Part shown: positions 1 through 64,000 of the stretch, piece after piece | Numbering within the stretch: the first letter of the stretch is position 1 | How the letters are laid out: each line of letters starts with the position of its first letter | DNA from: Streptomyces sp. NBC_00162 | Lineage (GTDB): Bacteria; Actinomycetota; Actinomycetes; Streptomycetales; Streptomycetaceae | Length of the DNA stretch: 64,000 nt | Reading direction: 5' to 3' | Assembly: GCF_024611995.1 (NCBI RefSeq) | Contig: NZ_CP102509.1 | Coordinates: forward strand, 3,658,001 to 3,722,000 | Program-made: the position numbers and the translations under genes | The notes under the pieces: generated by a model | What the model was told of the DNA's origin: nothing | Seen by the model: the letters and a program-made list of their open reading frames with translations, nothing else | The model's database searches: none

Positions 1-930
1 CCCGCGGTTCAAGTCGAAGCGGAAGTCCCGGGCAAGCGCCGAGTACACCCGGTCCGCTTTCCGCTTCCGGAACGGCGAGCTCACGCTCGCCAAGATGGCT
101 GACCCTCTGCCCATCGTCTGGTCACGCCCGACACCGGACGGCGCCCAGCCGACGACAGTGACCGTGTCCCGGGACTCCGCCGGCCGCTGGTTCGTCTCCA
201 TGCTGTTCGAAGACATCCCTGTCCCGCTGCCCCTCGCCGCCCAGGCGGTCGGGATCGATGCCGGACTGACAGCCCTCGTCACCCTGTCCACCGGAGAGAA
301 GATCACCAACCCGAATCCTGGGCGCAAGGACCGGGAGCGCCTGGCCCGTGCGCAGCGGGCGCTGTCGCGCAAGGAGAAGGGCAGCAAGAACCGGGGCAAG
401 GCGCGGACTCGGGTGGCGAGGATCCACGCCCGGATCGCCGACCGCCGCCGGGACCACCTGCACAAGCTGACGACTCGACTCGTGCGCGAAAACCAAACGC
501 TCGTGATCGAGGACCTCGCCGTCCGCAACATGCTGGGCAACCACAAGCTCGCCCGCGCCATCTCGGATGCGGCTTGGCGCGAGCTGCGGAACATGCTGGA
601 GTACAAGGCGGCCTGGTACGGACGTGAGCTGATCACCATTGACCGGTGGTTTCCCAGCTCCAAGCTGTGTTCGGCCTGCGGGGCCATCGCCGCGGAGATG
701 CCCCTGCACGTCCGCCGGTGGACCTGCGTGCACTGCGGTACGGACCATGACCGCGACGAGAACGCAGCGATCAACCTTCTGGCCGCCGGGCTGGCGGTGT
801 CCGCCTGTGGAGCGGGCGTAAGACCTCAGCGGGAATCCTCCCGGCCGGGGCAGCGCGTGACGAAGCAGGAAGCCCCGCCCGCGAGGGCGGGATCCCCTCC
901 CCTTATGGAAGGGGGCGAGGCCAAGCAACC
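1..930 (+). mobile_element. IS200/IS605-type element, right part only
   Basis: The window opens inside a TnpB gene and includes the right end of the element. The end is placed near 930 because two GC-rich hairpins typical of IS605-family right ends lie at 874-914 and the pccB upstream region begins soon after. The left end, and whether a Y1 transposase (TnpA) is present, lie outside the window. No target-site duplication is expected for this family, so the exact boundary cannot be read from one copy. Confidence 0.6.
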
Positions 931-1006
931 CACAGTAGGTGTGTCAAACGCCGCACTGCCGAGCGCCATGCCCGCCGATACGCTACGCACCAGTAGCCAG
1001 CAGTAG
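2..1006 (+). CDS. tnpB: TnpB, RNA-guided nuclease of an IS200/IS605 element (5' end outside window)
   Basis: TnpB proteins are RNA-guided DNA endonucleases, ancestors of Cas12, that promote retention of the transposon. The reading frame is open from base 2, so the N-terminus is missing. Counting from the first in-window ATG (95), the three RuvC acidic positions appear intact: Asp55 in GIDAGL, Glu139 in VIEDLAVRN, and the Asp of [11 protein letters not shown] near 219-221. A four-Cys zinc ribbon (CSAC ... CVHC, residues 192-214) sits before the third motif, as usual. A helical arginine/lysine-rich segment (about 75-130) is the expected bridge-helix region. The last 30 or so residues are translated from the element's right end and flanking DNA, so they are probably not part of the conserved fold. 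It appears catalytically intact as far as it can be seen. Confidence 0.85.
873..914 (+). ncRNA. Right-end hairpins, candidate TnpB guide RNA scaffold
   Basis: Two adjacent stem-loops are visible: CCCGCCC/GGGCGGG (874-880 with 885-891, GNRA-like loop gcga) and CCCCTT/AAGGGG (899-904 with 909-914). In IS605-family elements the RNA guide (omegaRNA) is transcribed from the 3' part of tnpB through the right end, and the guide segment is the flanking DNA. The position fits that model. The RNA itself, its ends and its processing are inferred, not seen. Confidence 0.4.
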
Positions 1007-1019
1007 TCAATCAATTGAC
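1006..1019. promoter_or_regulatory. 14-bp palindrome upstream of pccB
   Basis: GTCAAT-CA-ATTGAC is a perfect dyad 37-50 bases before the pccB start. A third half-site, GTTGAC, follows at 1026-1031. Dyads of this size next to acyl-CoA carboxylase genes are often operators, but I cannot name the regulator. A role is inferred only from position. Confidence 0.35.
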
Positions 1020-1055
1020 CAGGCAGTTGACACCACGCAGGGAGCCGCGACCCCG

Positions 1056-2642
1056 ATGTCACAACCGTCAGAGCCGATCGACATGCACACCACCGCGGGC
1101 AAGATCGCGGATCTGCAGCGCCGCATCGACGAAGCCACCCACGCAGGATCCGAGCGTGCCGTGGAGAAGCAGCACGCCAAGGGCAAGCTGACGGCGCGTG
1201 AGCGGGTGGCCCTGCTGCTGGACGAGGGTTCCTTCGTCGAGCTGGACGAGTTCGCCCGGCACCGCTCCACCAGCTTCGGGCTGGAGAAGACCCGCCCCTA
1301 CGGCGACGGCGTCGTCACCGGCTACGGCACGGTGGACGGCCGCCCGGTCGCGGTGTTCTCGCAGGACTTCACCGTCTTCGGCGGGGCCCTCGGCGAGGTC
1401 TACGGCCAGAAGATCATGAAGGTCATGGACTTCGCGCTGAAGACCGGATGCCCGCTCGTCGGCATCAACGACTCCGGTGGCGCCCGCATCCAGGAGGGCG
1501 TCAGCGCCCTGGGCATGTACGGCGAGATCTTCCGCCGCAACGTCCACGCCTCCGGCGTGATCCCGCAGATCAGCCTGATCGTCGGGCCCTGCGCGGGCGG
1601 GGCCGTGTACTCCCCCGCGATCACCGACTTCACGGTGATGGTCGACCAGACCTCGCACATGTTCATCACCGGCCCGGACGTCATCAAGACGGTCACCGGC
1701 GAGGACGTGGGCTTCGAGGAGCTGGGCGGGGCCCGGACGCACAACAGCACGTCCGGCGTCGCGCACCACATGGCGGGCGACGAGAAGGACGCCATCGAGT
1801 ACGTGAAGTCGCTCCTCGCGTACCTGCCGTCGAACAACCTCTCCGAGCCGCCCGCCTTCCCCGAGGAGGCGGACACCGAGGTCACCGACAGCGACCGCGA
1901 GCTCGACGTACTGATCCCGGACAGCGCGAACCAGCCGTACGACATGCACACCGTGATCGAGCACGTGCTCGACGACGCGGAGTTCCTGGAGACGCAGTCG
2001 CTGTTCGCGCCGAACATCCTCACCGGCTTCGGCCGGGTCGAGGGCCACCCGGTGGGCATCGTCGCCAACCAGCCGATGCAGTTCGCCGGCTGCCTGGACA
2101 TCAACGCCTCCGAGAAGGCGGCGCGGTTCGTCCGGACGTGCGACGCGTTCAACGTCCCGGTGCTGACGTTCGTGGACGTACCGGGCTTCCTGCCGGGCAC
2201 GGACCAGGAGTACAACGGAATCATCCGGCGGGGCGCGAAGCTGATCTACGCGTACGCGGAGGCCACCGTCCCGCTGATCACCGTCATCACCCGCAAGGCC
2301 TTCGGCGGCGCGTACGACGTCATGGGCTCCAAGCACCTCGGTGCGGACCTCAACCTGGCCTGGCCGACCGCGCAGATCGCCGTCATGGGCGCGCAGGGCG
2401 CGGTGAACATCCTGCATCGCCGCACCATCGCGGAGGCGGACAATGTGGAGGAGACCCGGGCCCGGCTCATCTCCGAGTACGAGGACGCGCTGCTGAACCC
2501 GTACACGGCCGCCGAGCGCGGTTACATCGATGCGGTGACCATGCCGTCCGAGACCCGGGCGCACGTGGTGAAGGGGCTGCGGCAGCTGCGCACCAAGCGG
2601 GAGTCCCTGCCGCCGAAGAAGCACGGCAACATCCCCCTCTAG
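1056..2642 (+). CDS. pccB: Propionyl/acyl-CoA carboxylase beta (carboxyltransferase) subunit
   Basis: This 528-residue carboxyltransferase moves CO2 from biotin on the alpha subunit to propionyl-CoA (or acetyl-CoA), making methylmalonyl-CoA or malonyl-CoA for fatty acid and polyketide synthesis. It has the two crotonase-like halves of the family. GGARIQEG followed by the [12 protein letters not shown] oxyanion/acyl-CoA motif lies in the N-terminal half. [20 protein letters not shown] and AVMGAQGAV lie in the C-terminal half. ATG 1056 is preferred over longer in-frame starts because GGAG lies 11 bases upstream and the protein then has the usual length of about 530 residues. A later ATG at 1083 is possible. 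The gene is followed 18 bases later by the epsilon subunit, so the two are probably co-transcribed. Confidence 0.93.
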
Positions 2643-2660
2643 CCCCTCCAGGAGGTCTCT

Positions 2661-2870
2661 GTGGTGATCAAGGTCGTCAAGGGCAATCCGACCGCGGAGG
2701 AGCTGGCCGCCGCACTGGCGGTGGTCCAAGCGCGCGCGGCGGCGCTGGCCTCGGTGCCGTCGGGCGCGCCCCGGGTGGCGGACGAGTGGTCGACGCCCGC
2801 CCGGGTGGCGCGGCGCCGGCTGCCGCGGCCGGGGCCGCGCGCGTGGGGCCGTACGTACTGGCCCGGATAG
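2661..2870 (+). CDS. accE: Acyl-CoA carboxylase epsilon subunit
   Basis: This 69-residue protein starts at GTG after a strong GGAGG (2651-2655). The start MVIKVVKGNPTAEELAAAL is the signature of the small epsilon subunits that bind and stimulate the beta subunit of actinobacterial acyl-CoA carboxylases. The C-terminal half is rich in Arg, Pro and Trp and likely disordered. Its position 18 bases behind pccB supports the assignment. Confidence 0.88.
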   Translation: MVIKVVKGNPTAEELAAALAVVQARAAALASVPSGAPRVADEWSTPARVARRRLPRPGPRAWGRTYWPG

Positions 2871-2961
2871 GTCCCCCCAGGCGGAATATGACGCGAACGG
2901 ACGGTGACGCCTGAGTACGGGTACTCAGGCGTCCCGCCCGTCCCGGGGACAGGATCGGACC

Positions 2962-3096
2962 ATGCTCTGGTCCGATCCTGAGAACAAGCCGCCGAAGGAC
3001 ATGCGCGACGTGCAGGCGATGGTCCGGCGCATGACCGTGGTGATCGCCATCGCCATGCTCGTGGGGGTCTACGTCCTGGGCGTGGGCCACTTCTAG
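2962..3096 (+). CDS. Small single-pass membrane protein (MmpB-like)
   Basis: This 44-residue gene starts at ATG 2962. The translation begins MLWSDPENKPPKDMRD and ends in a hydrophobic helix (roughly residues 23-41). A short cytoplasmic head plus one transmembrane segment is predicted. I recall a conserved small protein named morphogenic membrane protein MmpB between accE and maf in Streptomyces, and this fits by size and position. That name is from memory and not tested here. Confidence 0.65.
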   Translation: MLWSDPENKPPKDMRDVQAMVRRMTVVIAIAMLVGVYVLGVGHF

Positions 3097-3097
3097 G

Positions 3098-3154
3098 GCA
3101 CGGCCGAAGGCAAGCCCGCAGGCACGGCCGCAGGCACGGCCGCAGGCACGGACG
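3098..3154. repeat. 12-bp tandem repeat between the small membrane gene and maf
   Basis: Four consecutive 12-bp units related to GCACGGCCGCAG (3098-3109, 3110-3121, 3122-3133, 3134-3145) are followed by a partial fifth. Units 3 and 4 are identical. The array begins two bases after the stop codon of the small membrane protein. It is non-coding. Confidence 0.8.
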
Positions 3155-3231
3155 TGCACAGGTCCGGCGCACGTCCGGGGCACGTCGCATCCCGGACGGG
3201 GCTGCCCCGTGGCGCCCCTACGATGGCGGGC

Positions 3232-3837
3232 ATGACTGTCGAACCGCGCTCGCTCGTCCTCGCCTCCGCCTCCCCCGCCCGCCTGAACCTGCTGCGGCAG
3301 GCCGGGCTCGCCCCGCACGTCATCGTCAGCGGTTTCGACGAGGACGCGCTGGACCACGACGAGCCCGCCGAGCTGGCGCTGGCGCTGGCCGAGGCGAAGG
3401 CGGGCGCCGTGGCGGCCCTGGACGAGGCCGCGGGCGCCCTGGTGATCGGCTGCGACACCGTGCTGGAGCTGGACGGCGAGGCCCTGGGCAAGCCGGCGGA
3501 CGCCGAGGAGGCCACGGCCCGCTGGAAGGCGATGCGCGGGCGGTCCGGGATCCTGCGCACGGGCCACTGCGTGATCGACACGGTCGGCGGCCGTCAGGTC
3601 TCGGCGACGGCCTCCACGACGGTCCGGTTCGGCGAGCCGACGGACGCGGAGGTCGCCGCGTACGTGGCGAGCGGCGAGCCGCTGCACGTGGCGGGGGCGT
3701 TCACGCTGGACGGGCTGTCGGCGCCGTTCATCGAGGGCATCGACGGGGACCCCGGCAACGTGATCGGGCTGTCCCTGCCGCTGCTCCGCTCCCTGCTGGG
3801 CGAACTGGGCGTGTCCATCACGGATTTGTGGGCTTGA
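3232..3837 (+). CDS. maf: Maf family nucleoside triphosphate pyrophosphatase
   Basis: Maf proteins hydrolyse non-canonical or modified nucleoside triphosphates to monophosphates (house-cleaning). The protein of about 201 residues has the N-terminal Maf signature [12 protein letters not shown] and the downstream acidic motif [19 protein letters not shown] and the C-terminal [14 protein letters not shown] are also typical. ATG 3232 is chosen; ATG 3223, three codons earlier, is an alternative, and longer frames add non-conserved residues. The 3' end overlaps the convergent gene at 3818 by 20 bases. It lies in the acyl-CoA carboxylase neighbourhood, an association I recall as conserved in Streptomyces, although the biochemical link is unclear. 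Confidence 0.9.
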
Positions 3838-4270
3838 GCTCCCCGAGCGGCGGCGGGGCGTCCTGTACGCCGGTCTCGCGCGGGGCGGCGTAGAGCATCA
3901 GGGTGAGGACCAGCAGGCACAGGATCAGCATCATCGCCACGAAGGCGCCCCAGCCGACCAGGACGACGGACAGGATGCCCAGCACCCCGTGCGTGACGGC
4001 GGCGCCGACGAGCACGGCGCGGGCGAAGCCGCCGGGCGCGCGGTCGCGGACCGCCGCAAGGGCGGCGAGCACGGCGCACAGCAGGAGGAAGGCCCCCATG
4101 CCCGCCCCGAGGCCGTAGGTTGCCTTGGACATGACATCCGGATCGCTGCCCGCGATCGACATCGACTGGTTCGCGGTGGTCCGGCCCAGCACGATGTGGA
4201 CGAACACGAGTACGACCGCTTCCGCGACCAGTACGATCGCGGCCAGTCCGGCCACGAGTCTTCGCAGCAC
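3818..4270 (-). CDS. Conserved four-helix membrane protein, unknown function
   Basis: This protein of about 150 residues has four hydrophobic segments (around residues 5-28, 50-72, 82-103 and 106-126) and a polar C-terminal tail. GTG 4270 gives [15 protein letters not shown], which places the first helix directly at the N-terminus, so I prefer it to the longer frame starting at 4288. No family motif is recognised. It runs convergently into maf and divergently from accA2. Confidence 0.7.
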
Positions 4271-4645
4271 GACGTCCCCACCCCCCACGCGTCACAAGCC
4301 TGTTCGACGCCTGGAGGCTACTAACGGGTAAACGTGCGGACAAGGGGTGCGGGCCGCTTCGTTACGGGAGCGGCCGCGCACAGTGATCACGCGAAGAAAA
4401 AGTGGGCCGTTCGTAGGGACTCGACAAAGAATCACCCGGGGCCGCTGACCGGCATGACAGAGACCCGGGCTGTAATACGGGGTTACTGTGCAGTCGGGGA
4501 TCCCCCTGACCTGGGGCGCCATAAGGGTTCCCCAGTAGAGCGAGCCTCGAATCACACTCTGTGTGGGCAAGCTCACCACTGGGGAAGGGTCGAAAGGCCG
4601 TGTGGGCTGTCCCTAAACTCAGCTTGTTTCAAGGAGGGAGCCATC
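4271..4645. promoter_or_regulatory. Leader and promoter region of accA2
   Basis: About 375 bases without a convincing gene separate the membrane protein from accA2. It holds an inverted repeat GTAA-N7-TTAC (4472-4486) and G/C-rich hairpin-forming sequence around 4496-4535. A possible -10 hexamer, TAAACT, lies at 4614-4619. The long leader suggests that accA2 transcription is regulated, but no promoter can be fixed by eye. Confidence 0.3.
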
Positions 4646-6406
4646 GTGCGCAAGGTGCTCATCGCCAACCGTGGCGAAATCGCTGTCCGCGTTGCTCGGG
4701 CCTGCCGGGACGCCGGGATCGGGAGCGTAGCCGTCTACGCCGATCCGGACCGGGACGCTCTGCATGTCCGCGCGGCAGACGAAGCTTTCGCGTTGGGCGG
4801 TGACACCCCGGCCGCCAGCTACCTGGACATCTCCAAGGTCCTCCAGGCCGCAGCCGATTCCGGTGCGGACGCCATCCATCCCGGATACGGCTTCCTCTCC
4901 GAGAACGCCGACTTCGCGCAGGCCGTGCTCGACGCGGGCCTGACCTGGATCGGCCCGCCGCCGCAGGCCATCCGCGACCTGGGTGACAAGGTCGCCGCCC
5001 GGCACATCGCCCAGCGCGCCGGTGCGCCGCTGGTCGCCGGTACGCCGGACCCGGTCTCCGGAGCCGACGAGGTCGTCGCCTTCGCCAAGGAGCACGGCCT
5101 GCCCATCGCCATCAAGGCGGCCTTCGGCGGCGGCGGCCGCGGCCTCAAGGTCGCCCGCAACCTCGAAGAGGTGCCGGAGCTCTACGACTCCGCCGTCCGC
5201 GAGGCCGTCGCCGCCTTCGGCCGCGGCGAGTGCTTCGTCGAGCGCTACCTCGACAAGCCGCGGCACGTCGAGACCCAGTGCCTCGCCGACAGCCACGGCA
5301 ACGTGGTCGTCGTCTCCACCCGTGACTGCTCCCTCCAGCGCCGCCACCAGAAGCTGGTCGAGGAGGCCCCCGCGCCGTTCCTCTCCGAGGCGCAGAACGC
5401 GGAGCTGTACGCCGCCTCCAAGGCGATCCTGAAGGAAGCCGGCTACGTCGGCGCCGGTACGGTCGAGTTCCTGGTCGGCACGGACGGCACGATCTCCTTC
5501 CTGGAGGTCAACACCCGCCTCCAGGTCGAGCACCCGGTCACCGAAGAGGTCACCGGCATCGACCTGGTCCGCGAGATGTTCCGCATCGCCGACGGCGAGG
5601 AGCTCGGCTACGGGGACCCCGTCCTGCGCGGGCACTCCTTCGAGTTCCGCATCAACGGCGAGGACCCGGGCCGCGGTTTCCTCCCGGCCCCCGGCACGGT
5701 CACGAAGTTCGCCCCGCCGAGCGGGCCCGGCGTCCGCCTGGACGCGGGCGTGGAGTCCGGCTCGGTCATCGGCCCGGCCTGGGACTCCCTCCTCGCCAAG
5801 CTGATCGTCACCGGCGCCACCCGCGAGCAGGCGCTCCAGCGCGCCGCCCGCGCGCTCGCCGAGTTCGAGATCGAGGGCATGGCCACCGCCGTCCCGTTCC
5901 ACCGCGCCGTCGTCGTCGACCCGGCCTTCGCCCCCGCGGAGGGACCCTTCACGGTCCACACCCGCTGGATCGAGACCGAGTTCGTCAACGAGATCCCGGC
6001 GTTCACGGCCCCGGCCGCGGAGGACAACGAGGACGAGCCGGGCCGCGAGACGGTGGTCGTCGAGGTCGGCGGCAAGCGCCTCGAGGTCTCGCTGCCTTCG
6101 TCCCTGGGCATGACCCTGGCCCGCACGGCCGCCGCCGGTGGCGCCAAGCCCAAGCGGCGCGCGGCCAAGAAGTCCGGCCCGGCCGCCTCCGGCGACACCC
6201 TCGCCTCCCCGATGCAGGGCACGATCGTCAAGGTCGCGGTCGAGGAGGGCCAGCGCGTCGAGGAGGGCGAGCTGATCGTCGTACTCGAGGCGATGAAGAT
6301 GGAGCAGCCGCTCAACGCGCACCGCTCCGGAACGATCGTCGGCCTCACCGCCGAGGTCGGCGCCTCCCTCACCTCGGGCGCCACGATCTGCGAGATCAAG
6401 GACTGA
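4646..6406 (+). CDS. accA2: Biotin carboxylase / biotin carboxyl carrier (alpha) subunit of acyl-CoA carboxylase
   Basis: The 586-residue alpha subunit carboxylates its own biotin with ATP and bicarbonate and presents it to PccB/AccB. It opens with [15 protein letters not shown] of the biotin carboxylase N-domain. The ATP-grasp glycine loop [12 protein letters not shown] (about residue 157) and the [14 protein letters not shown] catalytic region follow. It ends with a biotinyl domain carrying EAMKMEQPL (Lys in AMKM is the biotinylation site) about 35 residues from the C-terminus. An Ala/Lys-rich linker joins the domains. GTG 4646 has AAGGAGGGAG just upstream. This start matches the family and discards a long non-homologous upstream frame. 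A strong terminator follows. Confidence 0.92.
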
Positions 6407-6413
6407 CGTCCGC

Positions 6414-6464
6414 AAAAACGCCGACGGGGCTGGATGGCGCTGAGCGCCACCAGCCCCGTCGGCG
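6414..6464. terminator. Bidirectional intrinsic terminator between accA2 and the DeoR-family gene
   Basis: A perfect 15-bp stem (6419-6433 with 6450-6464) continues, after one bulged A, into six further pairs around the loop tga (6441-6443). AAAAA at 6414-6418 gives a U-run for the minus-strand transcript. It is therefore a canonical terminator for the regulator gene and probably also stops accA2 transcription. Confidence 0.85.
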
Positions 6465-6473
6465 TCGAGCGGC

Positions 6474-7427
6474 CTAACGGCGCCGCATGTCGGCGACCCG
6501 CGCCCGCTCCCCGGCCTGCTGCTCCAGCAGCCCGGCGGGCGCGCTGCGCAGTTGAGCCGTGGGCCCGCCGCGCCTCTGCACCGGCAGGGGCGAGTCGCGC
6601 CGCGGTCGCCGGCCCGTCATGCCGTCACCGCCGCCGGAGGCCGCGGTTCCGCCGGCCACGGTGATCTGGACGCCCTGGTCGGCCAGCGCCTGGAGTTCCG
6701 TCGCGGCGCGGTCGTCGTGCGGTGGGGGCTCGTCCGTCACCAGGCGGGTCATCACATCGGTCGGCACGGTCTGGAACATGGTGTCCGTGCCGAGCTTCGT
6801 GTGGTCCGCCAGGACGACCACCTCGGCCGCCGCCTGGACCAGCGCCCGGTCCACGCTCGCGGAGAGCATGTTGGACGTGGACAGGCCGCGCTCGGCGGTC
6901 AGGCCGCTGCCCGAGAGGAAGGCGCGGGAGACCCGGAGCCCCTGGAGGGACTGCTCGGCCCCGCTGCCCACGAGGGCGTAGTTGGACCCGCGCAGGGTGC
7001 CGCCGGTCATCACCACCTCCACCCGGTTGGCATGGGCCAGCGCCTGGGCGACGAGCAGCGAGTTGGTGACGACGGTCAGTCCGGGCACCCGGGCGAGCCG
7101 GCGGGCCAGCTCCTGGGTCGTGGTGCCCGCGCCGACGACGACGGCCTCGCCTTCTTCGACGAGGCCGGCCGCGACATCGGCAATGGCGGTCTTCTCCGCC
7201 GTCGCGAGATGGGACTTTTGCGGAAAGCCGGACTCCCGCGTGAAACCGCCCGGCAAGACCGCACCGCCATGTCGGCGGTCGAGGAGTCCTTCTGCCTCCA
7301 GTGCCCGCACGTCCCGCCGTACGGTCACTTCGGAGGTCTGGACGACGCGGGCGAGCTCCCGGAGCGATACCGCTCCGTTGGCCCGCACCATTTCGAGGAT
7401 CAATTGGCGACGTTCTGCAGCGAACAC
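6474..7427 (-). CDS. DeoR-family transcriptional regulator
   Basis: This 317-residue protein has an N-terminal winged helix (VSLRELARVVQTSEVTVRRD, about 20-39) and a DeoR C-terminal sugar-phosphate sensing domain (VVVGAGTTTQELA, VVTNSLLVAQAL, VVLADHTKLG). Most family members are about 255 residues. Here about 55 extra, Arg-rich, low-complexity residues follow the sensor domain. GTG 7427 is the start. Proteins of this family usually repress carbohydrate or nucleoside catabolism and respond to a phosphorylated sugar. Its location next to pnp and upstream of the palindromic-site regulon makes it a candidate regulator of nucleoside salvage. Its own promoter lacks that palindrome, so this is inference. 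Confidence 0.88.
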   Translation of the reverse strand: MFAAERRQLILEMVRANGAVSLRELARVVQTSEVTVRRDVRALEAEGLLDRRHGGAVLPGGFTRESGFPQKSHLATAEKTAIADVAAGLVEEGEAVVVGAGTTTQELARRLARVPGLTVVTNSLLVAQALAHANRVEVVMTGGTLRGSNYALVGSGAEQSLQGLRVSRAFLSGSGLTAERGLSTSNMLSASVDRALVQAAAEVVVLADHTKLGTDTMFQTVPTDVMTRLVTDEPPPHDDRAATELQALADQGVQITVAGGTAASGGGDGMTGRRPRRDSPLPVQRRGGPTAQLRSAPAGLLEQQAGERARVADMRRR

Positions 7428-7462
7428 GAAACTGACAGTAACCCCAACGACCGTCTGGTTTC
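7428..7462. promoter_or_regulatory. Inverted repeat at the DeoR-family gene start
   Basis: GAAACTGAC (7428-7436) and GTCTGGTTTC (7453-7462) form an imperfect inverted repeat directly before the GTG start of the regulator. It could be an autoregulatory operator. It shares nothing obvious with the CTACGCGCGTAG sites. Confidence 0.35.
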
Positions 7463-7592
7463 AGCTCCTTGCGCCGGAATACCGAAGTTGTCCGTACGGC
7501 GGGGCGACTAGTGGTATACGCGGTCGGTTGGTTGTGTGAACGACCGGCCACGAGGCGGCGCCCCGCCCCAAACCCCTTGCGGCAGGCGGGGG

Positions 7593-9032
7593 TTAAGCCT
7601 CCCCGGCGGTCTTCCGCGTGTGGAGCTGGCGGGCCACCTCGGCGATCGAACCCGACAGGGAGGGGTACACGGTGAACGCGTTTGCGATCTGCTCGACCGT
7701 CAGGTTGTTGTCGACCGCGATCGAGATGGGGTGGATCAGCTCGCTCGCGCGCGGGGAGACGACCACGCCGCCGACGACGATGCCGGTGCCCGGGCGGCAG
7801 AACAGCTTCACGAAGCCGTCCCGGATGCCCTGCATCTTGGCGCGCGGGTTGCGCAGCAGCGGCAGCTTCACCACGCGGGCGTCGATCTTGCCGGAGTCCA
7901 CGTCGGCCTGGGTGTAGCCGACGGTCGCGATCTCGGGGTCGGTGAAGACGTTCGAGGACACCGTCTTGAGGTTCAGCGGGGCCACCGCGTCGCCCAGGAA
8001 GTGGTACATCGCGATGCGGCCCTGCATGGCCGCGACGGAGGCCAGCGCGAAGATGCCGGTGACGTCACCCGCGGCGTACACGCCGGGCGCGGAGGTACGC
8101 GAGACCTTGTCGGTCCAGATGTGCCCGGAGTCCTTGAGCCGGACCCCGGACTCCTCCAGGTTCATGTCCTTGGTGTTCGGGATCGCGCCGACCGCCATCA
8201 GGCAGTGCGTGCCGGTCAGCACCCGGCCGTCCGAGAGGGTGACCTCGACCCGGTCGCCGACGCGCTTGGCGGACTCGGCGCGGGAGCGGCCGATGACGTT
8301 CATGCCGCGGCGCCGGAACACGTCCTCCAGGACGGCGGCCGCGTCGGGGTCCTCGCCCGGCAGCACGCGGTCGCGGGAGGAGACCAGCGTGACCCGGGAG
8401 CCTAGGGCCTGGTACGCGCCGGCGAACTCGGCGCCGGTGACGCCGGAGCCGACCACGATGAGCTCCTCGGGGAGCTCGTCCAGGTCGTAGACCTGGGTCC
8501 AGTTCAGGATGCGCTCGCCGTCCGGCTGTGCGTCCGGGATCTCGCGGGGGTGGCCGCCGGTCGCGATCAGCACGGCCTCGGCGGTCAGGATCGTCTCGGT
8601 GCCGTCGGCGGCCGTGACGATGACGTCCCGGGTGCCGTCGATGCCCTGCGGGCCGCCGAGCTTGGCGCGGCCCCGTACGACTCGGGCGCCGGCCCGGGTG
8701 ACGGAGGCGGTGATGTCGTGCGACTGGGCGAGGGCGAGGCGCTTGACGCGCCGGTTCACCTTGCCGAGGTCCACGCCGACGACGCGCGCGGCCTGCTCGA
8801 TGTGCGGGGTGTCGTCCGCGACGACGATGCCGAGTTCCTCGTACGACGAGTCGAAGGTCGTCATGACCTCGGCGGTCGCGATGAGGGTCTTGGAGGGTAC
8901 GCAGTCGGTCAGGACCGAGGCCCCGCCAAGACCGTCGCAGTCCACGACGGTCACCTCCGCGCCGAGCTGGGCCCCCACCAGGGCCGCCTCATACCCGCCG
9001 GGTCCGCCGCCGATGATCACGATCCGGGTCAC
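7593..9032 (-). CDS. NAD(P)H-quinone dehydrogenase, LpdA-like flavoprotein
   Basis: The 479-residue flavoprotein belongs to the disulfide reductase superfamily. The FAD site is MTRIVIIGGGPGGYEAA; a second Rossmann site, VVGSGVTGAEFAGAY (about 190), binds NAD(P)H; YAAGDVTGIF is the second FAD motif. The usual redox CxxxxC is changed: GLGGASVLTDCVPSK keeps only one Cys. The C-terminal His-Glu pair is also absent (FTVYPSLSGS). This pattern is known for actinobacterial quinone reductases such as M. tuberculosis LpdA, which are not lipoamide dehydrogenases. It lies on the same strand as the regulator gene but 165 bases away, so it may be separately transcribed. Confidence 0.85.
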   Translation of the reverse strand: MTRIVIIGGGPGGYEAALVGAQLGAEVTVVDCDGLGGASVLTDCVPSKTLIATAEVMTTFDSSYEELGIVVADDTPHIEQAARVVGVDLGKVNRRVKRLALAQSHDITASVTRAGARVVRGRAKLGGPQGIDGTRDVIVTAADGTETILTAEAVLIATGGHPREIPDAQPDGERILNWTQVYDLDELPEELIVVGSGVTGAEFAGAYQALGSRVTLVSSRDRVLPGEDPDAAAVLEDVFRRRGMNVIGRSRAESAKRVGDRVEVTLSDGRVLTGTHCLMAVGAIPNTKDMNLEESGVRLKDSGHIWTDKVSRTSAPGVYAAGDVTGIFALASVAAMQGRIAMYHFLGDAVAPLNLKTVSSNVFTDPEIATVGYTQADVDSGKIDARVVKLPLLRNPRAKMQGIRDGFVKLFCRPGTGIVVGGVVVSPRASELIHPISIAVDNNLTVEQIANAFTVYPSLSGSIAEVARQLHTRKTAGEA

Positions 9033-9205
9033 GAAAAGTCCGCCTCACGTCTACCCGGCCGGCTGCCGCCCCGGCCGGTGTTCCGGGGGGTCTCCCCGGG
9101 GGATGCATTCCGTGCCCCATTGTCCCGCACGCTTCAAGGTGCTTCGCGCACAGTCCCTCCATCCGGGAGCGCGGCCACCGCCGCCCCTCCCGTACCCTCG
9201 ACCTC

Positions 9206-9643
9206 ATGTCGCTCTACGCCGCGTACGCCGGCAACCTCGACCCGCGGCTGATGACGCGCCGCGCACCCCATTCGCCGCTGCGCGGCACGGGCTGGATCAA
9301 CGACTGGCGGCTGACCTTCGGCGGCGAGCAGATGGGCTGGGAGGGCGCGCTCGCCACGATCGTCGAAGCCCCGCGCCACCAGGTCTTCGTCGCCCTGTAC
9401 GACATCGCGCCGCTGGACGAGGACTCGATGGACCGCTGGGAGGGCGTCGGGCTCGACATCTACCGCCGGATGCGGGTGCGCGTGCACACGCTGGACGGCG
9501 AGGAGGCGGCCTGGGTGTACGTCCTCAACGGCTACGAGGGCGGCCTGCCCTCGGCGCGCTACCTGGGCGAGCTCGCCGACGCCGCCGAGTCCGCGGGCGC
9601 TCCGCACGACTACGTGATGGAACTGCGCAAGCGGCCCTGCTGA
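9206..9643 (+). CDS. Gamma-glutamylcyclotransferase-like protein
   Basis: This 145-residue protein has the GGCT/AIG2-like fold signature: YAAYAGNLD at residues 4-12 corresponds to the YGSN substrate loop. LFVALYDI-type core strands and an acidic EDSMDRWEGV helix follow. Family enzymes cyclise gamma-glutamyl amines or peptides to 5-oxoproline, but substrates vary widely and none can be assigned here. It is divergent from the quinone dehydrogenase gene and precedes pnp by about 150 bases. Confidence 0.8.
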   Translation: MSLYAAYAGNLDPRLMTRRAPHSPLRGTGWINDWRLTFGGEQMGWEGALATIVEAPRHQVFVALYDIAPLDEDSMDRWEGVGLDIYRRMRVRVHTLDGEEAAWVYVLNGYEGGLPSARYLGELADAAESAGAPHDYVMELRKRPC

Positions 9644-9762
9644 ACCCCGGCGCCGCGGGCGCCACGGTCGGCCCTGGAACCCCAGGAACCCCATGGGGGT
9701 ATGTCGGGGACATTTGGTCGGAAACGACAAAGCAACGATCCGAAGACCGTGAGCTGTGCCAT

Positions 9763-9774
9763 CTACGCGCGTAG
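9763..9774. promoter_or_regulatory. Palindromic operator upstream of pnp
   Basis: CTACGCGCGTAG is a perfect 12-bp palindrome. A likely -10 element, TACGCT (9787-9792), lies 7 bases before the GTG start of pnp, so the palindrome covers the expected -35 region. The same sequence or a close variant precedes deoC, add, deoA, the nucleoside ABC operon and bmp. Confidence 0.8.
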
Positions 9775-9799
9775 GCAATGAGCGGCTACGCTCTTCCGC

Positions 9800-10606
9800 G
9801 TGAACGCATCTGTTACCGACCCCTTCGCCGCAGCCGACGCCGCAGCCGCCCGCCTCCGCGAGCTGACCGGCGCGGAATCCCACGATGTCGCCCTCGTCAT
9901 GGGCTCCGGATGGGCCCCCGCCGCAGAGGCGCTCGGCGCCCCCGAGGCCGAGTTCCCGGTCACCGAGCTGCCCGGCTTCCCGCCCCCGGCCGTCGAGGGC
10001 CACGGCGGCAAGATCCGCTCGTACAAGATCGGCGACAAGCGCGCGCTGCTCTTCCTCGGCCGGACCCACTACTACGAGGGCCGCGGCGTCGCCGCCGTCG
10101 CCCACGGCGTGCGCACCGCGGTCGCCGCGGGCTGCAAGACCGTCGTCCTCACCAACGGCTGTGGCGGCCTGCGCGAGGGCATGAAGCCCGGCCAGCCGGT
10201 CCTGATCAGCGACCACCTCAACCTGACGGCCACCTCGCCGATCGTCGGCGCGAACTTCGTGGACCTCACCGACCTGTACTCGCCGCGTCTGCGCGCGATG
10301 TGCAAGGAGATCGACGAGACCCTCGAAGAGGGCGTCTACGTTCAGTTCCCCGGCCCGCACTACGAGACCCCGGCCGAGATCAACATGATCCGCGTCATGG
10401 GCGCCGACCTGGTCGGCATGTCCACCGTGCTGGAGGCCATCGCCGCCCGTGAGGCCGGCGCCGAGGTGCTGGGCATCTCCCTGGTCACCAACCTGGCGGC
10501 GGGCATCTCCGGCGAGCCGCTGAACCACGAAGAGGTGCTCCAGGCCGGCCGTGACTCGGCCGCGCGCATGGGCAAGCTGCTGACCCAGGTCCTCGCCCGC
10601 ATCTGA
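9800..10606 (+). CDS. pnp: Purine-nucleoside phosphorylase
   Basis: The 268-residue cytoplasmic enzyme phosphorolyses (deoxy)inosine and (deoxy)guanosine to the free base and (deoxy)ribose-1-phosphate. Trimeric-PNP motifs are present: MGSGWAPAA (phosphate loop), [26 protein letters not shown], and [12 protein letters not shown] with downstream [12 protein letters not shown] 9800 has no Shine-Dalgarno but sits 7 bases after a -10-like TACGCT, so the transcript may be leaderless. It is 35 bases from the mutase gene, forming an operon that makes and isomerises pentose-1-phosphate. Confidence 0.93.
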
Positions 10607-10641
10607 GGCACCGGGCCCGTACGAGAGGTAAGGCGGAAGTA

Positions 10642-12288
10642 GTGCAGGAACAGGACGACCTGATCACCCGGGCGCAGGCCTGGCTGGCGGAGGACCCGGA
10701 CCCGGAGACGGCGGCCGAACTCGCCGCGCTCATCGAGGCGGGCGACACGGCGGAGCTCGCGGACCGCTTCGCCGGCACGCTCCAGTTCGGCACCGCCGGA
10801 CTGCGCGGCGAGCTGGGCGCGGGCCCGATGCGGATGAACCGCGGCGTGGTCATCCGGGCCGCGGCGGGCCTCGCGGCCTACCTGAAGGCCCAGGGCCACA
10901 CCGGCGGCCTGGTCGTCGTCGGCTACGACGCGCGCTACAAGTCGGCGGACTTCGCCCGCGACACCGCGGCCGTCATGACCGGCGCCGGACTGCGCGCGGC
11001 CGTCCTGCCCCGCCCGCTGCCGACGCCCGTCCTCGCGTACGCCATAAGGCACCTGGGCGCCGTCGCCGGCGTCGAGGTGACCGCGAGCCACAACCCTCCC
11101 CGGGACAACGGCTACAAGGTGTACCTCGGCGACGGCTCGCAGATCGTCTCCCCGGCGGACGCCGAGATCGCGGCGGAGATCGGCCGCATCGAGACGCTCG
11201 CCTCCGTACCCCGCCCGGCGGACGGCTGGCTGCAGCTCGACGAGGAGGTCCTGGAGGCCTACCTGGCGCGCACGGACGCGGTCCTGACCCCCGGGGGCCC
11301 CCGGGGCGTGCGGACCGTCTACACGGCCATGCACGGCGTCGGCAAGGACGTCGTCATGGCAGCCTTCGCCCGGCACGGCTTCCCGGAGCCGGTGCTCGTC
11401 GCCGAGCAGGCGGAGCCGGACCCGGCCTTCCCGACGGTGGCCTTCCCCAACCCGGAGGAGCCGGGCGCGATGGACCTGGCCTTCGCGAAGGCCGCCGAGG
11501 TCAACCCGGACATCGTGATCGCCAACGACCCGGACGCGGACCGCTGCGCGGTGGCCGTGCCCGCCGGGGACGGCTGGCGGATGCTGCGCGGCGACGAGGT
11601 CGGCGCGCTGCTGGCGGCCCACCTGGTCCACAAGGGCGCGCAGGGCGTCTTCGCGGAATCCATCGTCTCGTCCTCGCTCCTGGGCCGGATCGCGGAGGCG
11701 GCGGGCGTCGGCTACGAGGAGACCCTGACGGGCTTCAAGTGGATCGCCCGCGTACAGGGCCTGCGCTACGGCTACGAGGAGGCGCTCGGCTACTGCGTGG
11801 ACCCCGAGGGCGTCCGCGACAAGGACGGCGTCACGGCCGCCCTGCTGGTGGCGGAGCTGGCCTCGGAGCTCAAGGAGCAGGGCCGCACCCTGACCGACCT
11901 GCTGGACGACCTGGCGATGGCCCACGGCCTGCACGCCACCGACCAGTTGTCGGTCCGCGTCTCGGACCTGTCGGTCATCGCCTCGGCGATGGCCGCACTG
12001 CGGGCGGAGCCGCCGGTCTCGCTGGCGGGCCTGCAGGTCACCTCGGCGGAGGACCTGACCAAGGGCACGGAGTCCCTCCCGCCCACGGACGGCCTGCGGT
12101 ACTACCTGGACGGCGCCTACAAGGCCCGGGTGATCGTCCGCCCGTCGGGCACGGAGCCCAAGCTGAAGTGCTACCTGGAGGTCGTGGTCCCGGTGGCCGA
12201 GGCCTCCGACCTGGCCCCGGCCCGCGCGCGCGGCCAGGAGATCCTGGACGCGATCAAGAAGGACCTCGCGGCTGCGGCCGGCATCTAG
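10642..12288 (+). CDS. Phosphosugar mutase (phosphoglucomutase/phosphopentomutase family)
   Basis: This 548-residue alpha-D-phosphohexomutase has all four family loops: the phosphoserine loop TASHNPP (residues about 150-156), the metal loop NDPDADRCAV, the sugar loop EEALGYCVDP and the phosphate-binding loop RPSGTEPKLK. In this operon behind pnp the natural role is probably ribose-1-P/deoxyribose-1-P to the 5-phosphate (phosphopentomutase), feeding deoC and the pentose phosphate pathway. That specificity is inferred from context, and glucose or mannose phosphates are not excluded. Start GTG 10642 follows GGCGGAAG. Confidence 0.88.
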   Translation: MQEQDDLITRAQAWLAEDPDPETAAELAALIEAGDTAELADRFAGTLQFGTAGLRGELGAGPMRMNRGVVIRAAAGLAAYLKAQGHTGGLVVVGYDARYKSADFARDTAAVMTGAGLRAAVLPRPLPTPVLAYAIRHLGAVAGVEVTASHNPPRDNGYKVYLGDGSQIVSPADAEIAAEIGRIETLASVPRPADGWLQLDEEVLEAYLARTDAVLTPGGPRGVRTVYTAMHGVGKDVVMAAFARHGFPEPVLVAEQAEPDPAFPTVAFPNPEEPGAMDLAFAKAAEVNPDIVIANDPDADRCAVAVPAGDGWRMLRGDEVGALLAAHLVHKGAQGVFAESIVSSSLLGRIAEAAGVGYEETLTGFKWIARVQGLRYGYEEALGYCVDPEGVRDKDGVTAALLVAELASELKEQGRTLTDLLDDLAMAHGLHATDQLSVRVSDLSVIASAMAALRAEPPVSLAGLQVTSAEDLTKGTESLPPTDGLRYYLDGAYKARVIVRPSGTEPKLKCYLEVVVPVAEASDLAPARARGQEILDAIKKDLAAAAGI

Positions 12289-12304
12289 CCCGCCCCACCA
12301 GTTC

Positions 12305-12342
12305 GACGGCCCCCCGAGCCCCGTCCGGCCCGGGGGGCCGTC
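12305..12342. terminator. Hairpin terminator after the pnp-mutase operon
   Basis: A perfect 12-bp GC stem (12305-12316 with 12331-12342) lies 17 bases after the mutase stop, between convergent genes. No U-run follows, which is common for Streptomyces terminators. Confidence 0.7.
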
Positions 12343-12410
12343 GCCGTCCCGGGGCCGTTGCGCAGCGAAAGATGAACCCGGCGCGGCATCGTTCCGGCGG
12401 ACGGAGTCCG

Positions 12411-13049
12411 TCAGGAAGGTGTGGCGGTCGGGCGGACGATCTCGCCCAGGGTCGGGATCGACTCCGGGCGGGAGCGGACCGTGTCCGTGCACTCCCACGC
12501 CCGCGGCGGATCCGCGTCCGGCCCGCCCAGAACCACCGGTCCCGGACCCGCCGACACCGCTTCACTGCCCGCCAGCGTGCACACGATCTGCGACAGGGCC
12601 ACCGGCGGCAGGTCCTCCGGCTTACGGCTCAGCCGCACCGTGCCCGCCGGATCCGACGGCCTCGGCGCTCCCGCCGTGAGTCCCGCGGGCACCCCGGTGG
12701 TGAACCCGGCGTCCCGCTCCTCCCCGGACGGCGTCTTCTCCAGTGCCTCCAGCAGCGCCTGCACGACCAGTGCCACGGGGTCCCGCAGCGGCCTCTTCTC
12801 CGGTACCGGCACCACCCGTTCCACGCCCACCAGCTGCGATCCGCAGACCAGCTCCACCGTGGCCCGGAAGCCCTGCACGCCGCCCTGCCCGCTGGGCTGC
12901 GCCGGGGTGTCGCAGGACACCCGCGAGGGCGCCGCGCCCACGTCCACCGGCACGGTCGTCGCCCTGATCCCGCATCCGGACAGTGCCGACAGGGCCAGCA
13001 CCGCCAAGCCCACCGCCAGCGCCCTGCGCGTCCTACGCGTCCTGGTCAC
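12411..13049 (-). CDS. Lipoprotein encoded with the AfsQ1/AfsQ2 system
   Basis: This is a 212-residue secreted lipoprotein. The signal peptide is rich in Arg followed by a hydrophobic core and lipobox LSALSGC (Cys about residue 26). The mature part resembles the GerMN-type lipoproteins found with Streptomyces two-component systems (VCGSQLVGVERVVPVP, LVVQALLEAL), but I am unsure of the domain. The gene overlaps the 3' end of afsQ2 by 17 bases, so they are translationally coupled. A role in envelope signal input to the AfsQ2 sensor is plausible by position only. Confidence 0.8.
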   Translation of the reverse strand: MTRTRRTRRALAVGLAVLALSALSGCGIRATTVPVDVGAAPSRVSCDTPAQPSGQGGVQGFRATVELVCGSQLVGVERVVPVPEKRPLRDPVALVVQALLEALEKTPSGEERDAGFTTGVPAGLTAGAPRPSDPAGTVRLSRKPEDLPPVALSQIVCTLAGSEAVSAGPGPVVLGGPDADPPRAWECTDTVRSRPESIPTLGEIVRPTATPS

Positions 13050-14517
13050 CCGCGATCACCTTCCCCACGTCCACCGGCAGCCGCAGCGTGAACAGCGCGC
13101 CGCCCTCCGGCCCGTTGGCGGCGGTGATGTCACCGCCGTGGATGTGCGCGTTCTCCATGGCGATCGACAGGCCCAGCCCGCTCCCGTCCGACTTCGGCCG
13201 CGAGGCACTCGCCTTGTAGAACCGGTCGAAGACGTGCGGCAGGACGTCCTCCGGGATGCCCGGCCCGTTGTCCTGCACCGCGATCACCAGCCACTCCCCC
13301 TCCACGAGCACCTTCACGCGCACCGGCGAGCCGCCGTGCTTGAGGGCGTTGCCGATCAGGTTGGCCAGGATCACGTCGAGGCGGCGCGGGTCGAGCCGCG
13401 CCACGATGCCCCGCTCGGCGTCGAGTTCGACCGCGTCCAGCCAGGCCCGCGCGTCGATGCACGCCGTGACCTGGTCGGCGACGTTCACGTCGTCCAGCAC
13501 CAGCCGGGCCGTTCCCGCGTCGAAGCGGGTGACCTCCATCAGGTTCTCCACCAGGTCGTTGAGGCGCCGCGTCTCGCTGACGACGAGCGCCACCGCCGGT
13601 GCGATCATCGGATCGAGGTCGTCGACCTCCTCCTCCAGCACCTCGGCGACCGCCGTCAACGCCGTCAGCGGCGTGCGCAGTTCGTGCGACATGTCCGCGA
13701 CGAAGCGCCGGCTCGACTCCTCCCGCGCGCTCATGTCGGCGACCTTCTTCTCCAGCGCCTCCGCCGTCTTGTTGAAGGTGTGCGCCAGATCCGCGAGTTC
13801 GTCCGTCCCCGACACGTCCAGCCGGTGGTCGAGTTCGCCCTCGCCGAGCCGCCGCGCCGCGTCGCCCAGCCGCTGCACGGGCTTGAGCACCGTACGGGCC
13901 GCAGCCTGCGCCAGCAGCGCGGAGCCGAGCAGCGCCAGGCCCGTCGCGATCGTCAGCGACCAGGCCAGCGCGTTCAGGTCGTCCCGCTCCTGCGCGAGCG
14001 ACTTGTACATGTAGCCGGTGAGCCCGCCGCCCACGATCCGCGTCCCGCCGACCAGGTACGGATTGCCGCCGGGCTTCGTCCGCTGCCAGTACATGTGGTA
14101 CTCGGAGTCGTTCGCCGCCGTCATCTTCTGCCGGTCGTCGACCGCGTCCCGCAGGGACTTCGGTACGTCGCCCAGCCCGAAGGCGTCGGGCCCCGCCGCC
14201 CCGGACACCAGGCCGTCCTTGCCCTCCTGCACCAGCAGCACGCTGTAGCCGGGGCTGCTGCCCGCCATCAGTTCCGCGGTGCGCTGGATCTCCTGCGCCG
14301 TCGGGTCGGCGGGCAGCGCCGCGGCCCGGTTCTGCATCTCCTGCCGGAAGTCGCCGAGGGCCGCGTCCTGGGTACGGGTGAGGACCGCCTCCCGGTTGAG
14401 CCAGTACGCGATCCCCGAAGCGGAGACCGCGGCCGTCAGCGCGACCAGCGCGAACACCACGAGGAGCCGCAGCCGCAGGCTGGTCCAGCGCCGGCCCGCG
14501 AACAGAGCTCTGATCAC
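13033..14517 (-). CDS. afsQ2: Sensor histidine kinase AfsQ2
   Basis: The 494-residue membrane kinase pairs with AfsQ1. One transmembrane helix lies at about 17-38 and a second around 195-215, with an extracytoplasmic sensor between them. A HAMP domain and the H-box MSHELRTPLTAL (phosphoacceptor His) follow, then N-box LIGNALKHGG, G-boxes DNGPGIPED and GSGLGLSIA. It starts with GTG overlapping the afsQ1 stop by four bases. In S. coelicolor AfsQ1/Q2 controls antibiotic production and nitrogen-related genes; identification rests on the neighbouring AfsQ1 and sigQ. Confidence 0.9.
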   Translation of the reverse strand: MIRALFAGRRWTSLRLRLLVVFALVALTAAVSASGIAYWLNREAVLTRTQDAALGDFRQEMQNRAAALPADPTAQEIQRTAELMAGSSPGYSVLLVQEGKDGLVSGAAGPDAFGLGDVPKSLRDAVDDRQKMTAANDSEYHMYWQRTKPGGNPYLVGGTRIVGGGLTGYMYKSLAQERDDLNALAWSLTIATGLALLGSALLAQAAARTVLKPVQRLGDAARRLGEGELDHRLDVSGTDELADLAHTFNKTAEALEKKVADMSAREESSRRFVADMSHELRTPLTALTAVAEVLEEEVDDLDPMIAPAVALVVSETRRLNDLVENLMEVTRFDAGTARLVLDDVNVADQVTACIDARAWLDAVELDAERGIVARLDPRRLDVILANLIGNALKHGGSPVRVKVLVEGEWLVIAVQDNGPGIPEDVLPHVFDRFYKASASRPKSDGSGLGLSIAMENAHIHGGDITAANGPEGGALFTLRLPVDVGKVIAGDQDA

Positions 14518-15191
14518 TGCGGGGAGTCCAGCCGGTAGCCGACGCCCCGGACCGTACGGATCAGGGTCGGGGAGGACGGCACTTCCTCCACCTTGGCGCG
14601 CAGCCGCTGCACACAGGCGTCCACGAGCCGCGAGTCACCCAGGTAGTCGTGCTCCCAGACCAGGCGGAGCAACTGCTGGCGGGAGAGCGCCTGTCCGGGA
14701 CGGCGGCTCAGCTCCAGCAGCAGCCGCAGCTCGGTCGGGGTGAGCTGGAGGTCCTCGCCGTTCTTCGTCACCGTCATGGCGGCGCGGTCGATGACCAGGG
14801 AGCCGAAGCTCGCCGAGTCGCTGGACTCGCGTTCGCCGCGGCGCAGCACGGCCCGGATGCGGGCGTCGAGGACCCGCCCCTGGACAGGCTTGACCACGTA
14901 GTCGTCGGCACCGGACTCCAGGCCGACGACCACGTCGATGTCGTCGCTGCGCGCGGTGAGCAGGATGATCGGCAGCTGGTCGGTGCGGCGGATCCGCCGG
15001 CACACCTCGAAGCCGTCGATCCCGGGCAGCATCACGTCCAGCACGATCAGATCCGGCCGCTGCTCGCGCAGCAGTTTCAGGCCGTCCTCGCCCGTCGCCG
15101 CGGTGGCCACACGGTGGCCCTGGCGAGACAGGGAGAGTTCGAGGGCCGTGCGGATGGCGTCGTCGTCCTCGATCAGCAACAGGAAAGGCAC
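14514..15191 (-). CDS. afsQ1: Response regulator AfsQ1
   Basis: This OmpR-type regulator has 225 residues from GTG 15191 (MPFLLLIEDDDAIRTALE). The phosphoacceptor is Asp52 in VLDVMLPG, the switch residues are T in ILLTARS and K in VVKPVQG, and a winged-helix DNA-binding domain forms the C-terminal half (LTPTELRLLLEL ... VRGVGYRLD). The start is preferred over 15209 because it gives the length I recall for AfsQ1. An AfsQ1-type binding site lies in the divergent promoter shared with sigQ. Confidence 0.92.
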   Translation of the reverse strand: MPFLLLIEDDDAIRTALELSLSRQGHRVATAATGEDGLKLLREQRPDLIVLDVMLPGIDGFEVCRRIRRTDQLPIILLTARSDDIDVVVGLESGADDYVVKPVQGRVLDARIRAVLRRGERESSDSASFGSLVIDRAAMTVTKNGEDLQLTPTELRLLLELSRRPGQALSRQQLLRLVWEHDYLGDSRLVDACVQRLRAKVEEVPSSPTLIRTVRGVGYRLDSPQ

Positions 15192-15271
15192 GGGGTCATT
15201 CTGTCCCATCGGCAGTCGGGAGTTCGACCGGCGGGGGCACGCGATCTCGCCGGGCCCCGGCGGAGGTGGCT

Positions 15272-15287
15272 GTGACAGGCCTGTGAC
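15272..15287. promoter_or_regulatory. AfsQ1 binding site between afsQ1 and sigQ
   Basis: GTGAC-AGGCCT-GTGAC matches exactly the GTnAC-N6-GTnAC direct repeat reported for S. coelicolor AfsQ1. It lies 98 bases upstream of the sigQ start and 80 bases from the afsQ1 start, as expected for activation of sigQ. Confidence 0.8.
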
Positions 15288-15384
15288 AGTCGACGGACAC
15301 CCCGGTTAAGTCGGCCGGGCAGGCTTCTACCAACACCGAAGCACAGCAACGGACCGAAGCAGACTCCACGACGGGGGGCGCGAG

Positions 15385-16080
15385 ATGAACACGCTGCACA
15401 GCACCACCACCAGCGCGGTTGTCACGCGGCTGCACGATGTGAACCGCCGGGCGGGTGTCCGTACGGTTGCGGTCGCCCGCCCCCGGCCTTCACATGTCGT
15501 AGCCATTGACGCGAAGCAGTACCAGGCGGTTCCCGCACAGCACACCCCGTCCTCCACGTCCGAGGCGGAGTTCACGGCGTACGTCCAGGAGCGCCGGGCC
15601 GCCCTGTACGCGACGGCCTTCCACCTCACCGGCGACCGCCACGAGGCCGAGGACCTGCTGCAGAGCGCGCTGTTCTCCACGTACCGCGCCTGGGACCGGA
15701 TCACCGACAAGGCGGCCGTGGGCGGGTACCTGCGCCGCACGATGACGAACCTGCACATCAGTGCGTGGCGCCGGCGGAAGCTGAACGAGTACCCGACGGA
15801 GGAGCTGCCGGAGACGGCCTCCGACACGGACGCGATGCGCGGTACGGAGCTGCGCGCGGTGCTGTGGCAGGCGCTGACCCGGATCCCGGAGCCGCAGCGC
15901 ACGATGCTGGTGCTGCGGTACTACGAGGGCCGCACGGACCCGGAGATCGCCGAGATCCTGGGGATCAGCGTCGGCACGGTGAAGTCGAGCATCTGGCGCT
16001 CGCTGCGGCGCCTGCGCGAGGACGAGGCGCTGAGCTTCGGCCGCGACGAGGCGGAGTCCTTCGAGGAGCTCGTCGCGTAA
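15385..16080 (+). CDS. sigQ: ECF sigma factor SigQ
   Basis: The 231-residue sigma factor has an atypical N-terminal extension of about 60 residues. Region 2 (TAFHLTGDRHEAEDLLQSAL ... TMTNLHISAWRR) and region 4 (RTDPEIAEILGISVGTVKSS) follow. It is divergent from afsQ1/afsQ2 and has an AfsQ1 box in its promoter. In S. coelicolor sigQ is an AfsQ1 target that counteracts AfsQ1 in antibiotic control, and the same circuit is inferred here. Start ATG 15385 follows a G-rich ribosome binding site. Confidence 0.9.
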   Translation: MNTLHSTTTSAVVTRLHDVNRRAGVRTVAVARPRPSHVVAIDAKQYQAVPAQHTPSSTSEAEFTAYVQERRAALYATAFHLTGDRHEAEDLLQSALFSTYRAWDRITDKAAVGGYLRRTMTNLHISAWRRRKLNEYPTEELPETASDTDAMRGTELRAVLWQALTRIPEPQRTMLVLRYYEGRTDPEIAEILGISVGTVKSSIWRSLRRLREDEALSFGRDEAESFEELVA

Positions 16081-16150
16081 GTCGCATAACAAGAGCCATC
16101 GGGCCAGGGGGCCCGTCCTACGGGGGTGGGACGGGGGCCGCGGGGGGAAG

Positions 16151-16193
16151 AGGCGGGATCAAGCGGACGGGGGTCCGCCTGATCCCGCCTTTT
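16151..16193 (+). terminator. Intrinsic terminator after sigQ
   Basis: An 11-bp stem (16151-16161 with 16180-16190) extends inward with GCGGAC/GTCCGC (16163-16168, 16173-16178) and is followed by TTTT ending at 16193. It separates sigQ from the convergent uridine kinase gene. Confidence 0.8.
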
Positions 16194-16214
16194 CACGTCC
16201 GCGGGTCGATACGC

Positions 16215-16850
16215 CTAGGCCGGGGTCACTGCCGCGCGGTGGCGGCCCGCCGCGGCGGCCGCCAGGCGGCCGAGGGCCTCGTCGCGGCCACAGGCGTGTG
16301 CCCCGAGGGCGGTGTGCCGGGCCACGATGCCCCGCTCGGCCCGCATCAGCCGGTACCCCCTGCGCAGCAGGAACAGCACCGACTTGCGGCCCTCGCGCAG
16401 ATCGCGCACCAGCCGGCGCCGGAACGTCGTCGAGGGGCGGCCCCGCAGGCAGATGGCATCGGCGAGCAGCCCCAGCTCCTGGCACCGGGCGACGATGTCG
16501 GCCGCGAAGATGCCCTCCGCGATGAACAGCGGCGTCCGGGAGATGTCCAGCGCCTCCGTCCCGGTCCGGGAGGACGTCGCGATGTCGTAGACGGGGACCT
16601 CCGTACGGCCCGCCGCGCACAGCTCCTCGATCGCCGCGACAGCGGTGTCCGCGTCCCAGGACAGCGGAGAGTCCCAGTCGATGTCCGAGCTCCCCTCGAC
16701 CAGCGGAAGGGTCGGGTCGTCCCCCTCCTTGTAGAAGTCGTCCAGGCGCAGCACGGGCAGGCCCGAGCGGGCCGCCAGCGAGGACTTGCCGGACCCCGAG
16801 GGCCCGGTCAGCAGCACGACGCGCGTAGGCAGGGGAGAAGAACAGCTCAC
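16215..16850 (-). CDS. Uridine kinase-like P-loop kinase
   Basis: This protein of about 211 residues has a Walker A loop GPSGSGKSSLA close to the N-terminus, then LRLDDFYKEGDDPT, typical of uridine kinases (ATP-dependent phosphorylation of uridine/cytidine to UMP/CMP). VPVYDIATSSRTG and FIAEGIFAADIV follow. GTG 16850 is chosen; 16919 adds a non-conserved N-terminus, and a start even nearer the P-loop is possible. A one-mismatch copy of the nucleoside-regulon palindrome lies inside the gene at 16817-16828. Salvage of pyrimidine nucleosides fits the other genes in the window. Confidence 0.78.
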   Translation of the reverse strand: MSCSSPLPTRVVLLTGPSGSGKSSLAARSGLPVLRLDDFYKEGDDPTLPLVEGSSDIDWDSPLSWDADTAVAAIEELCAAGRTEVPVYDIATSSRTGTEALDISRTPLFIAEGIFAADIVARCQELGLLADAICLRGRPSTTFRRRLVRDLREGRKSVLFLLRRGYRLMRAERGIVARHTALGAHACGRDEALGRLAAAAAGRHRAAVTPA

Positions 16851-16971
16851 GGGACACCAGTCTGAACCATTAACCCCTGTAGGGGATCCCTCCGGTGGCC
16901 GGTTGGTATCCAGGATCACACGTCAACTACGCTGCGTGCGCACGCGACTACGACCACAGGCGGGAACCCCC

Positions 16972-17316
16972 ATGGCACGTCACGCAGCTTCACACACCTC
17001 CACGCTGCGCTCCGCAGGCCTCACCCTCTCGATGGCCGGCGCCGCGCTGGCGATGGCCGCGGGCGGTGCCCAGGCCGGCGAGCTCGATGTCCCGGCGGCG
17101 CTGGCCGGGGTCACCGACCCGATCGCGAACCTCAAGGTGAACCCGCTGGCCCACACCGGCGTGGACCCGCTGGACAACGGGATCGCCACCAAGGTCGCGG
17201 ACTTCCCGGCCGTCGGCACCGGCATGGTCACCGGCGTCCTGACCCAGGGGCCCTCCGTCGGCGAGCTGCCCACCGCCGCCGTCACCTCGCTGCTCGGGCC
17301 GGTCCTGCCGAAGTAG
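16972..17316 (+). CDS. Small secreted protein, unknown function
   Basis: This 114-residue protein has an N-terminal signal peptide (MARHAASHTSTLRSAGLTLS then Ala-rich core, cleavage near AQA-GE at about 36). The mature part is hydrophobic, rich in Gly/Val/Leu/Pro, and ends PTAAVTSLLGPVLPK. A very similar ending (PTAAVTGLLGPVTGAL) occurs in the small secreted protein at 24910-25161, so the two look like distant paralogues. ATG 16972 begins the signal peptide. No enzymatic motif is visible. Confidence 0.75.
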   Translation: MARHAASHTSTLRSAGLTLSMAGAALAMAAGGAQAGELDVPAALAGVTDPIANLKVNPLAHTGVDPLDNGIATKVADFPAVGTGMVTGVLTQGPSVGELPTAAVTSLLGPVLPK

Positions 17317-17333
17317 CCGGTCCTGCCGAAGCA
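17298..17333. repeat. 18-bp tandem duplication spanning a stop codon
   Basis: GCCGGTCCTGCCGAAGTA (17298-17315) is followed directly by GCCGGTCCTGCCGAAGCA (17316-17333), identical at 17 of 18 positions. The TAG stop of the secreted-protein gene lies across the junction. Confidence 0.85.
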
Positions 17334-17345
17334 GGGGTACGCGAA

Positions 17346-17379
17346 GGCCCCGGCAGCACGGGGGTGGGCTGCCGGGGCC
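17346..17379. terminator. GC hairpin between the secreted-protein gene and the ALDH operon
   Basis: A perfect 12-bp stem, GGCCCCGGCAGC with GCTGCCGGGGCC (17346-17357, 17368-17379), lies between convergent genes. No U-run follows, so termination is probable but not certain. Confidence 0.6.
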
Positions 17380-17395
17380 GGTTCGCGGGGGCCTT

Positions 17396-18295
17396 CTAGT
17401 ACGAGGACCCGCCCGAGCCCAGCGAACCCGTGGGGTGCCAGACCGTCTTGGTCTCCAGGAACGCCGTCATGCGGTGCGTGCCCGGGTCGGCGGTCCAGTC
17501 GTCCACAGGCTGTGGACGAAGAACGCGCTTGAGGTTGTCCGCCGCCGCGATCTCCAGCTCCTTGGCCAGCGCCGTGCCGGCGCCCGCCAGGTCGATCGCG
17601 TTGACGTCCTGGTGGGACGCCAGGTGCGGGCCCATCTCGCCGGCCTTGCCGGACAGGATGTTGACCACGCCGCCGGGCAGGTCGGAGGTCGCCAGCACCT
17701 CGCCCAGGGAGAGGGCGGGCAGCGGGGACTTCTCCGAGGCGATCACGACGACGGTGTTGCCGGTGGCGATCACCGGGGCGACCACCGAGATCAGGCCCAG
17801 GAAGGACGAGTCCTGCGGGGCGACGACCGTGACGACGCCGGTCGGCTCGGGGGTGGAGAGGTTGAAGAACGGGCCCGCGACGGGGTTGGCCCCGCCGACG
17901 ATCTGGCCGATCTTGTCGGTCCAGCCCGCGTACCAGACCCAGCGGTCGATGGCCGCGTCCACGACCGCGCCGGCCTTGGACTTGGACAGGCCCTCGGCCT
18001 CGCCGACCTCGCGGACGAACTGGTCGCGGCGGCCCTCGAGCATCTCGGCGATGCGGTAGAGGATCTGCCCGCGGTTGTAGGCGGTGGCGCCGGACCAGCC
18101 GCCGAAGGCCTTGCGGGCGGCGACGACCGCGTCACGCGCGTCCTTGCGGGAGGACAGTGGTGCGTTGGCCAGCCACTTGCCCTTGGAGTCCGTCACCTCG
18201 TACACCCGGCCGCTCTCGGAGCGGGGGAACTTGCCCCCGACGTACAGCTTGTAGGTCTTGAAGACGCTCAGACGCGCCGTCGACGACTCAGACAT
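17396..18295 (-). CDS. Truncated aldehyde dehydrogenase paralogue lacking the catalytic domain
   Basis: At 299 residues this is only the first 60 percent of an aldehyde dehydrogenase. The NAD-binding half is recognisable (TPEPTGVVTVVAPQ about 148-161, VIATGNTVVVIASEKSPL about 176-192, LPGGVVNILSG). Then FTGS is replaced by DLAGAG, and the ELGGK glutamate, the GQxC nucleophile and the whole catalytic domain are missing. It ends in a distinct tail (ETKTVWHPTG) rather than a frameshift scar. ATG 18295 overlaps the end of the full-length ALDH gene by 8 bases, indicating translational coupling. It is probably a regulatory or structural partner rather than an enzyme. Confidence 0.85.
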   Translation of the reverse strand: MSESSTARLSVFKTYKLYVGGKFPRSESGRVYEVTDSKGKWLANAPLSSRKDARDAVVAARKAFGGWSGATAYNRGQILYRIAEMLEGRRDQFVREVGEAEGLSKSKAGAVVDAAIDRWVWYAGWTDKIGQIVGGANPVAGPFFNLSTPEPTGVVTVVAPQDSSFLGLISVVAPVIATGNTVVVIASEKSPLPALSLGEVLATSDLPGGVVNILSGKAGEMGPHLASHQDVNAIDLAGAGTALAKELEIAAADNLKRVLRPQPVDDWTADPGTHRMTAFLETKTVWHPTGSLGSGGSSY

Positions 18296-19724
18296 CGAGG
18301 TAACCCTCCAGGCCGTGGCGACCGCCTTCGCGGCCGAAGCCCGACTCCTTGTAGCCGCCGAAGGGCGAGGTCGGGTCGAACTTGTTGAACGTGTTGGCCC
18401 AGACGACACCGGCGCGGAGCTTGTTCGCGACCGCGAGGATCCGCGAGCCCTTCTCCGTCCAGATGCCCGCGGACAGGCCGTACTGGCTGTTGTTGGCCTT
18501 GGCGACGGCCTCGTCGGGCGTGCGGAAGGTCAGCACGGACAGCACCGGGCCGAAGATCTCGTCGCGAGCGACGGTGTGCGCCTGGGTGACGTTCGTGAAG
18601 AGCGTCGGGGCGAACCAGTAGCCGGCGGACGGCAGCTCACAGGCCGGGGACCAGCGCTCGGCACCCTCGGCCTCGCCGGTCTCCGCGAGCGCGGTGATCC
18701 GGGCGAGCTGCTCGGCGGAGTTGATCGCCCCGATGTCGGTGTTCTTGTCGAGCGGGTCGCCCAGGCGCAGCGTGGAGAGGCGGCGCTTGAGGGAGTCCAG
18801 CAGCTCGTCGTGGATCGACTCCTGGACCAGCAGGCGCGAGCCCGCGCAGCAGACCTGGCCCTGGTTGAAGAAGATGCCGTTGACGATGCCCTCGACGGCC
18901 TGGTCGATCGGGGCGTCGTCGAAGACGATGTTCGCGCCCTTGCCGCCCAGCTCCAGGGTGACCTTCTTGTCGGTCCCGGCGACGTGGCGGGCGATCTTCT
19001 TGCCCACGGCGGTCGAGCCGGTGAAGGCGACCTTGTTGACGTCCGGGTGCTCGACGAGGGCCGCGCCCGCGTCCCCGTACCCGGTGAGGATGTTGACGAC
19101 GCCCTTGGGCAGGCCCGCCTGGCGGCAGATGTCCGCGAAGAACAGCGCGGAGAGGGGGGTCGTCTCCGCCGGCTTCAGCACGACCGTGTTGCCGGTGGCG
19201 AGCGCCGGGGCGATCTTCCACGCGAGCATCAGGAGCGGGAAGTTCCACGGGATGACCTGGCCGGCGACGCCGAGCGGGCGCGGGTTGGCCCCGTAGCCCG
19301 CGTGGTCGAGCTTGTCGGCCCAGCCCGCGTAGTAGAAGAAGTGCGCGGCGACCAGCGGGAGGTCCGCGTCGCGGGTCTCCTTGATCGGCTTGCCGTTGTC
19401 CAGGGTCTCCAGGACGGCGAGCTCGCGGCTGCGCTCCTGGATGATCCGGGCGATGCGGAAGAGGTACTTGGCGCGCTCGGAGCCGGGCAGCGCGGACCAC
19501 TTCTCGAAGGCCTTGCGGGCGGCCTTCACGGCACGGTCCACATCGGCGGCGCCCGCCTGGGCGACCTCGGCCAGGACTTCCTCGGACGACGGGGAGACGG
19601 TCTTGAAGACCTTGCCGTCGGCGGCGTCGGTGAACTCGCCGTCGATGAAGAGCCCGTAGGAGGGGGCGATGTCGACGACCGAGCGGGACTCGGGAGCCGG
19701 TGCGTACTCGAAGAGGGATGCCAT
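18288..19724 (-). CDS. Aldehyde dehydrogenase
   Basis: This 478-residue NAD-dependent aldehyde dehydrogenase is complete: VIPWNFPLLM (158-167), FTGSTAVG (234-241), the general base Glu258 in LELGGKGAN and the nucleophile Cys292 in NQGQVCCAGS. It lies 5 bases after deoC on the same strand. DeoC splits deoxyribose-5-phosphate into glyceraldehyde-3-phosphate and acetaldehyde, so this enzyme most likely oxidises the toxic acetaldehyde. That substrate is inferred from the operon. Confidence 0.9.
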   Translation of the reverse strand: MASLFEYAPAPESRSVVDIAPSYGLFIDGEFTDAADGKVFKTVSPSSEEVLAEVAQAGAADVDRAVKAARKAFEKWSALPGSERAKYLFRIARIIQERSRELAVLETLDNGKPIKETRDADLPLVAAHFFYYAGWADKLDHAGYGANPRPLGVAGQVIPWNFPLLMLAWKIAPALATGNTVVLKPAETTPLSALFFADICRQAGLPKGVVNILTGYGDAGAALVEHPDVNKVAFTGSTAVGKKIARHVAGTDKKVTLELGGKGANIVFDDAPIDQAVEGIVNGIFFNQGQVCCAGSRLLVQESIHDELLDSLKRRLSTLRLGDPLDKNTDIGAINSAEQLARITALAETGEAEGAERWSPACELPSAGYWFAPTLFTNVTQAHTVARDEIFGPVLSVLTFRTPDEAVAKANNSQYGLSAGIWTEKGSRILAVANKLRAGVVWANTFNKFDPTSPFGGYKESGFGREGGRHGLEGYLDV

Positions 19725-19729
19725 GGTGA

Positions 19730-20692
19730 TCAGTCCACCGTCACGTAGTCGGGACCGGAGTAACGGCCGGTGCTCAGCTTCTGGCGCTGCATCAACAGGT
19801 CGTTGAGCAGGCTGGAGGCGCCGAAGCGGAACCAGTGGTTGCTCAGCCAGTCCTCGCCCACGGTCTCGTTGACCAGGACCAGGAACTTGATCGCGTCCTT
19901 GGTGGTCCGGATGCCGCCGGCCGGCTTCACGCCGATCTGGATTCCAGTCTGCGCCTTGAAGTCGCGGACGGCTTCGAGCATGAGCAGCGTGTTGGCCGGG
20001 GTGGCGTTGACGCCCACCTTGCCGGTCGACGTCTTGATGAAGTCGGCGCCCGCGAGCATGCCGATCCAGGAGGCGCGGCGGATGTTGTCGTACGTCGACA
20101 GCTCGCCGGTCTCGAAGATGACCTTGAGGCGGGCCGCGCTGCCGTCGGGGCGGACGCAGGCCTCCTTGATGGCCTTGATCAGCTCGTACGTGTCGAGGTA
20201 GCGGCCGGCGAGGAAGGCGCCACGGTCGATGACCATGTCGATCTCGTCGGCGCCGGCGGCGACGGCGTCACGGGTGTCGGCGAGCTTGACGGGCAGCGCG
20301 GCGCGGCCGGCCGGGAAGGCGGTCGCGACGGAGGCCACCTTGACGTCGGCGCCGTTGAGGGCGGCCTTCGCGGTGGCCACCATGTCGGGGTACACGCAGA
20401 CCGCGGCGGTCATCGGCGTCGTACGGTCGGTCGGATCGGGGTTGACGGCCTTGGCGGAGAGCGCCCGGACCTTGCCCGGGGTGTCCGCGCCTTCCAGCGT
20501 CGTCAGGTCGATCATCGAGATGGCCAGATCGATGGCGTACGCCTTGGCCGTCGTCTTGATCGAGCGGGTGCCGAGGGCGGCCGCGCGGGCCTCCAGTCCG
20601 ACTGCGTCGACGCCGGGCAGCCCGTGCAGGAAGCGGCGCAGCGCACTGTCGGACGTCGTCACGTCAGCGAATGCGGTGAGGGTGGTGGGCAT
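19730..20692 (-). CDS. deoC: Deoxyribose-phosphate aldolase
   Basis: This class I aldolase of about 320 residues cleaves 2-deoxyribose-5-phosphate to acetaldehyde and glyceraldehyde-3-phosphate. The Schiff-base lysine is in FIKTSTGK and the second active-site lysine in GVKPAGGIRTTKDA. ATG 20692 (MPTTLTAFADV) matches the usual N-terminus. A GTG three codons earlier (20701) lies 7 bases after a -10-like TAGATA and could be the start of a leaderless mRNA. It is longer than E. coli DeoC (about 259 residues), as is common in actinobacteria. A perfect palindromic operator overlaps the promoter. Confidence 0.92.
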   Translation of the reverse strand: MPTTLTAFADVTTSDSALRRFLHGLPGVDAVGLEARAAALGTRSIKTTAKAYAIDLAISMIDLTTLEGADTPGKVRALSAKAVNPDPTDRTTPMTAAVCVYPDMVATAKAALNGADVKVASVATAFPAGRAALPVKLADTRDAVAAGADEIDMVIDRGAFLAGRYLDTYELIKAIKEACVRPDGSAARLKVIFETGELSTYDNIRRASWIGMLAGADFIKTSTGKVGVNATPANTLLMLEAVRDFKAQTGIQIGVKPAGGIRTTKDAIKFLVLVNETVGEDWLSNHWFRFGASSLLNDLLMQRQKLSTGRYSGPDYVTVD

Positions 20693-20711
20693 GGTCACCA
20701 CATGAGCATAT

Positions 20712-20723
20712 CTACGCGCGTAG
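20712..20723. promoter_or_regulatory. Palindromic operator upstream of deoC
   Basis: CTACGCGCGTAG lies 19 bases before ATG 20692. On the minus strand its final TAG forms the start of a -10-like TAGATA (20714-20709), so a bound repressor would block RNA polymerase directly. Confidence 0.82.
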
Positions 20724-20958
20724 CGGCCTGTCACCCCCTCCCCCGGATTCGGCCGGTTCCGGTGCGGAATCGACACCTCCGCTCGGACACGCGTTCGCTG
20801 TTACGCGGCCATGACAGGACCGGGATCGTCCGCCAGCACAAGATCCATAGATTTCTCTTCAGCAGCCCGCCACACCTGACCCGGTGAACCAGACCGAACA
20901 GACTCAACGCGGCATGCGACTCTCCTCCACTTTCCTCACCCACGCTTCAGGAGTCGTT

Positions 20959-21648
20959 ATGCGTTCCGCCCTCCGCGCCTCGATCGTCACCGCCGCCCTC
21001 GCCGGGGTGTTCCTGATGCCCGCCGCGACCGCGTTCGCCGCGCCCGGCGCCCAGAACGCGACGCCGGTGTCGGCCGCGGCCGCGAGCACCCCGGGCGACG
21101 ACCGCTACGACGGCGAGGTCGTCCTCGTGGGCGAGGGCCGGATCGCGGTGCTGCGCAACAAGTCCGAGGGCCCCGAGGTCTGGATCCGCGCCGTCGCCCC
21201 GGACTGGAAGCCGGCCGACGGCTGGGCGGGCCGCGTCCTGGCGAAGCTCGACCCCTCGAAGCCGCGCGCGGTGGTCGACGGCGTCGAGTACACCCTCACC
21301 AAGACCGACGGCGGCCGCTACGGGCTCAACGTCCACGTGGTGGGCGAGGGCGCCTCGAACGGCTTCTACCTGCTGCCGAAGGGCACGACGACCCCCTCGG
21401 GCAAGGGCGGCACGGCCACGCCGAAGCCCACCGCCTCCCCGGCCGTTGCCCCCGCCCCGAAGGCGCAGAACGCGGGCCAGACCTCGGTCGTGCCCAAGGG
21501 TGCGGTGGCCGCGGGCGCCGAGATCCCCGCCGCGGCGGCCGAGGACACCGACAACGGCACCACCGTGGCGGCCGGCGTCGGCCTGATCGCGATCTTCGGT
21601 GCGCTCGGCGCCAGCGTGGCCCTGCGCCGCCGCCGCGCCCAGGGCTGA
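20959..21648 (+). CDS. Surface-anchored secreted protein with C-terminal membrane helix
   Basis: This 229-residue protein has a signal peptide (MRSALRASIVTAALAGVFLM, cleavage after AFA near 29) and a short globular region. A Pro/Thr/Ala-rich stalk (about 135-190) precedes a C-terminal hydrophobic helix and Arg tail (VAAGVGLIAIFGALGASVAL then RRRR). This is the layout of sortase substrates, but no LPxTG or LAxTG is visible before the helix. ATG 20959 has CAGGAG upstream. A sortase gene follows 78 bases later, which makes a wall-associated role plausible. Confidence 0.75.
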   Translation: MRSALRASIVTAALAGVFLMPAATAFAAPGAQNATPVSAAAASTPGDDRYDGEVVLVGEGRIAVLRNKSEGPEVWIRAVAPDWKPADGWAGRVLAKLDPSKPRAVVDGVEYTLTKTDGGRYGLNVHVVGEGASNGFYLLPKGTTTPSGKGGTATPKPTASPAVAPAPKAQNAGQTSVVPKGAVAAGAEIPAAAAEDTDNGTTVAAGVGLIAIFGALGASVALRRRRAQG

Positions 21649-21726
21649 TACACCCCTCAGCCTCGTCTCGCCTCCGGCGGGCCACCATCCCGGTGGCCCG
21701 CCGAAGCCCGTTCCCGGAGCGTCCCC

Positions 21727-22374
21727 ATGGCCCACCGCGCCGCCGACCGCGCCGCCCGCCGCGCCGCCCGTCCGCTGCTCGCCGCCGTCTTCCTCGCCGC
21801 CGCCCTGACCGGCTGCGGCACCGCCGCCACCGCCACCCCGCCCGCGGACGCGGCACCGCCCGCCGCCCCGCCCGCCGTCACCCCCACGGCCGCCCCCGCG
21901 GCCCCGGCATCGGCCACCCCGCTGCCCGCCTCCGCGCCCGTACGCGTACGGATCCCCGCGGCCGGGGTGGACGCCTCGCCGCTGCTGACGCTGGGGCTGG
22001 CCGCCGACGGCACGGTCGAGGTGCCCTCCGTGGCCGACGGGGACAAGATCGGCTGGTACGGCAAGGGCGTCACCCCCGGCGAGACCGGCCCCGCGGTGCT
22101 GATCGGCCACTTCGACACCGTCCGCGGCCCGGCCGTGCTCAAGGACGTCTCACGCGTCCGCGCCGGCGACGAGATCACGGTCTCCCGGGCGGACGGGAGC
22201 ACCGCCGTCTTCCGCGTCCGCGAGCTGGAGCAGGTCGACAAGAAGCGGTTCCCCACCGACAAGGTCTACGGGGACACCGCGCGTCCGGAGCTTCGCGTCA
22301 TCACGTGCGGCGGCCGGATCACCGACGGCCACCGGCCCGACAACATCATTCTGTACGCCGATCTCGTGGGGTGA
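21727..22374 (+). CDS. Class F-like sortase
   Basis: The 215-residue transpeptidase-fold protein has a lipoprotein-like signal (LTGC, Cys30) and an Ala/Pro-rich spacer. The sortase core keeps the catalytic His128 in LIGHFD, Cys194 in RVITCGG and Arg203 in GHRPDNI. This combination and the compact size match the class F sortases of high-GC Gram-positives. It is extracytoplasmic. The adjacent surface protein is the obvious candidate substrate, although it lacks a recognisable sorting motif. Confidence 0.85.
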   Translation: MAHRAADRAARRAARPLLAAVFLAAALTGCGTAATATPPADAAPPAAPPAVTPTAAPAAPASATPLPASAPVRVRIPAAGVDASPLLTLGLAADGTVEVPSVADGDKIGWYGKGVTPGETGPAVLIGHFDTVRGPAVLKDVSRVRAGDEITVSRADGSTAVFRVRELEQVDKKRFPTDKVYGDTARPELRVITCGGRITDGHRPDNIILYADLVG

Positions 22375-22399
22375 GACGGCGTGGGGCAGAATCGGGCCC

Positions 22400-23044
22400 A
22401 TGAGCAGCCAGCACCAGCCGACCGACGAGCCCGTCTACGACGACCGGGTCTACCGCTCCTCCATGGCCGTGGTCACCGGGGTGCTGCTGCTCGCGCTGAC
22501 CGCGTGGCTCTGCGGGGACGCCGTGGTGCGCGGCTCCGGGAACACCCCGTGGATCGCCCTCGCGCTGGCGCTGTTCGCCGTACCGCTCGTCGTGGCCTTC
22601 ACGATCCGCCCCGCCGTCTTCGCGAATGAGGACCGGATGCGCGTGCGGAACCCCTTCCGGGTCATCGAGCTGCCCTGGGCGGCCGTGGACGCGGTGCGCG
22701 CCGGGTACTCGGCGGAGGTGCTGGCCGAGGGCTCGAAGTACCAGCTCTGGTCCGTCCCCGTCTCCCTGCGGGAGCGGAAGAAGGCGAGCCGGCAGCAGCT
22801 CAGCCGCCGCAGCGGGCTCACCGGCCGGGGCATGTCCGCCGCGGACGCCGAGAAGCCGGCCGCACCGGCCGGACCGCAGCGGGCCGGGGCCGACAAGGTC
22901 GTGGACGAACTGCGGGAGCTGGCCGAGCGCGGCGCCTCGCGGGCCGGCGCCCAGGGCAGCGTGCGCGTGCAGTGGTCGTACGAGATCATCGCGCCCGCCG
23001 TGGCCGGCGCGGTGCTGCTGATCGTGCTCCTCGCCACGGGCTGA
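22400..23044 (+). CDS. Membrane protein with bacterial PH-like domain
   Basis: This 214-residue protein has two N-terminal transmembrane helices (about 22-42 and 50-67). A PH-like beta domain (ANEDRMRVRNPFRVIELPW) with an inserted basic/Ala-rich loop follows, and a C-terminal helix at about 190-212 closes it. The function is unknown. Start ATG 22400 is 26 bases after the sortase stop, so it may belong to the same transcript. Confidence 0.8.
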   Translation: MSSQHQPTDEPVYDDRVYRSSMAVVTGVLLLALTAWLCGDAVVRGSGNTPWIALALALFAVPLVVAFTIRPAVFANEDRMRVRNPFRVIELPWAAVDAVRAGYSAEVLAEGSKYQLWSVPVSLRERKKASRQQLSRRSGLTGRGMSAADAEKPAAPAGPQRAGADKVVDELRELAERGASRAGAQGSVRVQWSYEIIAPAVAGAVLLIVLLATG

Positions 23045-23055
23045 CGGGGCCCGTA

Positions 23056-23121
23056 GGCACCCTCGTCCGGCACCCTCGCACGCACCCTCGCACGCGCCCT
23101 CGTACGTGCCGTCGTACGTGC
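23056..23121. repeat. Degenerate tandem repeat
   Basis: A run of about 11-bp units related to GCACCCTCGCAC, then GTACGTGCCGTC, fills the gap between the PH-domain gene and the VanZ-like gene. Units drift in sequence. No gene is seen in it. Confidence 0.6.
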
Positions 23122-23181
23122 TCCCCACCACACCCCGTCCGGGGCGGAACCAGGGCTACCGGACGCTGCGTCCTCGCAGGT

Positions 23182-23754
23182 GTGCAGCGTCATGAGGCCG
23201 GCGGCAGCGCCGCCACCGCCATTCATCTCCGGTTCCGGCTCCTGGGCGGCGCCCTGCTGGCCGCCCATCTCCTCGTCGTCGGCTTGCTGACGCTGCGACC
23301 ACTGGACGTGCCCTGGGCCGCGGCCGCGAACCTGACCCCGCTGGAGGGGATCAGGGCGGACCTCGCCTACGGGCCGCTGGAGGGCGCCCGCCGGATCGGC
23401 GAGGGACTGGCGCTGCTGGCCCCGCTCGGGGTGCTGCTGCCGCTGGTCAGCGGACGGCTCGCGCCGTCGGCGCTGTCCGCGTGGTCCTCGCTGGCCCGGA
23501 CCGCGGCGGCCGGCGCGCTGATCTCGGTGTGCATCGAGATGCTCCAGACCGCCGTGCCGGGCCAGGTGGTCGATGTGGACTCGGTCCTGCTGAACACCGT
23601 CGGCGTGCTGCTCGCCCACGCGGCCGTCGTACCGGCGCTACGGGCCCGGCTGCGGCGCTCACGCAGCGCTTATCAGGGACCCACCCCGAGAATTACCAGG
23701 GTCGGGCTCGGTCCGTGGACCGAGGTTCTTTCGGCGGTTCCCCGCGAGTATTGA
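23182..23754 (+). CDS. VanZ-like membrane protein
   Basis: This 190-residue protein has four hydrophobic segments and the VanZ core, including the helix ending EMLQTAVPGQVVDVDSVLLN typical of the family. VanZ-like proteins sit in the cytoplasmic membrane and have been linked to lipoglycopeptide tolerance and surface polymer traits, but the activity is unknown. GTG 23182 (MQRHEAGGSAATAIHL) is chosen because it removes a low-complexity upstream extension; the ribosome binding site is weak, so the start is uncertain. Confidence 0.75.
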   Translation: MQRHEAGGSAATAIHLRFRLLGGALLAAHLLVVGLLTLRPLDVPWAAAANLTPLEGIRADLAYGPLEGARRIGEGLALLAPLGVLLPLVSGRLAPSALSAWSSLARTAAAGALISVCIEMLQTAVPGQVVDVDSVLLNTVGVLLAHAAVVPALRARLRRSRSAYQGPTPRITRVGLGPWTEVLSAVPREY

Positions 23755-23809
23755 GGCATCGCACGCAGTGCTGGTTTCACAGCGCCGATCTCAATGTGAG
23801 GAGAACCCC

Positions 23810-24010
23810 ATGAGCGCCCTTGTCCGCCCCCGTGACGGTCGATGGATCGGCGGCGTCTGCGCCGGACTGGCCCGGCGTTTCGGAATATCCGCCAACACGA
23901 TGCGCGTCATATTCGTCGTCTCGTGCCTGCTGCCCGGCCCGCAGTTCCTGATCTACCTGGCGCTGTGGCTGCTCCTGCCGAACGAGAAGTCCGCCTCCAC
24001 CGCCTGGTAG
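23810..24010 (+). CDS. PspC domain protein
   Basis: This 66-residue protein is a single PspC domain: RDGRWIGGVCAGLARRFGIS followed by a transmembrane region rich in Leu/Pro (LLPGPQFLIYLALWLLLP). PspC proteins are small inner-membrane stress or envelope factors. ATG 23810 is preceded by GAGGAG. It is convergent with the lipoprotein gene. Confidence 0.88.
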   Translation: MSALVRPRDGRWIGGVCAGLARRFGISANTMRVIFVVSCLLPGPQFLIYLALWLLLPNEKSASTAW

Positions 24011-24017
24011 GGCGGGG

Positions 24018-24776
24018 TCAGCCGGCCCGCTGGACCTTTTCCAGCTGCTTGTCGGCGACTTCCTGCGGCACCTGCGTCTTCTGCTCGGCCGCCGCCACGT
24101 TGAGGGACATCAGCCGCACGATGGTGTCGCCCTCGCGTACGACGACCAGGTGGACCTGGGCGGAGACGCCCTGGGCGGCCGCGGTCGTGGTCCAGCTGAC
24201 GCTCTCGTCGCCGGTCGTGCGGTAGTCGGCGGCCCGCACCTCGCGGTAGGTGCCGGACTGCTTTTCGACCGTGGCGGTGAAGCCCGTGGCGCAGGCGGGC
24301 ACGGCGGCCTTGAGGCGGGCGATCAGCGCCTTGGCGTCGCTCTCGGCGTAGGTGCTGACGGAGGCGGAGACGGCGAGTCCGACCTGCTTCTGGGAGCCGA
24401 CGCCCCGGTTTACGGTCTCGCGCGCGGCCGGGTCCGGCTTGTCGCCCATGATGTCGGCCAGCGGCTGACAGGCCTTCTTGTCGGCCTGCGGCTGGCCGTC
24501 CGGGGCGTTGGGGTTCTTGCCCTCCGCGGAGACCTGGTAGCCGGGCAGGTCGCCCTGTTCCAGCGCGGACCGTTCCGCCTTGCTGCCGCCGGTCTTGGGC
24601 GTGGCGGATCCGCCGGTGGCGGTGGCCGCGGGGGCACCGGGCGCGCCGGAGGCGTGGCTCGCGGAGCCCTTGGGGTCCGGGTCCTTGCCCGTCGGGGACG
24701 TGTCCGTACTGCTGCATCCGGCCGCCGCGAGCAGCAGGGCGGGGACCAGCGCGACCACGGTCGCTCGTACTTTCAT
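24018..24776 (-). CDS. Putative lipoprotein
   Basis: This 252-residue protein has a lipoprotein signal (MKVRATVVALVPALLLAAAG then Cys) and a Ser/Thr/Gly/Pro linker. An alpha/beta domain of about 170 residues follows, with two conserved-looking Cys (KKACQPL and VPACATGF). ATG 24776 is chosen; ATG 24782, two codons earlier, is equally possible. Similar lipoproteins are common in Streptomyces with no known function. Confidence 0.75.
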   Translation of the reverse strand: MKVRATVVALVPALLLAAAGCSSTDTSPTGKDPDPKGSASHASGAPGAPAATATGGSATPKTGGSKAERSALEQGDLPGYQVSAEGKNPNAPDGQPQADKKACQPLADIMGDKPDPAARETVNRGVGSQKQVGLAVSASVSTYAESDAKALIARLKAAVPACATGFTATVEKQSGTYREVRAADYRTTGDESVSWTTTAAAQGVSAQVHLVVVREGDTIVRLMSLNVAAAEQKTQVPQEVADKQLEKVQRAG

Positions 24777-24909
24777 GCGCATGACCAATAACCTCATACC
24801 GCGTACGTCGGCGGGCAGTTGGTGGTGATCGTGACACACCGCACGGCGGCACACACACCTCGTCGAAGAGGTGCGCGACCGCCGTGCACGCGTTCGTGTC
24901 GCGGCAACG

Positions 24910-25161
24910 TCAGCCGTTGAGGGCGCCGGTGACCGGGCCCAGCAGACCGGTGACCGCAGCGGTGGGGTCGCTCGGCTGTCCGCCCTCTTCGGAGGCCGAC
25001 TGCTGGCTGGTGACACCCTGGAGCGCACCGGTGGCGCTGCCCAGCGCGTCGGTGAGACCGACGGCCGGGAGGGCCGCGGCCGAGGCGGAACCGGCGGCGA
25101 CGGCGGCGAAGGCGGCACCCAGAGCGGCGGCACCGATGATCTTGGCAGCTGACTGCTTCAT
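24910..25161 (-). CDS. Small secreted protein, paralogue-like to 16972-17316
   Basis: This 83-residue protein has a signal peptide (MKQSAAKIIGAAALGAAFAA, cleavage near ASA-AA about 29). The mature peptide of about 55 residues is rich in Gly/Ala/Thr/Leu and ends PTAAVTGLLGPVTGALNG. An AAGGAC ribosome binding site precedes ATG 25161. The C-terminal motif PTAAVT(S/G)LLGPV is shared with the other small secreted protein. Its abundance, surface role and partners are unknown. Confidence 0.78.
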   Translation of the reverse strand: MKQSAAKIIGAAALGAAFAAVAAGSASAAALPAVGLTDALGSATGALQGVTSQQSASEEGGQPSDPTAAVTGLLGPVTGALNG

Positions 25162-25246
25162 GAAAACGTGTCCTTGCGACGGGGAATTGAGCGGCTCCGC
25201 AAACTAGTCACTTCAAACCGCCGCCCGCAAACATCCGTAAATATGA

Positions 25247-25282
25247 GAAAGCGCCCGGGAATTGCTCCTCCCGGGCGCTTTC
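25247..25282. terminator. Intrinsic terminator after add
   Basis: A perfect 14-bp stem (25247-25260 with 25269-25282) has an 8-base loop. On the minus strand it follows the add stop by 18 bases and is succeeded by a short U-containing tract. The flanking A/T-richer sequence is unusual for this genome. Confidence 0.85.
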
Positions 25283-25300
25283 AGTACGTCACGCCATGGC

Positions 25301-26449
25301 CTAAGCCGAGACAGAACCGCTGGTGGAAGCAGTCTGCTGGAACAGCCACTCCGACTTCAGCTCCGCATAACCAGGCTTGATGACCTCGTTGATCATGGCC
25401 AGTCGTTCATCGAAAGGAATGAACGCGGACTTCATCGCATTGACGGTGAACCACTGCATGTCCTCCAGCGTGTAGCCGAAGGTGTCCACCAGGTGCTCGA
25501 ACTCGCGGCTCATGCTGGTGCCGCTCATCAGGCGGTTGTCGGTGTTGACCGTGAGCCTGAAGTGCAGCTTCCGCAGCAGGCCGATCGGGTGCTCGGCGTA
25601 CGAGGCGGCCGCGGCCGTCTGGAGGTTCGACGTCGGGCACATCTCCAGGGGGATGCGCTTGTCCCGGACGTACGAGGCCAGGCGGCCCAGCGTCACCGAG
25701 CCGTCGGCGGCGACCTCGATGTCGTCGATGATCTTCACGCCGTGACCGAGGCGGTCGGCGCCGCACCACTGCAGGGCCTGCCAGATCGACGGCAGGCCGA
25801 AGGCCTCGCCCGCGTGGATCGTGAAGTGGTTGTTCTCGCGCTTGAGGTACTCGAAGGCGTCGAGGTGGCGGGTGGGAGGGAACCCGGCCTCGGCACCGGC
25901 GATGTCGAAGCCGACCACGCCGTTGTCGCGGTAGCGGTTGGCCAGCTCCGCGATCTCCAGCGCGCGGGCGGCGTGCCGCATCGCGGTCAGCAGGGCGCCG
26001 ATGCGGATGCGGTGGCCGTTGGCCTTCGCACGCCGCTCGCCCTCGCGGAAGCCGTCGTTCACGGCCTCGACGACCTCTTCGAGGGTCAGGCCGGCTTCCA
26101 GGTGCTGCTCGGGGGCGTAGCGGATCTCGGCGTACACGACGCCGTCCTCGGCCAGGTCCTCGGCGCACTCGGCGGCGACCCGGAAGAGGGCCTCCTTCGT
26201 CTGCATGACCGCGCAGGTGTGCGCGAAGGTCTCCAGGTAGCGCGGGAGGGAGCCGGAGTCGGCGGCTTCCCGGAACCAGATGCCGAGCTTGTCGGCGTCG
26301 GTCTCGGGGAGGCTCTCGTAGCCGGCCTCGCGGGCCAGCTCGATGATGGTCCCGGGGCGCAGTCCACCGTCGAGGTGATCGTGCAGGAGCACCTTCGGGG
26401 AGCGGCGGATCTGATCCGGGGTCGGCAGGTTGGGGGTCTCGCTCGTCAT
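25301..26449 (-). CDS. add: Adenosine deaminase
   Basis: The 382-residue metal-dependent hydrolase converts (deoxy)adenosine to (deoxy)inosine, which pnp can then phosphorolyse. The zinc-binding HDHLDG lies at 23-28; HAGEAFG carries the catalytic Glu region; LGHGV and [10 protein letters not shown] carry the remaining ligands. ATG 26449 lies 6 bases after a -10-like TAGAGT, suggesting a leaderless transcript. A perfect CTACGCGCGTAG lies 16 bases upstream. Confidence 0.93.
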
Positions 26450-26465
26450 CTGGGCACTCTAGCTC

Positions 26466-26477
26466 CTACGCGCGTAG
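26466..26477. promoter_or_regulatory. Palindromic operator upstream of add
   Basis: A perfect CTACGCGCGTAG lies 16 bases before the add start and 4 bases upstream of the likely -10 element TAGAGT (minus strand 26461-26456). Occupancy would cover the promoter spacer. Confidence 0.82.
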
Positions 26478-26562
26478 AGCGGGTGACGGCCGCGAGTGCC
26501 GATATGTAACAGAGACCGCACGGACGGATGTCGTACACCTCGGTGTCTGAGACTGTTCCGCC

Positions 26563-27285
26563 ATGGCACAGCATGCGCCGCCGGCGCGCGGGGCCCGCCT
26601 GGGGCGGGCAGCCGGCGCGAACGGCTTGGGGTCGACGGTCAGTGGTGTGGTGCTCCTTCTTCCCGGAGCGTCCAGATTCTCCCCCGGTCCGCTGCGTCCG
26701 CTCGGGCGGGCGCTGGCCCGGGCGGGCGGGGCGGAGGGGCTGGTCGCGCACACCGTGATCCACGGTGGGGACGCCTCCCGCGAGGAGCAGGCGGGGTGGG
26801 CGGCGGACGAGGCGGTGCGGCGGTACGGGGACGTGCCCGTGTGCCTGGCCGGCTTCGGTGCGGGAGGCCTGGCCGCGCTGCGGGCGGCGGGCCACGACGC
26901 CGTCAACTCGGTGGTGTCGCTGGCCCCTTGCCTGGGAGAAGCGGTGGTGGCGGACTCGCCTGAACCGGTGAAACAGCTGTCGGGGCGGCAGGTCCTGATC
27001 GTGCACGGCACGAACGACGCGCACAGCGACCCGGAGGCATCGTTTCTGCTGGCGGCGCGGGCCAAGAAGGCGAATCGTTCCACGTGCCGGTTCGAGGTGC
27101 ACTCGGACGGTCACGGGCTGCGCGAGCACCAGCCGGAAGTCGTCGCACTGGCCGTGGACTTCGTCCTCGGCGCGGTGTGCTCGGGGCGGTACTCGCGGCC
27201 GGTGACGGACGCGCTGGCCGCTCCCCCGCCGCTGGGTCTGCGGATGCCGCTGGCATCGGGGTTCGGGCGCTCGCTCCGGCGGTGA
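26563..27285 (+). CDS. Alpha/beta-hydrolase fold protein with altered nucleophile
   Basis: This 240-residue protein has a hydrolase-like core: LLLPGASRFSPG near the oxyanion loop, acid residue Asp152 in HGTND and His184 in SDGHGL. The nucleophile elbow reads AGFGAGG (97-101), with Gly99 where Ser, Cys or Asp is expected. It may therefore be non-catalytic or use another residue. It is divergent from add and 65 bases from the cupin gene. Confidence 0.75.
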   Translation: MAQHAPPARGARLGRAAGANGLGSTVSGVVLLLPGASRFSPGPLRPLGRALARAGGAEGLVAHTVIHGGDASREEQAGWAADEAVRRYGDVPVCLAGFGAGGLAALRAAGHDAVNSVVSLAPCLGEAVVADSPEPVKQLSGRQVLIVHGTNDAHSDPEASFLLAARAKKANRSTCRFEVHSDGHGLREHQPEVVALAVDFVLGAVCSGRYSRPVTDALAAPPPLGLRMPLASGFGRSLRR

Positions 27286-27350
27286 GGCGCGGCTGTCGCG
27301 CGTACCGTGAGGAGTGAACTCGGGGCCTTTCCTCCCGGAGGCGATGGGCC

Positions 27351-27722
27351 ATGGCCGGATTGACGTTCCGGAATTTCGACAAGCCGGACGAGACACGACC
27401 GTTCCCGGACGGCAAGGGCAGGCTGGACGTCTTCAACACCGGGGGCGGCGCCGTCGGCCGTGCCGTGTTCGAGCCGGGCTGGCGCTGGTCGGAGCACATC
27501 AAGCCGCTGGCGGGCACGGAAAGCTGCCAGTCCGCTCACACGGGGTACGTCGTGAGCGGCCGCATGAAGATCGTCATGGACGACGGGGAGAGCGGCGAGA
27601 TCGGTCCGGGCGACTTCATCGAGATCGCGCCCGGGCACGACGCCTATGTCCTCGGTGACGAGCCCTGCGTCGCGCTGGACTGGACCGGCTACGGCGACTA
27701 CGCGAAGCCGGTCTCCGGCTGA
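27351..27722 (+). CDS. Cupin domain protein
   Basis: This 123-residue single cupin has the first motif region (HIKPLAGTESCQSAHTGYVV, metal-ligand His residues) and the second motif GPGDFIEIAPGHDAYVLG. The function is unknown; small cupins are often metal-dependent isomerases or sensors. ATG 27351 follows GGAGGCG. The last 25 bases overlap the convergent ATP-grasp gene. Confidence 0.85.
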   Translation: MAGLTFRNFDKPDETRPFPDGKGRLDVFNTGGGAVGRAVFEPGWRWSEHIKPLAGTESCQSAHTGYVVSGRMKIVMDDGESGEIGPGDFIEIAPGHDAYVLGDEPCVALDWTGYGDYAKPVSG

Positions 27723-28951
27723 CGCAGCTGACGCGTCCACCGTCCCGGCACGCCCTGTCCGAGCAGACCCGCGGCCCGGTCCAGGGTGCGGGCCAGCGAG
27801 CCCGCCGTCGGGGCGGTGGCCAGGACGTACGCGTGGTGCAGACCGCCCGTCGGGGCGCGCCGGACCGTGGCGCCCGACGGGATCTCCAGCTGGACCCGGA
27901 TCACTCCCGGCACGGCCCGCGCCGCGGCGATCCCCGGGCGGACCCCGCCCGGGCCGCGGCCGGGCGGGAAGTCCACGTACCGCAGCCCGGCGTAGGCGGT
28001 GCGCGGGCTGTGCTCCGGGTCGGGCAGGTCCAGGGCGGCGGCGAGCACGAGGCCGAGGACGTCGGTTCCGTGGGCGGCCCGGAGCAGCCGGCTGAACTCC
28101 TCGGCGCCGGGGCGGGCGTGGGCCTCGACGAGGCGGGGGCCGTGCGCGGTGAGGATGACCTCGGTGTGGGAGGGGCCGTCGTGGTGTCCGGCGAGGTCGA
28201 GGACGCCGCGTACGAGGGCCCGTACGGCCTGCGCGGTCCCGGGATCCAGGGCGACCGGCAGGTCGTGGCCGGTGGCGGTGAGGCGGGGGCCGGTGCGCCG
28301 GCGGGACCAGCCCAGGATGCGGTGGTGCCCGGCGCGGGAGAGGGCCTCGACGGTGAGCTCCGGGCCTTCCAGGTACTCCTCGATGAGGAGGTCGGTGACC
28401 TCCGGATAGCCGTGGGCGGCGGCCCGCGCCTCGATTTCGTCGTGGACGAGCCGGACGCCTTCGCCGTCGGCGCCCGCCCGGGGCTTGATCACGCACGGGT
28501 AGCCGATGAGGGTGGCGACGAACGGGAGTGTTTCCGCGCGTCCGCAGCGGGCGAAGGAGACGGGCCGGGCGGGGTGCAGGGTGTTGGAGCGGGCGCGCAG
28601 GGCGGCCTTGTCCATGAGGGCGGTGACGGCGGCGGTGGGGGTGCCGGGCAGGCCCAGTTCCTCGTTGGCGCGGGCCGCGGCGAGGGCTCCGGCGGCGTCG
28701 AACCCGAAGACGGCGGCGCGGCCGCGGCGGACCGCCTCCATCCGGCCGACGGCCCCGACGAGGTGCCGGTGGTCGCGCCAGTCCGTCCGTACCCGCCGCT
28801 CCGCCCCCTCACGGTCGGATGGCACCGATGGATCCGGCGCGACCACCACGGTGCGGGCACCCGCACGGCGGGCGGCCGCCACCACGGCGGGTCGCGGGCT
28901 CAGCAGGACAGCCAAGGGCCCCCGTTCTTCCCTGGGTGTCCGCTGTCGCAT
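27698..28951 (-). CDS. ATP-grasp ligase
   Basis: This 417-residue protein has an ATP-grasp fold of the carbamoyl-phosphate/D-Ala ligase type: IGYPCVIKPRAGADGEGVRL (P-loop-like), DLLIEEYLEGPELTVEAL and the metal site HTEVILTAHGPRLVEAHARP. Such enzymes join a carboxylate to an amine, often making dipeptides or modified amino acids. The substrate is unknown. ATG 28951 is chosen; the longer frame adds unrelated sequence through the promoter. It is divergent from a LuxR-type regulator with two GGCATATGCC palindromes between, suggesting local regulation. Confidence 0.85.
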   Translation of the reverse strand: MRQRTPREERGPLAVLLSPRPAVVAAARRAGARTVVVAPDPSVPSDREGAERRVRTDWRDHRHLVGAVGRMEAVRRGRAAVFGFDAAGALAAARANEELGLPGTPTAAVTALMDKAALRARSNTLHPARPVSFARCGRAETLPFVATLIGYPCVIKPRAGADGEGVRLVHDEIEARAAAHGYPEVTDLLIEEYLEGPELTVEALSRAGHHRILGWSRRRTGPRLTATGHDLPVALDPGTAQAVRALVRGVLDLAGHHDGPSHTEVILTAHGPRLVEAHARPGAEEFSRLLRAAHGTDVLGLVLAAALDLPDPEHSPRTAYAGLRYVDFPPGRGPGGVRPGIAAARAVPGVIRVQLEIPSGATVRRAPTGGLHHAYVLATAPTAGSLARTLDRAAGLLGQGVPGRWTRQLRQPETGFA

Positions 28952-28990
28952 ACCGCGCTCCCCCCTCACGCCGTGTGACCACTGTGCCGC

Positions 28991-29006
28991 TTCGGCATAT
29001 GCCGAA
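28991..29006. promoter_or_regulatory. 16-bp palindrome in the ATP-grasp/LuxR intergenic region
   Basis: TTCGGCATATGCCGAA is a perfect dyad 40 bases upstream of the ATP-grasp gene and 83 bases from the LuxR-type gene. Its core GGCATATGCC recurs at 29084-29093. A regulator binding site is likely; the adjacent LuxR-type protein is the first candidate. Confidence 0.6.
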
Positions 29007-29083
29007 AGCCGCCGGACAGGGGTCGTCTTGTCGCCTTGCGGGAATACGAGGGGTTTACGAACGGACACACTCCGGGACGAATA

Positions 29084-29093
29084 GGCATATGCC
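29084..29093. promoter_or_regulatory. Second GGCATATGCC palindrome, overlapping the regulator start codon
   Basis: GGCATATGCC contains the ATG of the LuxR-type gene (29089-29091). The spacing to the first copy is 90 bases. Binding here would block expression of the regulator itself. Confidence 0.5.
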
Positions 29094-30105
29094 AGCCGAT
29101 CAAGCCGAAGACCTGAGCCCCGCGGCCCGGCGCCTCTACGCCTACGCCGTCGAGCGGCACGCCTTTGATGCGGGCGAGGCAACCGAGGCCCTGGGCGTGC
29201 GCGCGGCCGCGGCCATCACGGAGCTGGCCGCCGCGCACCTCCTCCAGCGGGCGCCCGGCGGCGGGCCCGACCGGTGGAGCGCCGTCGCACCCCGGGCGGC
29301 GGCCGCGCGGGCGCTCGCCCCGCTGGCCCTGCTCGTACGGGAGACCCACGACGAGATGGACCGGCTGCGGGGGCGGCTGGAGACGCTGGTGCCGGCGTAC
29401 GAGGCGGGGACCGCGCACCGGGACCTGAGCGGGTCGGGGCGCCTGGAGCTGGTGACGGACCTGGGCGCGGTACGGGGGCTGATCACGGAGCTGGTCGCGG
29501 CGTGCGAGCGGGAGCTCCTGACCTCGCAGCCGGGCGGGGGCCGGCCGCTGGAGACGCTGGAGGAGTCGATCGGGCGGGACGAGTCGCTGCTGACGCGCGG
29601 GGTCCGGATGCGCACGCTCTACCAGCACACGGCCCGGTACTCGCGGCCCACGGCGGCGTACGTCGAGCGGGTGACGGCGCTGGGCGCGCAGGTACGGACG
29701 CTGGGCGACGGGCTGATGCGGATGCTGGTCTTCGACGACCACACGGGCCTGATGGAGGTGCCGGAGCGCAGCGGGGCGGCGCTGGTGGTGCGCGAGCGGA
29801 GCGTCGTGCACTTCATGACGTCTGCCTTCGAGCGGTCCTGGCTGGGGGCGGAGCCCTTCCCGACGACGGTGAGTCCGGAGGCGGCCCGGTCGATCTCGGA
29901 CGAGCTGCGGCAGACGATCGTACGGCTGCTGTCGGAGGGGCTGGAGGACAAGGTGATCGCGCGGCGGCTGGGCATGTCGGAGCGGACCTGCCAGCGCCAC
30001 ATCGCGGAGATCATGCGGGCCGTCGGCGCCAAATCCCGCTTCCAGGCCGGGTACTTGCTGTCCTCGCAGTCACCGCCCCAGGCGGACGAGCAGCCGGGCG
30101 ACTAA
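29089..30105 (+). CDS. LuxR-type transcriptional regulator with N-terminal winged helix
   Basis: This 338-residue regulator has a TrmB-like N-terminal winged helix (LSPAARRLYAYAVERHAF, ALGVRAAAAITELAAAHLL) and a following helical hinge. A central phospholipase-D-like or effector region comes next, and a C-terminal LuxR helix-turn-helix (LLSEGLEDKVIARRLGMSER, residues about 280-300) closes the protein. Such regulators often lie beside biosynthetic genes in Streptomyces. ATG 29089 gives a conserved-looking start; the longer frame runs back through the divergent gene. It probably regulates the divergent ATP-grasp gene. Confidence 0.82.
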   Translation: MPADQAEDLSPAARRLYAYAVERHAFDAGEATEALGVRAAAAITELAAAHLLQRAPGGGPDRWSAVAPRAAAARALAPLALLVRETHDEMDRLRGRLETLVPAYEAGTAHRDLSGSGRLELVTDLGAVRGLITELVAACERELLTSQPGGGRPLETLEESIGRDESLLTRGVRMRTLYQHTARYSRPTAAYVERVTALGAQVRTLGDGLMRMLVFDDHTGLMEVPERSGAALVVRERSVVHFMTSAFERSWLGAEPFPTTVSPEAARSISDELRQTIVRLLSEGLEDKVIARRLGMSERTCQRHIAEIMRAVGAKSRFQAGYLLSSQSPPQADEQPGD

Positions 30106-30113
30106 GCGGGCGA

Positions 30114-31052
30114 CTAGGCGGGCGGCTCCAGTTCGGGGATCAGGCGGCCGCGGCGGGAGAGCAGGAAGCGCTTGAACTCGGCCACCGGAGGGGTGTCGGG
30201 GTGGCCGTCGAGCCAGGCGACGCCGATCTCGCGGACGGCGCGCGGGGCGGTCACCGTCAGCTCGACGACACCCGGGCGGGCCACGGCCGGCGGCGGCAGC
30301 AGGGCCACGCCGAGACCGGCGGCGACCAGGCCGCGCAGGGTCTCGGCCTCCTCGCCCTCGAAGGCGACGCGGGGGACGAACCCGGCCTCCGCGCACAGGT
30401 CGTCGGTGATGCGGCGCAGGCCGTAGCCGGGCTCCAGCGTCACGAAGGTCTCCTCGGCGGCCTCGGCGAGGCGGATGCGCTTGCGGCCGGCCAGGCGGTG
30501 GTCGTCGGGGACCACCAGGCGCAACCGCTGTTCGTCGAGACGGCGGGCGACCAGGTCGGGGGCGTCCGGGACGGGTGAAGTGAGGCAGAGGTCGAGTTCG
30601 CCGGACCGGAGCTTCTCCAGCATGGCCTCGCCGTAGTTCTGGACCAGGGAGAAGCGCACGCGCGGGTGGTCGGCGCGGAAGGCGCGGATGAGGCCGGGTA
30701 CGGTCTCGGAGCCCAGGGTGTGCAGGAAGCCGAAGGCGACCTTGCCGAGGGCCGGGTCGGCGTCCTGCTGGACGGATTCGGCGGCGCGGGCGATCCCGTC
30801 CAGGGCCTGTTCCGTGGAGGCCAGGAAGGTGCGGCCCGCCGTGGTGAGGGCGACGGTGCGGCCCTTGCGGGCGAACAGGGTGACGCCGAGGTCCTGTTCC
30901 AGGCGGACCATGGCCCGCGACAACGTCGATTGGGGAACGCCCAGTTCGTGGGCGGCGCGGGTGACGTGCTCGTGCCGGGCGACGGCCGCGAAGTACGCCA
31001 GGCGCGGGGCCAGCAGACGTGTCACGGCCATGTCTTCTTCGTAACGGTTCAT
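30114..31052 (-). CDS. LysR-family transcriptional regulator
   Basis: This 312-residue LysR protein has the N-terminal helix-turn-helix (FAAVARHEHVTRAAHELGVP then QSTLSRAMVRLEQDLGV) and a periplasmic-binding-like effector domain (TLGSETVPGLIRAFRADHP, VGIALLPP-type core). ATG 31052 is chosen over a longer frame. It is divergent from an MFS transporter gene and probably controls it. The effector is unknown. Confidence 0.9.
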   Translation of the reverse strand: MNRYEEDMAVTRLLAPRLAYFAAVARHEHVTRAAHELGVPQSTLSRAMVRLEQDLGVTLFARKGRTVALTTAGRTFLASTEQALDGIARAAESVQQDADPALGKVAFGFLHTLGSETVPGLIRAFRADHPRVRFSLVQNYGEAMLEKLRSGELDLCLTSPVPDAPDLVARRLDEQRLRLVVPDDHRLAGRKRIRLAEAAEETFVTLEPGYGLRRITDDLCAEAGFVPRVAFEGEEAETLRGLVAAGLGVALLPPPAVARPGVVELTVTAPRAVREIGVAWLDGHPDTPPVAEFKRFLLSRRGRLIPELEPPA

Positions 31053-31110
31053 CGACGTGCGCCGCCCTGAGCTGTGCTGATGCGTGAGTGGATCGATTAT
31101 CGCGATTCTG

Positions 31111-31123
31111 TGCATTGGACGCA
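31111..31123. promoter_or_regulatory. Candidate LysR box between the LysR and MFS genes
   Basis: TGCATTGGACGCA has the T-N11-A form with TGC/GCA arms expected for LysR-type sites and lies between the divergent genes. The assignment rests on pattern and position only. Confidence 0.4.
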
Positions 31124-31150
31124 TCAAAAACACGGGCCTACCTTCGACGT

Positions 31151-32443
31151 ATGCCTCCCGTTCATACCGGGGCACCCGTCATCCCGGGTGCCTCCACCTC
31201 GTTGTTTCCGCAGCCCAACCGCCCCGAGCTCCGAGCCCCCGGCCGCCCCGGCTACCGCCGGATGAGCCTCGCGCTCTTCGCCGCCGGACTGGCCACCTTC
31301 GCCCTCCTCTACTCCACCCAGGCGCTGCTGCCCGCGATCTCCGACGGGTTCGGGGTGACGGCGGGTCAGGCCAGCTGGACGGTGTCCGCGGCCACCGGCG
31401 CGCTCGCCCTGTTCGTGCTGCCGCTCAGCGCGCTGTCCGAGCGGTTCGGGCGCACCCGGATGATGACCTGGTCGATGGCGGTGGCCGTGGGCGTCGGCCT
31501 GCTGGTGCCCTTCGCGCCGAGCCTGGAGTGGCTGGTGGCCCTGCGGGCCCTCCAGGGCGCGGCGATCGCCGGGATCCCGGCCTCCGCGATGGCGTACCTG
31601 GCGGAAGAGGTCAAGCCGAAGGCCCTGGTCGGGGCGATCGGCCTGTTCGTGGCGGGCAACTCCATCGGCGGCATGAGCGGCCGCCTGGTCACCGGCTGGG
31701 GGGCGCAGCTCGGCGGCTGGCGGGCGGGCCTGCTCACCGTCGGGCTGATGTCGCTGGCCTGCGCGGCGGCCTTCCTGGTGCTGCTGCCCCGGGCGCGGTT
31801 CTTCCGCCCGGCCTCGCTGAACCCGCGCGCGGTGGGCCGTACCGTGGCCGGTCACCTGCGCGATCCGCTGCTGCTGCGGCTGTACGGGATCGGCGCGCTG
31901 TTCATGACCGTCTTCGGCGCCGTGTACACCGTCATCGGCTACCGGCTGGTGGACGAGCCGTTCTCGCTCGGGCAGGGCGTGATCGGGTCGATCTTCCTGA
32001 TCTACCTGGTGGGTACGGTCTCCTCGGCGGCGGCCGGGCAGCTGGTGGCCCGCACGGGGCGGCGCGGCGCGCTGTACCTGGCCGTGACCACCACCGCGCT
32101 CGGGCTGCTGCTGTCGCTGTCCGATTCCCTGGCCGCGATCCTGGCCGGGCTGATCCTGATCACCGCGGGCTTCTTCGCCGGGCACGCGGTGGCCTCCGCC
32201 GCGGTGAGCCGGACGGCGCGGACGGGCCGGGCGCAGGCCTCGGCGCTCTACCAGTCGGCGTACTACCTGGGCTCCAGCGCGGGCGGCACCCTGGGCGCCC
32301 TCGCCTACCACTCGGCGGGGTGGGCGGCCACGGTGGGCATCGCGCTGCTGGCCGTGCTCGGCGTCGTCTCGATCACGCTGTACGGGTCCCACGCGGCCCG
32401 CGCGGAGCGGCGCATGCCGGCTTCGGCCGCGGCCGCGCGCTGA
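31151..32443 (+). CDS. MFS transporter
   Basis: This 430-residue transporter has about twelve hydrophobic segments. The MFS motif between helices 2 and 3 is present as LSERFGRTRMM, and ALRALQGAAIAGIPASAMAY (helix 4/5 antiporter region) resembles the YnfM/drug-proton antiporter group. ATG 31151 follows the divergent promoter. The substrate is unknown; export of a small molecule is likely. Confidence 0.9.
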   Translation: MPPVHTGAPVIPGASTSLFPQPNRPELRAPGRPGYRRMSLALFAAGLATFALLYSTQALLPAISDGFGVTAGQASWTVSAATGALALFVLPLSALSERFGRTRMMTWSMAVAVGVGLLVPFAPSLEWLVALRALQGAAIAGIPASAMAYLAEEVKPKALVGAIGLFVAGNSIGGMSGRLVTGWGAQLGGWRAGLLTVGLMSLACAAAFLVLLPRARFFRPASLNPRAVGRTVAGHLRDPLLLRLYGIGALFMTVFGAVYTVIGYRLVDEPFSLGQGVIGSIFLIYLVGTVSSAAAGQLVARTGRRGALYLAVTTTALGLLLSLSDSLAAILAGLILITAGFFAGHAVASAAVSRTARTGRAQASALYQSAYYLGSSAGGTLGALAYHSAGWAATVGIALLAVLGVVSITLYGSHAARAERRMPASAAAAR

Positions 32444-32552
32444 GGAACTCGTCGGGAAAATCGGGAAATACGTCCCCTCTACAGGCAACTCGCGCTGGTT
32501 TTCCGGGCATTCAACACGGAGAACGAATGCAGGGCGAGCAGGGGAGGACGCG

Positions 32553-33275
32553 ATGGGGACGCCTGTGAATCGGACGACGCGCATGCGCGCAAGGCGGCGG
32601 GCGGTGGTGGTGTTCGGGGGTGCGGTGGCGCTCGCGCTGCCGCTGGTGGTCGCGGGGGGCGGGGCGGCGCAGGCCGCCTCCTGCAACCTCGGCACCGGGC
32701 CGTACCAACGGCAGGTCGAGCAGTTCCTGGGGCGGCCGGTGGACGGCAGGCAGTCCTCGGCCGACTGCACGGCCATCAGGTCGTTCCAGGCGAGCCACGG
32801 GATCACCCCGTCCCAGGGGTACGCGGGGCCGCTGACCTGGCAGACGATGAGCACGATGCTGGCCCAGCGGGCGGCGGGCAGCACCCCCAACAAGGCCGGC
32901 AACTGCCCGGTGAACCGGGGGCGGATCGCCTGCGTCGACCTGACGCGGCAGCTCAGCTGGATCCAGGACGGCGCCACGCTGAAGTACGGCCCCGTCCCGG
33001 TCCGCACCGGCAAGGACGGCACGGAGACCCGGACCGGCCTGAAGAAGATCTACTACCGCAGCATCGACCACTGGTCGACGATCTACGACGTCGCGATGCC
33101 TTACTCGCAGTTCTTCGACGGCGGCATCGCCTTCCACTCGACCACCAAGAGCATGTGGAACCCGCCCGGCTCGGGCGGCTGCGTGAACATGCGGCCCGCC
33201 GACGCCAAGGCGTACTGGAACCTGCTGGGCAACGGCGAGGACGTCTATGTCTACGGCCGCAAGCCGGGCACGTAA
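32553..33275 (+). CDS. Secreted L,D-transpeptidase (YkuD)
   Basis: This 240-residue protein has a signal peptide (Arg-rich start, hydrophobic core, AQA-A about 40). A peptidoglycan-binding-like N-terminal region (AIRSFQASHGITPSQGYAGP) precedes a YkuD catalytic domain with IAFHSTTKS and the nucleophile in GSGGCVNM. These enzymes form 3-3 crosslinks in peptidoglycan or attach proteins. ATG 32553 is used; ATG 32583 is a possible shorter start. A second, different L,D-transpeptidase is at 52687. Confidence 0.88.
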   Translation: MGTPVNRTTRMRARRRAVVVFGGAVALALPLVVAGGGAAQAASCNLGTGPYQRQVEQFLGRPVDGRQSSADCTAIRSFQASHGITPSQGYAGPLTWQTMSTMLAQRAAGSTPNKAGNCPVNRGRIACVDLTRQLSWIQDGATLKYGPVPVRTGKDGTETRTGLKKIYYRSIDHWSTIYDVAMPYSQFFDGGIAFHSTTKSMWNPPGSGGCVNMRPADAKAYWNLLGNGEDVYVYGRKPGT

Positions 33276-33388
33276 GGCCTCGCCACACCTCGCTCGCGGC
33301 CGTTGCGGCTGTTGCGGCCGTTCGGGCTGCCGTTGTCAGACCCCTCCGGTAGGTTCCGAAGGAGTGGACCTACCTGGGGGCGACAGCC

Positions 33389-34387
33389 ATGAGTGACCTC
33401 GCGACGACACCGCCGGACCTGGATGCCGCGCTGGACCGCTACCGGGTCGAGCTGACGGGTTACTGCTACCGGATGCTCGGCTCGTCCTTCGACGCCGAGG
33501 ACGCGGTGCAGGACACGTACATCCGTGCCTGGCGCAGCTACGAGAAGTTCGAGGGCCGCTCCTCGCTGCGCTCGTGGCTGTACCGGATCGCCACCAACGT
33601 CTGCCTGGACCTGCTGAACGCGGGGAACAAGCGGGCCCGGCCGATGGACCTGACCGCCCCGCAGCACCAGGCCTCCGCCGTGCTCAACGAACGGCCCGAG
33701 GTGACCTGGCTGGAGCCGGTCCCCGACGGCCGGGTGCTGCCGCAGACCGCGGACCCGGCGGAGATGGCCCTGGCGAAGGAATCCGTGCGGCTGGCGTTCG
33801 TCGCGGCCCTCCAGCACCTGCCGGCCAAGCAGCGGGCGGTGCTGATCCTGCGCGAGGTGCTGGCCTGGAAGGCCGACGAGGTCGCGCAGCTGCTGGACAC
33901 CACGGTGGCTTCGGTGAACAGCGCGCTGCAGCGGGCGCGGGCCACGCTGGCCGGCAGCCGGATCCGCGAGAGCGAGGCCGCCGATCCGCTGGACGCGGAC
34001 CAGGCGAAGCTGCTGGAGCAGTACCTGTCCGCCTTCGAGGCGTATGACATCTCGCGGCTGACGACGCTCCTGCACGAGGACGCGGTGCTGTCGATGCCGC
34101 CGTTCGACCTGTGGCTCCAGGGCCACGAGGACATCGCGGCCTGGCATCTGAACCAGGGCATCGGCTGCAAGGGCTCGCGCCTGATCCCGACGACGGCGAA
34201 CGGGATGCCGGCCTTCGGCCAGTACCGGCCGGCGGCCTCCGGGAAGGGCCACACCCCGTGGGCGCTCCAGGTCCTGGAGGTCTCAGACGGCAAGATCGTC
34301 GGGCTCAACGCCTTCCTGGACACCGCCCGGTGGTTCCCGCTCTTCGGGCTCCCCGAGCAGCTCGACGAGGCCCACGAGGTCCAGTAG
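33389..34387 (+). CDS. ECF sigma factor with SnoaL-like C-terminal domain (SigG/TIGR02960 type)
   Basis: This 332-residue sigma factor has region 2 (YCYRMLGSSFDAEDAVQDTY then RSWLYRIATNVCLD), a linker with TWLEPVPDG and region 4 (WKADEVAQLLDTTVASVNS). A C-terminal NTF2/SnoaL-like domain of about 120 residues (YLSAFEAYDISRLTTLLHED) is typical of ECF groups that lack a classical anti-sigma factor. The C-terminal domain probably controls activity. The last 105 bases overlap a STAS-domain gene on the opposite strand. Confidence 0.88.
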   Translation: MSDLATTPPDLDAALDRYRVELTGYCYRMLGSSFDAEDAVQDTYIRAWRSYEKFEGRSSLRSWLYRIATNVCLDLLNAGNKRARPMDLTAPQHQASAVLNERPEVTWLEPVPDGRVLPQTADPAEMALAKESVRLAFVAALQHLPAKQRAVLILREVLAWKADEVAQLLDTTVASVNSALQRARATLAGSRIRESEAADPLDADQAKLLEQYLSAFEAYDISRLTTLLHEDAVLSMPPFDLWLQGHEDIAAWHLNQGIGCKGSRLIPTTANGMPAFGQYRPAASGKGHTPWALQVLEVSDGKIVGLNAFLDTARWFPLFGLPEQLDEAHEVQ

Positions 34388-34624
34388 GGCCCGCAGGGCG
34401 GGGCCGGCGCCGATGACGGCGAAGCCGGCGCCGTGACCTCGGGCGGTCAGCCGCAGCCGGGCCAGGGTCTCCACCGCGACCAGGCCGGGCGCGGTGACGG
34501 CGGTGGCGTCACACACCACGGCGGTGGCCCCGTCCTCGTACAGCCGCGCCAGCCGGGCGCACAGTCGCGCCGTGTCCTGCGCGTCGGGTCCGGGTCCGGG
34601 CAGCACGAGTCGTTTGATCTCCAC
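34283..34624 (-). CDS. STAS domain protein (anti-sigma-factor antagonist-like)
   Basis: This 113-residue STAS domain carries DATAVTAPGLVAVETLARLR in the position of the DxS phospho-loop and helix, then a typical RALLDLVGLVELL C-terminus. The usual Ser/Thr phosphorylation site reads D-A-T here. GTG 34624 has GGGGGAG upstream. Such proteins act in partner-switching control of sigma factors or bind phosphates and quinones. Its 3' end overlaps the convergent ECF sigma gene by 105 bases, a long antisense overlap for two real genes. Confidence 0.75.
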   Translation of the reverse strand: MEIKRLVLPGPGPDAQDTARLCARLARLYEDGATAVVCDATAVTAPGLVAVETLARLRLTARGHGAGFAVIGAGPALRALLDLVGLVELLGEPEEREPPGGVQEGVEPDDLAV

Positions 34625-34719
34625 GAGGGGATGACTCCCCCACCGCCCGGAACTCATCGGGCGCGAGCCGGGGCGCGGGACAGGGCGCGGGACGGGGGGA
34701 GGCCCTTCCGGGCCGGTGA

Positions 34720-34756
34720 AAAGACGCCGGCGCGGCTCCGGACGGGGAGCCGCGCC
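34720..34756 (-). terminator. Intrinsic terminator after deoA
   Basis: A perfect 11-bp stem (34729-34739 with 34746-34756) lies 21 bases beyond the deoA stop. The A-run before it on the plus strand gives GTCTTTTC after the stem on the deoA transcript. Confidence 0.8.
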
Positions 34757-34776
34757 GACGGGACCGGGGTCCGGGA

Positions 34777-36054
34777 TCAGGCGATGCGATCCAGGACGAT
34801 CGGGGTGGCGGAGAAGACCGTGCCCGCCGGGGCGACGTCGTACGAGCCCTCCAGGGAGGCCAGGGCGTAGTCGAACTTCTCCGGGGTGTCCGTGTGCAGG
34901 GTCATCAGCGGCTGGCCCGCGGTGACCGTGTCGCCCGGCTTCGCGTGGAGCTCGATGCCCGCGCCCGCCTGGACCGGGTCCTCCTTGCGGGCACGGCCCG
35001 CGCCCAGGCGCCAGGCGCCGACGCCCACCGCGTACGCGTCGAGGCGGGTCAGGACGCCCGAGGCCGAGGCGGTGACCACGTGCTGCTCGCGGGCCACGGG
35101 CAGGGCCGCGTCCGGGTCGCCGCCCTGGGCCGCGATCATCCGGCGCCAGTGGTCCATGGCGGAGCCGTCGGCCAGGGCCTTCGCCGGGTCGGCGTCCTTG
35201 ATGCCCGCCGCGTCCAGCATCTCCTTGGCCAGGGCGATGGTCAGCTCGACGACGTCAGCGGGCCCGCCGCCGGCCAGGACCTCGACCGACTCGCGGACCT
35301 CCAGGGCGTTGCCAGCGGTCAGGCCGAGCGGGGTGGACATGTCCGTCAGGAGCGCGACGGTCTTGACGCCCGAGTCCGTGCCCAGGCCCACCATGGTCCG
35401 CGCCAGCTCGCGCGCGTCCTCGATGTTCTTCATGAAGGCGCCGCTGCCGACCTTCACGTCGAGGACGAGGGAGCCCGTACCCTCGGCGATCTTCTTCGAC
35501 ATGATCGAGGAGGCGATCAGCGGGATGGCCTCGACCGTGCCCGTCACGTCGCGCAGGGCGTAGAGCTTCTTGTCCGCCGGGGCCAGGCCGTCGCCCGCCG
35601 CGCAGATGACCGCGCCGGTGGTGTCCAGGACGTGCAGCATCTCCTCGTTGGACAGCAGCGCGCGCCAGCCGGGGATGGACTCCAGCTTGTCGAGGGTGCC
35701 GCCGGTGTGGCCGAGCCCGCGGCCGGACAGCTGCGGCACGGCCGCGCCGCACGCGGCGACGAGCGGGGCCAGCGGCAGCGTGATCTTGTCGCCTACTCCG
35801 CCGGTGGAGTGCTTGTCGGCGGTGGGGCGGGAGAGGGAGTCGAAGTTCATGCGCTCGCCGGAGGCGATCATCGCGGCGGTCCAGCGGGCGATCTCGGCCC
35901 GGTTCATCCCGTTCAGCAGGATGGCCATCGCCAGAGCCGACATCTGCTCGTCGGCGACGACACCGCGGGTGTACGCGTCGATGACCCAGTCGATCTGCTC
36001 GGGGCTCAGCTCGCCGCGGTCCCGCTTGGTCCGGATGACGGAGATGACGTCCAT
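34777..36054 (-). CDS. deoA: Thymidine (pyrimidine-nucleoside) phosphorylase
   Basis: The 425-residue enzyme phosphorolyses thymidine, deoxyuridine or uridine to base and (deoxy)ribose-1-phosphate. Motifs include the phosphate-binding SRPTADKHSTGGVGDK (about 79-94), the loop LSGRGLGHTGGTLDKLESIP and a C-terminal alpha/beta domain for catalytic closure. ATG 36054 has AAGGAAG upstream. An operator lies 13 bases before the start and a hairpin separates it from cdd, so it can be transcribed on its own. It feeds deoxyribose-1-P to the mutase and deoC. Confidence 0.93.
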   Translation of the reverse strand: MDVISVIRTKRDRGELSPEQIDWVIDAYTRGVVADEQMSALAMAILLNGMNRAEIARWTAAMIASGERMNFDSLSRPTADKHSTGGVGDKITLPLAPLVAACGAAVPQLSGRGLGHTGGTLDKLESIPGWRALLSNEEMLHVLDTTGAVICAAGDGLAPADKKLYALRDVTGTVEAIPLIASSIMSKKIAEGTGSLVLDVKVGSGAFMKNIEDARELARTMVGLGTDSGVKTVALLTDMSTPLGLTAGNALEVRESVEVLAGGGPADVVELTIALAKEMLDAAGIKDADPAKALADGSAMDHWRRMIAAQGGDPDAALPVAREQHVVTASASGVLTRLDAYAVGVGAWRLGAGRARKEDPVQAGAGIELHAKPGDTVTAGQPLMTLHTDTPEKFDYALASLEGSYDVAPAGTVFSATPIVLDRIA

Positions 36055-36067
36055 GAAGTGCTTCCTT

Positions 36068-36079
36068 CTACGCGCATAG
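36068..36079. promoter_or_regulatory. Operator variant upstream of deoA
   Basis: CTACGCGCATAG differs from the consensus CTACGCGCGTAG at one position. It lies between the cdd-deoA hairpin and the deoA ribosome binding site. Confidence 0.75.
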
Positions 36080-36100
36080 AGAGAGGGGTGAGAGGAATTG

Positions 36101-36138
36101 CGACGGCCCTCCGCCCCGCAGGGGGCGAAGGGCCGTCG
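36101..36138. terminator. Hairpin between cdd and deoA
   Basis: A 17-bp near-perfect stem (36101-36117 with 36122-36138, one mismatch, tight loop) lies between the cdd stop and the deoA operator. It should reduce read-through from the transport operon into deoA and fits separate control of deoA. Confidence 0.7.
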
Positions 36139-36144
36139 GCACGG

Positions 36145-36552
36145 CTATCTCAGGTGGTCGGGCCCGAAGGCCTGGGGCAGCATCGCCGCCAGCGGAAGGA
36201 TCCCGTCCGGGGTCTCCACCAGCAGCTCCGGTCCGCCGAACTCGAACAGCAGCTGGCGGCAGCGCCCGCACGGGACGAGGATCTCGCCCTTGCCGTCCAC
36301 ACACGTGAAGTGCGTGAGGCGGCCGCCTCCCGTGGCCTGGAGCGAGGAGACCAGCCCGCACTCGGCGCACAGGCCCAGCCCGTAGCTCGCGTTCTCCACG
36401 TTGCAGCCGGTCACGACCCGGCCGTCGTCCACGCGGGCCGCGACCCCGACCGGGAAGCCCGAGTACGGCGCGTACGCGTGGGTCATGGCTTCCCGGGCCG
36501 CGACCCGGAGGGCTTCCCAGTCCACGGCCTGGGCTGCCGGAGCCGAGGTCAC
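36145..36552 (-). CDS. cdd: Cytidine deaminase
   Basis: This 135-residue tetrameric-type cytidine deaminase converts (deoxy)cytidine to (deoxy)uridine. The proton-shuttle Glu64 and first zinc Cys62 are in LCAEC; the other zinc ligands Cys95 and Cys98 are in PCGRC. CNVENASYGL binds substrate. Its start overlaps the end of the upstream permease gene by four bases, so it is the last gene of the transporter operon, supplying uridine for deoA. Confidence 0.93.
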   Translation of the reverse strand: MTSAPAAQAVDWEALRVAAREAMTHAYAPYSGFPVGVAARVDDGRVVTGCNVENASYGLGLCAECGLVSSLQATGGGRLTHFTCVDGKGEILVPCGRCRQLLFEFGGPELLVETPDGILPLAAMLPQAFGPDHLR

Positions 36553-37814
36553 TTGCCCTGGCCCTTGCGGTACGGCAGACCGTCCGCCTTGGGCATCCGC
36601 AGCCGCTGCGCCGACAGCGCGAGCACCAGCAGGGTGGTCACGTACGGAGCCGCGTCCACGAACTGGCTGGGCACCGAGTCGGTGAGCGCGTACCAGAGGA
36701 ACAGCAGCGCGGCGCAGACCGCCGAGATGCCGGCCTGGAGGTACTTCTTCTTGTACAGCTGCCAGGCGCAGACCAGCACCAGCAGGATCGCGATCAGCAG
36801 CAGCATCGCGTGGACGTTCGTGGCGCCACCGCGCAGCTTGAGACTGTCGATGAAGCCGAACAGGCCCGCGCCCAGCGCCATGCCGCCCGGCATCCAGTTG
36901 CCGAAGATCATGGCGGCGAGACCGATATAGCCGCGGCCGCCGGTCTGGCCCTCCTGGTAGATCGGGCTGGCGACCTCGGACAGGTACACGCCGCCGAGGC
37001 CCGCCAGGGCGCCCGAGACGATCACGGCGATGTACTTGTACTTGTAGACGTTGACGCCGAGGGACTCCGCGGCGGTGGGGTTCTCACCGCAGGAGCGCAG
37101 CCGCAGACCGAAAGAGGTCCGCCACAGCACCCACCAGGTGCCCGGGATCAGCAGCAGGGCGACGATCGTCAGCAGCGACAGCTCGGTGACCAGGCCGCCG
37201 ATGACGCCGGCGAGGTCCGAGACGAAGAACCAGTGCTTGGCCTGGAGATCGGCCATCCAGTCGGACAACCCCGGCACGGTGATCTTGTAGATCGGCTCGA
37301 CCTGCGGCGACTGCTTCGAGGAGCCGCCCGGCGCGTCGGCGAAGGTGAAGTTCGACAGGTACTGGGTGAAGCCCAGCGCCAGGATGTTGATGGCCACACC
37401 GGAGACGATGTGGTTGACGTTGAACGTGACGGTCATGATCGCGTGCAGCAGGCCGCCGGCGGCGCCGCCGGCGATGCCGACGAGCACACCGGTCCACGGA
37501 CCCCACTGGTAGCCGGCCCAGGCCCCGAACCAGGTGCCGAGGATCATCATGCCCTCGAGGCCGATGTTGACGACGCCCGCGCGCTCGGCCCACAGGCCGC
37601 CGAGGCCGGCGAGGCCGATCGGGACGGCGAGGGAGAGGGCACCGGAGACCTGGCCGATGGAGGTCAGGTCGTTCGCGCCGCTGATCAGGCGGACCAGCGA
37701 GAGCAGCGCAAGGCCGCCCGCGATGATCAGCAGGATCCAGGGCAGGGTGAGCTTCTTGCGGCCGCCGGACTTCTTGGGGGCGGCAGCCGTCGCGGAGACA
37801 GTGCTGGTGCTCAC
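36549..37814 (-). CDS. Nucleoside ABC transporter permease
   Basis: This 421-residue permease of the BMP/Rbs (branched-chain amino acid-like) type has ten or more hydrophobic segments, including GLEGMMILGTWFGAW and GENPTAAESLGVNVYKYKY, typical of NupQ/YufQ-like subunits. It overlaps both neighbours by four bases (cdd and the second permease), indicating translational coupling. With the ATPase and the BMP lipoprotein it should import purine/pyrimidine nucleosides. Confidence 0.9.
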   Translation of the reverse strand: MSTSTVSATAAAPKKSGGRKKLTLPWILLIIAGGLALLSLVRLISGANDLTSIGQVSGALSLAVPIGLAGLGGLWAERAGVVNIGLEGMMILGTWFGAWAGYQWGPWTGVLVGIAGGAAGGLLHAIMTVTFNVNHIVSGVAINILALGFTQYLSNFTFADAPGGSSKQSPQVEPIYKITVPGLSDWMADLQAKHWFFVSDLAGVIGGLVTELSLLTIVALLLIPGTWWVLWRTSFGLRLRSCGENPTAAESLGVNVYKYKYIAVIVSGALAGLGGVYLSEVASPIYQEGQTGGRGYIGLAAMIFGNWMPGGMALGAGLFGFIDSLKLRGGATNVHAMLLLIAILLVLVCAWQLYKKKYLQAGISAVCAALLFLWYALTDSVPSQFVDAAPYVTTLLVLALSAQRLRMPKADGLPYRKGQGK

Positions 37815-38926
37815 GCCGCGACCTCCTTGTCGGTCTTGATGGCGTGCCCGGCGGCGAGCTCCTCGCCGACCTTCTGCTGCTGGCGCCGGATGCCGTAGCG
37901 GCGGACCAGTTCGTACGAGACGACGACCGCGATCACGATCAGGCCCTTCATGATCGTGCCGATCTCCTTCGCGTACCCGGCCTGGTCGAGCGAGGCCGAG
38001 GCCTTGTCGATGAAGGCCATCAGGAACGCGGCGAAGAGCATGCCGACCGGGCTGTTGCGGCCGAGCAGCGCGATGGTGATGCCGGTGAAGCCGACGCCGA
38101 CCGGGAAGGCCAGGTTGTAGGTGTGCGTCTCGCCCAGCAGCTGCGGCATGCCGGCGAGACCCGCGACCGCGCCGGAGATGAGCATCGAGGTGATGATCAT
38201 CTTCTTGGCGTCGACGCCGGAGGCCTGGGCGGCGGACTCACTGGCGCCGGTGGCGCGCAGGTCGAAGCCGAAACGGGTCCGGTTGAGCGTGAACCAGTAG
38301 ACGATGCCGAGGGCGAAGGCCACGAAGGTGAAGCCGTAGAGCTCCAGACCGTCGCCGAGGGACACCGCCGGGAACCAGCCGGACTCGGCGATGTCGCCGG
38401 TCGTCAGGTCGTTGGAGCCCTCGATCTGGACGCCGAGGTTCTTCGTCAGCATCAGCCAGGCGATCAGGCTGGTCGCGATGGCGTTCAGCATGATCGTGGA
38501 GACGACCTCGCTCACCCCGCGCTTGGCCTTGAGGACACCGGCGATGCCGGCCCAGAAGGAACCGACGAGCATCGCCACGAGGATGATCACCAGCAGGTGC
38601 AGCGGGCCCGGCAGGGTCACGGCCGCACCGACCACGGCGGAGAGCATCGCCGCGAGGCGGTACTGACCGTCGACGCCGATGTTGAAGAGGTTCATCCGGA
38701 AGCCGATGGCCACGGCCAGGGCCGCGAGGTAGTACGTACCGGCCTGGTTCACGATGAGGACCTGGACGTCCTCATAGCCGGCGTTCTCCACCATGAGGCG
38801 CAGCGGCTCGATCGGGTCGATGCCCGTCGCCGCCAGCACGATCATGGTCAGCAGGAAGGCGCTGACCAGGGCGAGTGCGGGTCCGGCGAAGCCGAGGAGC
38901 AGCCGGTCCTTGTCGAATTGCTTCAT
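37811..38926 (-). CDS. Nucleoside ABC transporter permease
   Basis: This 371-residue permease (MKQFDKDRLLLGFAGPALAL) is of the NupP/YufP type with about nine membrane helices. Conserved segments include NLFNIGVDGQYRLAAM, RGVSEVVSTIMLN and ATGASESAAQASGVDAKK (cytoplasmic loop contacting the ATPase). ATG 38926 overlaps the stop codon of the ATPase gene, so the long frame beyond it is not used. Confidence 0.9.
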   Translation of the reverse strand: MKQFDKDRLLLGFAGPALALVSAFLLTMIVLAATGIDPIEPLRLMVENAGYEDVQVLIVNQAGTYYLAALAVAIGFRMNLFNIGVDGQYRLAAMLSAVVGAAVTLPGPLHLLVIILVAMLVGSFWAGIAGVLKAKRGVSEVVSTIMLNAIATSLIAWLMLTKNLGVQIEGSNDLTTGDIAESGWFPAVSLGDGLELYGFTFVAFALGIVYWFTLNRTRFGFDLRATGASESAAQASGVDAKKMIITSMLISGAVAGLAGMPQLLGETHTYNLAFPVGVGFTGITIALLGRNSPVGMLFAAFLMAFIDKASASLDQAGYAKEIGTIMKGLIVIAVVVSYELVRRYGIRRQQQKVGEELAAGHAIKTDKEVAA

Positions 38927-40590
38927 CGGGCCTCGTCCTCCGGTGCATCGGTACCGGGCGCGGTACCGGCGGCGGAGTGGTTGTCGGTTGCTTCCAGGTG
39001 CCCGGAGGCGGCGCCCGTCATGGCGGTGCCGAGCTCCTCCGGGGTGACGGTCGCGGGGTCGGCGTCCGCGACCAGGCGGCCGCGGTAGATCACGCGCAGG
39101 GTGTCGGACAGGCCGATGAGCTCGTCCAGGTCCGCGGAGATGAGCAGGACGGCCAGGCCCTCGTGGCGGGCCTTGCGGATCGCGTCCCAGATCTGCGCCT
39201 GCGCACCGACGTCCACACCGCGGGTGGGGTGGGCGGCGATGAGGAACTTCGGGTTGTGGCTCATCTCGCGGCCGACGATCAGCTTCTGCTGGTTGCCGCC
39301 GGAGAGCGAGGCCGCGGTGACCTCGATGCCGGGCGTGCGGACGTCGTACTCGCGCACGATCCGCTCGGTGTCCTTGCGGGCCGCCTTCGTGTCGAGGATG
39401 CCGCGCTTGGAGTTGGGCGCCTCGGTGACGTGGCCGAGGATGCGGTTCTCCCACAGCGGGGACTCGAGCAGCAGGCCGTGCCGGTGGCGGTCCTCGGGGA
39501 TGTAGCCGATGCCGCCCTCGCGGCGCTCGCGCACCGGAACCTTCGTGATGTCCCGGCCGTCCAGCGTGATCACGCCCGTGTCGGCGGGGTTCATGCCCAT
39601 GAGGGCTTCGATCAGCTCGGTCTGGCCGTTGCCCTCGACACCGGCGATGCCGAGGATCTCGCCCTTGTGGATGGTGAAGGTGACGTCGTCCAGCAGGAGA
39701 CGGCCGGCTTCGACGTGCTCGTGGAGGGTGGAGTCCTCCGGGGCCTGGCGCACCAGGATCTCCGGCTCGGCGATGACGGAGTCGTCCGCGGTGCGGGTCA
39801 GGCCCGCCACCTTCAGTATCGGGACGTCCGTCACGGTCGACTCGCGGGTCTCCGGCGAGGGCAGCTCCGCGCCGACCATCAGCTCGGCGAGCTGCTTGGT
39901 GGTGGCGGTCTTCGGGTCGGCGGTGCCGACCGTGGTGCCGCGCCGGATGACGGTGATGTCGTCGGCGACCTTCAGCACCTCGCCCAGCTTGTGCGAGATG
40001 AAGATGACGGTCAGGCCCTCGGCCTTGAGCTCGCGCAGGTTGTCGAAGAGTGCGTCCACCTCCTGCGGCACGAGCACGGCGGTCGGCTCGTCGAGGATGA
40101 GGATCCTGGCGCCGCGGTAGAGGACCTTGAGGATCTCCACGCGCTGGCGGTCTGCGACACCGAGGTCCTCGACCAGGGCGTCGGGACGCACGCCGAGGCC
40201 GTACGCGTCCGAGATCTCCTTGATCTTCTTACGGGCCTTGGCGCCGATGCCGTACAACTTCTCGCCGCCGAGAACCACGTTCTCCAGGACGGTGAGGTTG
40301 TCGGCGAGCATGAAGTGCTGGTGCACCATGCCGATGCCGCGGGCGATGGCGTCGCCGGGGCTGTGGAAGGAGACCTGCTCCCCGTCGATGGCGATGGTGC
40401 CCTCGTCCGGCTTCTGCATGCCGTAGAGGATCTTCATCAGGGTCGACTTGCCGGCGCCGTTCTCGCCGATCAAGGCATGGACCGTGCCCTTGCGGACGGT
40501 GATCGCGATGTCCTTGTTGGCGACGACGCCGGGGAAGCGCTTGGTGATGCCGTGCAGTTCTACGGCGGGGGGCGGGCTGGACGCGTTGAT
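38923..40590 (-). CDS. Nucleoside ABC transporter ATPase, two nucleotide-binding domains, unusual start codon
   Basis: This protein of about 555 residues has two ABC domains. The first has Walker A GENGAGKST and Walker B LILDEPTAVL. The second is degenerate at Walker A (GVEGNGQTELI) but keeps the signature LSGGNQQKL. This is the Rbs/Nup architecture. The start is a problem: between the operator (40674-40685) and the conserved first strand (VELHGITKRFPGVVANKD) there is no in-frame ATG, GTG or TTG. AAGGAGAG (40604-40597) is followed in frame by GTC (40593) and ATC (40590). I place the start at ATC 40590 provisionally. Confidence 0.85.
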   Translation of the reverse strand: MNASSPPPAVELHGITKRFPGVVANKDIAITVRKGTVHALIGENGAGKSTLMKILYGMQKPDEGTIAIDGEQVSFHSPGDAIARGIGMVHQHFMLADNLTVLENVVLGGEKLYGIGAKARKKIKEISDAYGLGVRPDALVEDLGVADRQRVEILKVLYRGARILILDEPTAVLVPQEVDALFDNLRELKAEGLTVIFISHKLGEVLKVADDITVIRRGTTVGTADPKTATTKQLAELMVGAELPSPETRESTVTDVPILKVAGLTRTADDSVIAEPEILVRQAPEDSTLHEHVEAGRLLLDDVTFTIHKGEILGIAGVEGNGQTELIEALMGMNPADTGVITLDGRDITKVPVRERREGGIGYIPEDRHRHGLLLESPLWENRILGHVTEAPNSKRGILDTKAARKDTERIVREYDVRTPGIEVTAASLSGGNQQKLIVGREMSHNPKFLIAAHPTRGVDVGAQAQIWDAIRKARHEGLAVLLISADLDELIGLSDTLRVIYRGRLVADADPATVTPEELGTAMTGAASGHLEATDNHSAAGTAPGTDAPEDEAR

Positions 40591-40673
40591 GACGCACTCT
40601 CCTTGGCGCGGAAGGAGCGGAAGGCAGGGGGGGGGACAGGGCGGGGAGTGAAAGTATCGCGTCCACGATGCTT

Positions 40674-40685
40674 CTACGCGCGTAG
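40674..40685. promoter_or_regulatory. Palindromic operator upstream of the nucleoside ABC transporter operon
   Basis: A perfect CTACGCGCGTAG lies 83 bases before the provisional ATPase start. A possible -10-like TACTTT follows downstream on the minus strand. Confidence 0.8.
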
Positions 40686-40754
40686 CACTGTCGGAAGTGA
40701 AAACTTGCGGCCACACAGGCCGCTCGATCACTGGTGTGAATTCAGAACGCGGCT

Positions 40755-40793
40755 CGGGGCCCGGGAGCGATAGAGACCGCTTCCCGGACCCCG
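40755..40793 (-). terminator. Hairpin after bmp
   Basis: CGGGGCCCGGGA (from 40755) pairs imperfectly with TCCCGGACCCCG (to 40793), 30 bases past the bmp stop on the minus strand. There is no clear U-run. It probably limits read-through so that bmp and the ABC operon can be transcribed separately. Confidence 0.5.
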
Positions 40794-40822
40794 GAGACCG
40801 CGACTGAGTGTCAGAGACGACC

Positions 40823-41875
40823 TTACGGGGCGGTCTTGACGTTGATCTTCTTGGCGATGATTTCGGCCTTGGCCTTCTCCACCGCGGCGATGACGTCGGT
40901 CATCTCCTTGTACTTCGGGTTGGAGTCGGCCAGGCCGACGCCGTCCTTGTCCAGGCCGTAACGGATCTCACCGGTGGTCGGCTTGCCGTCCTTGACCGAC
41001 TTGATCAGGTTGAAGACCGAGTCCTCGACGTCCTTGGTGACCGAGGTCAGGATGGCGTCCTTGTACTTCGACAGACCGGCCTGGTTGTACTGGTCGGAGT
41101 CGACGCCGATGGCCCACTTGCCCTTGGCCGAGGCGGCCTCGATGGCACCGGAGCCGGCCAGACCGGCGGCGGCGTAGACCACGTCGGCGCCCGCGTCGAG
41201 CTGACCCTGCGCGGCGGCCTTGCCGAGGTCGGGCTTGGCGAAACCGTCGAAGTTCGGCGGCTGGGTCAGGTACTGGGACAGCACCTTGGCGTTCGGGTTG
41301 GTGTCCTTGACGCCCTGCGTGAAGCCCGCCTCGAACTTCTTGATCAGCGGAACCTCGACACCGCCGATGAAGCCGACCGTGCCGGTCTTGGACACCTTGG
41401 CGGCGGCGACGCCGGCCAGGTAGGAGCCCTGCTCCTCGTTGAAGACGAGGTTGGCGATGTTCGGGCCGGTCACCGAGGTGTCGTCGATGATGCCGAACGT
41501 GGTGTTCGGGAACTTCGGCGCGACCTTCTTGATGGCCGGGGCATAGGCGAAACCGACGCCGATGACCGGGTTGTTGCCCTTGCGGGCCAGCTCGGTGAGG
41601 CGCTGGACCTTGTCGGCCTCGCCCTCGCCGTCGGTGGGCTCCGCCTCGGCGCCCTTGATCTTCAGGTCCGACTCGGCCTTCTGCAGGCCGGCGTAAGCGG
41701 CGTCGTTGAACGACTGGTCGCCGCGGCCACCGATGTCGTACGCGATGGCGGCGCTGGCGTCCTTCGAGTCCGAAGATCCGGTGTCCGACGAGTTCTTACC
41801 GCCACAGGCGGTGGCCGAGAGGGCCAGCGCAGCGGACGCGAGGCCCACGGTGGCGATCCTGGTGATCCGGCGCAA
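40823..41875 (-). CDS. BMP-family nucleoside-binding lipoprotein
   Basis: This 350-residue substrate-binding protein has a lipoprotein signal ending LSATACGG. The BMP (PnrA/Med) fold motifs are AYDIGGRGDQSFNDAAYAGL, NLVFNEEQGSYLAGVAA and VGFIGGVEVPLIKKFEAGF. These proteins bind purine nucleosides for ABC import. It starts at TTG 41875 with AAGGAG upstream. It precedes the ATPase-permease genes but is separated from them by a hairpin and a second operator, which would allow higher expression of the binding protein. Confidence 0.92.
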   Translation of the reverse strand: MRRITRIATVGLASAALALSATACGGKNSSDTGSSDSKDASAAIAYDIGGRGDQSFNDAAYAGLQKAESDLKIKGAEAEPTDGEGEADKVQRLTELARKGNNPVIGVGFAYAPAIKKVAPKFPNTTFGIIDDTSVTGPNIANLVFNEEQGSYLAGVAAAKVSKTGTVGFIGGVEVPLIKKFEAGFTQGVKDTNPNAKVLSQYLTQPPNFDGFAKPDLGKAAAQGQLDAGADVVYAAAGLAGSGAIEAASAKGKWAIGVDSDQYNQAGLSKYKDAILTSVTKDVEDSVFNLIKSVKDGKPTTGEIRYGLDKDGVGLADSNPKYKEMTDVIAAVEKAKAEIIAKKINVKTAP

Positions 41876-41936
41876 GGGGAGGCTCCTTCAAAACCTGACC
41901 GAAGCGCCACGACCGGCGCTGGTTTCGCGGCGATCG

Positions 41937-41948
41937 TAACGCGCGTAG
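41937..41948. promoter_or_regulatory. Operator variant upstream of bmp
   Basis: TAACGCGCGTAG matches CTACGCGCGTAG at 10 of 12 positions; the outer two bases of one half differ. It lies 61 bases before the bmp start. Confidence 0.6.
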
Positions 41949-42115
41949 ATGTCAGTTAAAGGCCCGTTCATGAGTCGTTATCGGATCGTCGCGAACCGGA
42001 CAGTGACCGATCGGTAACTCCTCATGTGCCCAGCCCTTGTGTACCAAGGGCTGGACACCTCCGCCGCGAGATGCGCGAATGTTGTACCGGATTTTGGGGC
42101 GGCGGGCCCTTGCCT

Positions 42116-43372
42116 TTACCTGACGACTCCCGGGCGCCGCCCGTCCAGCAGGGCGGCGGCCGTGAAGAACTCGACGCCGACGGCGATGGCTGACTCGTCC
42201 ACGTCGAAGTCGCCCCGGTGCAGGTCGTGCTTGGCGGTGTCCCCGGGCCGGCGCACACCCAGGCGGGCCATGGCACCCGGGACATGCTCGAGGTACCAGG
42301 AGAAGTCCTCGCCGCCCAGGCTCTGCTCGGTGTCCTCGACCGACCCGGCGCCGCAGCGGACCGTCATCGCCTCGCGCAGCAGTTCCGTGATCACCGGGTC
42401 GTTGACCACCGGGGGCACCCCGCGGACGTGGTTGATCTCGAACTTGGCCCCGTGCATCGTCGCGACCTCGTCGATCGCCGCGTGGATCATGTCCGGCGCC
42501 TCGTGCCAGGCGTTCAGGTCCAGGCACCGTACGGTTCCGGACAGCTCGGCGTGCATCGGGATCACGTTGCAGGCGTGCCCGGCCTCGATCCGGCCCCAGG
42601 TGACCGACATGCCAGAGCGCGCGTCCATCCGGCGGGTCAGCAGCGCCGGGACGTCCACGGCCACCCGGGCGGCGGCCGTCACCAGGTCGGTGGTCAGGTG
42701 CGGGCGGGCGGTGTGCCCGCCGGAGCCGGAGAGGGTGACCTCCAGCCGGTCGCACGCGGAGGTGATGGGGCCGGGCCGCAGCCCGATCCGCCCGGCGTCG
42801 ACCCGGGGGTCGCAGTGCACGGCGATCATCTTCCCCACACCGTCCAGGACCCCGGACTCGATGGCGTCGGTGGCCCCGCCCGGGAGCACTTCCTCGGCGG
42901 GCTGGAAGAGCAGGCGCACGGGGCGGGGCAGCAGGCCCTGGCGGTCGAGCTCGGCGAGGACCAGTCCGGCGCCGAGGACGATCGCGGTGTGCACGTCGTG
43001 GCCGCAGGCGTGGGCGCGGTCCGGGAAGGTCGAGCGGTACGAGACGTGCGTCTTGGCATCCGGGATGGGCAGGGCGTCGATGTCCGCGCGCAGGGCCAGC
43101 ATCGGCCGTACGCCGTCCCAGGTCCCCACGTCACAGACCAGGCCGGTTCCGGACTTCAGCACCCGTGGGCGCAGGCCGGCTTTTTCGAGCCGGGCCTTGA
43201 TCGCCGCCGTGGTGCGGAATTCCTGGTGTCCGAGCTCCGGGTACATGTGCAAGTCCCGGCGGAAGGCGATCAGTTCGGCACGCAGGTGGTCCGGAAGCTT
43301 GCCGGGCAGCTCGGGCCGCTCGGACACGGCGGGCTGGGCGGTCTGGGACTCGCGGGACATCAACTGGTTCAC
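42116..43372 (-). CDS. M20-family amidohydrolase
   Basis: This 418-residue metallo-amidohydrolase is related to hippurate and IAA-amino-acid hydrolases. RRDLHMYPELGHQEF, LALRADIDALPI, the metal-binding HACGHDVHTAIVLG and FQPAEEVLPGGA are seen in order, followed by the dimerisation insert and a final GGEDFSWYLEHVPG. Start GTG 43372 is used; ATG 43360 is possible. The likely reaction is hydrolysis of an N-acyl amino acid or similar amide, with unknown substrate. Confidence 0.9.
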   Translation of the reverse strand: MNQLMSRESQTAQPAVSERPELPGKLPDHLRAELIAFRRDLHMYPELGHQEFRTTAAIKARLEKAGLRPRVLKSGTGLVCDVGTWDGVRPMLALRADIDALPIPDAKTHVSYRSTFPDRAHACGHDVHTAIVLGAGLVLAELDRQGLLPRPVRLLFQPAEEVLPGGATDAIESGVLDGVGKMIAVHCDPRVDAGRIGLRPGPITSACDRLEVTLSGSGGHTARPHLTTDLVTAAARVAVDVPALLTRRMDARSGMSVTWGRIEAGHACNVIPMHAELSGTVRCLDLNAWHEAPDMIHAAIDEVATMHGAKFEINHVRGVPPVVNDPVITELLREAMTVRCGAGSVEDTEQSLGGEDFSWYLEHVPGAMARLGVRRPGDTAKHDLHRGDFDVDESAIAVGVEFFTAAALLDGRRPGVVR

Positions 43373-43497
43373 CCGTTGAAGGGTAGGCGCACCAATGGCC
43401 CAACTGGCTGAGGATCACGAAAAGTTCATGCCGTTAGGGGAAAGAAACCCGACCTCTGGACGCATGACGGGATGCACCCGGGGGTACACTCGCCCGC

Positions 43498-44676
43498 TCA
43501 TCCGGCCGCGGAAGCCGCCTGAGCGGGGAGTCTGCGGACATCGCGGGCCGTGTCGGTGACCCCGGCGAGGAAGCCGCGGGCACGGGGCGACGCGGACCCG
43601 GTGAGCCAGTCGGGGTCGATATCGCATACAGCGACGGTGACTCCGGTGCCGGTCAGCGCGTACGGCAGGGTGTGGACGACGGTGGACGGAAAGCTGACGA
43701 TCGTCCGGCCGACCGGTCCGCGCCGCGCGATCAGCTCCAGCGGCAGGTCCGGGCGCACGATCTCCAGCCCGGTCGCCTCGCTGAGCGCGCGCAGCTTCTC
43801 CGGGGACTCGCGGCGGTGCGCGAAGTAGCGGGTGGCGCCGTGCACGCGGGTCAGGGTGCGCACCGCGTCCAGGTAGCAGGCCGGGTCCACCACGCCCGTC
43901 TCCACGAGCGAGGTGCCGACCAGGTCGGTGCCCTTGGTCAGGCGCGGCGGGCCGAAGCGGGCCCGGGTCCAGGCGAAGTCGTTGACCCGCAGCGTCATCG
44001 CGCCGTGGGCGGTCACGGGCATCGAGCTGAACACCTCGACGCGCCGGGCTGCTTTTGTGCCGGTGGCCTTGGCGGCCTTGAAGCGGCGCCGGGCGGTCGC
44101 CGAGACCGGTGCGTACGCCAGCTCGCGCACCCGGCCGGCCGGCCCTCCGCCGCCGACGCGGTGCCAGCGGACCAGGCGTTCGCCGCGGGCGGTCTGGGCG
44201 ATGAACTCCATGGTGGCGGTGCCGTCGTCGACCACGACGAGCTGTTCGGCCCGTACCAGGGTGAGCAGCAGCTGGACGTAGCGGGAGAAGGGGTCGCCGA
44301 CGACGACCGTGCGCGCCGCGCGCACGTCGCCGGCCAGGGCGGCGAGCGCCCTCAGCGGCGCGAGCCGGCCCCCGCGCGCCTCCTGCCAGCGGACCTCGTG
44401 CCCCTCGTCGCGGGCGAGCGCCGCCATCCGGCGCAGCTGGCCGCGGGACATGGGGTCGGTGGGAGGCAGGACGACGATCCGCATCCGCGCCGCCGGCGTA
44501 CCGCCCGGACCGGCCGGTCCGGGCGGTACGCCCGTGCCGCGGCCCGGCTGGCTCGGAACGCCGTCGAGCAGCGGGACGGACTCGCCGGGCGCACTGCCGG
44601 AGTACGCCCACTCCAGCACGTTCAGGAGCTGGACCGGGCTCTCGACGAACGCCAGGGTGGGGGCTGAAGTGGGCAT
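43498..44676 (-). CDS. Polysialyltransferase-like glycosyltransferase
   Basis: This 392-residue protein starts MPTSAPTLAFVESPVQLLNV, and its C-terminal half has YFAHRRESPEKL and IVSFPSTVVHTLPYAL. The FPSTV/HTLPY segment resembles the conserved nucleotide-sugar binding part of the bacterial polysialyltransferase family. ATG 44676 is used. It lies directly downstream of the NeuA-NeuB gene on the same strand, so it probably transfers the nonulosonic acid they make into a surface polymer. The family call is moderate. Confidence 0.7.
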   Translation of the reverse strand: MPTSAPTLAFVESPVQLLNVLEWAYSGSAPGESVPLLDGVPSQPGRGTGVPPGPAGPGGTPAARMRIVVLPPTDPMSRGQLRRMAALARDEGHEVRWQEARGGRLAPLRALAALAGDVRAARTVVVGDPFSRYVQLLLTLVRAEQLVVVDDGTATMEFIAQTARGERLVRWHRVGGGGPAGRVRELAYAPVSATARRRFKAAKATGTKAARRVEVFSSMPVTAHGAMTLRVNDFAWTRARFGPPRLTKGTDLVGTSLVETGVVDPACYLDAVRTLTRVHGATRYFAHRRESPEKLRALSEATGLEIVRPDLPLELIARRGPVGRTIVSFPSTVVHTLPYALTGTGVTVAVCDIDPDWLTGSASPRARGFLAGVTDTARDVRRLPAQAASAAG

Positions 44677-44738
44677 CACGTACTCCTCGACAGGGGACGG
44701 ATCTCGTACGCGGCGGCGGAGCGGGGGCCGGACCGGGG

Positions 44739-46424
44739 TCAGACGGCGGCGAGCTCGCCCTGTACGCGGCGGAGCTTCTTCATGGGGCCCAGCTCGGACT
44801 CGTAGACCCGCTTGACGCCGTCGCCGAGGGCGGTCTCGATGGTGCGGATGTCGCGGACCAGGCGGGCGAGGCCGCCGGGCTCGACGGAGGCGGCCTGGTC
44901 GGAGCCCCACATCGCGCGGTCGAGGGTGATGTGCCGCTCGACGAAGGTGGCGCCGAGGGCGACGGCGGCCAGGGTGGTCTGCAGGCCCGTCTCGTGGCCG
45001 GAGTAGCCGATCGGGACGTTGGGGAACTCGTCCTGGAGGGTGTTGATCACCCGCAGGTTGAGCTCCTCGGCCTTGGCCGGATACGTCGAAGTGGCGTGGC
45101 AGAGAAGGATGTTGTCGCTGCCGAGCACCTCCACCGCGTGGCGGATCTGCTTCGGGGTGGACATGCCGGTGGAGAGGACGACGGTGCGGCCGGTGGCGCG
45201 CAGGGCGCGCAGCAGCTCGTCGTCGGTGAGCGAGGCGGAGGCCACCTTGTGGGCGGGGAGGTCGAACTTCTCCAGGAAGGCGACGGCCTCGGTGTCCCAC
45301 GGGGAGGCGAACCAGTCGATGCCGCGCGTGGTGCAGTACTCGTCGATGGCGCGGTACTCGTCCTCGCCGAACTCCACCTTGTGGCGGTAGTCGATGTAGG
45401 TCATGCGGCCCCAGGGGGTGTCGCGCTCGATGTCCCACTGGTCGCGCGGGGTGCAGATCTCGGGGGTGCGCTTCTGGAACTTCACGGCGTCGCAGCCGGC
45501 TTCGGCGGCGGCGTCGATCAGGGCGAAGGCGTTGCCGAGGTCGCCGTTGTGGTTGATGCCGATCTCGCCGACGACGTACACGGGCTGTCCGGGGCCCGCG
45601 GTGCGCGATCCGAAGCTGCGGAGGCGGGTGTTGGGGGAGGCGGTCATGACAGGTGACGTCCTTCGGTGCGGGGGTACGAGAGCGGGTGTTGCGGGTGTGG
45701 CGGGTGCTGCGAGGGGTGTGAGCTGCGGGTCGGGTCGTACGTCGAGCAGCGGGGCGAGCAGGCGGGCGCGCTCCAGGTCGTGCGGGTCGTCGATCTCCAG
45801 GACCCGCGCGGGGTCGGTGGCGACCGGGAGCGTGCGCCCGAAGAAGCGGTGGCGGGCGGCGCGGAAGCCGACGGCGTCCATGGCGTAGGCGGCGCCGGTC
45901 TCGAGCAGGTCCTGGGGGCGGTCCTGGCGCCGGGGGCGGTACGCCGTCTCGTGGTTGACCCCGGTGCCGAAGCCGTCGGGGTCCTCCCGCCAGAGGAAGC
46001 CGTGGAAGGGGGCCACGGTCAGGGCCGAGTCGGCGGCGCCGGAGGCGACGGCCGCCGCGACGGACTCCACGTCGGAGGCGGCCAGGAAGGGGCTGGTGCA
46101 CTGGACCAGGAGGACCACGTCCACGGTGACGGAGTGCAGTTCCTCGAAGGCGGTGAGGGCGTGCAGGAGGGCGGCCTCACTGCTCGCGGTGTCGCCGGAG
46201 ATCGCGGCGGGGCGGGTGATCACGTCGGCGCCCGCGGCGCGGGCGGCGGCGGCGATCCCCTCCGAGTCGGTGGAGACCACCACGTCGGTGACGGTCGGCG
46301 CGGCGAGGCAGGCCCGGACGGCGCGGGCGACGAGCGGGATGCCGGCGACCTCGGCGAGGTTCTTGCCGGGGACCCCCTTGGAGCCGCCGCGCGCCGGGAT
46401 CACGGCGAGGACGCGGGGGCTCAC
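44739..46424 (-). CDS. Fused CMP-nonulosonate cytidylyltransferase / nonulosonate synthase (NeuA-NeuB)
   Basis: One open frame of 561 residues encodes two enzymes. The first 240 residues are a CMP-acylneuraminate synthetase (VLAVIPARGGSKGVPGKNLA, VVVSTDSEGIAA, LLVQCTSPFL, PATDPARVLEIDDPHDLE-type end). An Ala/Pro/Thr linker of about 40 residues follows. The rest is a NeuB synthase (YVVGEIGINHNGDLGNAF, AVKFQKRTPE, LSTGMSTPKQIRHAVEVL, IGYSGHETGL) without an obvious C-terminal antifreeze domain. The start is GTG 46424, overlapping the upstream gene by four bases. The product is probably CMP-Kdn or CMP-sialic acid for a teichulosonic-type wall polymer. An internal ATG at 45647 could also give NeuB alone. 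Confidence 0.8.
   Translation of the reverse strand: MSPRVLAVIPARGGSKGVPGKNLAEVAGIPLVARAVRACLAAPTVTDVVVSTDSEGIAAAARAAGADVITRPAAISGDTASSEAALLHALTAFEELHSVTVDVVLLVQCTSPFLAASDVESVAAAVASGAADSALTVAPFHGFLWREDPDGFGTGVNHETAYRPRRQDRPQDLLETGAAYAMDAVGFRAARHRFFGRTLPVATDPARVLEIDDPHDLERARLLAPLLDVRPDPQLTPLAAPATPATPALVPPHRRTSPVMTASPNTRLRSFGSRTAGPGQPVYVVGEIGINHNGDLGNAFALIDAAAEAGCDAVKFQKRTPEICTPRDQWDIERDTPWGRMTYIDYRHKVEFGEDEYRAIDEYCTTRGIDWFASPWDTEAVAFLEKFDLPAHKVASASLTDDELLRALRATGRTVVLSTGMSTPKQIRHAVEVLGSDNILLCHATSTYPAKAEELNLRVINTLQDEFPNVPIGYSGHETGLQTTLAAVALGATFVERHITLDRAMWGSDQAASVEPGGLARLVRDIRTIETALGDGVKRVYESELGPMKKLRRVQGELAAV
45645..45665 (-). other. Possible internal translation start for the NeuB domain
   Basis: ATG 45647 (MTASPNTRLRSFG) marks where free-standing NeuB proteins begin. 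An AAGGA lies about 11 bases upstream on the minus strand. The frame is open through the junction, so both a fusion and a separate NeuB of 302 residues could be produced. Confidence 0.5.
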
Positions 46425-47722
46425 AGCTCCCCCATCCGGCGGATCACCGGGGCCACGCGCTGCACCCCGTGCCGGTAGGCCCCGCGGGCGGCCTCGCGCA
46501 GGTGGGCGCGGAGCTTGCGGCGCAGCCGGGACTGCCCCGCCGTCTCGCGCACCGCACCGGGCAGCGGGCTGCCGTCGGGCGCGAGGTGCTGGCGGGCGAG
46601 GATCCCGGGCAGGTACCGGGGGGCGGTGGTGAGCGTGTAGTACGGGGCGGGGGCCGGGAGCCGGTCCCGGTCCGCCAGCTCGGCGACCTTCGCGCGGGCG
46701 GCGGCGTAGGGGTCCCCGCCTCCGGCGACCCCCTGGGCGGCCAGCCAGTCCGGGTCCGCCTTCGGCAGCAGCCCGGCGTCGAGCTGGTCCCACGAGGCCA
46801 GGCAGCCGGAGCCCAGGAAGTGGTGGTTGCCGAGGGCTTCGCGGATGCCGAGGTCGGTGAGGACGGCCGTCGGGATGGAGCGGTGCAGGGACTCCAGGGC
46901 GGCGGTGGAGGAGACGGTGACCAGCAGGTCGGTGCCGTCCAGCACCTCGCCCATGTTCCCGTACACCAGCCGGCAGTTGGGCGGGAGCCCGCCGGGGAGC
47001 TTGGCGGCGAGCCGCTGGTACGGCTGCTCCTCCAGGTGCGTGGTGTGTTCCCCGGGGCGGCTGCGCAGCTTGATCAGCACCTCGCGCTCCGGGTGCAGCC
47101 GCGCGTGCCCGGCCGCCCGCTCCAGCAGGTACGCGCGGTCGGCGCGGCTGTCGGGCACGGAGGGCTGGACGGCGAACACGACTGTGTGGGTCCGGGATCC
47201 GGCCGGCTCGTACGGGGCCCCGCCGAGGAAGGGCAGTGCGGTCTCGGTGACGGCGCCCGCGTCCGCGCCGACCCCCTCGTACACGGCACGGAACCGCTCC
47301 GCGTCGTGGCGGGAGTTGGCCAGGACGAGGTCGGCGCCGTGCCGCAGCAGCAGCCCGTCGGCGAGCTTCTCGTATACGACGCCCACGTACCCGGTGACGA
47401 GGACGGGGCGGCGCGACGGCTCGGGCCACAGGGCGCGGGCCCCGTGCAGGACGGCCTGGACGGCCCCGCCGACGAGGGAGAGGACGACCACGTCGTAGTG
47501 CTCCCGCCCGATCTCGGCGAGGAATTCGGCGCAGGTCACCTCGGCCGGCCGGTCACCCTGGACGCCCACCTCACCGAGCTGGCGCGCGGTGGGTGTGGCA
47601 CGTCCGCGCAACAGGAATCCGGTGAGCTGGTGGTCGGACACGAGACGGCGGGCGGTGAGTGCGCCCCATTTCCATCGCGTGTCGGAATCTGCGATTACGG
47701 CGACGCGTTTGCGTTCTGGCAC
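46421..47722 (-). CDS. Putative glycosyltransferase in the wall-glycan cluster
   Basis: This 433-residue protein (VPERKRVAVIADSDTRWKWG) resembles actinobacterial DUF6716-type putative glycosyltransferases. NANSRHDAERFR and the C-terminal segment LLVTVSSTAALESLHRSIPT, reminiscent of the SS/ST-containing donor site of capsule and teichoic-type transferases, are notable. GTG 47722 is used. It overlaps the NeuA-NeuB gene by four bases, so it belongs to the same operon. The name is from family memory and not certain. Confidence 0.7.
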   Translation of the reverse strand: MPERKRVAVIADSDTRWKWGALTARRLVSDHQLTGFLLRGRATPTARQLGEVGVQGDRPAEVTCAEFLAEIGREHYDVVVLSLVGGAVQAVLHGARALWPEPSRRPVLVTGYVGVVYEKLADGLLLRHGADLVLANSRHDAERFRAVYEGVGADAGAVTETALPFLGGAPYEPAGSRTHTVVFAVQPSVPDSRADRAYLLERAAGHARLHPEREVLIKLRSRPGEHTTHLEEQPYQRLAAKLPGGLPPNCRLVYGNMGEVLDGTDLLVTVSSTAALESLHRSIPTAVLTDLGIREALGNHHFLGSGCLASWDQLDAGLLPKADPDWLAAQGVAGGGDPYAAARAKVAELADRDRLPAPAPYYTLTTAPRYLPGILARQHLAPDGSPLPGAVRETAGQSRLRRKLRAHLREAARGAYRHGVQRVAPVIRRMGEL

Positions 47723-47898
47723 GCGGCAGAAGCTATTCCGCAAATTCGGTGATCGGCCCAACGAACGCACAACAGCGGGTTAACAACGCGTCGACGGAAT
47801 GCGAAAGCGCGCGGGTTAACGTGCCCGCCCCGCGCCGTTCATGTGGAATCCGCGTCGGGGTCACAGTGAATGCCGGACGGCGTCCTAATGTCTCACGG

Positions 47899-48882
47899 GT
47901 GCCCAAGCTCTCTGTTGTCGTGCCGTTCTACAACGTGCAGACATATGCACCGGATGCCCTGAAGAGTCTCGAACTCAACGCCCGGGACGATTTCGAGTTC
48001 CTCCTCGTCGACGACTGCTCGACGGACGGGACGCCCGGCCTGCTCGAGCGGGCGGCCCGCGAGCTGCCGGGGGCGGTGCACCTCAGACACGAGCGCAACG
48101 GCGGCCTGGCCACCGCCCGGAACACCGGTCTGGACGCGGCGCGCGGCGAGTACCTCGCGTTCCTGGACGGGGACGACTGGCTGGCCCCGGGCCACCTGGC
48201 CCGGACCCTGGCCGCCATCGAGGCCCTGGGCTGCGATTTCGTCCGTACCGAGCACGTGAAGTGCACCGGCAGGTCACGGAGCGTGCAGCGCGTCCCGTAC
48301 GGCCCGCAGTCGGTCGTCGCCGATCCGCGCACCGCGATCCTGCCCGCCGACCGGGCCACCTCGGTGGACTATCCGTACGCCTGGGCCGGGATGTACCACC
48401 GGCGGCTGCTGGACCGCGGGCTGCTGCACTTCACCGACGGGCTGCGGACGGCGGAGGACCGGCCGTGGATCTGGCGGCTGCACCGCGAGGCGGAGTCCTT
48501 CGCCGCGGTCGGACTGCCCGGAATCTTCTACCGGCGCGGGGTTGCCACCTCACTGACCCAGATCGGCGACGAACGGCAGCTCGATTTCATTCGCGCATTT
48601 GATCAAGTGCTCTCGGATACCGCCGCAGACGTAGAATCGGATCTGCTGCTCCCGAAAGCCGTCCGAACATATTGCGCGATTATCGCGCACCATTTCGGAT
48701 CCATCGAGAGGTTCGAACCGGACGTGGCCAGAAAACTCCGTTCCATGAGCACGGCCGCGCTCGGCCGCATGCCCCAGGACGTGCTGGACCTGGTCCTGGA
48801 CTCGATGGACGTGGAGCGCTCCACACTGCTGCGCCGCGTGCGCGGCCGCCGCCGCACCACCGCCTCGGGGGCGAACGCCTGA
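47899..48882 (+). CDS. Family 2 glycosyltransferase
   Basis: This 327-residue GT-A glycosyltransferase has KLSVVVPFYNVQTYAPDAL (nucleotide-binding strand), LLVDDCSTDGTPGLLE, ERNGGLATARNTGLDAARG and the DxD-type LDGDDW motif. GTG 47899 lies a few bases after a -10-like TAATGT and lacks a ribosome binding site, so the transcript may be leaderless. It is divergent from the glycan operon and translationally coupled to the next gene (TGATG). Confidence 0.88.
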   Translation: MPKLSVVVPFYNVQTYAPDALKSLELNARDDFEFLLVDDCSTDGTPGLLERAARELPGAVHLRHERNGGLATARNTGLDAARGEYLAFLDGDDWLAPGHLARTLAAIEALGCDFVRTEHVKCTGRSRSVQRVPYGPQSVVADPRTAILPADRATSVDYPYAWAGMYHRRLLDRGLLHFTDGLRTAEDRPWIWRLHREAESFAAVGLPGIFYRRGVATSLTQIGDERQLDFIRAFDQVLSDTAADVESDLLLPKAVRTYCAIIAHHFGSIERFEPDVARKLRSMSTAALGRMPQDVLDLVLDSMDVERSTLLRRVRGRRRTTASGANA

Positions 48883-50216
48883 TGCCCACCCAGATCTTCC
48901 TGGCCTCCACCCTCTACGGAGCGGCCACCCTCGCCGCCGGCATCGACGCGGGCGCCTTCCCGCCCGCCGCCCGCCGGATCCTGCTGACCAGCAACCACGC
49001 CGTCACCGCCGAGGTCAGCCCCGGAGTCGCGGACATGCCGGGCTTCGATGCCCTGCGCCCCCGCTTCGACGAGGTCCTCGACTGGAACCGCGTCATCGAA
49101 CCGCAGCACCCCAGCACCTGGGCCCCCCGCGCGGAGGACGTCCCGCTGTGGGAACGGCAGCTGCGCACCCTGTGGGGCCTCGGCGAGGACCGCGTCGAAC
49201 TGATCGTGGAGTCCATCCAGGTGGCGCCCGCCCAGACCCTGTGCCGGCTCTTCCCCGGCGCGGCCGTCGACGTCTACGCCGACGGACTGATGAGCTACGG
49301 ACCCACCCGCATCCGCCTCGACCCGCAGCTCGGGATGCGCGTGCGGCGCGTCCTGCACCTGGACCTCGTACCGGGACTGGAGCCGCTGCTCCTGACCGAG
49401 TTCGGGGTGCGGGTCGAACTGGTGCCGACGGAGGCCTTCCTGAAGGTCCTGGCGGAACTGCCCGCGCAGGACTCCGCCCTGGACGGCATCGGGGAATCCC
49501 CCGCCCTCCTCCTCGGCCAGTACCTCTCGGCGCTCGACCTCATGACCCCGGAGCAGGAGGAAGAGCTCCACGTCTCGATGGTCCGCGGCGCGCACGCCCT
49601 GGGCCACACCGAGCTGGTCTTCAAACCGCACCCCAGCGCCCCGGCCGCCTACTCCCGCCGCGCGGAGGAGGAGGCCGAGCGGCTCGGCGCCCGCATGACC
49701 GTCATCGACACGCCGTTCCTGGCCGAGACCCTCTACCAGCGGCTGCGCCCGGCCCTGGTCGTCGGCTGCTTCTCCACCGGACTGCTGACCGCCGCCACCC
49801 TGTACGGGCTCCCGGTGGCCCGGACCGGCACGGACGCCATACTGGCCCGCCTGACCCCGTACCCGAACAGCAACCGCGTGCCGCTGGCCCTGGTGGACGC
49901 CCTGCTCCCCGACCTGGCGGACGCGGAGGCCGTGCGCACCTGGACTCCCCCGACGCCCGAGCGCGTCCGGGCCGAGCCGGCCGGGCTGCTGACGGCGGTC
50001 GGATTCACCATGCAGCCGCAGATCCTCGCCGCGCGCCGGCTGATGGCCGAGGCCTACCTGACCCGGCATCTGACCGACCGCACCTGGCGGTACTTCACCC
50101 GCCGCCGGCTGACCGCGCTCGGCCTGCCCGGCGGCATCCCCGCCCAGCTGTCGTTCCTGCCCCGCAGCAGGGCCGTGCGGCGCATGGCCCGGCGGCTGCG
50201 CCGCGTTCTTAGCTGA
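48882..50216 (+). CDS. Polysialyltransferase-family glycosyltransferase
   Basis: This 444-residue protein begins with QIFLASTLYGAATLAAGID. It carries FKPHPSAPAAYSRRAEEEA, the HP motif of bacterial polysialyltransferases, and VVGCFSTGLLTAATLYG in the position of their second conserved motif. It starts with ATG overlapping the TGA of the preceding glycosyltransferase gene. It is the second such protein in this cluster, the first being at 43498-44676. The likely function is polymerising nonulosonic acid residues of the wall polymer. Confidence 0.8.
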   Translation: MPTQIFLASTLYGAATLAAGIDAGAFPPAARRILLTSNHAVTAEVSPGVADMPGFDALRPRFDEVLDWNRVIEPQHPSTWAPRAEDVPLWERQLRTLWGLGEDRVELIVESIQVAPAQTLCRLFPGAAVDVYADGLMSYGPTRIRLDPQLGMRVRRVLHLDLVPGLEPLLLTEFGVRVELVPTEAFLKVLAELPAQDSALDGIGESPALLLGQYLSALDLMTPEQEEELHVSMVRGAHALGHTELVFKPHPSAPAAYSRRAEEEAERLGARMTVIDTPFLAETLYQRLRPALVVGCFSTGLLTAATLYGLPVARTGTDAILARLTPYPNSNRVPLALVDALLPDLADAEAVRTWTPPTPERVRAEPAGLLTAVGFTMQPQILAARRLMAEAYLTRHLTDRTWRYFTRRRLTALGLPGGIPAQLSFLPRSRAVRRMARRLRRVLS

Positions 50217-50236
50217 GGGGCCTCAGCCAAGGGGTC

Positions 50237-50887
50237 TCAGCTGACGGCGAGCTTCGCCGCGAACCCCAGGAACAGCACGCCCGCCGCCGAGGTGGCCCCG
50301 GCGGACAGCCGCTTGCGGCGGCGGAACGCGGCGGACAGCCGGGTCCCGGTGAAGATCAGCGTCGACAGGTACAGGAAGCTCGCCAGCTGCGACAGCGTGC
50401 CCAGCAGCAGGAACGACAGGGCGGGGTAGGCGTAGCCGGGGTCCACGAACTGCACGAAGAACGACAGCAGGAACAGGATCGCCTTCGGGTTGAACAGGCT
50501 CACCACCAGCGCCCGCCGGTACGGCCGCTCCATGCCGCCGGCCGGCTCCTCACCGGTGAGGATCTCCTCCTGCCGCGCCTTCCGATCGCGCCACATCCCC
50601 CAGGCGGCGCGCATCATCCCGACGGCCAGCCACGCCAGGTACCCGGCGCCGAGGAACTTCACCAGGGTGAACAGCAGTGGGCTGGCCTGGAGCAGCGCCC
50701 CGGCGCCCGCCGCGGTCAGCACCATGAGCACGGTGTCCCCGGTGAACACCCCGGAGGCGGCCTTGTAGCCCTCCTTCACCCCGCCGCGGGCGGCGACGGA
50801 CAGCACGTAGAGCGAGTTCGGCCCCGGCAGCAGAACGATCAGCACCAGGCCGGCGAGATAAGTAGGAAGATCTGTCACACCCAGCAT
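50237..50887 (-). CDS. leuE: LeuE/LysE-family amino acid exporter
   Basis: This 216-residue membrane protein has six hydrophobic segments. The family signature LLPGPNSLYVLSVAARGGVKEGYKAASG lies in the first third, and RALVVSLFNPKAILFLLSFF is the second conserved block. LeuE-type proteins export leucine or other amino acids. ATG 50887 (MLGVTDLPTYLAGL) is chosen. The gene is convergent with the glycan genes. Confidence 0.85.
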   Translation of the reverse strand: MLGVTDLPTYLAGLVLIVLLPGPNSLYVLSVAARGGVKEGYKAASGVFTGDTVLMVLTAAGAGALLQASPLLFTLVKFLGAGYLAWLAVGMMRAAWGMWRDRKARQEEILTGEEPAGGMERPYRRALVVSLFNPKAILFLLSFFVQFVDPGYAYPALSFLLLGTLSQLASFLYLSTLIFTGTRLSAAFRRRKRLSAGATSAAGVLFLGFAAKLAVS

Positions 50888-50931
50888 GGGCAGGAGTGTC
50901 CCACAAGGACACACCTGTCAGAACCTGGATT

Positions 50932-52515
50932 TCACCACGTGGAATCCACCGGGGTGTACGTCCCCCACACCTCCCGCAGCGCCCCGCACACCTCCCCCAC
51001 CGTGGCCCGCGCCCGCAGCGCCTCCTTCATCGGGTAGAGCACGTTCGCCCCCGTTCCCGCGGCCGCCTCCCGCAGCCGCGCCAGCGCGCCCGCCACCGCC
51101 TCCCCGTCCCGCTCCGCCCGCAGCCGGGCCAGCGCAGCGCACTGCCGCGCCTCGATCTCCGGATCCACGCGCAGCGGCTCGTACGGCTCCTCCCGCTCCA
51201 GCACGAAGCGGTTGACCCCGACCACCACCCGCTCCCCGCCGTCGGTCTCCCGCGCGATGCGGTAGGCGTTCCGCTCGATCTCCGCCTTCTGGAAGCCGGC
51301 CTCGATCGCGGCCACCGCACCGCCCCTCGCCTCGACCTGCCCCATCAGGTCGAGCGCGGCCGCCTCCAGCTCGTCCGTCATCCGCTCCACCGCGTACGAC
51401 CCGGCGAAGGGGTCCACGGTGTGCGGCACGTCCGTCTCGTACGCGAGGACCTGCTGGGTGCGCAGGGCGAGGCGGGCCGACTTCTCCGTGGGCAGCGCGA
51501 TCGCCTCGTCGAAGGAGTTGGTGTGCAGCGACTGCGTGCCGCCCAGTACGGCGGCCAGTGCCTGCACGGCCACCCGTACGAGGTTCAGCTCCGGCTGCTG
51601 CGCCGTCAGCTGGACCCCGGCCGTCTGGGTGTGGAAGCGCAGCATCAGCGACTTCGGGTCCCGCGCACCGAACTCCTCGTGCATGACCCGGGCCCAGATC
51701 CGCCGGGCCGCGCGGAACTTCGCGACCTCCTCGAGCAGGGTGGTGCGGGCGACGAAGAAGAAGGAGAGCCGGGGCGCGAACTCGTCGACCGCCATCCCGG
51801 CCGCGAGGGCCGTACGGACGTACGCGATGCCGTCGGCGAGGGTGAAGGCCACCTCCTGCGCGGGCGAGGCCCCCGCTTCGGCCATGTGGTAGCCGGAGAT
51901 GGAGATGGTGTTCCACTTGGGGATCTCGGCCCGGCAGTAGCGGAAGGTGTCGGCCGTGAGCCGGAGCGAGGGCCCGGGCGGAAAAATGTACGTTCCGCGT
52001 GCGATGTACTCCTTCAGAACATCGTTCTGAATCGTCCCCGTCAGCTGTGCGCCCGAGATGCCCTGTTCCTCCGCGACCAGTTGATAGAGCAGCAGGAGCA
52101 GCGCGGCGGGCGCGTTGATGGTCATGGAGGTGGAGACCCGGTCGAGGGGGATCCCGTCGAACAGCGTCCGCATGTCGTCGAGCGAGTCGACGGCCACCCC
52201 GACCTTGCCCACCTCGCCGTGCGCGAGGGGTGCGTCGGAGTCGTGGCCCATCTGGGTCGGCAGGTCGAAGGCGACGGACAGCCCGGTCCCGCCGCCCTCG
52301 ATGAGCTGCCGGTAACGGGCGTTGGACTCGGCGGCCGTGCCGAAGCCGGCGTACTGCCGCATGGTCCACGGCCGACCGGTGTACATCGTCGGATAAATCC
52401 CCCTGGTGTAGGGAAAATCCCCCGGCTCCCCCAGCTCGACGCCGGGGTCCCACCCCGTCAGATCGCCGGGCCCGTAGACGGGTTCGATCGGGTTTCCGCT
52501 CTCGGTGCGTGCCAT
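50932..52515 (-). CDS. Acyl-CoA mutase large subunit (methylmalonyl/isobutyryl-CoA mutase type) without B12 domain
   Basis: This 527-residue protein is only the substrate-binding TIM barrel of the B12-dependent mutase family. It has [76 protein letters not shown] and [19 protein letters not shown]. No DxHxxG cobalamin-binding domain is present, so a separate small subunit must exist elsewhere. It could be methylmalonyl-CoA, isobutyryl-CoA or another acyl-CoA mutase. Methylmalonyl-CoA would link to the propionyl-CoA carboxylase genes at 1-6 kb. ATG 52515 is used. Confidence 0.85.
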
Positions 52516-52686
52516 GTGACGAAGACCTCCATAGAGCAACCGGGCCCGGGGCTGGTAGAACCGTCCCGCTTCGTAAGGCTGTGGACGGCTCCTGGTCACA
52601 ATGGCGCAACATCGCGGGACCGAGTGCAACTCTCCACGCGTGCGAGGCATCACCTAGATACACGACGTAGAAAACGGGGGACTGCA

Positions 52687-53553
52687 ATGCACCGCCAGAG
52701 AGTCATATTCCGCACGCTCGGGGTGGCCACCGCCGTCGCGCTCGCCGCGACCGCCTGTGGGCCGCAGAAGTCGGAGTCCGCGGGCTCCCCTTCCCCGGTC
52801 TCCTCCTCGCCCACGGCGGGTGCCTCCCCCGAGTCCTCACCGTCCACCGACGACAAGCCGGCCTCGCCGTCCCCGTCGGCCTCCGCCTCGGCGTCCCCGT
52901 CCGCCTCTCCTTCGCCCACGGTGAAGCAGATCATGGCCAACGGCGACGACAGCGAGCAGGTGCGCGAGCTCCAGGCCCGCCTGAAGCAGCTCAAGCTGAT
53001 GTCGGTCGCGCCGACCGGCTTCTACGGGACGAAGACCACCGCGGCCGTGAAGTCCTACCAGTCGAAGAACGGGCTGAACCCCACCGGTTCGGTCGACGAA
53101 GCCACCTGGAAGAAGATCCAGGGCGCCACGAAGAAGCCCACCGCAGACGAGCTGCGCCCGCCGGCGGTCAACGAGGCGGACGCCCCCGACCCGCGCTGCA
53201 TGGAGGGCCGGGTCATGTGCATCAGCAAGGAGAGCCGCACCCTCGCCTGGATGATCGACGGCAAGATCATCTCCACCATGGACGTGCGCTTCGGCTCGGA
53301 GAACACCCCGACCCGCGAAGGCGTCTTCAAGGTGGACCGCAAGGAGAAGGAGTGGACGTCCACGCTCTACCACACGTCCATGCCGTACTCGATGTTCTTC
53401 AGCGGCGGCCAGGCGGTGCACTACTCGGCCGACTTCGCGGCCCGCGGCTACGCCGGCGCCTCGCACGGCTGTGTGAACGTCCGGGACAAGGGAAAGCTTT
53501 CGGCGCTCTTCGCCCAGGTCCAGGCCGGCGACAAGGTCGTCGTCTACTGGTGA
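52687..53553 (+). CDS. Lipoprotein L,D-transpeptidase with peptidoglycan-binding domain
   Basis: This 288-residue protein has a lipoprotein signal (VATAVALAATAC, Cys about 22) and a long Ser/Pro/Ala linker (about 25-80). A PG_binding_1 domain (LQARLKQLKLMSVAPTGFYG, ~95-135) precedes a YkuD domain with the active site SHGCVNV near residue 260. It should crosslink peptidoglycan outside the membrane. ATG 52687 follows a short upstream region divergent from the mutase gene. It differs from the shorter YkuD protein at 32553. Confidence 0.9.
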   Translation: MHRQRVIFRTLGVATAVALAATACGPQKSESAGSPSPVSSSPTAGASPESSPSTDDKPASPSPSASASASPSASPSPTVKQIMANGDDSEQVRELQARLKQLKLMSVAPTGFYGTKTTAAVKSYQSKNGLNPTGSVDEATWKKIQGATKKPTADELRPPAVNEADAPDPRCMEGRVMCISKESRTLAWMIDGKIISTMDVRFGSENTPTREGVFKVDRKEKEWTSTLYHTSMPYSMFFSGGQAVHYSADFAARGYAGASHGCVNVRDKGKLSALFAQVQAGDKVVVYW

Positions 53554-53730
53554 GGCCCGGGGGGCTGCACGGGCTGCGCGGTCTGGAAGTTAGAGGCGCG
53601 GGCAGGGCCGGGGGAACGTGCCCCGCCCGCGCCGGTTGCGCAGAGCCCAGGGGTACGGGGGGAACCCCGGCTCATGCGCGGCCGATGACCAGTCGGCTCG
53701 CTATGTACTGCGCCACCGATTCGAAAAGTG

Positions 53731-54792
53731 TTACAGGCGGGACGGGACCGGGGCCGGACTCGAGGTCGGAGACCTGAAGATCCCGTCGTACGTACCGCCG
53801 CCCGCGGGCGTGCCCGGGCTGCTCATGCGCCCGCCGCCGTCGTTGACGACGCCGTCCAGCAGCGCCTCGCAGTAGTACGGAATCCGCGCCAGGCCCTTGG
53901 CCAGGCGGGACAGCCGCTCGCGCCGGTCGTCGTTGAGGTGCCCGGCCCGGTAGTCGTTGCACAGGTCCACGGCCCGGCGCTGGTTCTCCCGGTCCTGGTC
54001 GCGGTCCCGGCTGGTGCTCCCGTCGCCGGAGCCGTCCGGGGTTCCGTCCGTCCGGAACGTGCCGTCCTGGCCGTCCTTGTGGTCCTTGCCGCCCTGGGTG
54101 CTCCCCGTGCCTCCGGTGGTGGACGTGCCGGGCGAGGTCCCGCCGAAGGTGTCACCGCCGGGTGCCGTGTACCCGTCCGTGCCCGGCGGCTGGGAGGTGC
54201 CCGCGGAGGCCGCCGGATCCGTACCGTCCCGCAGGGGGGTGGGGCGCAGTTGCGGGCTGAGCGTCGCGGCCCCGCTGTCGTCGCCCGCGGTCGGGTCCCC
54301 GTCGGCGCTGACGGACATCGCGGGTCCCGGACCCGCGGTGTCGCGGCCGGAGGGGTCCAGCAGACCGGCGCCCGCCGCCGCGGCGAGTCCGCCGACCGCG
54401 ACGCTCGCCAGGGCCGCCGCGAGACCGAACCGCACCGCCCGGGCGCGCCGGGGTGCGGGCACGCGCAGGCCGGCGGCGCGGCCGAGGTCGACCAGGGGTT
54501 CACGGGAGCGGGCCGTCCCGGTCCGCACCGCGGAGGGTGCGGAGGAAGCGGACGCCGCGGTCGTGCCGTGCGCCGCGCGGAAGGCGGCCACCGCCGCGGC
54601 CTCGCCGGGCAGTTCCCCGGCGGCCGAAGCGGCCGGGGCGGTCTGCGCGAGGCTGTCGAGGGCGGCTCGCAGCCGGGCGGCTTCGCTCCGGGCCCGCGGA
54701 TCGGCGGCCGGCCCCACAGGTTCCACCGGTTCACCGCGCAGCAGTTTGTCCGCCGCGGCTCTGTCCAGCCACCTGTCGCGCTCGTCGGCCAT
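53731..54792 (-). CDS. Membrane protein coupled to an ECF sigma factor (possible anti-sigma)
   Basis: This 353-residue single-pass protein has a cytoplasmic N-terminal region of about 120 residues and a helix around 121-146. A long Gly/Thr/Pro/Asp-rich outer linker with many DRD/DKD repeats follows, and a short C-terminal helical domain (YRAGHLNDDRRERLSRLAKG) closes it. ATG 54792 overlaps the stop of the sigma gene (TGATG). Coupling and topology suggest an anti-sigma role, but no ZAS zinc motif (HxxxCxxC) is seen. Confidence 0.7.
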   Translation of the reverse strand: MADERDRWLDRAAADKLLRGEPVEPVGPAADPRARSEAARLRAALDSLAQTAPAASAAGELPGEAAAVAAFRAAHGTTAASASSAPSAVRTGTARSREPLVDLGRAAGLRVPAPRRARAVRFGLAAALASVAVGGLAAAAGAGLLDPSGRDTAGPGPAMSVSADGDPTAGDDSGAATLSPQLRPTPLRDGTDPAASAGTSQPPGTDGYTAPGGDTFGGTSPGTSTTGGTGSTQGGKDHKDGQDGTFRTDGTPDGSGDGSTSRDRDQDRENQRRAVDLCNDYRAGHLNDDRRERLSRLAKGLARIPYYCEALLDGVVNDGGGRMSSPGTPAGGGTYDGIFRSPTSSPAPVPSRL

Positions 54793-55574
54793 CACATGTC
54801 CTTCTGCGTCCGCCAACGTGAATGCGTCACACCGGTTTTTTCTACGAGGCCCCCGCCGCGGCCGCGCTGAGCGGGTACGGCGTCGAGATCCCTCCCGCCC
54901 CTGCCGCCCAGTGCCTGGCCACCGGCATTATGGCCGACGCGCGCGCCCGGATCCGAGTCGCGGTCCCCGTCGCGGTCCGAGTCCGGCTCGAAGCCGCCCT
55001 CCGCGGCCTCCGGGCCGAGCAGCTCGGCCAGCTTCTTCAGACCCCGGTGGGCGGCGGTCCGTACGGCGCCGGGCCGCTTGCCGAGGGTCTCGGCCGCGCT
55101 CTTGGCGTCCAGGCCGACCACGACCCGCAGGACGACGGCCTCCGCCTGATCCTGTGGCAGCTGAGCGATGAGCGCCATGGCCGTTCCGGTGGAGAGGGAC
55201 TCCATCGCGGCGCCCGCGGTGTCGCAGTCGGCGGCCCAGCCGGTGAGCTCGGTGTCGTCGCCGCCGATGGCGGGGCGGCGGCCGCGCATGCGGATGTGGT
55301 CGAGGGCCCGGTTGCGGGCGATCCGGGCGGCCCAGCCGCGGAAGCGGTCGGCGTCGCCGGTGAAGGAGTCGAGGTCGCGGGCGATCTGCAGCCAGGCCTC
55401 GGATGTCACGTCCTCCGCGTCGCCGTCACCGACGAGCGTGCGTACGTATCCGAGCAGGCGTGGGTGCACGGCGCGGTACACAGCACGGAACGCGTTCTCT
55501 TCGCCGTCCTGTGCCGCGAGCACCGCGGCGGTCAGCTCCGCGTCGTCCCCCAGCAAAGTCCCCAACCCGTTCAC
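54792..55574 (-). CDS. ECF sigma factor
   Basis: This 260-residue sigma factor starts at GTG 55574 (MNGLGTLLGDDAELTAAVL). Region 2 (AVYRAVHPRLLGYVRTLVGD, EDVTSEAWLQIARDLD, FRGWAARIARNRALDHI) and region 4 (LDAKSAAETLGKRPGAVRTA) are clear. A C-terminal tail of about 70 residues rich in Gly, Arg and Asp (DRDGDRDSD) follows. It is coupled to the downstream membrane protein, the usual layout of sigma/anti-sigma pairs. Its regulon is unknown. Confidence 0.88.
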   Translation of the reverse strand: MNGLGTLLGDDAELTAAVLAAQDGEENAFRAVYRAVHPRLLGYVRTLVGDGDAEDVTSEAWLQIARDLDSFTGDADRFRGWAARIARNRALDHIRMRGRRPAIGGDDTELTGWAADCDTAGAAMESLSTGTAMALIAQLPQDQAEAVVLRVVVGLDAKSAAETLGKRPGAVRTAAHRGLKKLAELLGPEAAEGGFEPDSDRDGDRDSDPGARVGHNAGGQALGGRGGRDLDAVPAQRGRGGGLVEKTGVTHSRWRTQKDM

Positions 55575-55913
55575 TGTCCTGTACGTCTGGCGCAAATCAG
55601 CACGTTACGGCTTTCAAGCACCTTCGTCCACGAGTTGTACAACGAGCAACCAATCCTGCGCGGAGCGAGGTGTGACACAAAACGCACTCAGGGCGCTGAC
55701 AGGGATACGGGCTTGTCGCACGAGCCCGTGACGGATGGTGGCCGGGGCCTCTCCTGTGGGGGGTGGCGGCCTCGGCCGCCCTCCCCTCCCCGGGCCGTCC
55801 TCGCCTCCCGGCCCTCTTTCGGTTCGCGTCCATGGTGCCCCCGTCATCCTTTCGGCTCACTTCCGGGTGAATTCCCCGAATGCGTACGACACACCCTGCC
55901 CTGCGTCGATAGC
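55575..55913. other. Intergenic region between the ECF sigma gene and the OHCU-like gene
   Basis: These 339 bases should contain the divergent promoters of the sigma factor and of the OHCU-like gene. I see no convincing gene. A GGCGGCC/GGCCGCC hairpin (55765-55771 with 55774-55780) is the only clear structure. Confidence 0.4.
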
Positions 55914-56543
55914 GTGGCAGCACACCAGCGCCACGCCCCGAGGAGCCCCCCGCTGTCCAGCCACCTTCCGGCACAGGCCCGCGGCAGCTCCGACCCCTCT
56001 CACGGCTCCGGGCTGGCGCGGTTCAACGCCCTGTCCCCCGAGACCGCCGAGGCGGTCCTGATGCAGTGCTGCGGCAGCCGGCGCTGGGCACACCGGGTCG
56101 CCACGCACCGCCCTTACCCCGATTCCGGGGCTCTGCTCGCCGCCGCGGACGAGGCTTCGTACGACCTGTCGCAGGCCGACCTGGCGGAGGCGCTGGCCGC
56201 CGAGTGCTCGGCGGAGCTGGAGCACGGGGCCCCGTACGCCGCCCTGCTGGCCCTCGACGCGGGCCACGCGGAGTACGAGCGCAAGTTCGGGCACGCCTTC
56301 GTGATCTGCCTCGACGGGCACCCGCCGGAGGAACAGGCGGACCAGCTGCTGACCGCGATCCGCCGCCGGATGGGACACGAGGTGGACGAGGAGCGATCGA
56401 TCTCCGCCGACGAGCTGCGCCGCCTCGCGCAGGCCCGACTGTGCGACCTGACACATTGGCTGACGTCGGCCGATGGCCGGCCGGATCGCCTGGCCGATGG
56501 TCTGACTGGGGCGGAAATAGGGCTATTCGCCCCTGTCGGATAG
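55914..56543 (+). CDS. OHCU decarboxylase-like protein, catalytic HPRIG motif absent
   Basis: This protein of about 209 residues resembles 2-oxo-4-hydroxy-4-carboxy-5-ureidoimidazoline decarboxylases of uric acid breakdown. LARFNALSPETAEAVLMQCC, AEYERKFGHAFVICLDGHPP and the C-terminal ISADELRRLAQARL match. Where the family has AxHPRIG with the catalytic His, this protein has AAECSAELEHG. The start is uncertain: GTG 55914 is used, but CTG 55953 has GAGGAG 8 bases upstream and could be the real start. It lies alone upstream of the sdh operon. Confidence 0.65.
   Translation: MAAHQRHAPRSPPLSSHLPAQARGSSDPSHGSGLARFNALSPETAEAVLMQCCGSRRWAHRVATHRPYPDSGALLAAADEASYDLSQADLAEALAAECSAELEHGAPYAALLALDAGHAEYERKFGHAFVICLDGHPPEEQADQLLTAIRRRMGHEVDEERSISADELRRLAQARLCDLTHWLTSADGRPDRLADGLTGAEIGLFAPVG
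56508..56533 (+). terminator. Hairpin at the end of the OHCU-like gene
   Basis: GGGGCG (56508-56513) pairs with CGCCCC, extended inward by AATA/TATT across a small bulge. It overlaps the final codons of the gene and lies ahead of the sdh promoter region. Confidence 0.55.
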
Positions 56544-56695
56544 TCCGTCCGAGCCTGTTTGATCACACCGATGGCCCCCGCGCGAAGGAACCGACAAAGC
56601 GTCGCTACGATGTCCGGGGCCGGAGGACCGTACCCGGCCGGGCCCGACCGACAAAGAAGCCGGCTGGCCCCCGCCCCGCTTCCGGAGGGTTTTCC

Positions 56696-57076
56696 GTGCC
56701 GGCTGGAACGTTGTACCGCGGCCGGGAAGGAATGTGGTCCTGGGTGGCTCATCGAGTCACCGGCGTCCTCATTTTCTTCTTCCTGTTCGTACACGTCCTC
56801 GACACCGCACTCGTCCGCGTCTCCCCCGAGGCGTACGACGATGTCGTGGCTACCTACAAGACACCGATCGTCGCGCTGCTGGAGTACGGCCTCGTCGCCG
56901 CAATCCTGTTCCACGCGCTCAACGGTCTCCGTGTGATCGCAGTGGACTTCTGGTCCAAGGGTCCGCGCCACCAGAAGACGATGCTCTGGTGGGTCGTGAT
57001 CATCTGGGCCGTGCTGATGATCGGGGCCATCCTCCCCGTTCTCAGCCACGCCTACCTTGAACTGTTCGGGAAGTGA
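56696..57076 (+). CDS. sdhC: Succinate dehydrogenase cytochrome b subunit
   Basis: This 126-residue membrane anchor starts at GTG 56696 after GGAGGG. VPAGTLYRGREGMWSWVAHR is typical, and the helix containing IFFFLFVHVLDTALV supplies a haem-ligand His. LLEYGLVAAILFHALNGLR holds the second conserved His. Three transmembrane helices are visible. It is the first gene of sdhCDAB. A -10-like TACGAT at 56606-56611 may be its promoter. Confidence 0.92.
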   Translation: MPAGTLYRGREGMWSWVAHRVTGVLIFFFLFVHVLDTALVRVSPEAYDDVVATYKTPIVALLEYGLVAAILFHALNGLRVIAVDFWSKGPRHQKTMLWWVVIIWAVLMIGAILPVLSHAYLELFGK

Positions 57077-57081
57077 CACGC

Positions 57082-57564
57082 ATGTCTTCTGACACTTCTT
57101 CCGCCAAGGCCATCGGTGACGTCGAAGGCGTGAGCCTCTACGACGTCGAGAACCCGGCGCCGTACATCGAGGCGCCGCGCAAGCGCACGGGCAAGACCCC
57201 GCGCTCGACCCGCGGCAACTTCGAGATGGTCGCGTGGCTCTTCATGCGCCTCTCGGGCATCGTGCTCGTCGTCCTCGTCATCGGCCACCTGCTGATCCAG
57301 CTGGTGCTCGACGGCGGCGTCTCCAAGATCGGCTTCGCCTTCGTGGCGGGCCGGTGGGCTTCCCCGTTCTGGCAGGTCTGGGACCTGCTGATGCTGTGGC
57401 TGGCCATGCTGCACGGCGCCAACGGTCTGCGTACCGTCATCAACGACTACGCGGAGCGCGCCAACACGCGGCTGTGGCTGAAGGGCCTGCTCTACACCGC
57501 CACGGTGTTCACCATCCTTCTGGGCACGCTGGTGATCTTCACCTTCGACCCGAACATCCGCTAG
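57082..57564 (+). CDS. sdhD: Succinate dehydrogenase membrane anchor subunit
   Basis: This 160-residue protein has three transmembrane helices and a polar N-terminus. LFMRLSGIVLVVLVIGHLLI and LAMLHGANGLRTVINDYAE carry the conserved His and Asp-Tyr of the quinone/haem site. ATG 57082 is used; an in-frame GTG 57073 is an alternative. It lies 5 bases after sdhC. Confidence 0.92.
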   Translation: MSSDTSSAKAIGDVEGVSLYDVENPAPYIEAPRKRTGKTPRSTRGNFEMVAWLFMRLSGIVLVVLVIGHLLIQLVLDGGVSKIGFAFVAGRWASPFWQVWDLLMLWLAMLHGANGLRTVINDYAERANTRLWLKGLLYTATVFTILLGTLVIFTFDPNIR

Positions 57565-57587
57565 CCAACGGGGCTGAGGCGAAACCA

Positions 57588-59342
57588 ATGAAGATCCACA
57601 AGTACGACACCGTCATCGTCGGCGCAGGTGGCGCAGGCATGCGCGCCGCCATCGAGTCGACGAAGCGCAGCCGCACCGCCGTGCTGACGAAGCTCTACCC
57701 CACCCGCTCCCACACGGGCGCCGCGCAGGGCGGCATGGCCGCCGCGCTGGCCAACGTGGAAGAGGACAACTGGGAGTGGCACACCTTCGACACGGTCAAG
57801 GGCGGTGACTACCTGGTCGACCAGGACGCCGCCGAGATCCTGGCGAAGGAGGCCATCGACGCCGTCCTCGACCTGGAGAAGATGGGCCTGCCGTTCAACC
57901 GCACCCCGGACGGCACCATCGACCAGCGCCGCTTCGGCGGCCACTCGCGCAACCACGGCGAGGCCCCGGTCCGCCGGTCCTGCTACGCCGCGGACCGCAC
58001 CGGCCACATGATCCTCCAGACGCTGTACCAGAACTGCGTCAAGGAGGGCGTGGAGTTCTTCAACGAGTTCTACGTCCTGGACCAGCTCCTGGTCGAGGAG
58101 GACGGCGTCCAGAAGTCGGCCGGTGTGGTCGCGTACGAGCTCGCCACCGGCGAGATCCACGTGTTCCAGGCCAAGGCCGTCATCTACGCCTCCGGCGGCA
58201 CCGGCAAGTTCTTCAAGGTGACCTCCAACGCGCACACCCTCACGGGTGACGGCCAGGCGGCCTGCTACCGCCGCGGCCTGCCGCTGGAGGACATGGAGTT
58301 CTTCCAGTTCCACCCGACGGGCATCTGGCGCATGGGCATCCTGCTGACGGAGGGCGCCCGCGGTGAAGGCGGCATCCTCCGCAACAAGGACGGCGAGCGC
58401 TTCATGGAGAAGTACGCGCCGGTCATGAAGGACCTCGCGTCCCGTGACGTCGTCTCGCGCTCCATCTACACCGAGATCCGCGAGGGCCGCGGCTGCGGTC
58501 CGGCCGGTGACCACGTGTACCTGGACCTGACGCACCTGCCGCCGGAGCAGCTCGACGCTAAGCTCCCGGACATCACCGAGTTCGCGCGCACGTACCTGGG
58601 CATCGAGCCGTACACGGACCCGATCCCGATCCAGCCCACCGCGCACTACGCCATGGGCGGCATCCCGACCAACGTCGAGGGTGAGGTCCTCAGGGACAAC
58701 ACCACCGTCGTCCCGGGCCTGTACGCGGCCGGCGAGGTCGCGTGCGTGTCGGTGCACGGCGCGAACCGCCTGGGCACCAACTCGCTGCTGGACATCAACG
58801 TCTTCGGCAAGCGCTCCGGCATCGCCGCGGCGCGGTACTCGCAGGAGAACGACTACGTCGAGCTCCCGGAGAACCCGGCGCAGCAGGTCATCGACCTCGT
58901 CGAGCAGCTGCGCAACTCCACGGGCAAGGAGCGGGTCGCCGACCTGCGCCTGGAGCTCCAGGAGACGATGGACGCGTGCGTGATGGTGTTCCGTACGGAG
59001 CAGACCATCAAGACGGCGGTCGAGAAGATCGCCGAGCTGCGCGAGCGCTACAAGAACGTGTCCGTCCAGGACAAGGGCAAGCGCTTCAACACGGACCTGC
59101 TGGAGGCCATCGAGCTGGGCAACCTGCTCGACCTGGCCGAGGTCATGGCCGTGTCCGCGCTGGCGCGCAAGGAGTCCCGCGGCGGTCACTACCGCGAGGA
59201 CTACCCGAACCGCGACGACGTCAACTTCATGCGCCACACCATGGCGTACCGCGAGGTCGGCGACGACGGCAAGGACTCCGTCCGGCTGGACTACAAGCCC
59301 GTCGTCGTCACCCGCTACCAGCCGATGGAGCGTAAGTACTGA
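57588..59342 (+). CDS. sdhA: Succinate dehydrogenase flavoprotein subunit
   Basis: This 584-residue FAD-linked catalytic subunit oxidises succinate to fumarate. FAD site TVIVGAGGAGMRAAIESTKR; covalent-FAD His region TRSHTGAAQGGMAAAL; catalytic segments FQFHPTGIW and HGANRLGTNSLLDINVFG; and PIPIQPTAHYAMGGIPTN. ATG 57588 follows GAGGCGAAACC. It overlaps sdhB by one base. Confidence 0.95.
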   Translation: MKIHKYDTVIVGAGGAGMRAAIESTKRSRTAVLTKLYPTRSHTGAAQGGMAAALANVEEDNWEWHTFDTVKGGDYLVDQDAAEILAKEAIDAVLDLEKMGLPFNRTPDGTIDQRRFGGHSRNHGEAPVRRSCYAADRTGHMILQTLYQNCVKEGVEFFNEFYVLDQLLVEEDGVQKSAGVVAYELATGEIHVFQAKAVIYASGGTGKFFKVTSNAHTLTGDGQAACYRRGLPLEDMEFFQFHPTGIWRMGILLTEGARGEGGILRNKDGERFMEKYAPVMKDLASRDVVSRSIYTEIREGRGCGPAGDHVYLDLTHLPPEQLDAKLPDITEFARTYLGIEPYTDPIPIQPTAHYAMGGIPTNVEGEVLRDNTTVVPGLYAAGEVACVSVHGANRLGTNSLLDINVFGKRSGIAAARYSQENDYVELPENPAQQVIDLVEQLRNSTGKERVADLRLELQETMDACVMVFRTEQTIKTAVEKIAELRERYKNVSVQDKGKRFNTDLLEAIELGNLLDLAEVMAVSALARKESRGGHYREDYPNRDDVNFMRHTMAYREVGDDGKDSVRLDYKPVVVTRYQPMERKY

Positions 59343-60109
59343 TGGCCACCCCCACCCTGTCCAAGACGGACGAGATGGAGGCCGCGGCCGCGGCCTCGCC
59401 GTACATCACGGTCACGTTCCGGATCCGCCGCTTCAACCCCGAGATCTCGGACGAGGCGCAGTGGCAGGACTTCCAGATCGAGATCGACCCGAAGGAGCGC
59501 GTGCTCGACGGTCTCCACAAGATCAAGTGGGACCTCGACGGCACGCTGACCTTCCGCCGCTCGTGCGCGCACGGCATCTGCGGCTCCGACGCGATGCGGA
59601 TCAACGGCAAGAACAGGCTCGCCTGCAAGACGCTGATCAAGGACATCAACCCGGAGAAGCCGATCACCGTCGAGGCCATCAAGGGCCTCACGGTGATGAA
59701 GGACCTCATCGTCGACATGGAGCCCTTCTTCCAGGCGTACCGGGACGTCATGCCGTTCCTGGTCACCAAGGGCAACGAGCCGACGCGCGAGCGTCTGCAG
59801 TCCGCCGAGGACCGCGAGCGCTTCGACGACACCACCAAGTGCATCCTGTGCGCCGCGTGCACGTCCTCGTGCCCGGTGTTCTGGAACGACGGCCAGTACT
59901 TCGGCCCGGCGGCGATCGTCAACGCGCACCGCTTCATCTTCGACTCGCGTGACGAGGCCGGCGAGCAGCGGCTGGAGATCCTGAACGACAAGGACGGCGT
60001 GTGGCGTTGCCGCACGACGTTCAACTGCACCGACGCGTGCCCGCGCGGCATCGAGGTCACGAAGGCGATCCAGGAAGTCAAGCGTGCGCTGATCACGCGT
60101 CGCTTCTGA
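59342..60109 (+). CDS. sdhB: Succinate dehydrogenase iron-sulfur subunit
   Basis: This 255-residue electron-transfer subunit has the [2Fe-2S] ferredoxin domain (RRSCAHGICGSDAMRINGK, then LAC). The [4Fe-4S]/[3Fe-4S] domain follows (CILCAACTSSCP and CTDACPRGIEV). ATG overlaps the sdhA stop (TGATG). A terminator follows after a short stretch of degenerate GGATCCTTCTG repeats (60108-60145). Confidence 0.95.
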   Translation: MATPTLSKTDEMEAAAAASPYITVTFRIRRFNPEISDEAQWQDFQIEIDPKERVLDGLHKIKWDLDGTLTFRRSCAHGICGSDAMRINGKNRLACKTLIKDINPEKPITVEAIKGLTVMKDLIVDMEPFFQAYRDVMPFLVTKGNEPTRERLQSAEDRERFDDTTKCILCAACTSSCPVFWNDGQYFGPAAIVNAHRFIFDSRDEAGEQRLEILNDKDGVWRCRTTFNCTDACPRGIEVTKAIQEVKRALITRRF

Positions 60110-60166
60110 TCCCTTCTGGATCCTTCTGGGTCCTTCCCGGATCCTTGTGATCCCCCTCGCCTGTGC

Positions 60167-60203
60167 CTGAGGCCCGCACCCCTTCTCGGGGTGCGGGCCT
60201 CAG
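60167..60203. terminator. Intrinsic terminator after sdhCDAB
   Basis: A perfect 16-bp stem (60167-60182 with 60188-60203) with the 5-base loop ttctc lies 58 bases after the sdhB stop. Confidence 0.85.
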
Positions 60204-60344
60204 TCGTACTCGGGGACCTCCGGGACGGGCTGCGGCCGACGGATCGTCACCTACCCCTTCCTGCCGGGCGCATCGTGGGGATTCTCGAAGCAGCTCTCTG
60301 ACCGGGGGTACGGGACAGCAGGCCGCTATGGAAGGATCGGCCGC

Positions 60345-60863
60345 ATGAGCGAGCAGCAGCCGAATCCTTACGCGAGCGACCCCAGCCAGGGCGGCGACTA
60401 CAGGTGGGGCCCGGGCGAGGCCAGTTACGGCTACCCGCAGCCCTACCCGGGAGCCCCGGCTTACCAGCCCACGATGGGCGCCGGCGTACCGGCCCCCGCC
60501 TACCCCGCCGCCACCCCGGGCGGCGCCAGCTTCTCTGTCGGCGACATCAGCGTCGCCGGCGACCAGATCATCACCCCGTCGGGCTCGATGCCGCTCAGGG
60601 GCGCGATGTGGAACGCGACGGACTTCTCGCGCACCGAGGAGAAGATCCCGACCCACGCGATCATCCTGGCCGTCATCTTCTTCCTGTTCTGCCTGCTCGG
60701 CCTGCTGTTCCTCCTGATGAAGGAGAAGAAGACCACGGGCTACATCCAGATCACGGTCACCAGCGGCGGCCGCCACCACTCCACGATGCTCCCGGCCACG
60801 GACGCAATGTCGTACCAACGGGTGATGGGCCAGATCAACTACGCGCGGTCGCTGAGCATCTGA
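60345..60863 (+). CDS. Membrane protein with proline/tyrosine-rich N-terminus
   Basis: This 172-residue protein has a Pro/Gly/Tyr-rich, low-complexity N-terminal 60 residues (GPGEASYGYPQPYPGAPAYQ). A short beta-rich region with conserved-looking GDISVAGDQIITPSG precedes one transmembrane helix (ILAVIFFLFCLLGLLFLLMK, about 106-125) and a cytoplasmic or external tail ends it. Such proteins are common in actinobacteria and unassigned. ATG 60345 is used. Confidence 0.8.
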   Translation: MSEQQPNPYASDPSQGGDYRWGPGEASYGYPQPYPGAPAYQPTMGAGVPAPAYPAATPGGASFSVGDISVAGDQIITPSGSMPLRGAMWNATDFSRTEEKIPTHAIILAVIFFLFCLLGLLFLLMKEKKTTGYIQITVTSGGRHHSTMLPATDAMSYQRVMGQINYARSLSI

Positions 60864-60901
60864 GGGGCGGGGGCGGGGCGGGGGCGGGGCGCTGGGCGGG
60901 G

Positions 60902-61242
60902 CGGTGGCTTCGGGGGTCGGGGTCTCAGCGGGGCGGGATCAGGGAGGGTTTGGGGGTTTCCCGTCAGTCCCACTGTCTCCCCGGGTCGGGACGGTCCCTC
61001 AAGAGCGCTCCTTCGTCGCGTCGCTTCGCGATGTCGCTGCGCTCCACTCTTGACCGACCGTCCCGCCCCGGAAAGACAGGACTGTCGGGAAGCCCCCAAA
61101 AGAACGGTCCACCGGTTCCATGAATGAGCAAGGGGCATCAGGGACCGACTCCCTGGTTCCCAGGGGCAGGGTCTGAGCCCGGGCCCGTCGGGAGGGGATC
61201 CTGGGTCGGCGGGCGCATCAGATCGCTACACACTTCTCGCCC
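60902..61242 (+). repeat. Left arm of a 1-kb inverted repeat
   Basis: This arm matches the reverse complement of 61582-61926 through most of its length. Clear blocks are 60945-61000 with 61838-61885, 61057-61119 with 61705-61769, and 61178-61242 with 61582-61650. Short indels and substitutions fall without codon pattern. Short frames in it (for example on the minus strand ending in WTVLLGASRQSCLSGAGRSV-type sequence) are repeats of the same non-coding DNA, not genes. Confidence 0.8.
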
Positions 61243-61581
61243 ATGGCGTCCGGCGCCCGTCTGGGGCTGGACATAAGCCGCCCACGGCCGGCACACACCT
61301 CTCCATCACGCGACTGCGGGCAGTCTGTCCCTATTTGGCAGCGAGTTGAGAGCCAATCGATCACTTCCCGGAGTGAGAGACCCAAAAGTCCGGCACCACA
61401 CTCCGTCAGAGCACTTTCCGTGCCCGCGACCGCCCGCAGACGCCTACCGAGGGGGTCAACTGACGGTCTGGGGCGGCTTGTGTCCAGACCATGACGGTCT
61501 GATCGCCGCCAGAGCACCTCAGGCGGGCAGCGACCAGTGGGCGGCCTATTCCCAGCCCCAGACAGCCCACAGCCGCCAGAC
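61243..61581. other. Central spacer of the inverted repeat
   Basis: About 340 bases of single-copy sequence, with weaker inverted similarity at its edges (both contain GTCTGGGGCTGG and GCCGCCCA-type pieces). It is somewhat less GC-rich in places (GAGTTGAGAGCCAATCGATC). No gene with good codon structure is seen. Confidence 0.55.
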
Positions 61582-61926
61582 AATGAGCAAGTGCGTAGCG
61601 ATCTGACGCGCCCACCGACCCCGCATCCCCTCCCGACGGGCCCGGGCGCATGCCCGCCCACGGCCACCAAGCAGCCGGTCCCTGATCTCCCCCGGTCTGA
61701 ATCGTGAACCAGTGGACCGTTCTTTTGGGGGCTTCCCGACAGTCCTGTCTTTCCGGGGCGGGACGGTCTGTCAAGGGTGGCCGAAGGCCATCGCGAAGCG
61801 ACGCGACGACGAAGGAGGAGCGCCCTTTACAGACCGGCCCGACCCGGGGAGACAGTGGGACTGACGGGAAACCCCCAAACCCTCCCCGATCCCGCCCCGC
61901 CGAGACCCCGCCCCCCGAAGCCACCG
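61582..61926 (-). repeat. Right arm of the 1-kb inverted repeat
   Basis: Reverse-complement partner of 60902-61242. It ends next to a short CCGAAGCCC tandem run and about 105 bases before the next gene. The whole composite is 1025 bases long. Confidence 0.8.
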
Positions 61927-62030
61927 AAGCCCCCGAAGCCCCCGCCCCACATCCCCCCGCGCCCCCACCCCACCCCCACCGCTCCGAAACACAGTGGCGG
62001 AAGGAGCAAGGCCCCCGCGAAGATCCGGGA

Positions 62031-62795
62031 ATGAGCGTTTACTTTGAGGTGTCCGGGCCCGCCGATGGGCCCGCCGTCGTCCTGCTGCACTCTTCCGTCT
62101 GTGACCGGCGCATGTGGGATCCCCAGTGGGGTCCGCTGGCCGAGGCCGGGTTCCGGGTGGTCCGGCTCGACTTTCGGACCTGTGGGAACTCCCCCGCCGC
62201 GCAAGCCACGTACAGCGACGACGGGGACGTCCTCGCGCTGATGGACCGGCTCGGGGTCGAGCGTGCCGCGGTCGTCGGGTCCTCGTACGGCGGGCAGGTC
62301 GCCCTGCAGATCGCCGCCCTGCACCCGGAGCGGGTGACCCGGCTGGCCCTGCTCTGCGCGGGTCGCCCGGGGTATCGGCCCGACAGCCCGGAGGTGGAGG
62401 AGTTCCGCGCCGCCGAGGACGCGTTGACGGAGGCCGGTGATCTGGCCGGCGCGGCCGCGCTGAACGCCCGTACCTGGCTGGGCCCGGACGCCGACCAAGC
62501 CGCGCATGCCCTCGTACAAGCCATGCAGCTGGGGAACTTCCAGGGTGCCCTGGCCTCCACCGGGGACCACGAACTCCCCGCGCCGGAGGTCGATCTCGCC
62601 GCCATAACCGTCCCGGTCCTCGCCGTCGGAGGCGCCCACGACCTCCCCGACTACCGCCACATCGCCGCCGAACTCCCGGCCCTCGTCCCCGGCGCGCGGC
62701 ACGTCGAACTCCCCTGGGCCGGCCACCTGCCCTCGATGGAGCGCCCCGCCGAGATCACGGACCTGATGCTGGAGTTCCTCCACCCGATCCGGTGA
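62031..62795 (+). CDS. Alpha/beta hydrolase
   Basis: This 254-residue hydrolase has a complete triad: nucleophile Ser in VVGSSYGGQVAL (about 84), Asp in VGGAHDLPDY and His in WAGHLPSME. VLLHSSVCDRRMW forms the oxyanion-hole region. ATG 62031 follows the inverted repeat. The substrate is unknown; the closest general relatives are 3-oxoadipate-enol-lactonase-like hydrolases. Confidence 0.88.
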   Translation: MSVYFEVSGPADGPAVVLLHSSVCDRRMWDPQWGPLAEAGFRVVRLDFRTCGNSPAAQATYSDDGDVLALMDRLGVERAAVVGSSYGGQVALQIAALHPERVTRLALLCAGRPGYRPDSPEVEEFRAAEDALTEAGDLAGAAALNARTWLGPDADQAAHALVQAMQLGNFQGALASTGDHELPAPEVDLAAITVPVLAVGGAHDLPDYRHIAAELPALVPGARHVELPWAGHLPSMERPAEITDLMLEFLHPIR

Positions 62796-62870
62796 AGAGA
62801 GTGCTTACGGGACGCGGGCCTGCCACCGTCCTACGATGATGCTCTCGACCCAGCCCACGGGAGGCCCGGA

Positions 62871-63536
62871 ATGTCCACAGCACCCGTCGAGCACTCTGAG
62901 TACGCCGGCGAGGAGGAGCCGCTGAGCCTCCTCGAAGAGGCCGACCTGCTCATGGAGCGGAACCCCGGCTACCGCGTCGAGATCATCGGAGGCATCCTCA
63001 CCGTGACCCCGCCCCCAGACCTCCCGCACGCACGAGTCCTAACGGACCTCATGCTGCCGTTCCTGAGTGCCGGCCTGCACGGACCCGAGTCCCAGGTCGT
63101 GCAAGGTGTCGGCCTATGGCTGCCCGGCGGTCCGGAGGACTACGCGATCCCCGACCTCTCCGTGGTCGACGCCGACATCGATGACCATCTCATCGAGTTC
63201 AACTGCTACGACCCGGTGGTGTTCCGTCTGGTCCTGGAAGTGACCTCGTCGAACTACAACAACGACCTGCGCGCCAAGGCCGCCGCCTATGCCCAGGCCG
63301 GGATCCCCGTCTACGTCATCGTCAACCGCAAGCACCAGCGGGTACACGTCCTGACCGACCCCGCCGACGGGACGTACGACAGCCACCGGATCCTCGCCAC
63401 AGGCGAGCTCGCCACCCTGCCCGACTCCCTCGGCGCCAAGGTCACGCTAGACGTCGACGAACTCCTGGCGGCGGGGCGGCCGCGGCCCCGTAAGCAGGCC
63501 GTCCCGCCGGCGACGGACGAGACCTCCCAGGCCTAG
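62871..63536 (+). CDS. Uma2-family putative endonuclease
   Basis: This 221-residue DUF820/Uma2 protein has a PD-(D/E)xK-like core: YAIPDLSVVDADID, then LVLEVTSSNYNNDLRAKAAA with Glu and Lys, and YAQAGIPVYVIVNRK. Uma2 proteins are abundant in actinobacteria and cyanobacteria; nuclease activity is predicted but their role is unknown. ATG 62871 is used. Confidence 0.85.
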   Translation: MSTAPVEHSEYAGEEEPLSLLEEADLLMERNPGYRVEIIGGILTVTPPPDLPHARVLTDLMLPFLSAGLHGPESQVVQGVGLWLPGGPEDYAIPDLSVVDADIDDHLIEFNCYDPVVFRLVLEVTSSNYNNDLRAKAAAYAQAGIPVYVIVNRKHQRVHVLTDPADGTYDSHRILATGELATLPDSLGAKVTLDVDELLAAGRPRPRKQAVPPATDETSQA

Positions 63537-63537
63537 G

Positions 63538-63912
63538 TCACTGCTTGCGTTCGGCCGCGCTGCGTTCCACGCAGAACTCGTTGCCCTCGGGGTCGGCCAG
63601 TGTCACCCAGCCCGTGCCGTCGGGGTTGCGGTGGTCGCCGACCACGGTGGCGCCCAGGGCGAGGATGCGTTCGACCTCCTCGTCGCGCGTGCGGTCCTGC
63701 GGCTGCAGATCCACGTGCACCCGGTTCTTCACGGTCTTGGCGTCGGGCACCGTCACGAACAGCAGCGCCGAACCGGGCGCCGTGACCAGGGCTTCGGGGT
63801 CGCCCGGGAAATCCTCGTCGGAGATCTTGCCGTCCAGGACGCCGGCCCAGAACTGCCCCAGGGCGTAGGCGTCGGAGCAGTCGAAGGTGAGGTGTCGTAC
63901 GAGAGAAGTCAT
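63538..63912 (-). CDS. VOC/glyoxalase-fold protein
   Basis: This 124-residue vicinal-oxygen-chelate protein has two beta-alpha-beta-beta-beta units. VRHLTFDCSDAYALGQFW opens it and GWVTLADPEGNEFCVERS is the typical C-terminal metal strand (Glu). VHVDLQPQDRTRDEEVERIL fits the family. Small proteins of this kind are often annotated as glyoxalase/bleomycin-resistance-like, without known substrate. It is convergent with the Uma2 gene. Confidence 0.85.
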   Translation of the reverse strand: MTSLVRHLTFDCSDAYALGQFWAGVLDGKISDEDFPGDPEALVTAPGSALLFVTVPDAKTVKNRVHVDLQPQDRTRDEEVERILALGATVVGDHRNPDGTGWVTLADPEGNEFCVERSAAERKQ

Positions 63913-63992
63913 GGCCGGACTATCGGCCAGGCCCGCGCTCCCTGTCCACCGAGTTCGAGAGCCGGGCCGGGCGCTGTGATGGACTGGGCGCC

Positions 63993-64000
63993 ATGACCGA
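63993..64000 (+). CDS. Possible start of a gene cut by the window edge
   Basis: ATGACCGA begins 81 bases upstream of the VOC gene, divergently, in a position where a gene start would be expected. Only eight bases are visible, so nothing more can be said. Confidence 0.2.

Follow-up and report, generated by a model that had tools for sequence, protein, structure and literature searches.

A 12-bp palindrome at nucleoside gene promoters of Streptomycetaceae: a predicted shared operator and a candidate DeoR-family regulator

Introduction

In Escherichia coli, the DeoR regulon comprises deoCABD, nupG and tsx and is induced by deoxyribose-5-phosphate, and promoters of nucleoside transport and catabolism share sites for CytR, a LacI-family protein. 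In Bacillus subtilis and E. coli, a PurR protein controls both purine synthesis and nucleobase transport; to our knowledge, these PurR regulons hold no catabolic deoxyribose genes. In Streptomyces, part of the mycelium is lysed by the organism itself during development. Among Gram-positive bacteria, NupR of Bacillus thuringiensis, a GntR/HutC-family protein, is described as a regulator of nucleoside transport (PMC9430930), and a review names purine salvage as a source for the Streptomyces signals ppGpp and c-di-GMP (PMC6627660). In the literature searched, no description of a nucleoside regulon for Streptomyces was found.

In this study, a 12-bp palindrome was analyzed in a 64-kb stretch of a Streptomyces chromosome (the whole stretch is called the window) and in related genomes. 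As in the E. coli DeoR regulon, one palindromic operator would serve deoC, deoA, the gene of a purine nucleoside phosphorylase and that of a nucleoside transporter in Streptomyces, and the candidate regulator is from the same protein family; unlike it, the operator sequence differs, the promoters are many and dispersed, and the set adds add, bmp, a 5′-nucleotidase, an NCS2 permease, purS and pyrimidine degradation. Like the PurR regulons, it would join purine synthesis and nucleobase transport, while its candidate regulator belongs to another protein family. In contrast to CytR, a DeoR-type binder is favoured in Streptomyces; with NupR, the Streptomyces system would share the control of nucleoside transport in a Gram-positive bacterium.

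Results

Exact copies of the palindrome in the window and the genome

The sequence CTACGCGCGTAG is a perfect 12-letter palindrome that occurs in four exact and two imperfect copies before nucleoside genes of the window (Table 1). The original prediction had named these six sites, and all their coordinates and mismatch numbers were reproduced; besides a near-match in udk (16817–16828), which it also mentioned, the window has no further copy with ≤2 mismatches. The udk match was rejected as a site: it lies in coding sequence just 3′ of the likely start, and no copy with ≤1 mismatch was found in seven udk loci.

Table 1. Predicted sites and genes of the analyzed neighbourhood (window coordinates)
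Feature	Position	Strand	Comment
DeoR-family regulator gene	6474..7427	-	HTH_DeoR and DeoRC effector domain, Pfam above gathering scores
pnp operator (predicted), exact	9763..9774	.	12 bp before TACGCT box, 26 bp before GTG start
pnp, purine-nucleoside phosphorylase	9800..10606	+	NCBIfam TIGR01698 above cut-off
Phosphosugar mutase behind pnp	10642..12288	+	PGM_PMM domains; no NCBIfam model above cut-off; possibly phosphopentomutase
Two aldehyde dehydrogenase-family genes directly behind deoC	17396..19724	-	Order same in relatives read; probably in deoC operon
deoC, deoxyribose-phosphate aldolase	19730..20692	-	NCBIfam TIGR00126 above cut-off; start taken as ATG at 20692, open frame extends to 20776
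deoC operator (predicted), exact	20712..20723	.	TATGCT box 1 bp downstream
add, adenosine deaminase	25301..26449	-	NCBIfam NF006847 above cut-off
add operator (predicted), exact	26466..26477	.	4 bp before TAGAGT box, 17 bp before ATG
deoA, thymidine phosphorylase	34777..36054	-	NCBIfam NF004490 above cut-off
deoA-proximal site, one mismatch	36068..36079	.	14 bp before ATG, in gap behind cdd
cdd, cytidine deaminase, between permease genes and deoA	36145..36552	-	NCBIfam NF004064 above cut-off
ABC transporter, ATPase and two permeases	36549..40600	-	Nearest NCBIfam models below cut-off; nucleoside substrate suggested by neighbourhood; ATPase start uncertain
ABC-transporter operon operator (predicted), exact	40674..40685	.	
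bmp, PnrA-like substrate-binding lipoprotein	40823..41875	-	Pfam Bmp, 201 bits
bmp operator (predicted), two mismatches	41937..41948	.	Overlaps TACGAT box

A scan of the 9.02-Mb genome returned four exact copies, every one inside the window; by a third-order Markov model built on the window, 0.003 exact copies are expected per 64 kb and about 0.46 per 9.02 Mb. Further, CTACGCGCGTAG is the commonest of the 37 distinct 12-bp perfect palindromes of the window, with four copies against three for each of the next two. No enrichment was found for looser matches: the window holds 38 at ≤3 mismatches vs. a mean of 50 (sd 6.5) in shuffles, the genome 13 one-mismatch copies vs. about 22 expected, and the reversed pattern outnumbers the motif genome-wide at ≤1 mismatch (29 vs. 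17 copies). The signal of the motif lies in exactness, promoter position and conservation, and not in raw counts.

Conservation of the sites in relatives

Exact copies of CTACGCGCGTAG, 2–6 per genome, were found in each of the 61 Streptomyces genomes in one sample; among 22 genomes that represent 16 further Streptomycetaceae genera, 21 had one or more. Comparison of orthologous promoters showed that the add site was exact in 57/58 relatives and that the bmp site was one fixed variant, CTACGCGCGTTA on the coding strand, in 75/75. The ABC-operon site was kept in 69/76 relatives (47 exact, 22 with one mismatch), the pnp site in 16/16 loci (11 exact, four with one mismatch, one with two), and the deoC site in 11/11 (six exact, five with one mismatch). 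The flanks around the sites were weakly conserved, and at most other promoters of the neighbourhood the best match in relatives had 3–6 mismatches. However, the deoA-proximal site was found at ≤2 mismatches in a minority of relatives (32/79) and, as judged from this comparison, is lineage-specific. A LuxR gene at 28819 and a cupin gene were tried and rejected, since they passed the filters applied in just 4/80 and 2/80 loci.

Beyond the family, exact copies occurred in three of 15 sister-family genomes, one each, two of them inside IMP dehydrogenase. In a class-level draw outside Streptomyces, ten genomes had exact copies, and no nucleoside gene was recognised at the seven read (L222 and L223 lacked usable gene calls; G168, G219 and G299 were left out). 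In G146, an adenosine-deaminase-like match lies >10 kb away from two of three exact copies.

Sites outside the cluster

Conservation was assessed for six of the 13 one-mismatch genome copies, namely deoA, udk and four with nucleoside-looking neighbours. These four lie about 0.4 to 1.6 Mb outside the cluster, before nucleoside- or nucleobase-related genes. Sites upstream of a secreted 5′-nucleotidase and an NCS2 nucleobase permease were conserved in 30/30 relatives, that of purS at ≤2 mismatches in 30/30, and that of a pyrimidine-degradation-type amidohydrolase near dihydropyrimidinase in 27/30. At these distal promoters, shuffled palindromes reached one mismatch in 0–0.3% of tests. The site-to-start distance differs widely between the distal genes. 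In other species, an exact copy lies inside a second adenosine deaminase gene, at codons 3–6.

One element precedes several separately transcribed, functionally linked genes and, except before deoA, is better kept at orthologous promoters than the sequence around it. A palindrome common to promoters of nucleoside uptake and breakdown points to a single shared genetic switch, and, on the genome comparisons made, one operator common to the nucleoside genes is strongly supported. The original prediction of a shared operator was supported in this respect; its description of a regulon held in one neighbourhood applies to the exact copies, but not to the conserved distal sites.

Promoter geometry and expression

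In five of the six window promoters, the site lies −2 to 17 bp from a −10-like box. Because the sites mostly adjoin such boxes, the operator probably acts in repression rather than activation. Table 3 of PMC6302529, which covers three of the targets, shows pnp going up in Streptomyces lividans along with deoC and add. The deoC promoter is listed among WblC-repressed promoters in PMC7157823, indicating that other control of it exists.

A DeoR-family candidate regulator

The original prediction did not name a regulator. The gene for a DeoR-family protein ends 2.3 kb outside the interval that spans the six sites. Its product scored 53.4 bits for HTH_DeoR (gathering score 21) and 166 for DeoRC (31.8), and its sole PDB match was the E. 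coli deoxyribose operon repressor, while its score in the NCBIfam equivalog model of E. coli DeoR, PRK10681, was 73.3 bits vs. a cut-off of 244. The gene was present in 61/61 Streptomycetaceae genomes and linked to pnp in 15/15 loci that hold both, and no ortholog was found in 15 sister-family genomes (best identity 46%). Its HTH was invariant at 56/59 positions (56 loci, 53 genomes), compared with 25/62 for the DNA-binding domain of LysR and 39/102 for that of CseB, so it is the sole neighbourhood regulator with a near-invariant DNA-binding domain. The LysR gene at 30114 was rejected, being conserved but variable in that domain, and divergent from an MFS gene.

Autoregulated repressors commonly, but not universally, have an operator at their own promoter; at the deoR promoter, the best match had 3–5 mismatches in 17 loci. 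Homologs from outside the family share 47–67% identity and a similar recognition helix, and their 20 regions held no copy with ≤1 mismatch and, in 8/20, two-mismatch copies. Two annotated homologs of this kind adjoin ABC genes read as sugar-type. SCO4920, the Streptomyces coelicolor counterpart, is placed together with bldN in a developmental network module by PMC3224704. On balance, the DeoR-family protein is a somewhat favoured candidate for the operator-binding protein.

Discussion

The explanation to which we lean slightly is that the palindrome would be the operator of a Streptomycetaceae-wide nucleoside and nucleobase scavenging regulon. A dimeric repressor would sit on the 12-bp core, overlapping or abutting −10/−35 in most promoters, and would block transcription until released by a product of nucleoside breakdown. 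This repressor would most likely be the DeoR-family protein; for the effector, the likeliest choice is a phosphopentose, namely deoxyribose-5-phosphate, ribose-5-phosphate or PRPP, which is the weakest inference of the scheme. That a single pentose-phosphate-sensing DeoR-family repressor joins the whole path, from 5′-nucleotidase through uptake, phosphorolysis and deamination to deoxyribose and pyrimidine degradation, together with purS, is a doubtful extension. Under a catabolic repressor of the DeoR type, purS is an unexpected target.

Matches arising by chance or coding bias would fit the unenriched three-mismatch matches of the window and one-mismatch copies of the genome, and the exact copies that fall inside genes of other genomes, for example IMP dehydrogenase. 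However, the expected exact count in the window is minute, and orthologous promoters kept their sites in 57/58, 75/75 and 30/30 cases despite variable flanks; on these conservation data, the chance explanation can be regarded as already refuted. The site might also be bound by an activator, and the occurrence of purS next to catabolic genes could suit a starvation activator, as could the wide spread of site-to-start distances among the distal genes, but at bmp, deoC and add the sites overlap or nearly touch a −10-like box, and one lies within the first codons of the second adenosine deaminase, so that activation appears improbable.

A stronger competitor, though at somewhat less than an even chance, accepts the operator and the regulon and assigns binding to another conserved regulator encoded elsewhere (e.g., a LacI, GntR or PurR-like protein sensing purines or pyrimidines), with the DeoR gene merely a neighbour that has a developmental role. 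The deoR promoter without a site, the outside homologs without the motif, two of them beside sugar-type ABC genes, and the developmental co-expression of SCO4920 are consistent with such a binder, and purS and the nucleobase permease, as targets, hint at a signal that is a base or a nucleotide. Against it stand the near-invariant DNA-binding domain, found in the DeoR-family protein alone among the neighbourhood regulators, the linkage of its gene to pnp, and a distribution in which its presence matches Streptomycetaceae and its absence the sister families.

With the DeoR-family protein as the preferred binder, the analysis yields a short operator with roughly ten target units, and it names one candidate repressor. 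The operator is compact and, given the graded series of its natural variants, usable for engineering. If the doubtful extension above is true, one switch would unite what E. coli divides among DeoR, CytR and PurR, and scavenging from lysing mycelium could be coupled to Streptomyces development.

A PucR-family-looking gene was seen beside pyrimidine genes of one relative, and none in the genome analyzed here. By eye, GATCGG-like repeats lie upstream of the DeoR homologs from outside the family.

Distribution and conservation of the palindrome

A motif search of the window confirmed the 12-bp palindrome at all six coordinates of the original prediction, with the mismatch numbers claimed for each. 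A genome-wide scan found four exact copies, every one inside the window, against 0.003 expected per 64 kb under an order-3 model. The counts of weaker matches were uninformative, since the window held fewer matches with ≤3 mismatches than its shuffles (38 vs. 50), one-mismatch copies in the genome showed no excess (13 vs. ~22 expected), and with ≤1 mismatch the reversed pattern, used as control, outnumbered the motif (29 vs. 17 copies). The case for the motif rests on its exactness, position and conservation.

Coordinates of the sites and genes discussed
Feature	Position	Remark
Site, pnp	9763-9774	exact
Site, deoC	20712-20723	exact
Site, add	26466-26477	exact
Site, deoA	36068-36079	one mismatch
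Site, ABC operon	40674-40685	exact
Site, bmp	41937-41948	two mismatches
deoR	6474-7427 (-)	DeoR-family gene
deoR upstream region	7428-7592	palindrome absent
Second aldehyde dehydrogenase family member	17396-18409	behind deoC and a full-length aldehyde dehydrogenase gene
Alpha/beta-hydrolase-like gene	26563-27285	divergent from add; resemblance judged by eye
DUF6716 putative glycosyltransferase gene	46421-47770	
Polysialyltransferase-family gene	48672-50216	

The comparison of orthologous promoters used named loci surrounding deoA, the top 80 of 591, and matches of <45% identity and genes with <250 bp upstream were excluded from the counts. Among these best 80, the add site was exact in 57/58 relatives, the bmp site read CTACGCGCGTTA in 75/75, and the site of the ABC ATPase gene, at its corrected start, was exact in 47/76 with one mismatch in another 22. 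The site shared between add and the divergent hydrolase-like gene was exact in 48/57 relatives. Other promoters of the neighbourhood mostly had 3–6 mismatches (two at cdd in 4/79 and at an M20 hydrolase gene in 1/67), and the reversed control mostly 3–5, reaching two in 14/77 at one permease gene and in 1–3 loci at six others. The pnp site was found in 16/16 and the deoC site in 11/11 of 27 further loci, 10 of them from four genomes selected for exact copies and the rest selected by the DeoR gene. Conservation in relatives was borne out at add, bmp, the ABC operon, pnp and deoC, while the deoA site, present in the window as proposed, had ≤2 mismatches in only 32/79 relatives. The flanks of the core were nearly uninformative (126 add and ABC rows), apart from the column directly 5′ of it, which holds a T or G.

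Exact copies were present in 61/61 genomes of a Streptomyces draw, own genome included (2–6 each; reversed pattern, 0–3), and in 21 of 22 genomes of other Streptomycetaceae (16 genera; a subset of 51 such genomes drawn). In G312, the sole family genome lacking one, the copy upstream of pnp has two mismatches and that upstream of deoC has one. Order-wide, 104/104 Streptomyces vs. 3/15 genomes of other families held the exact motif, and class-wide 22/22 Streptomyces vs. 10/224 others; the four draws overlap.

Targets beyond the window

Contrary to the original prediction, the regulon is not confined to one neighbourhood, because four of the 13 one-mismatch copies in the genome lie elsewhere, before the genes of a secreted 5′-nucleotidase, an NCS2 (Xan_ur_permease) permease, purS and a carbon-nitrogen hydrolase. 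These sites were picked by their neighbour genes and then compared, each across 30 Streptomyces loci that include the own one. One mismatch was found in 30/30 loci for the nucleotidase and the permease, 29/30 for purS and 26/30 for the hydrolase (two mismatches in 1/30 for each of the latter two), while 40 shuffled palindromes hit one mismatch in 0–0.3% of tests. The variant tends to be gene-specific, being CTACGCGCGTTG in 29/30 nucleotidase and CTACGCGCGGAG in 26/30 permease sites; one relative has the exact core upstream of purS. The consumption of PRPP by the purS pathway may be the reason why this gene is under the same control. The best NCBIfam model of the hydrolase, N-carbamoylputrescine amidase, is under cut-off, and our reading as a beta-ureidopropionase comes from the dihydropyrimidinase gene in its neighbourhood.

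Eight loci of relatives, selected because they hold an exact copy (L118, L119, L120, L124, L125, L226, L228 and L229), carry the core in codons 3–6 (MTATRV) of a second adenosine deaminase gene. In this frame the core dictates GTA, a rare valine codon (18/636 valine codons in 19 window genes). Other Streptomycetaceae have exact copies at 17 to 51 bp upstream of possible further targets, namely a HAD-type hydrolase gene and genes of secreted proteins with a He_PIG domain or the like (loci L121, site at 1471; L126, 1499; L127, 1456).

The candidate binder

The DeoR-family protein is, on balance, the probable binder of the site. Its gene lies 2.4 kb from pnp in the window and 2.2–6.3 kb in 15/15 loci holding both, and occurs in 61/61 family genomes (77–100% identity). 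HTH positions 2–60 are invariant at 56/59 positions (56 loci, 53 genomes, 17 genera), compared with 25/62 in the LysR and 39/102 in the CseB DNA-binding domain, the limits of these two drawn by eye. The sole PDB match is the E. coli deoxyribose operon repressor, and the best match in sister families has 46% identity (15 genomes). Counting against DeoR, its own promoter had no site in 17 loci. Further, homologs of 47–67% identity with a similar recognition helix occur in 20 genomes outside the family, but their regions held no copy with ≤1 mismatch (two-mismatch copies in 8), and the neighbours in two annotated regions resemble sugar-type ABC genes. Repeated GATCGG/CGATC-like words, noted by eye upstream of DeoR homologs at L098, L100, L101 and L104, might serve the outside homologs as operator.

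Many family members share a separate conserved block upstream of deoR, which ends in GTTACTGTCAGTTTCGTG directly at the start codon. SCO4920, equated with deoR as its putative counterpart by family and gene order, was assigned to a network module containing bldN (PMC3224704) and is listed among glucose-responsive regulators (PMC4848846).

Promoter geometry, expression and proposed mechanism

From site end to nearest TANNNT box, the distances were −2 (bmp), 1 (deoC), 4 (add), 12 (pnp) and 17 bp (ABC), and no box was found near the deoA site. This geometry, measured to TANNNT boxes, would favour repression. In an S. lividans strain secreting a foreign protein, SCO4917 (pnp), SCO4914 (deoC) and SCO4901 (add) rise together, from 5 to 64, 7 to 69 and 11 to 49 TPM, respectively (PMC6302529, Table 3); that table covers known-function genes only and does not name the remaining targets. 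deoC is reportedly also under other control, its promoter being listed among WblC-repressed ones (PMC7157823) and its protein being lower in an argR mutant (PMC3293853).

Judging from gene content, nucleosides would enter via the ABC transporter, be deaminated by the add and cdd products and undergo phosphorolysis by those of pnp and deoA to pentose-1-phosphates, which the mutase encoded behind pnp would isomerise. DeoC would cleave deoxyribose-5-phosphate, two aldehyde dehydrogenases encoded behind deoC would remove the acetaldehyde, and a phosphopentose formed en route may release the repressor.

Gene identities and novelty

In profile searches, pnp, deoC, add and deoA each beat their own NCBIfam cut-off. 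The closest NCBIfam models of the ABC transporter were all under cut-off, and the substrate-binding component encoded by bmp is of the Bmp/PnrA-like type (Pfam, 201 bits), so that nucleosides are a putative substrate of the transporter. The alpha/beta-hydrolase-like gene divergent from add had no Pfam or NCBIfam match. By deoA, the closest named relative among the loci listed, own-genome records possibly excluded, is Streptomyces toxytricini (97%).

The kind of system is already known. None of the papers listed in our literature search was recognisable as a description of the operator or its regulon. PMC8063756 and PMC8510090, which by their titles deal with DNA structure and GapR, contain the exact 12-mer. 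What appears new is the operator itself, how broad the gene set is, and its near-invariance throughout the family.

The second aldehyde dehydrogenase family member aligns with only roughly the first half of the profiles, and the relatives read have it too. The DUF6716 and polysialyltransferase-family genes are close neighbours downstream of the nucleoside cluster.
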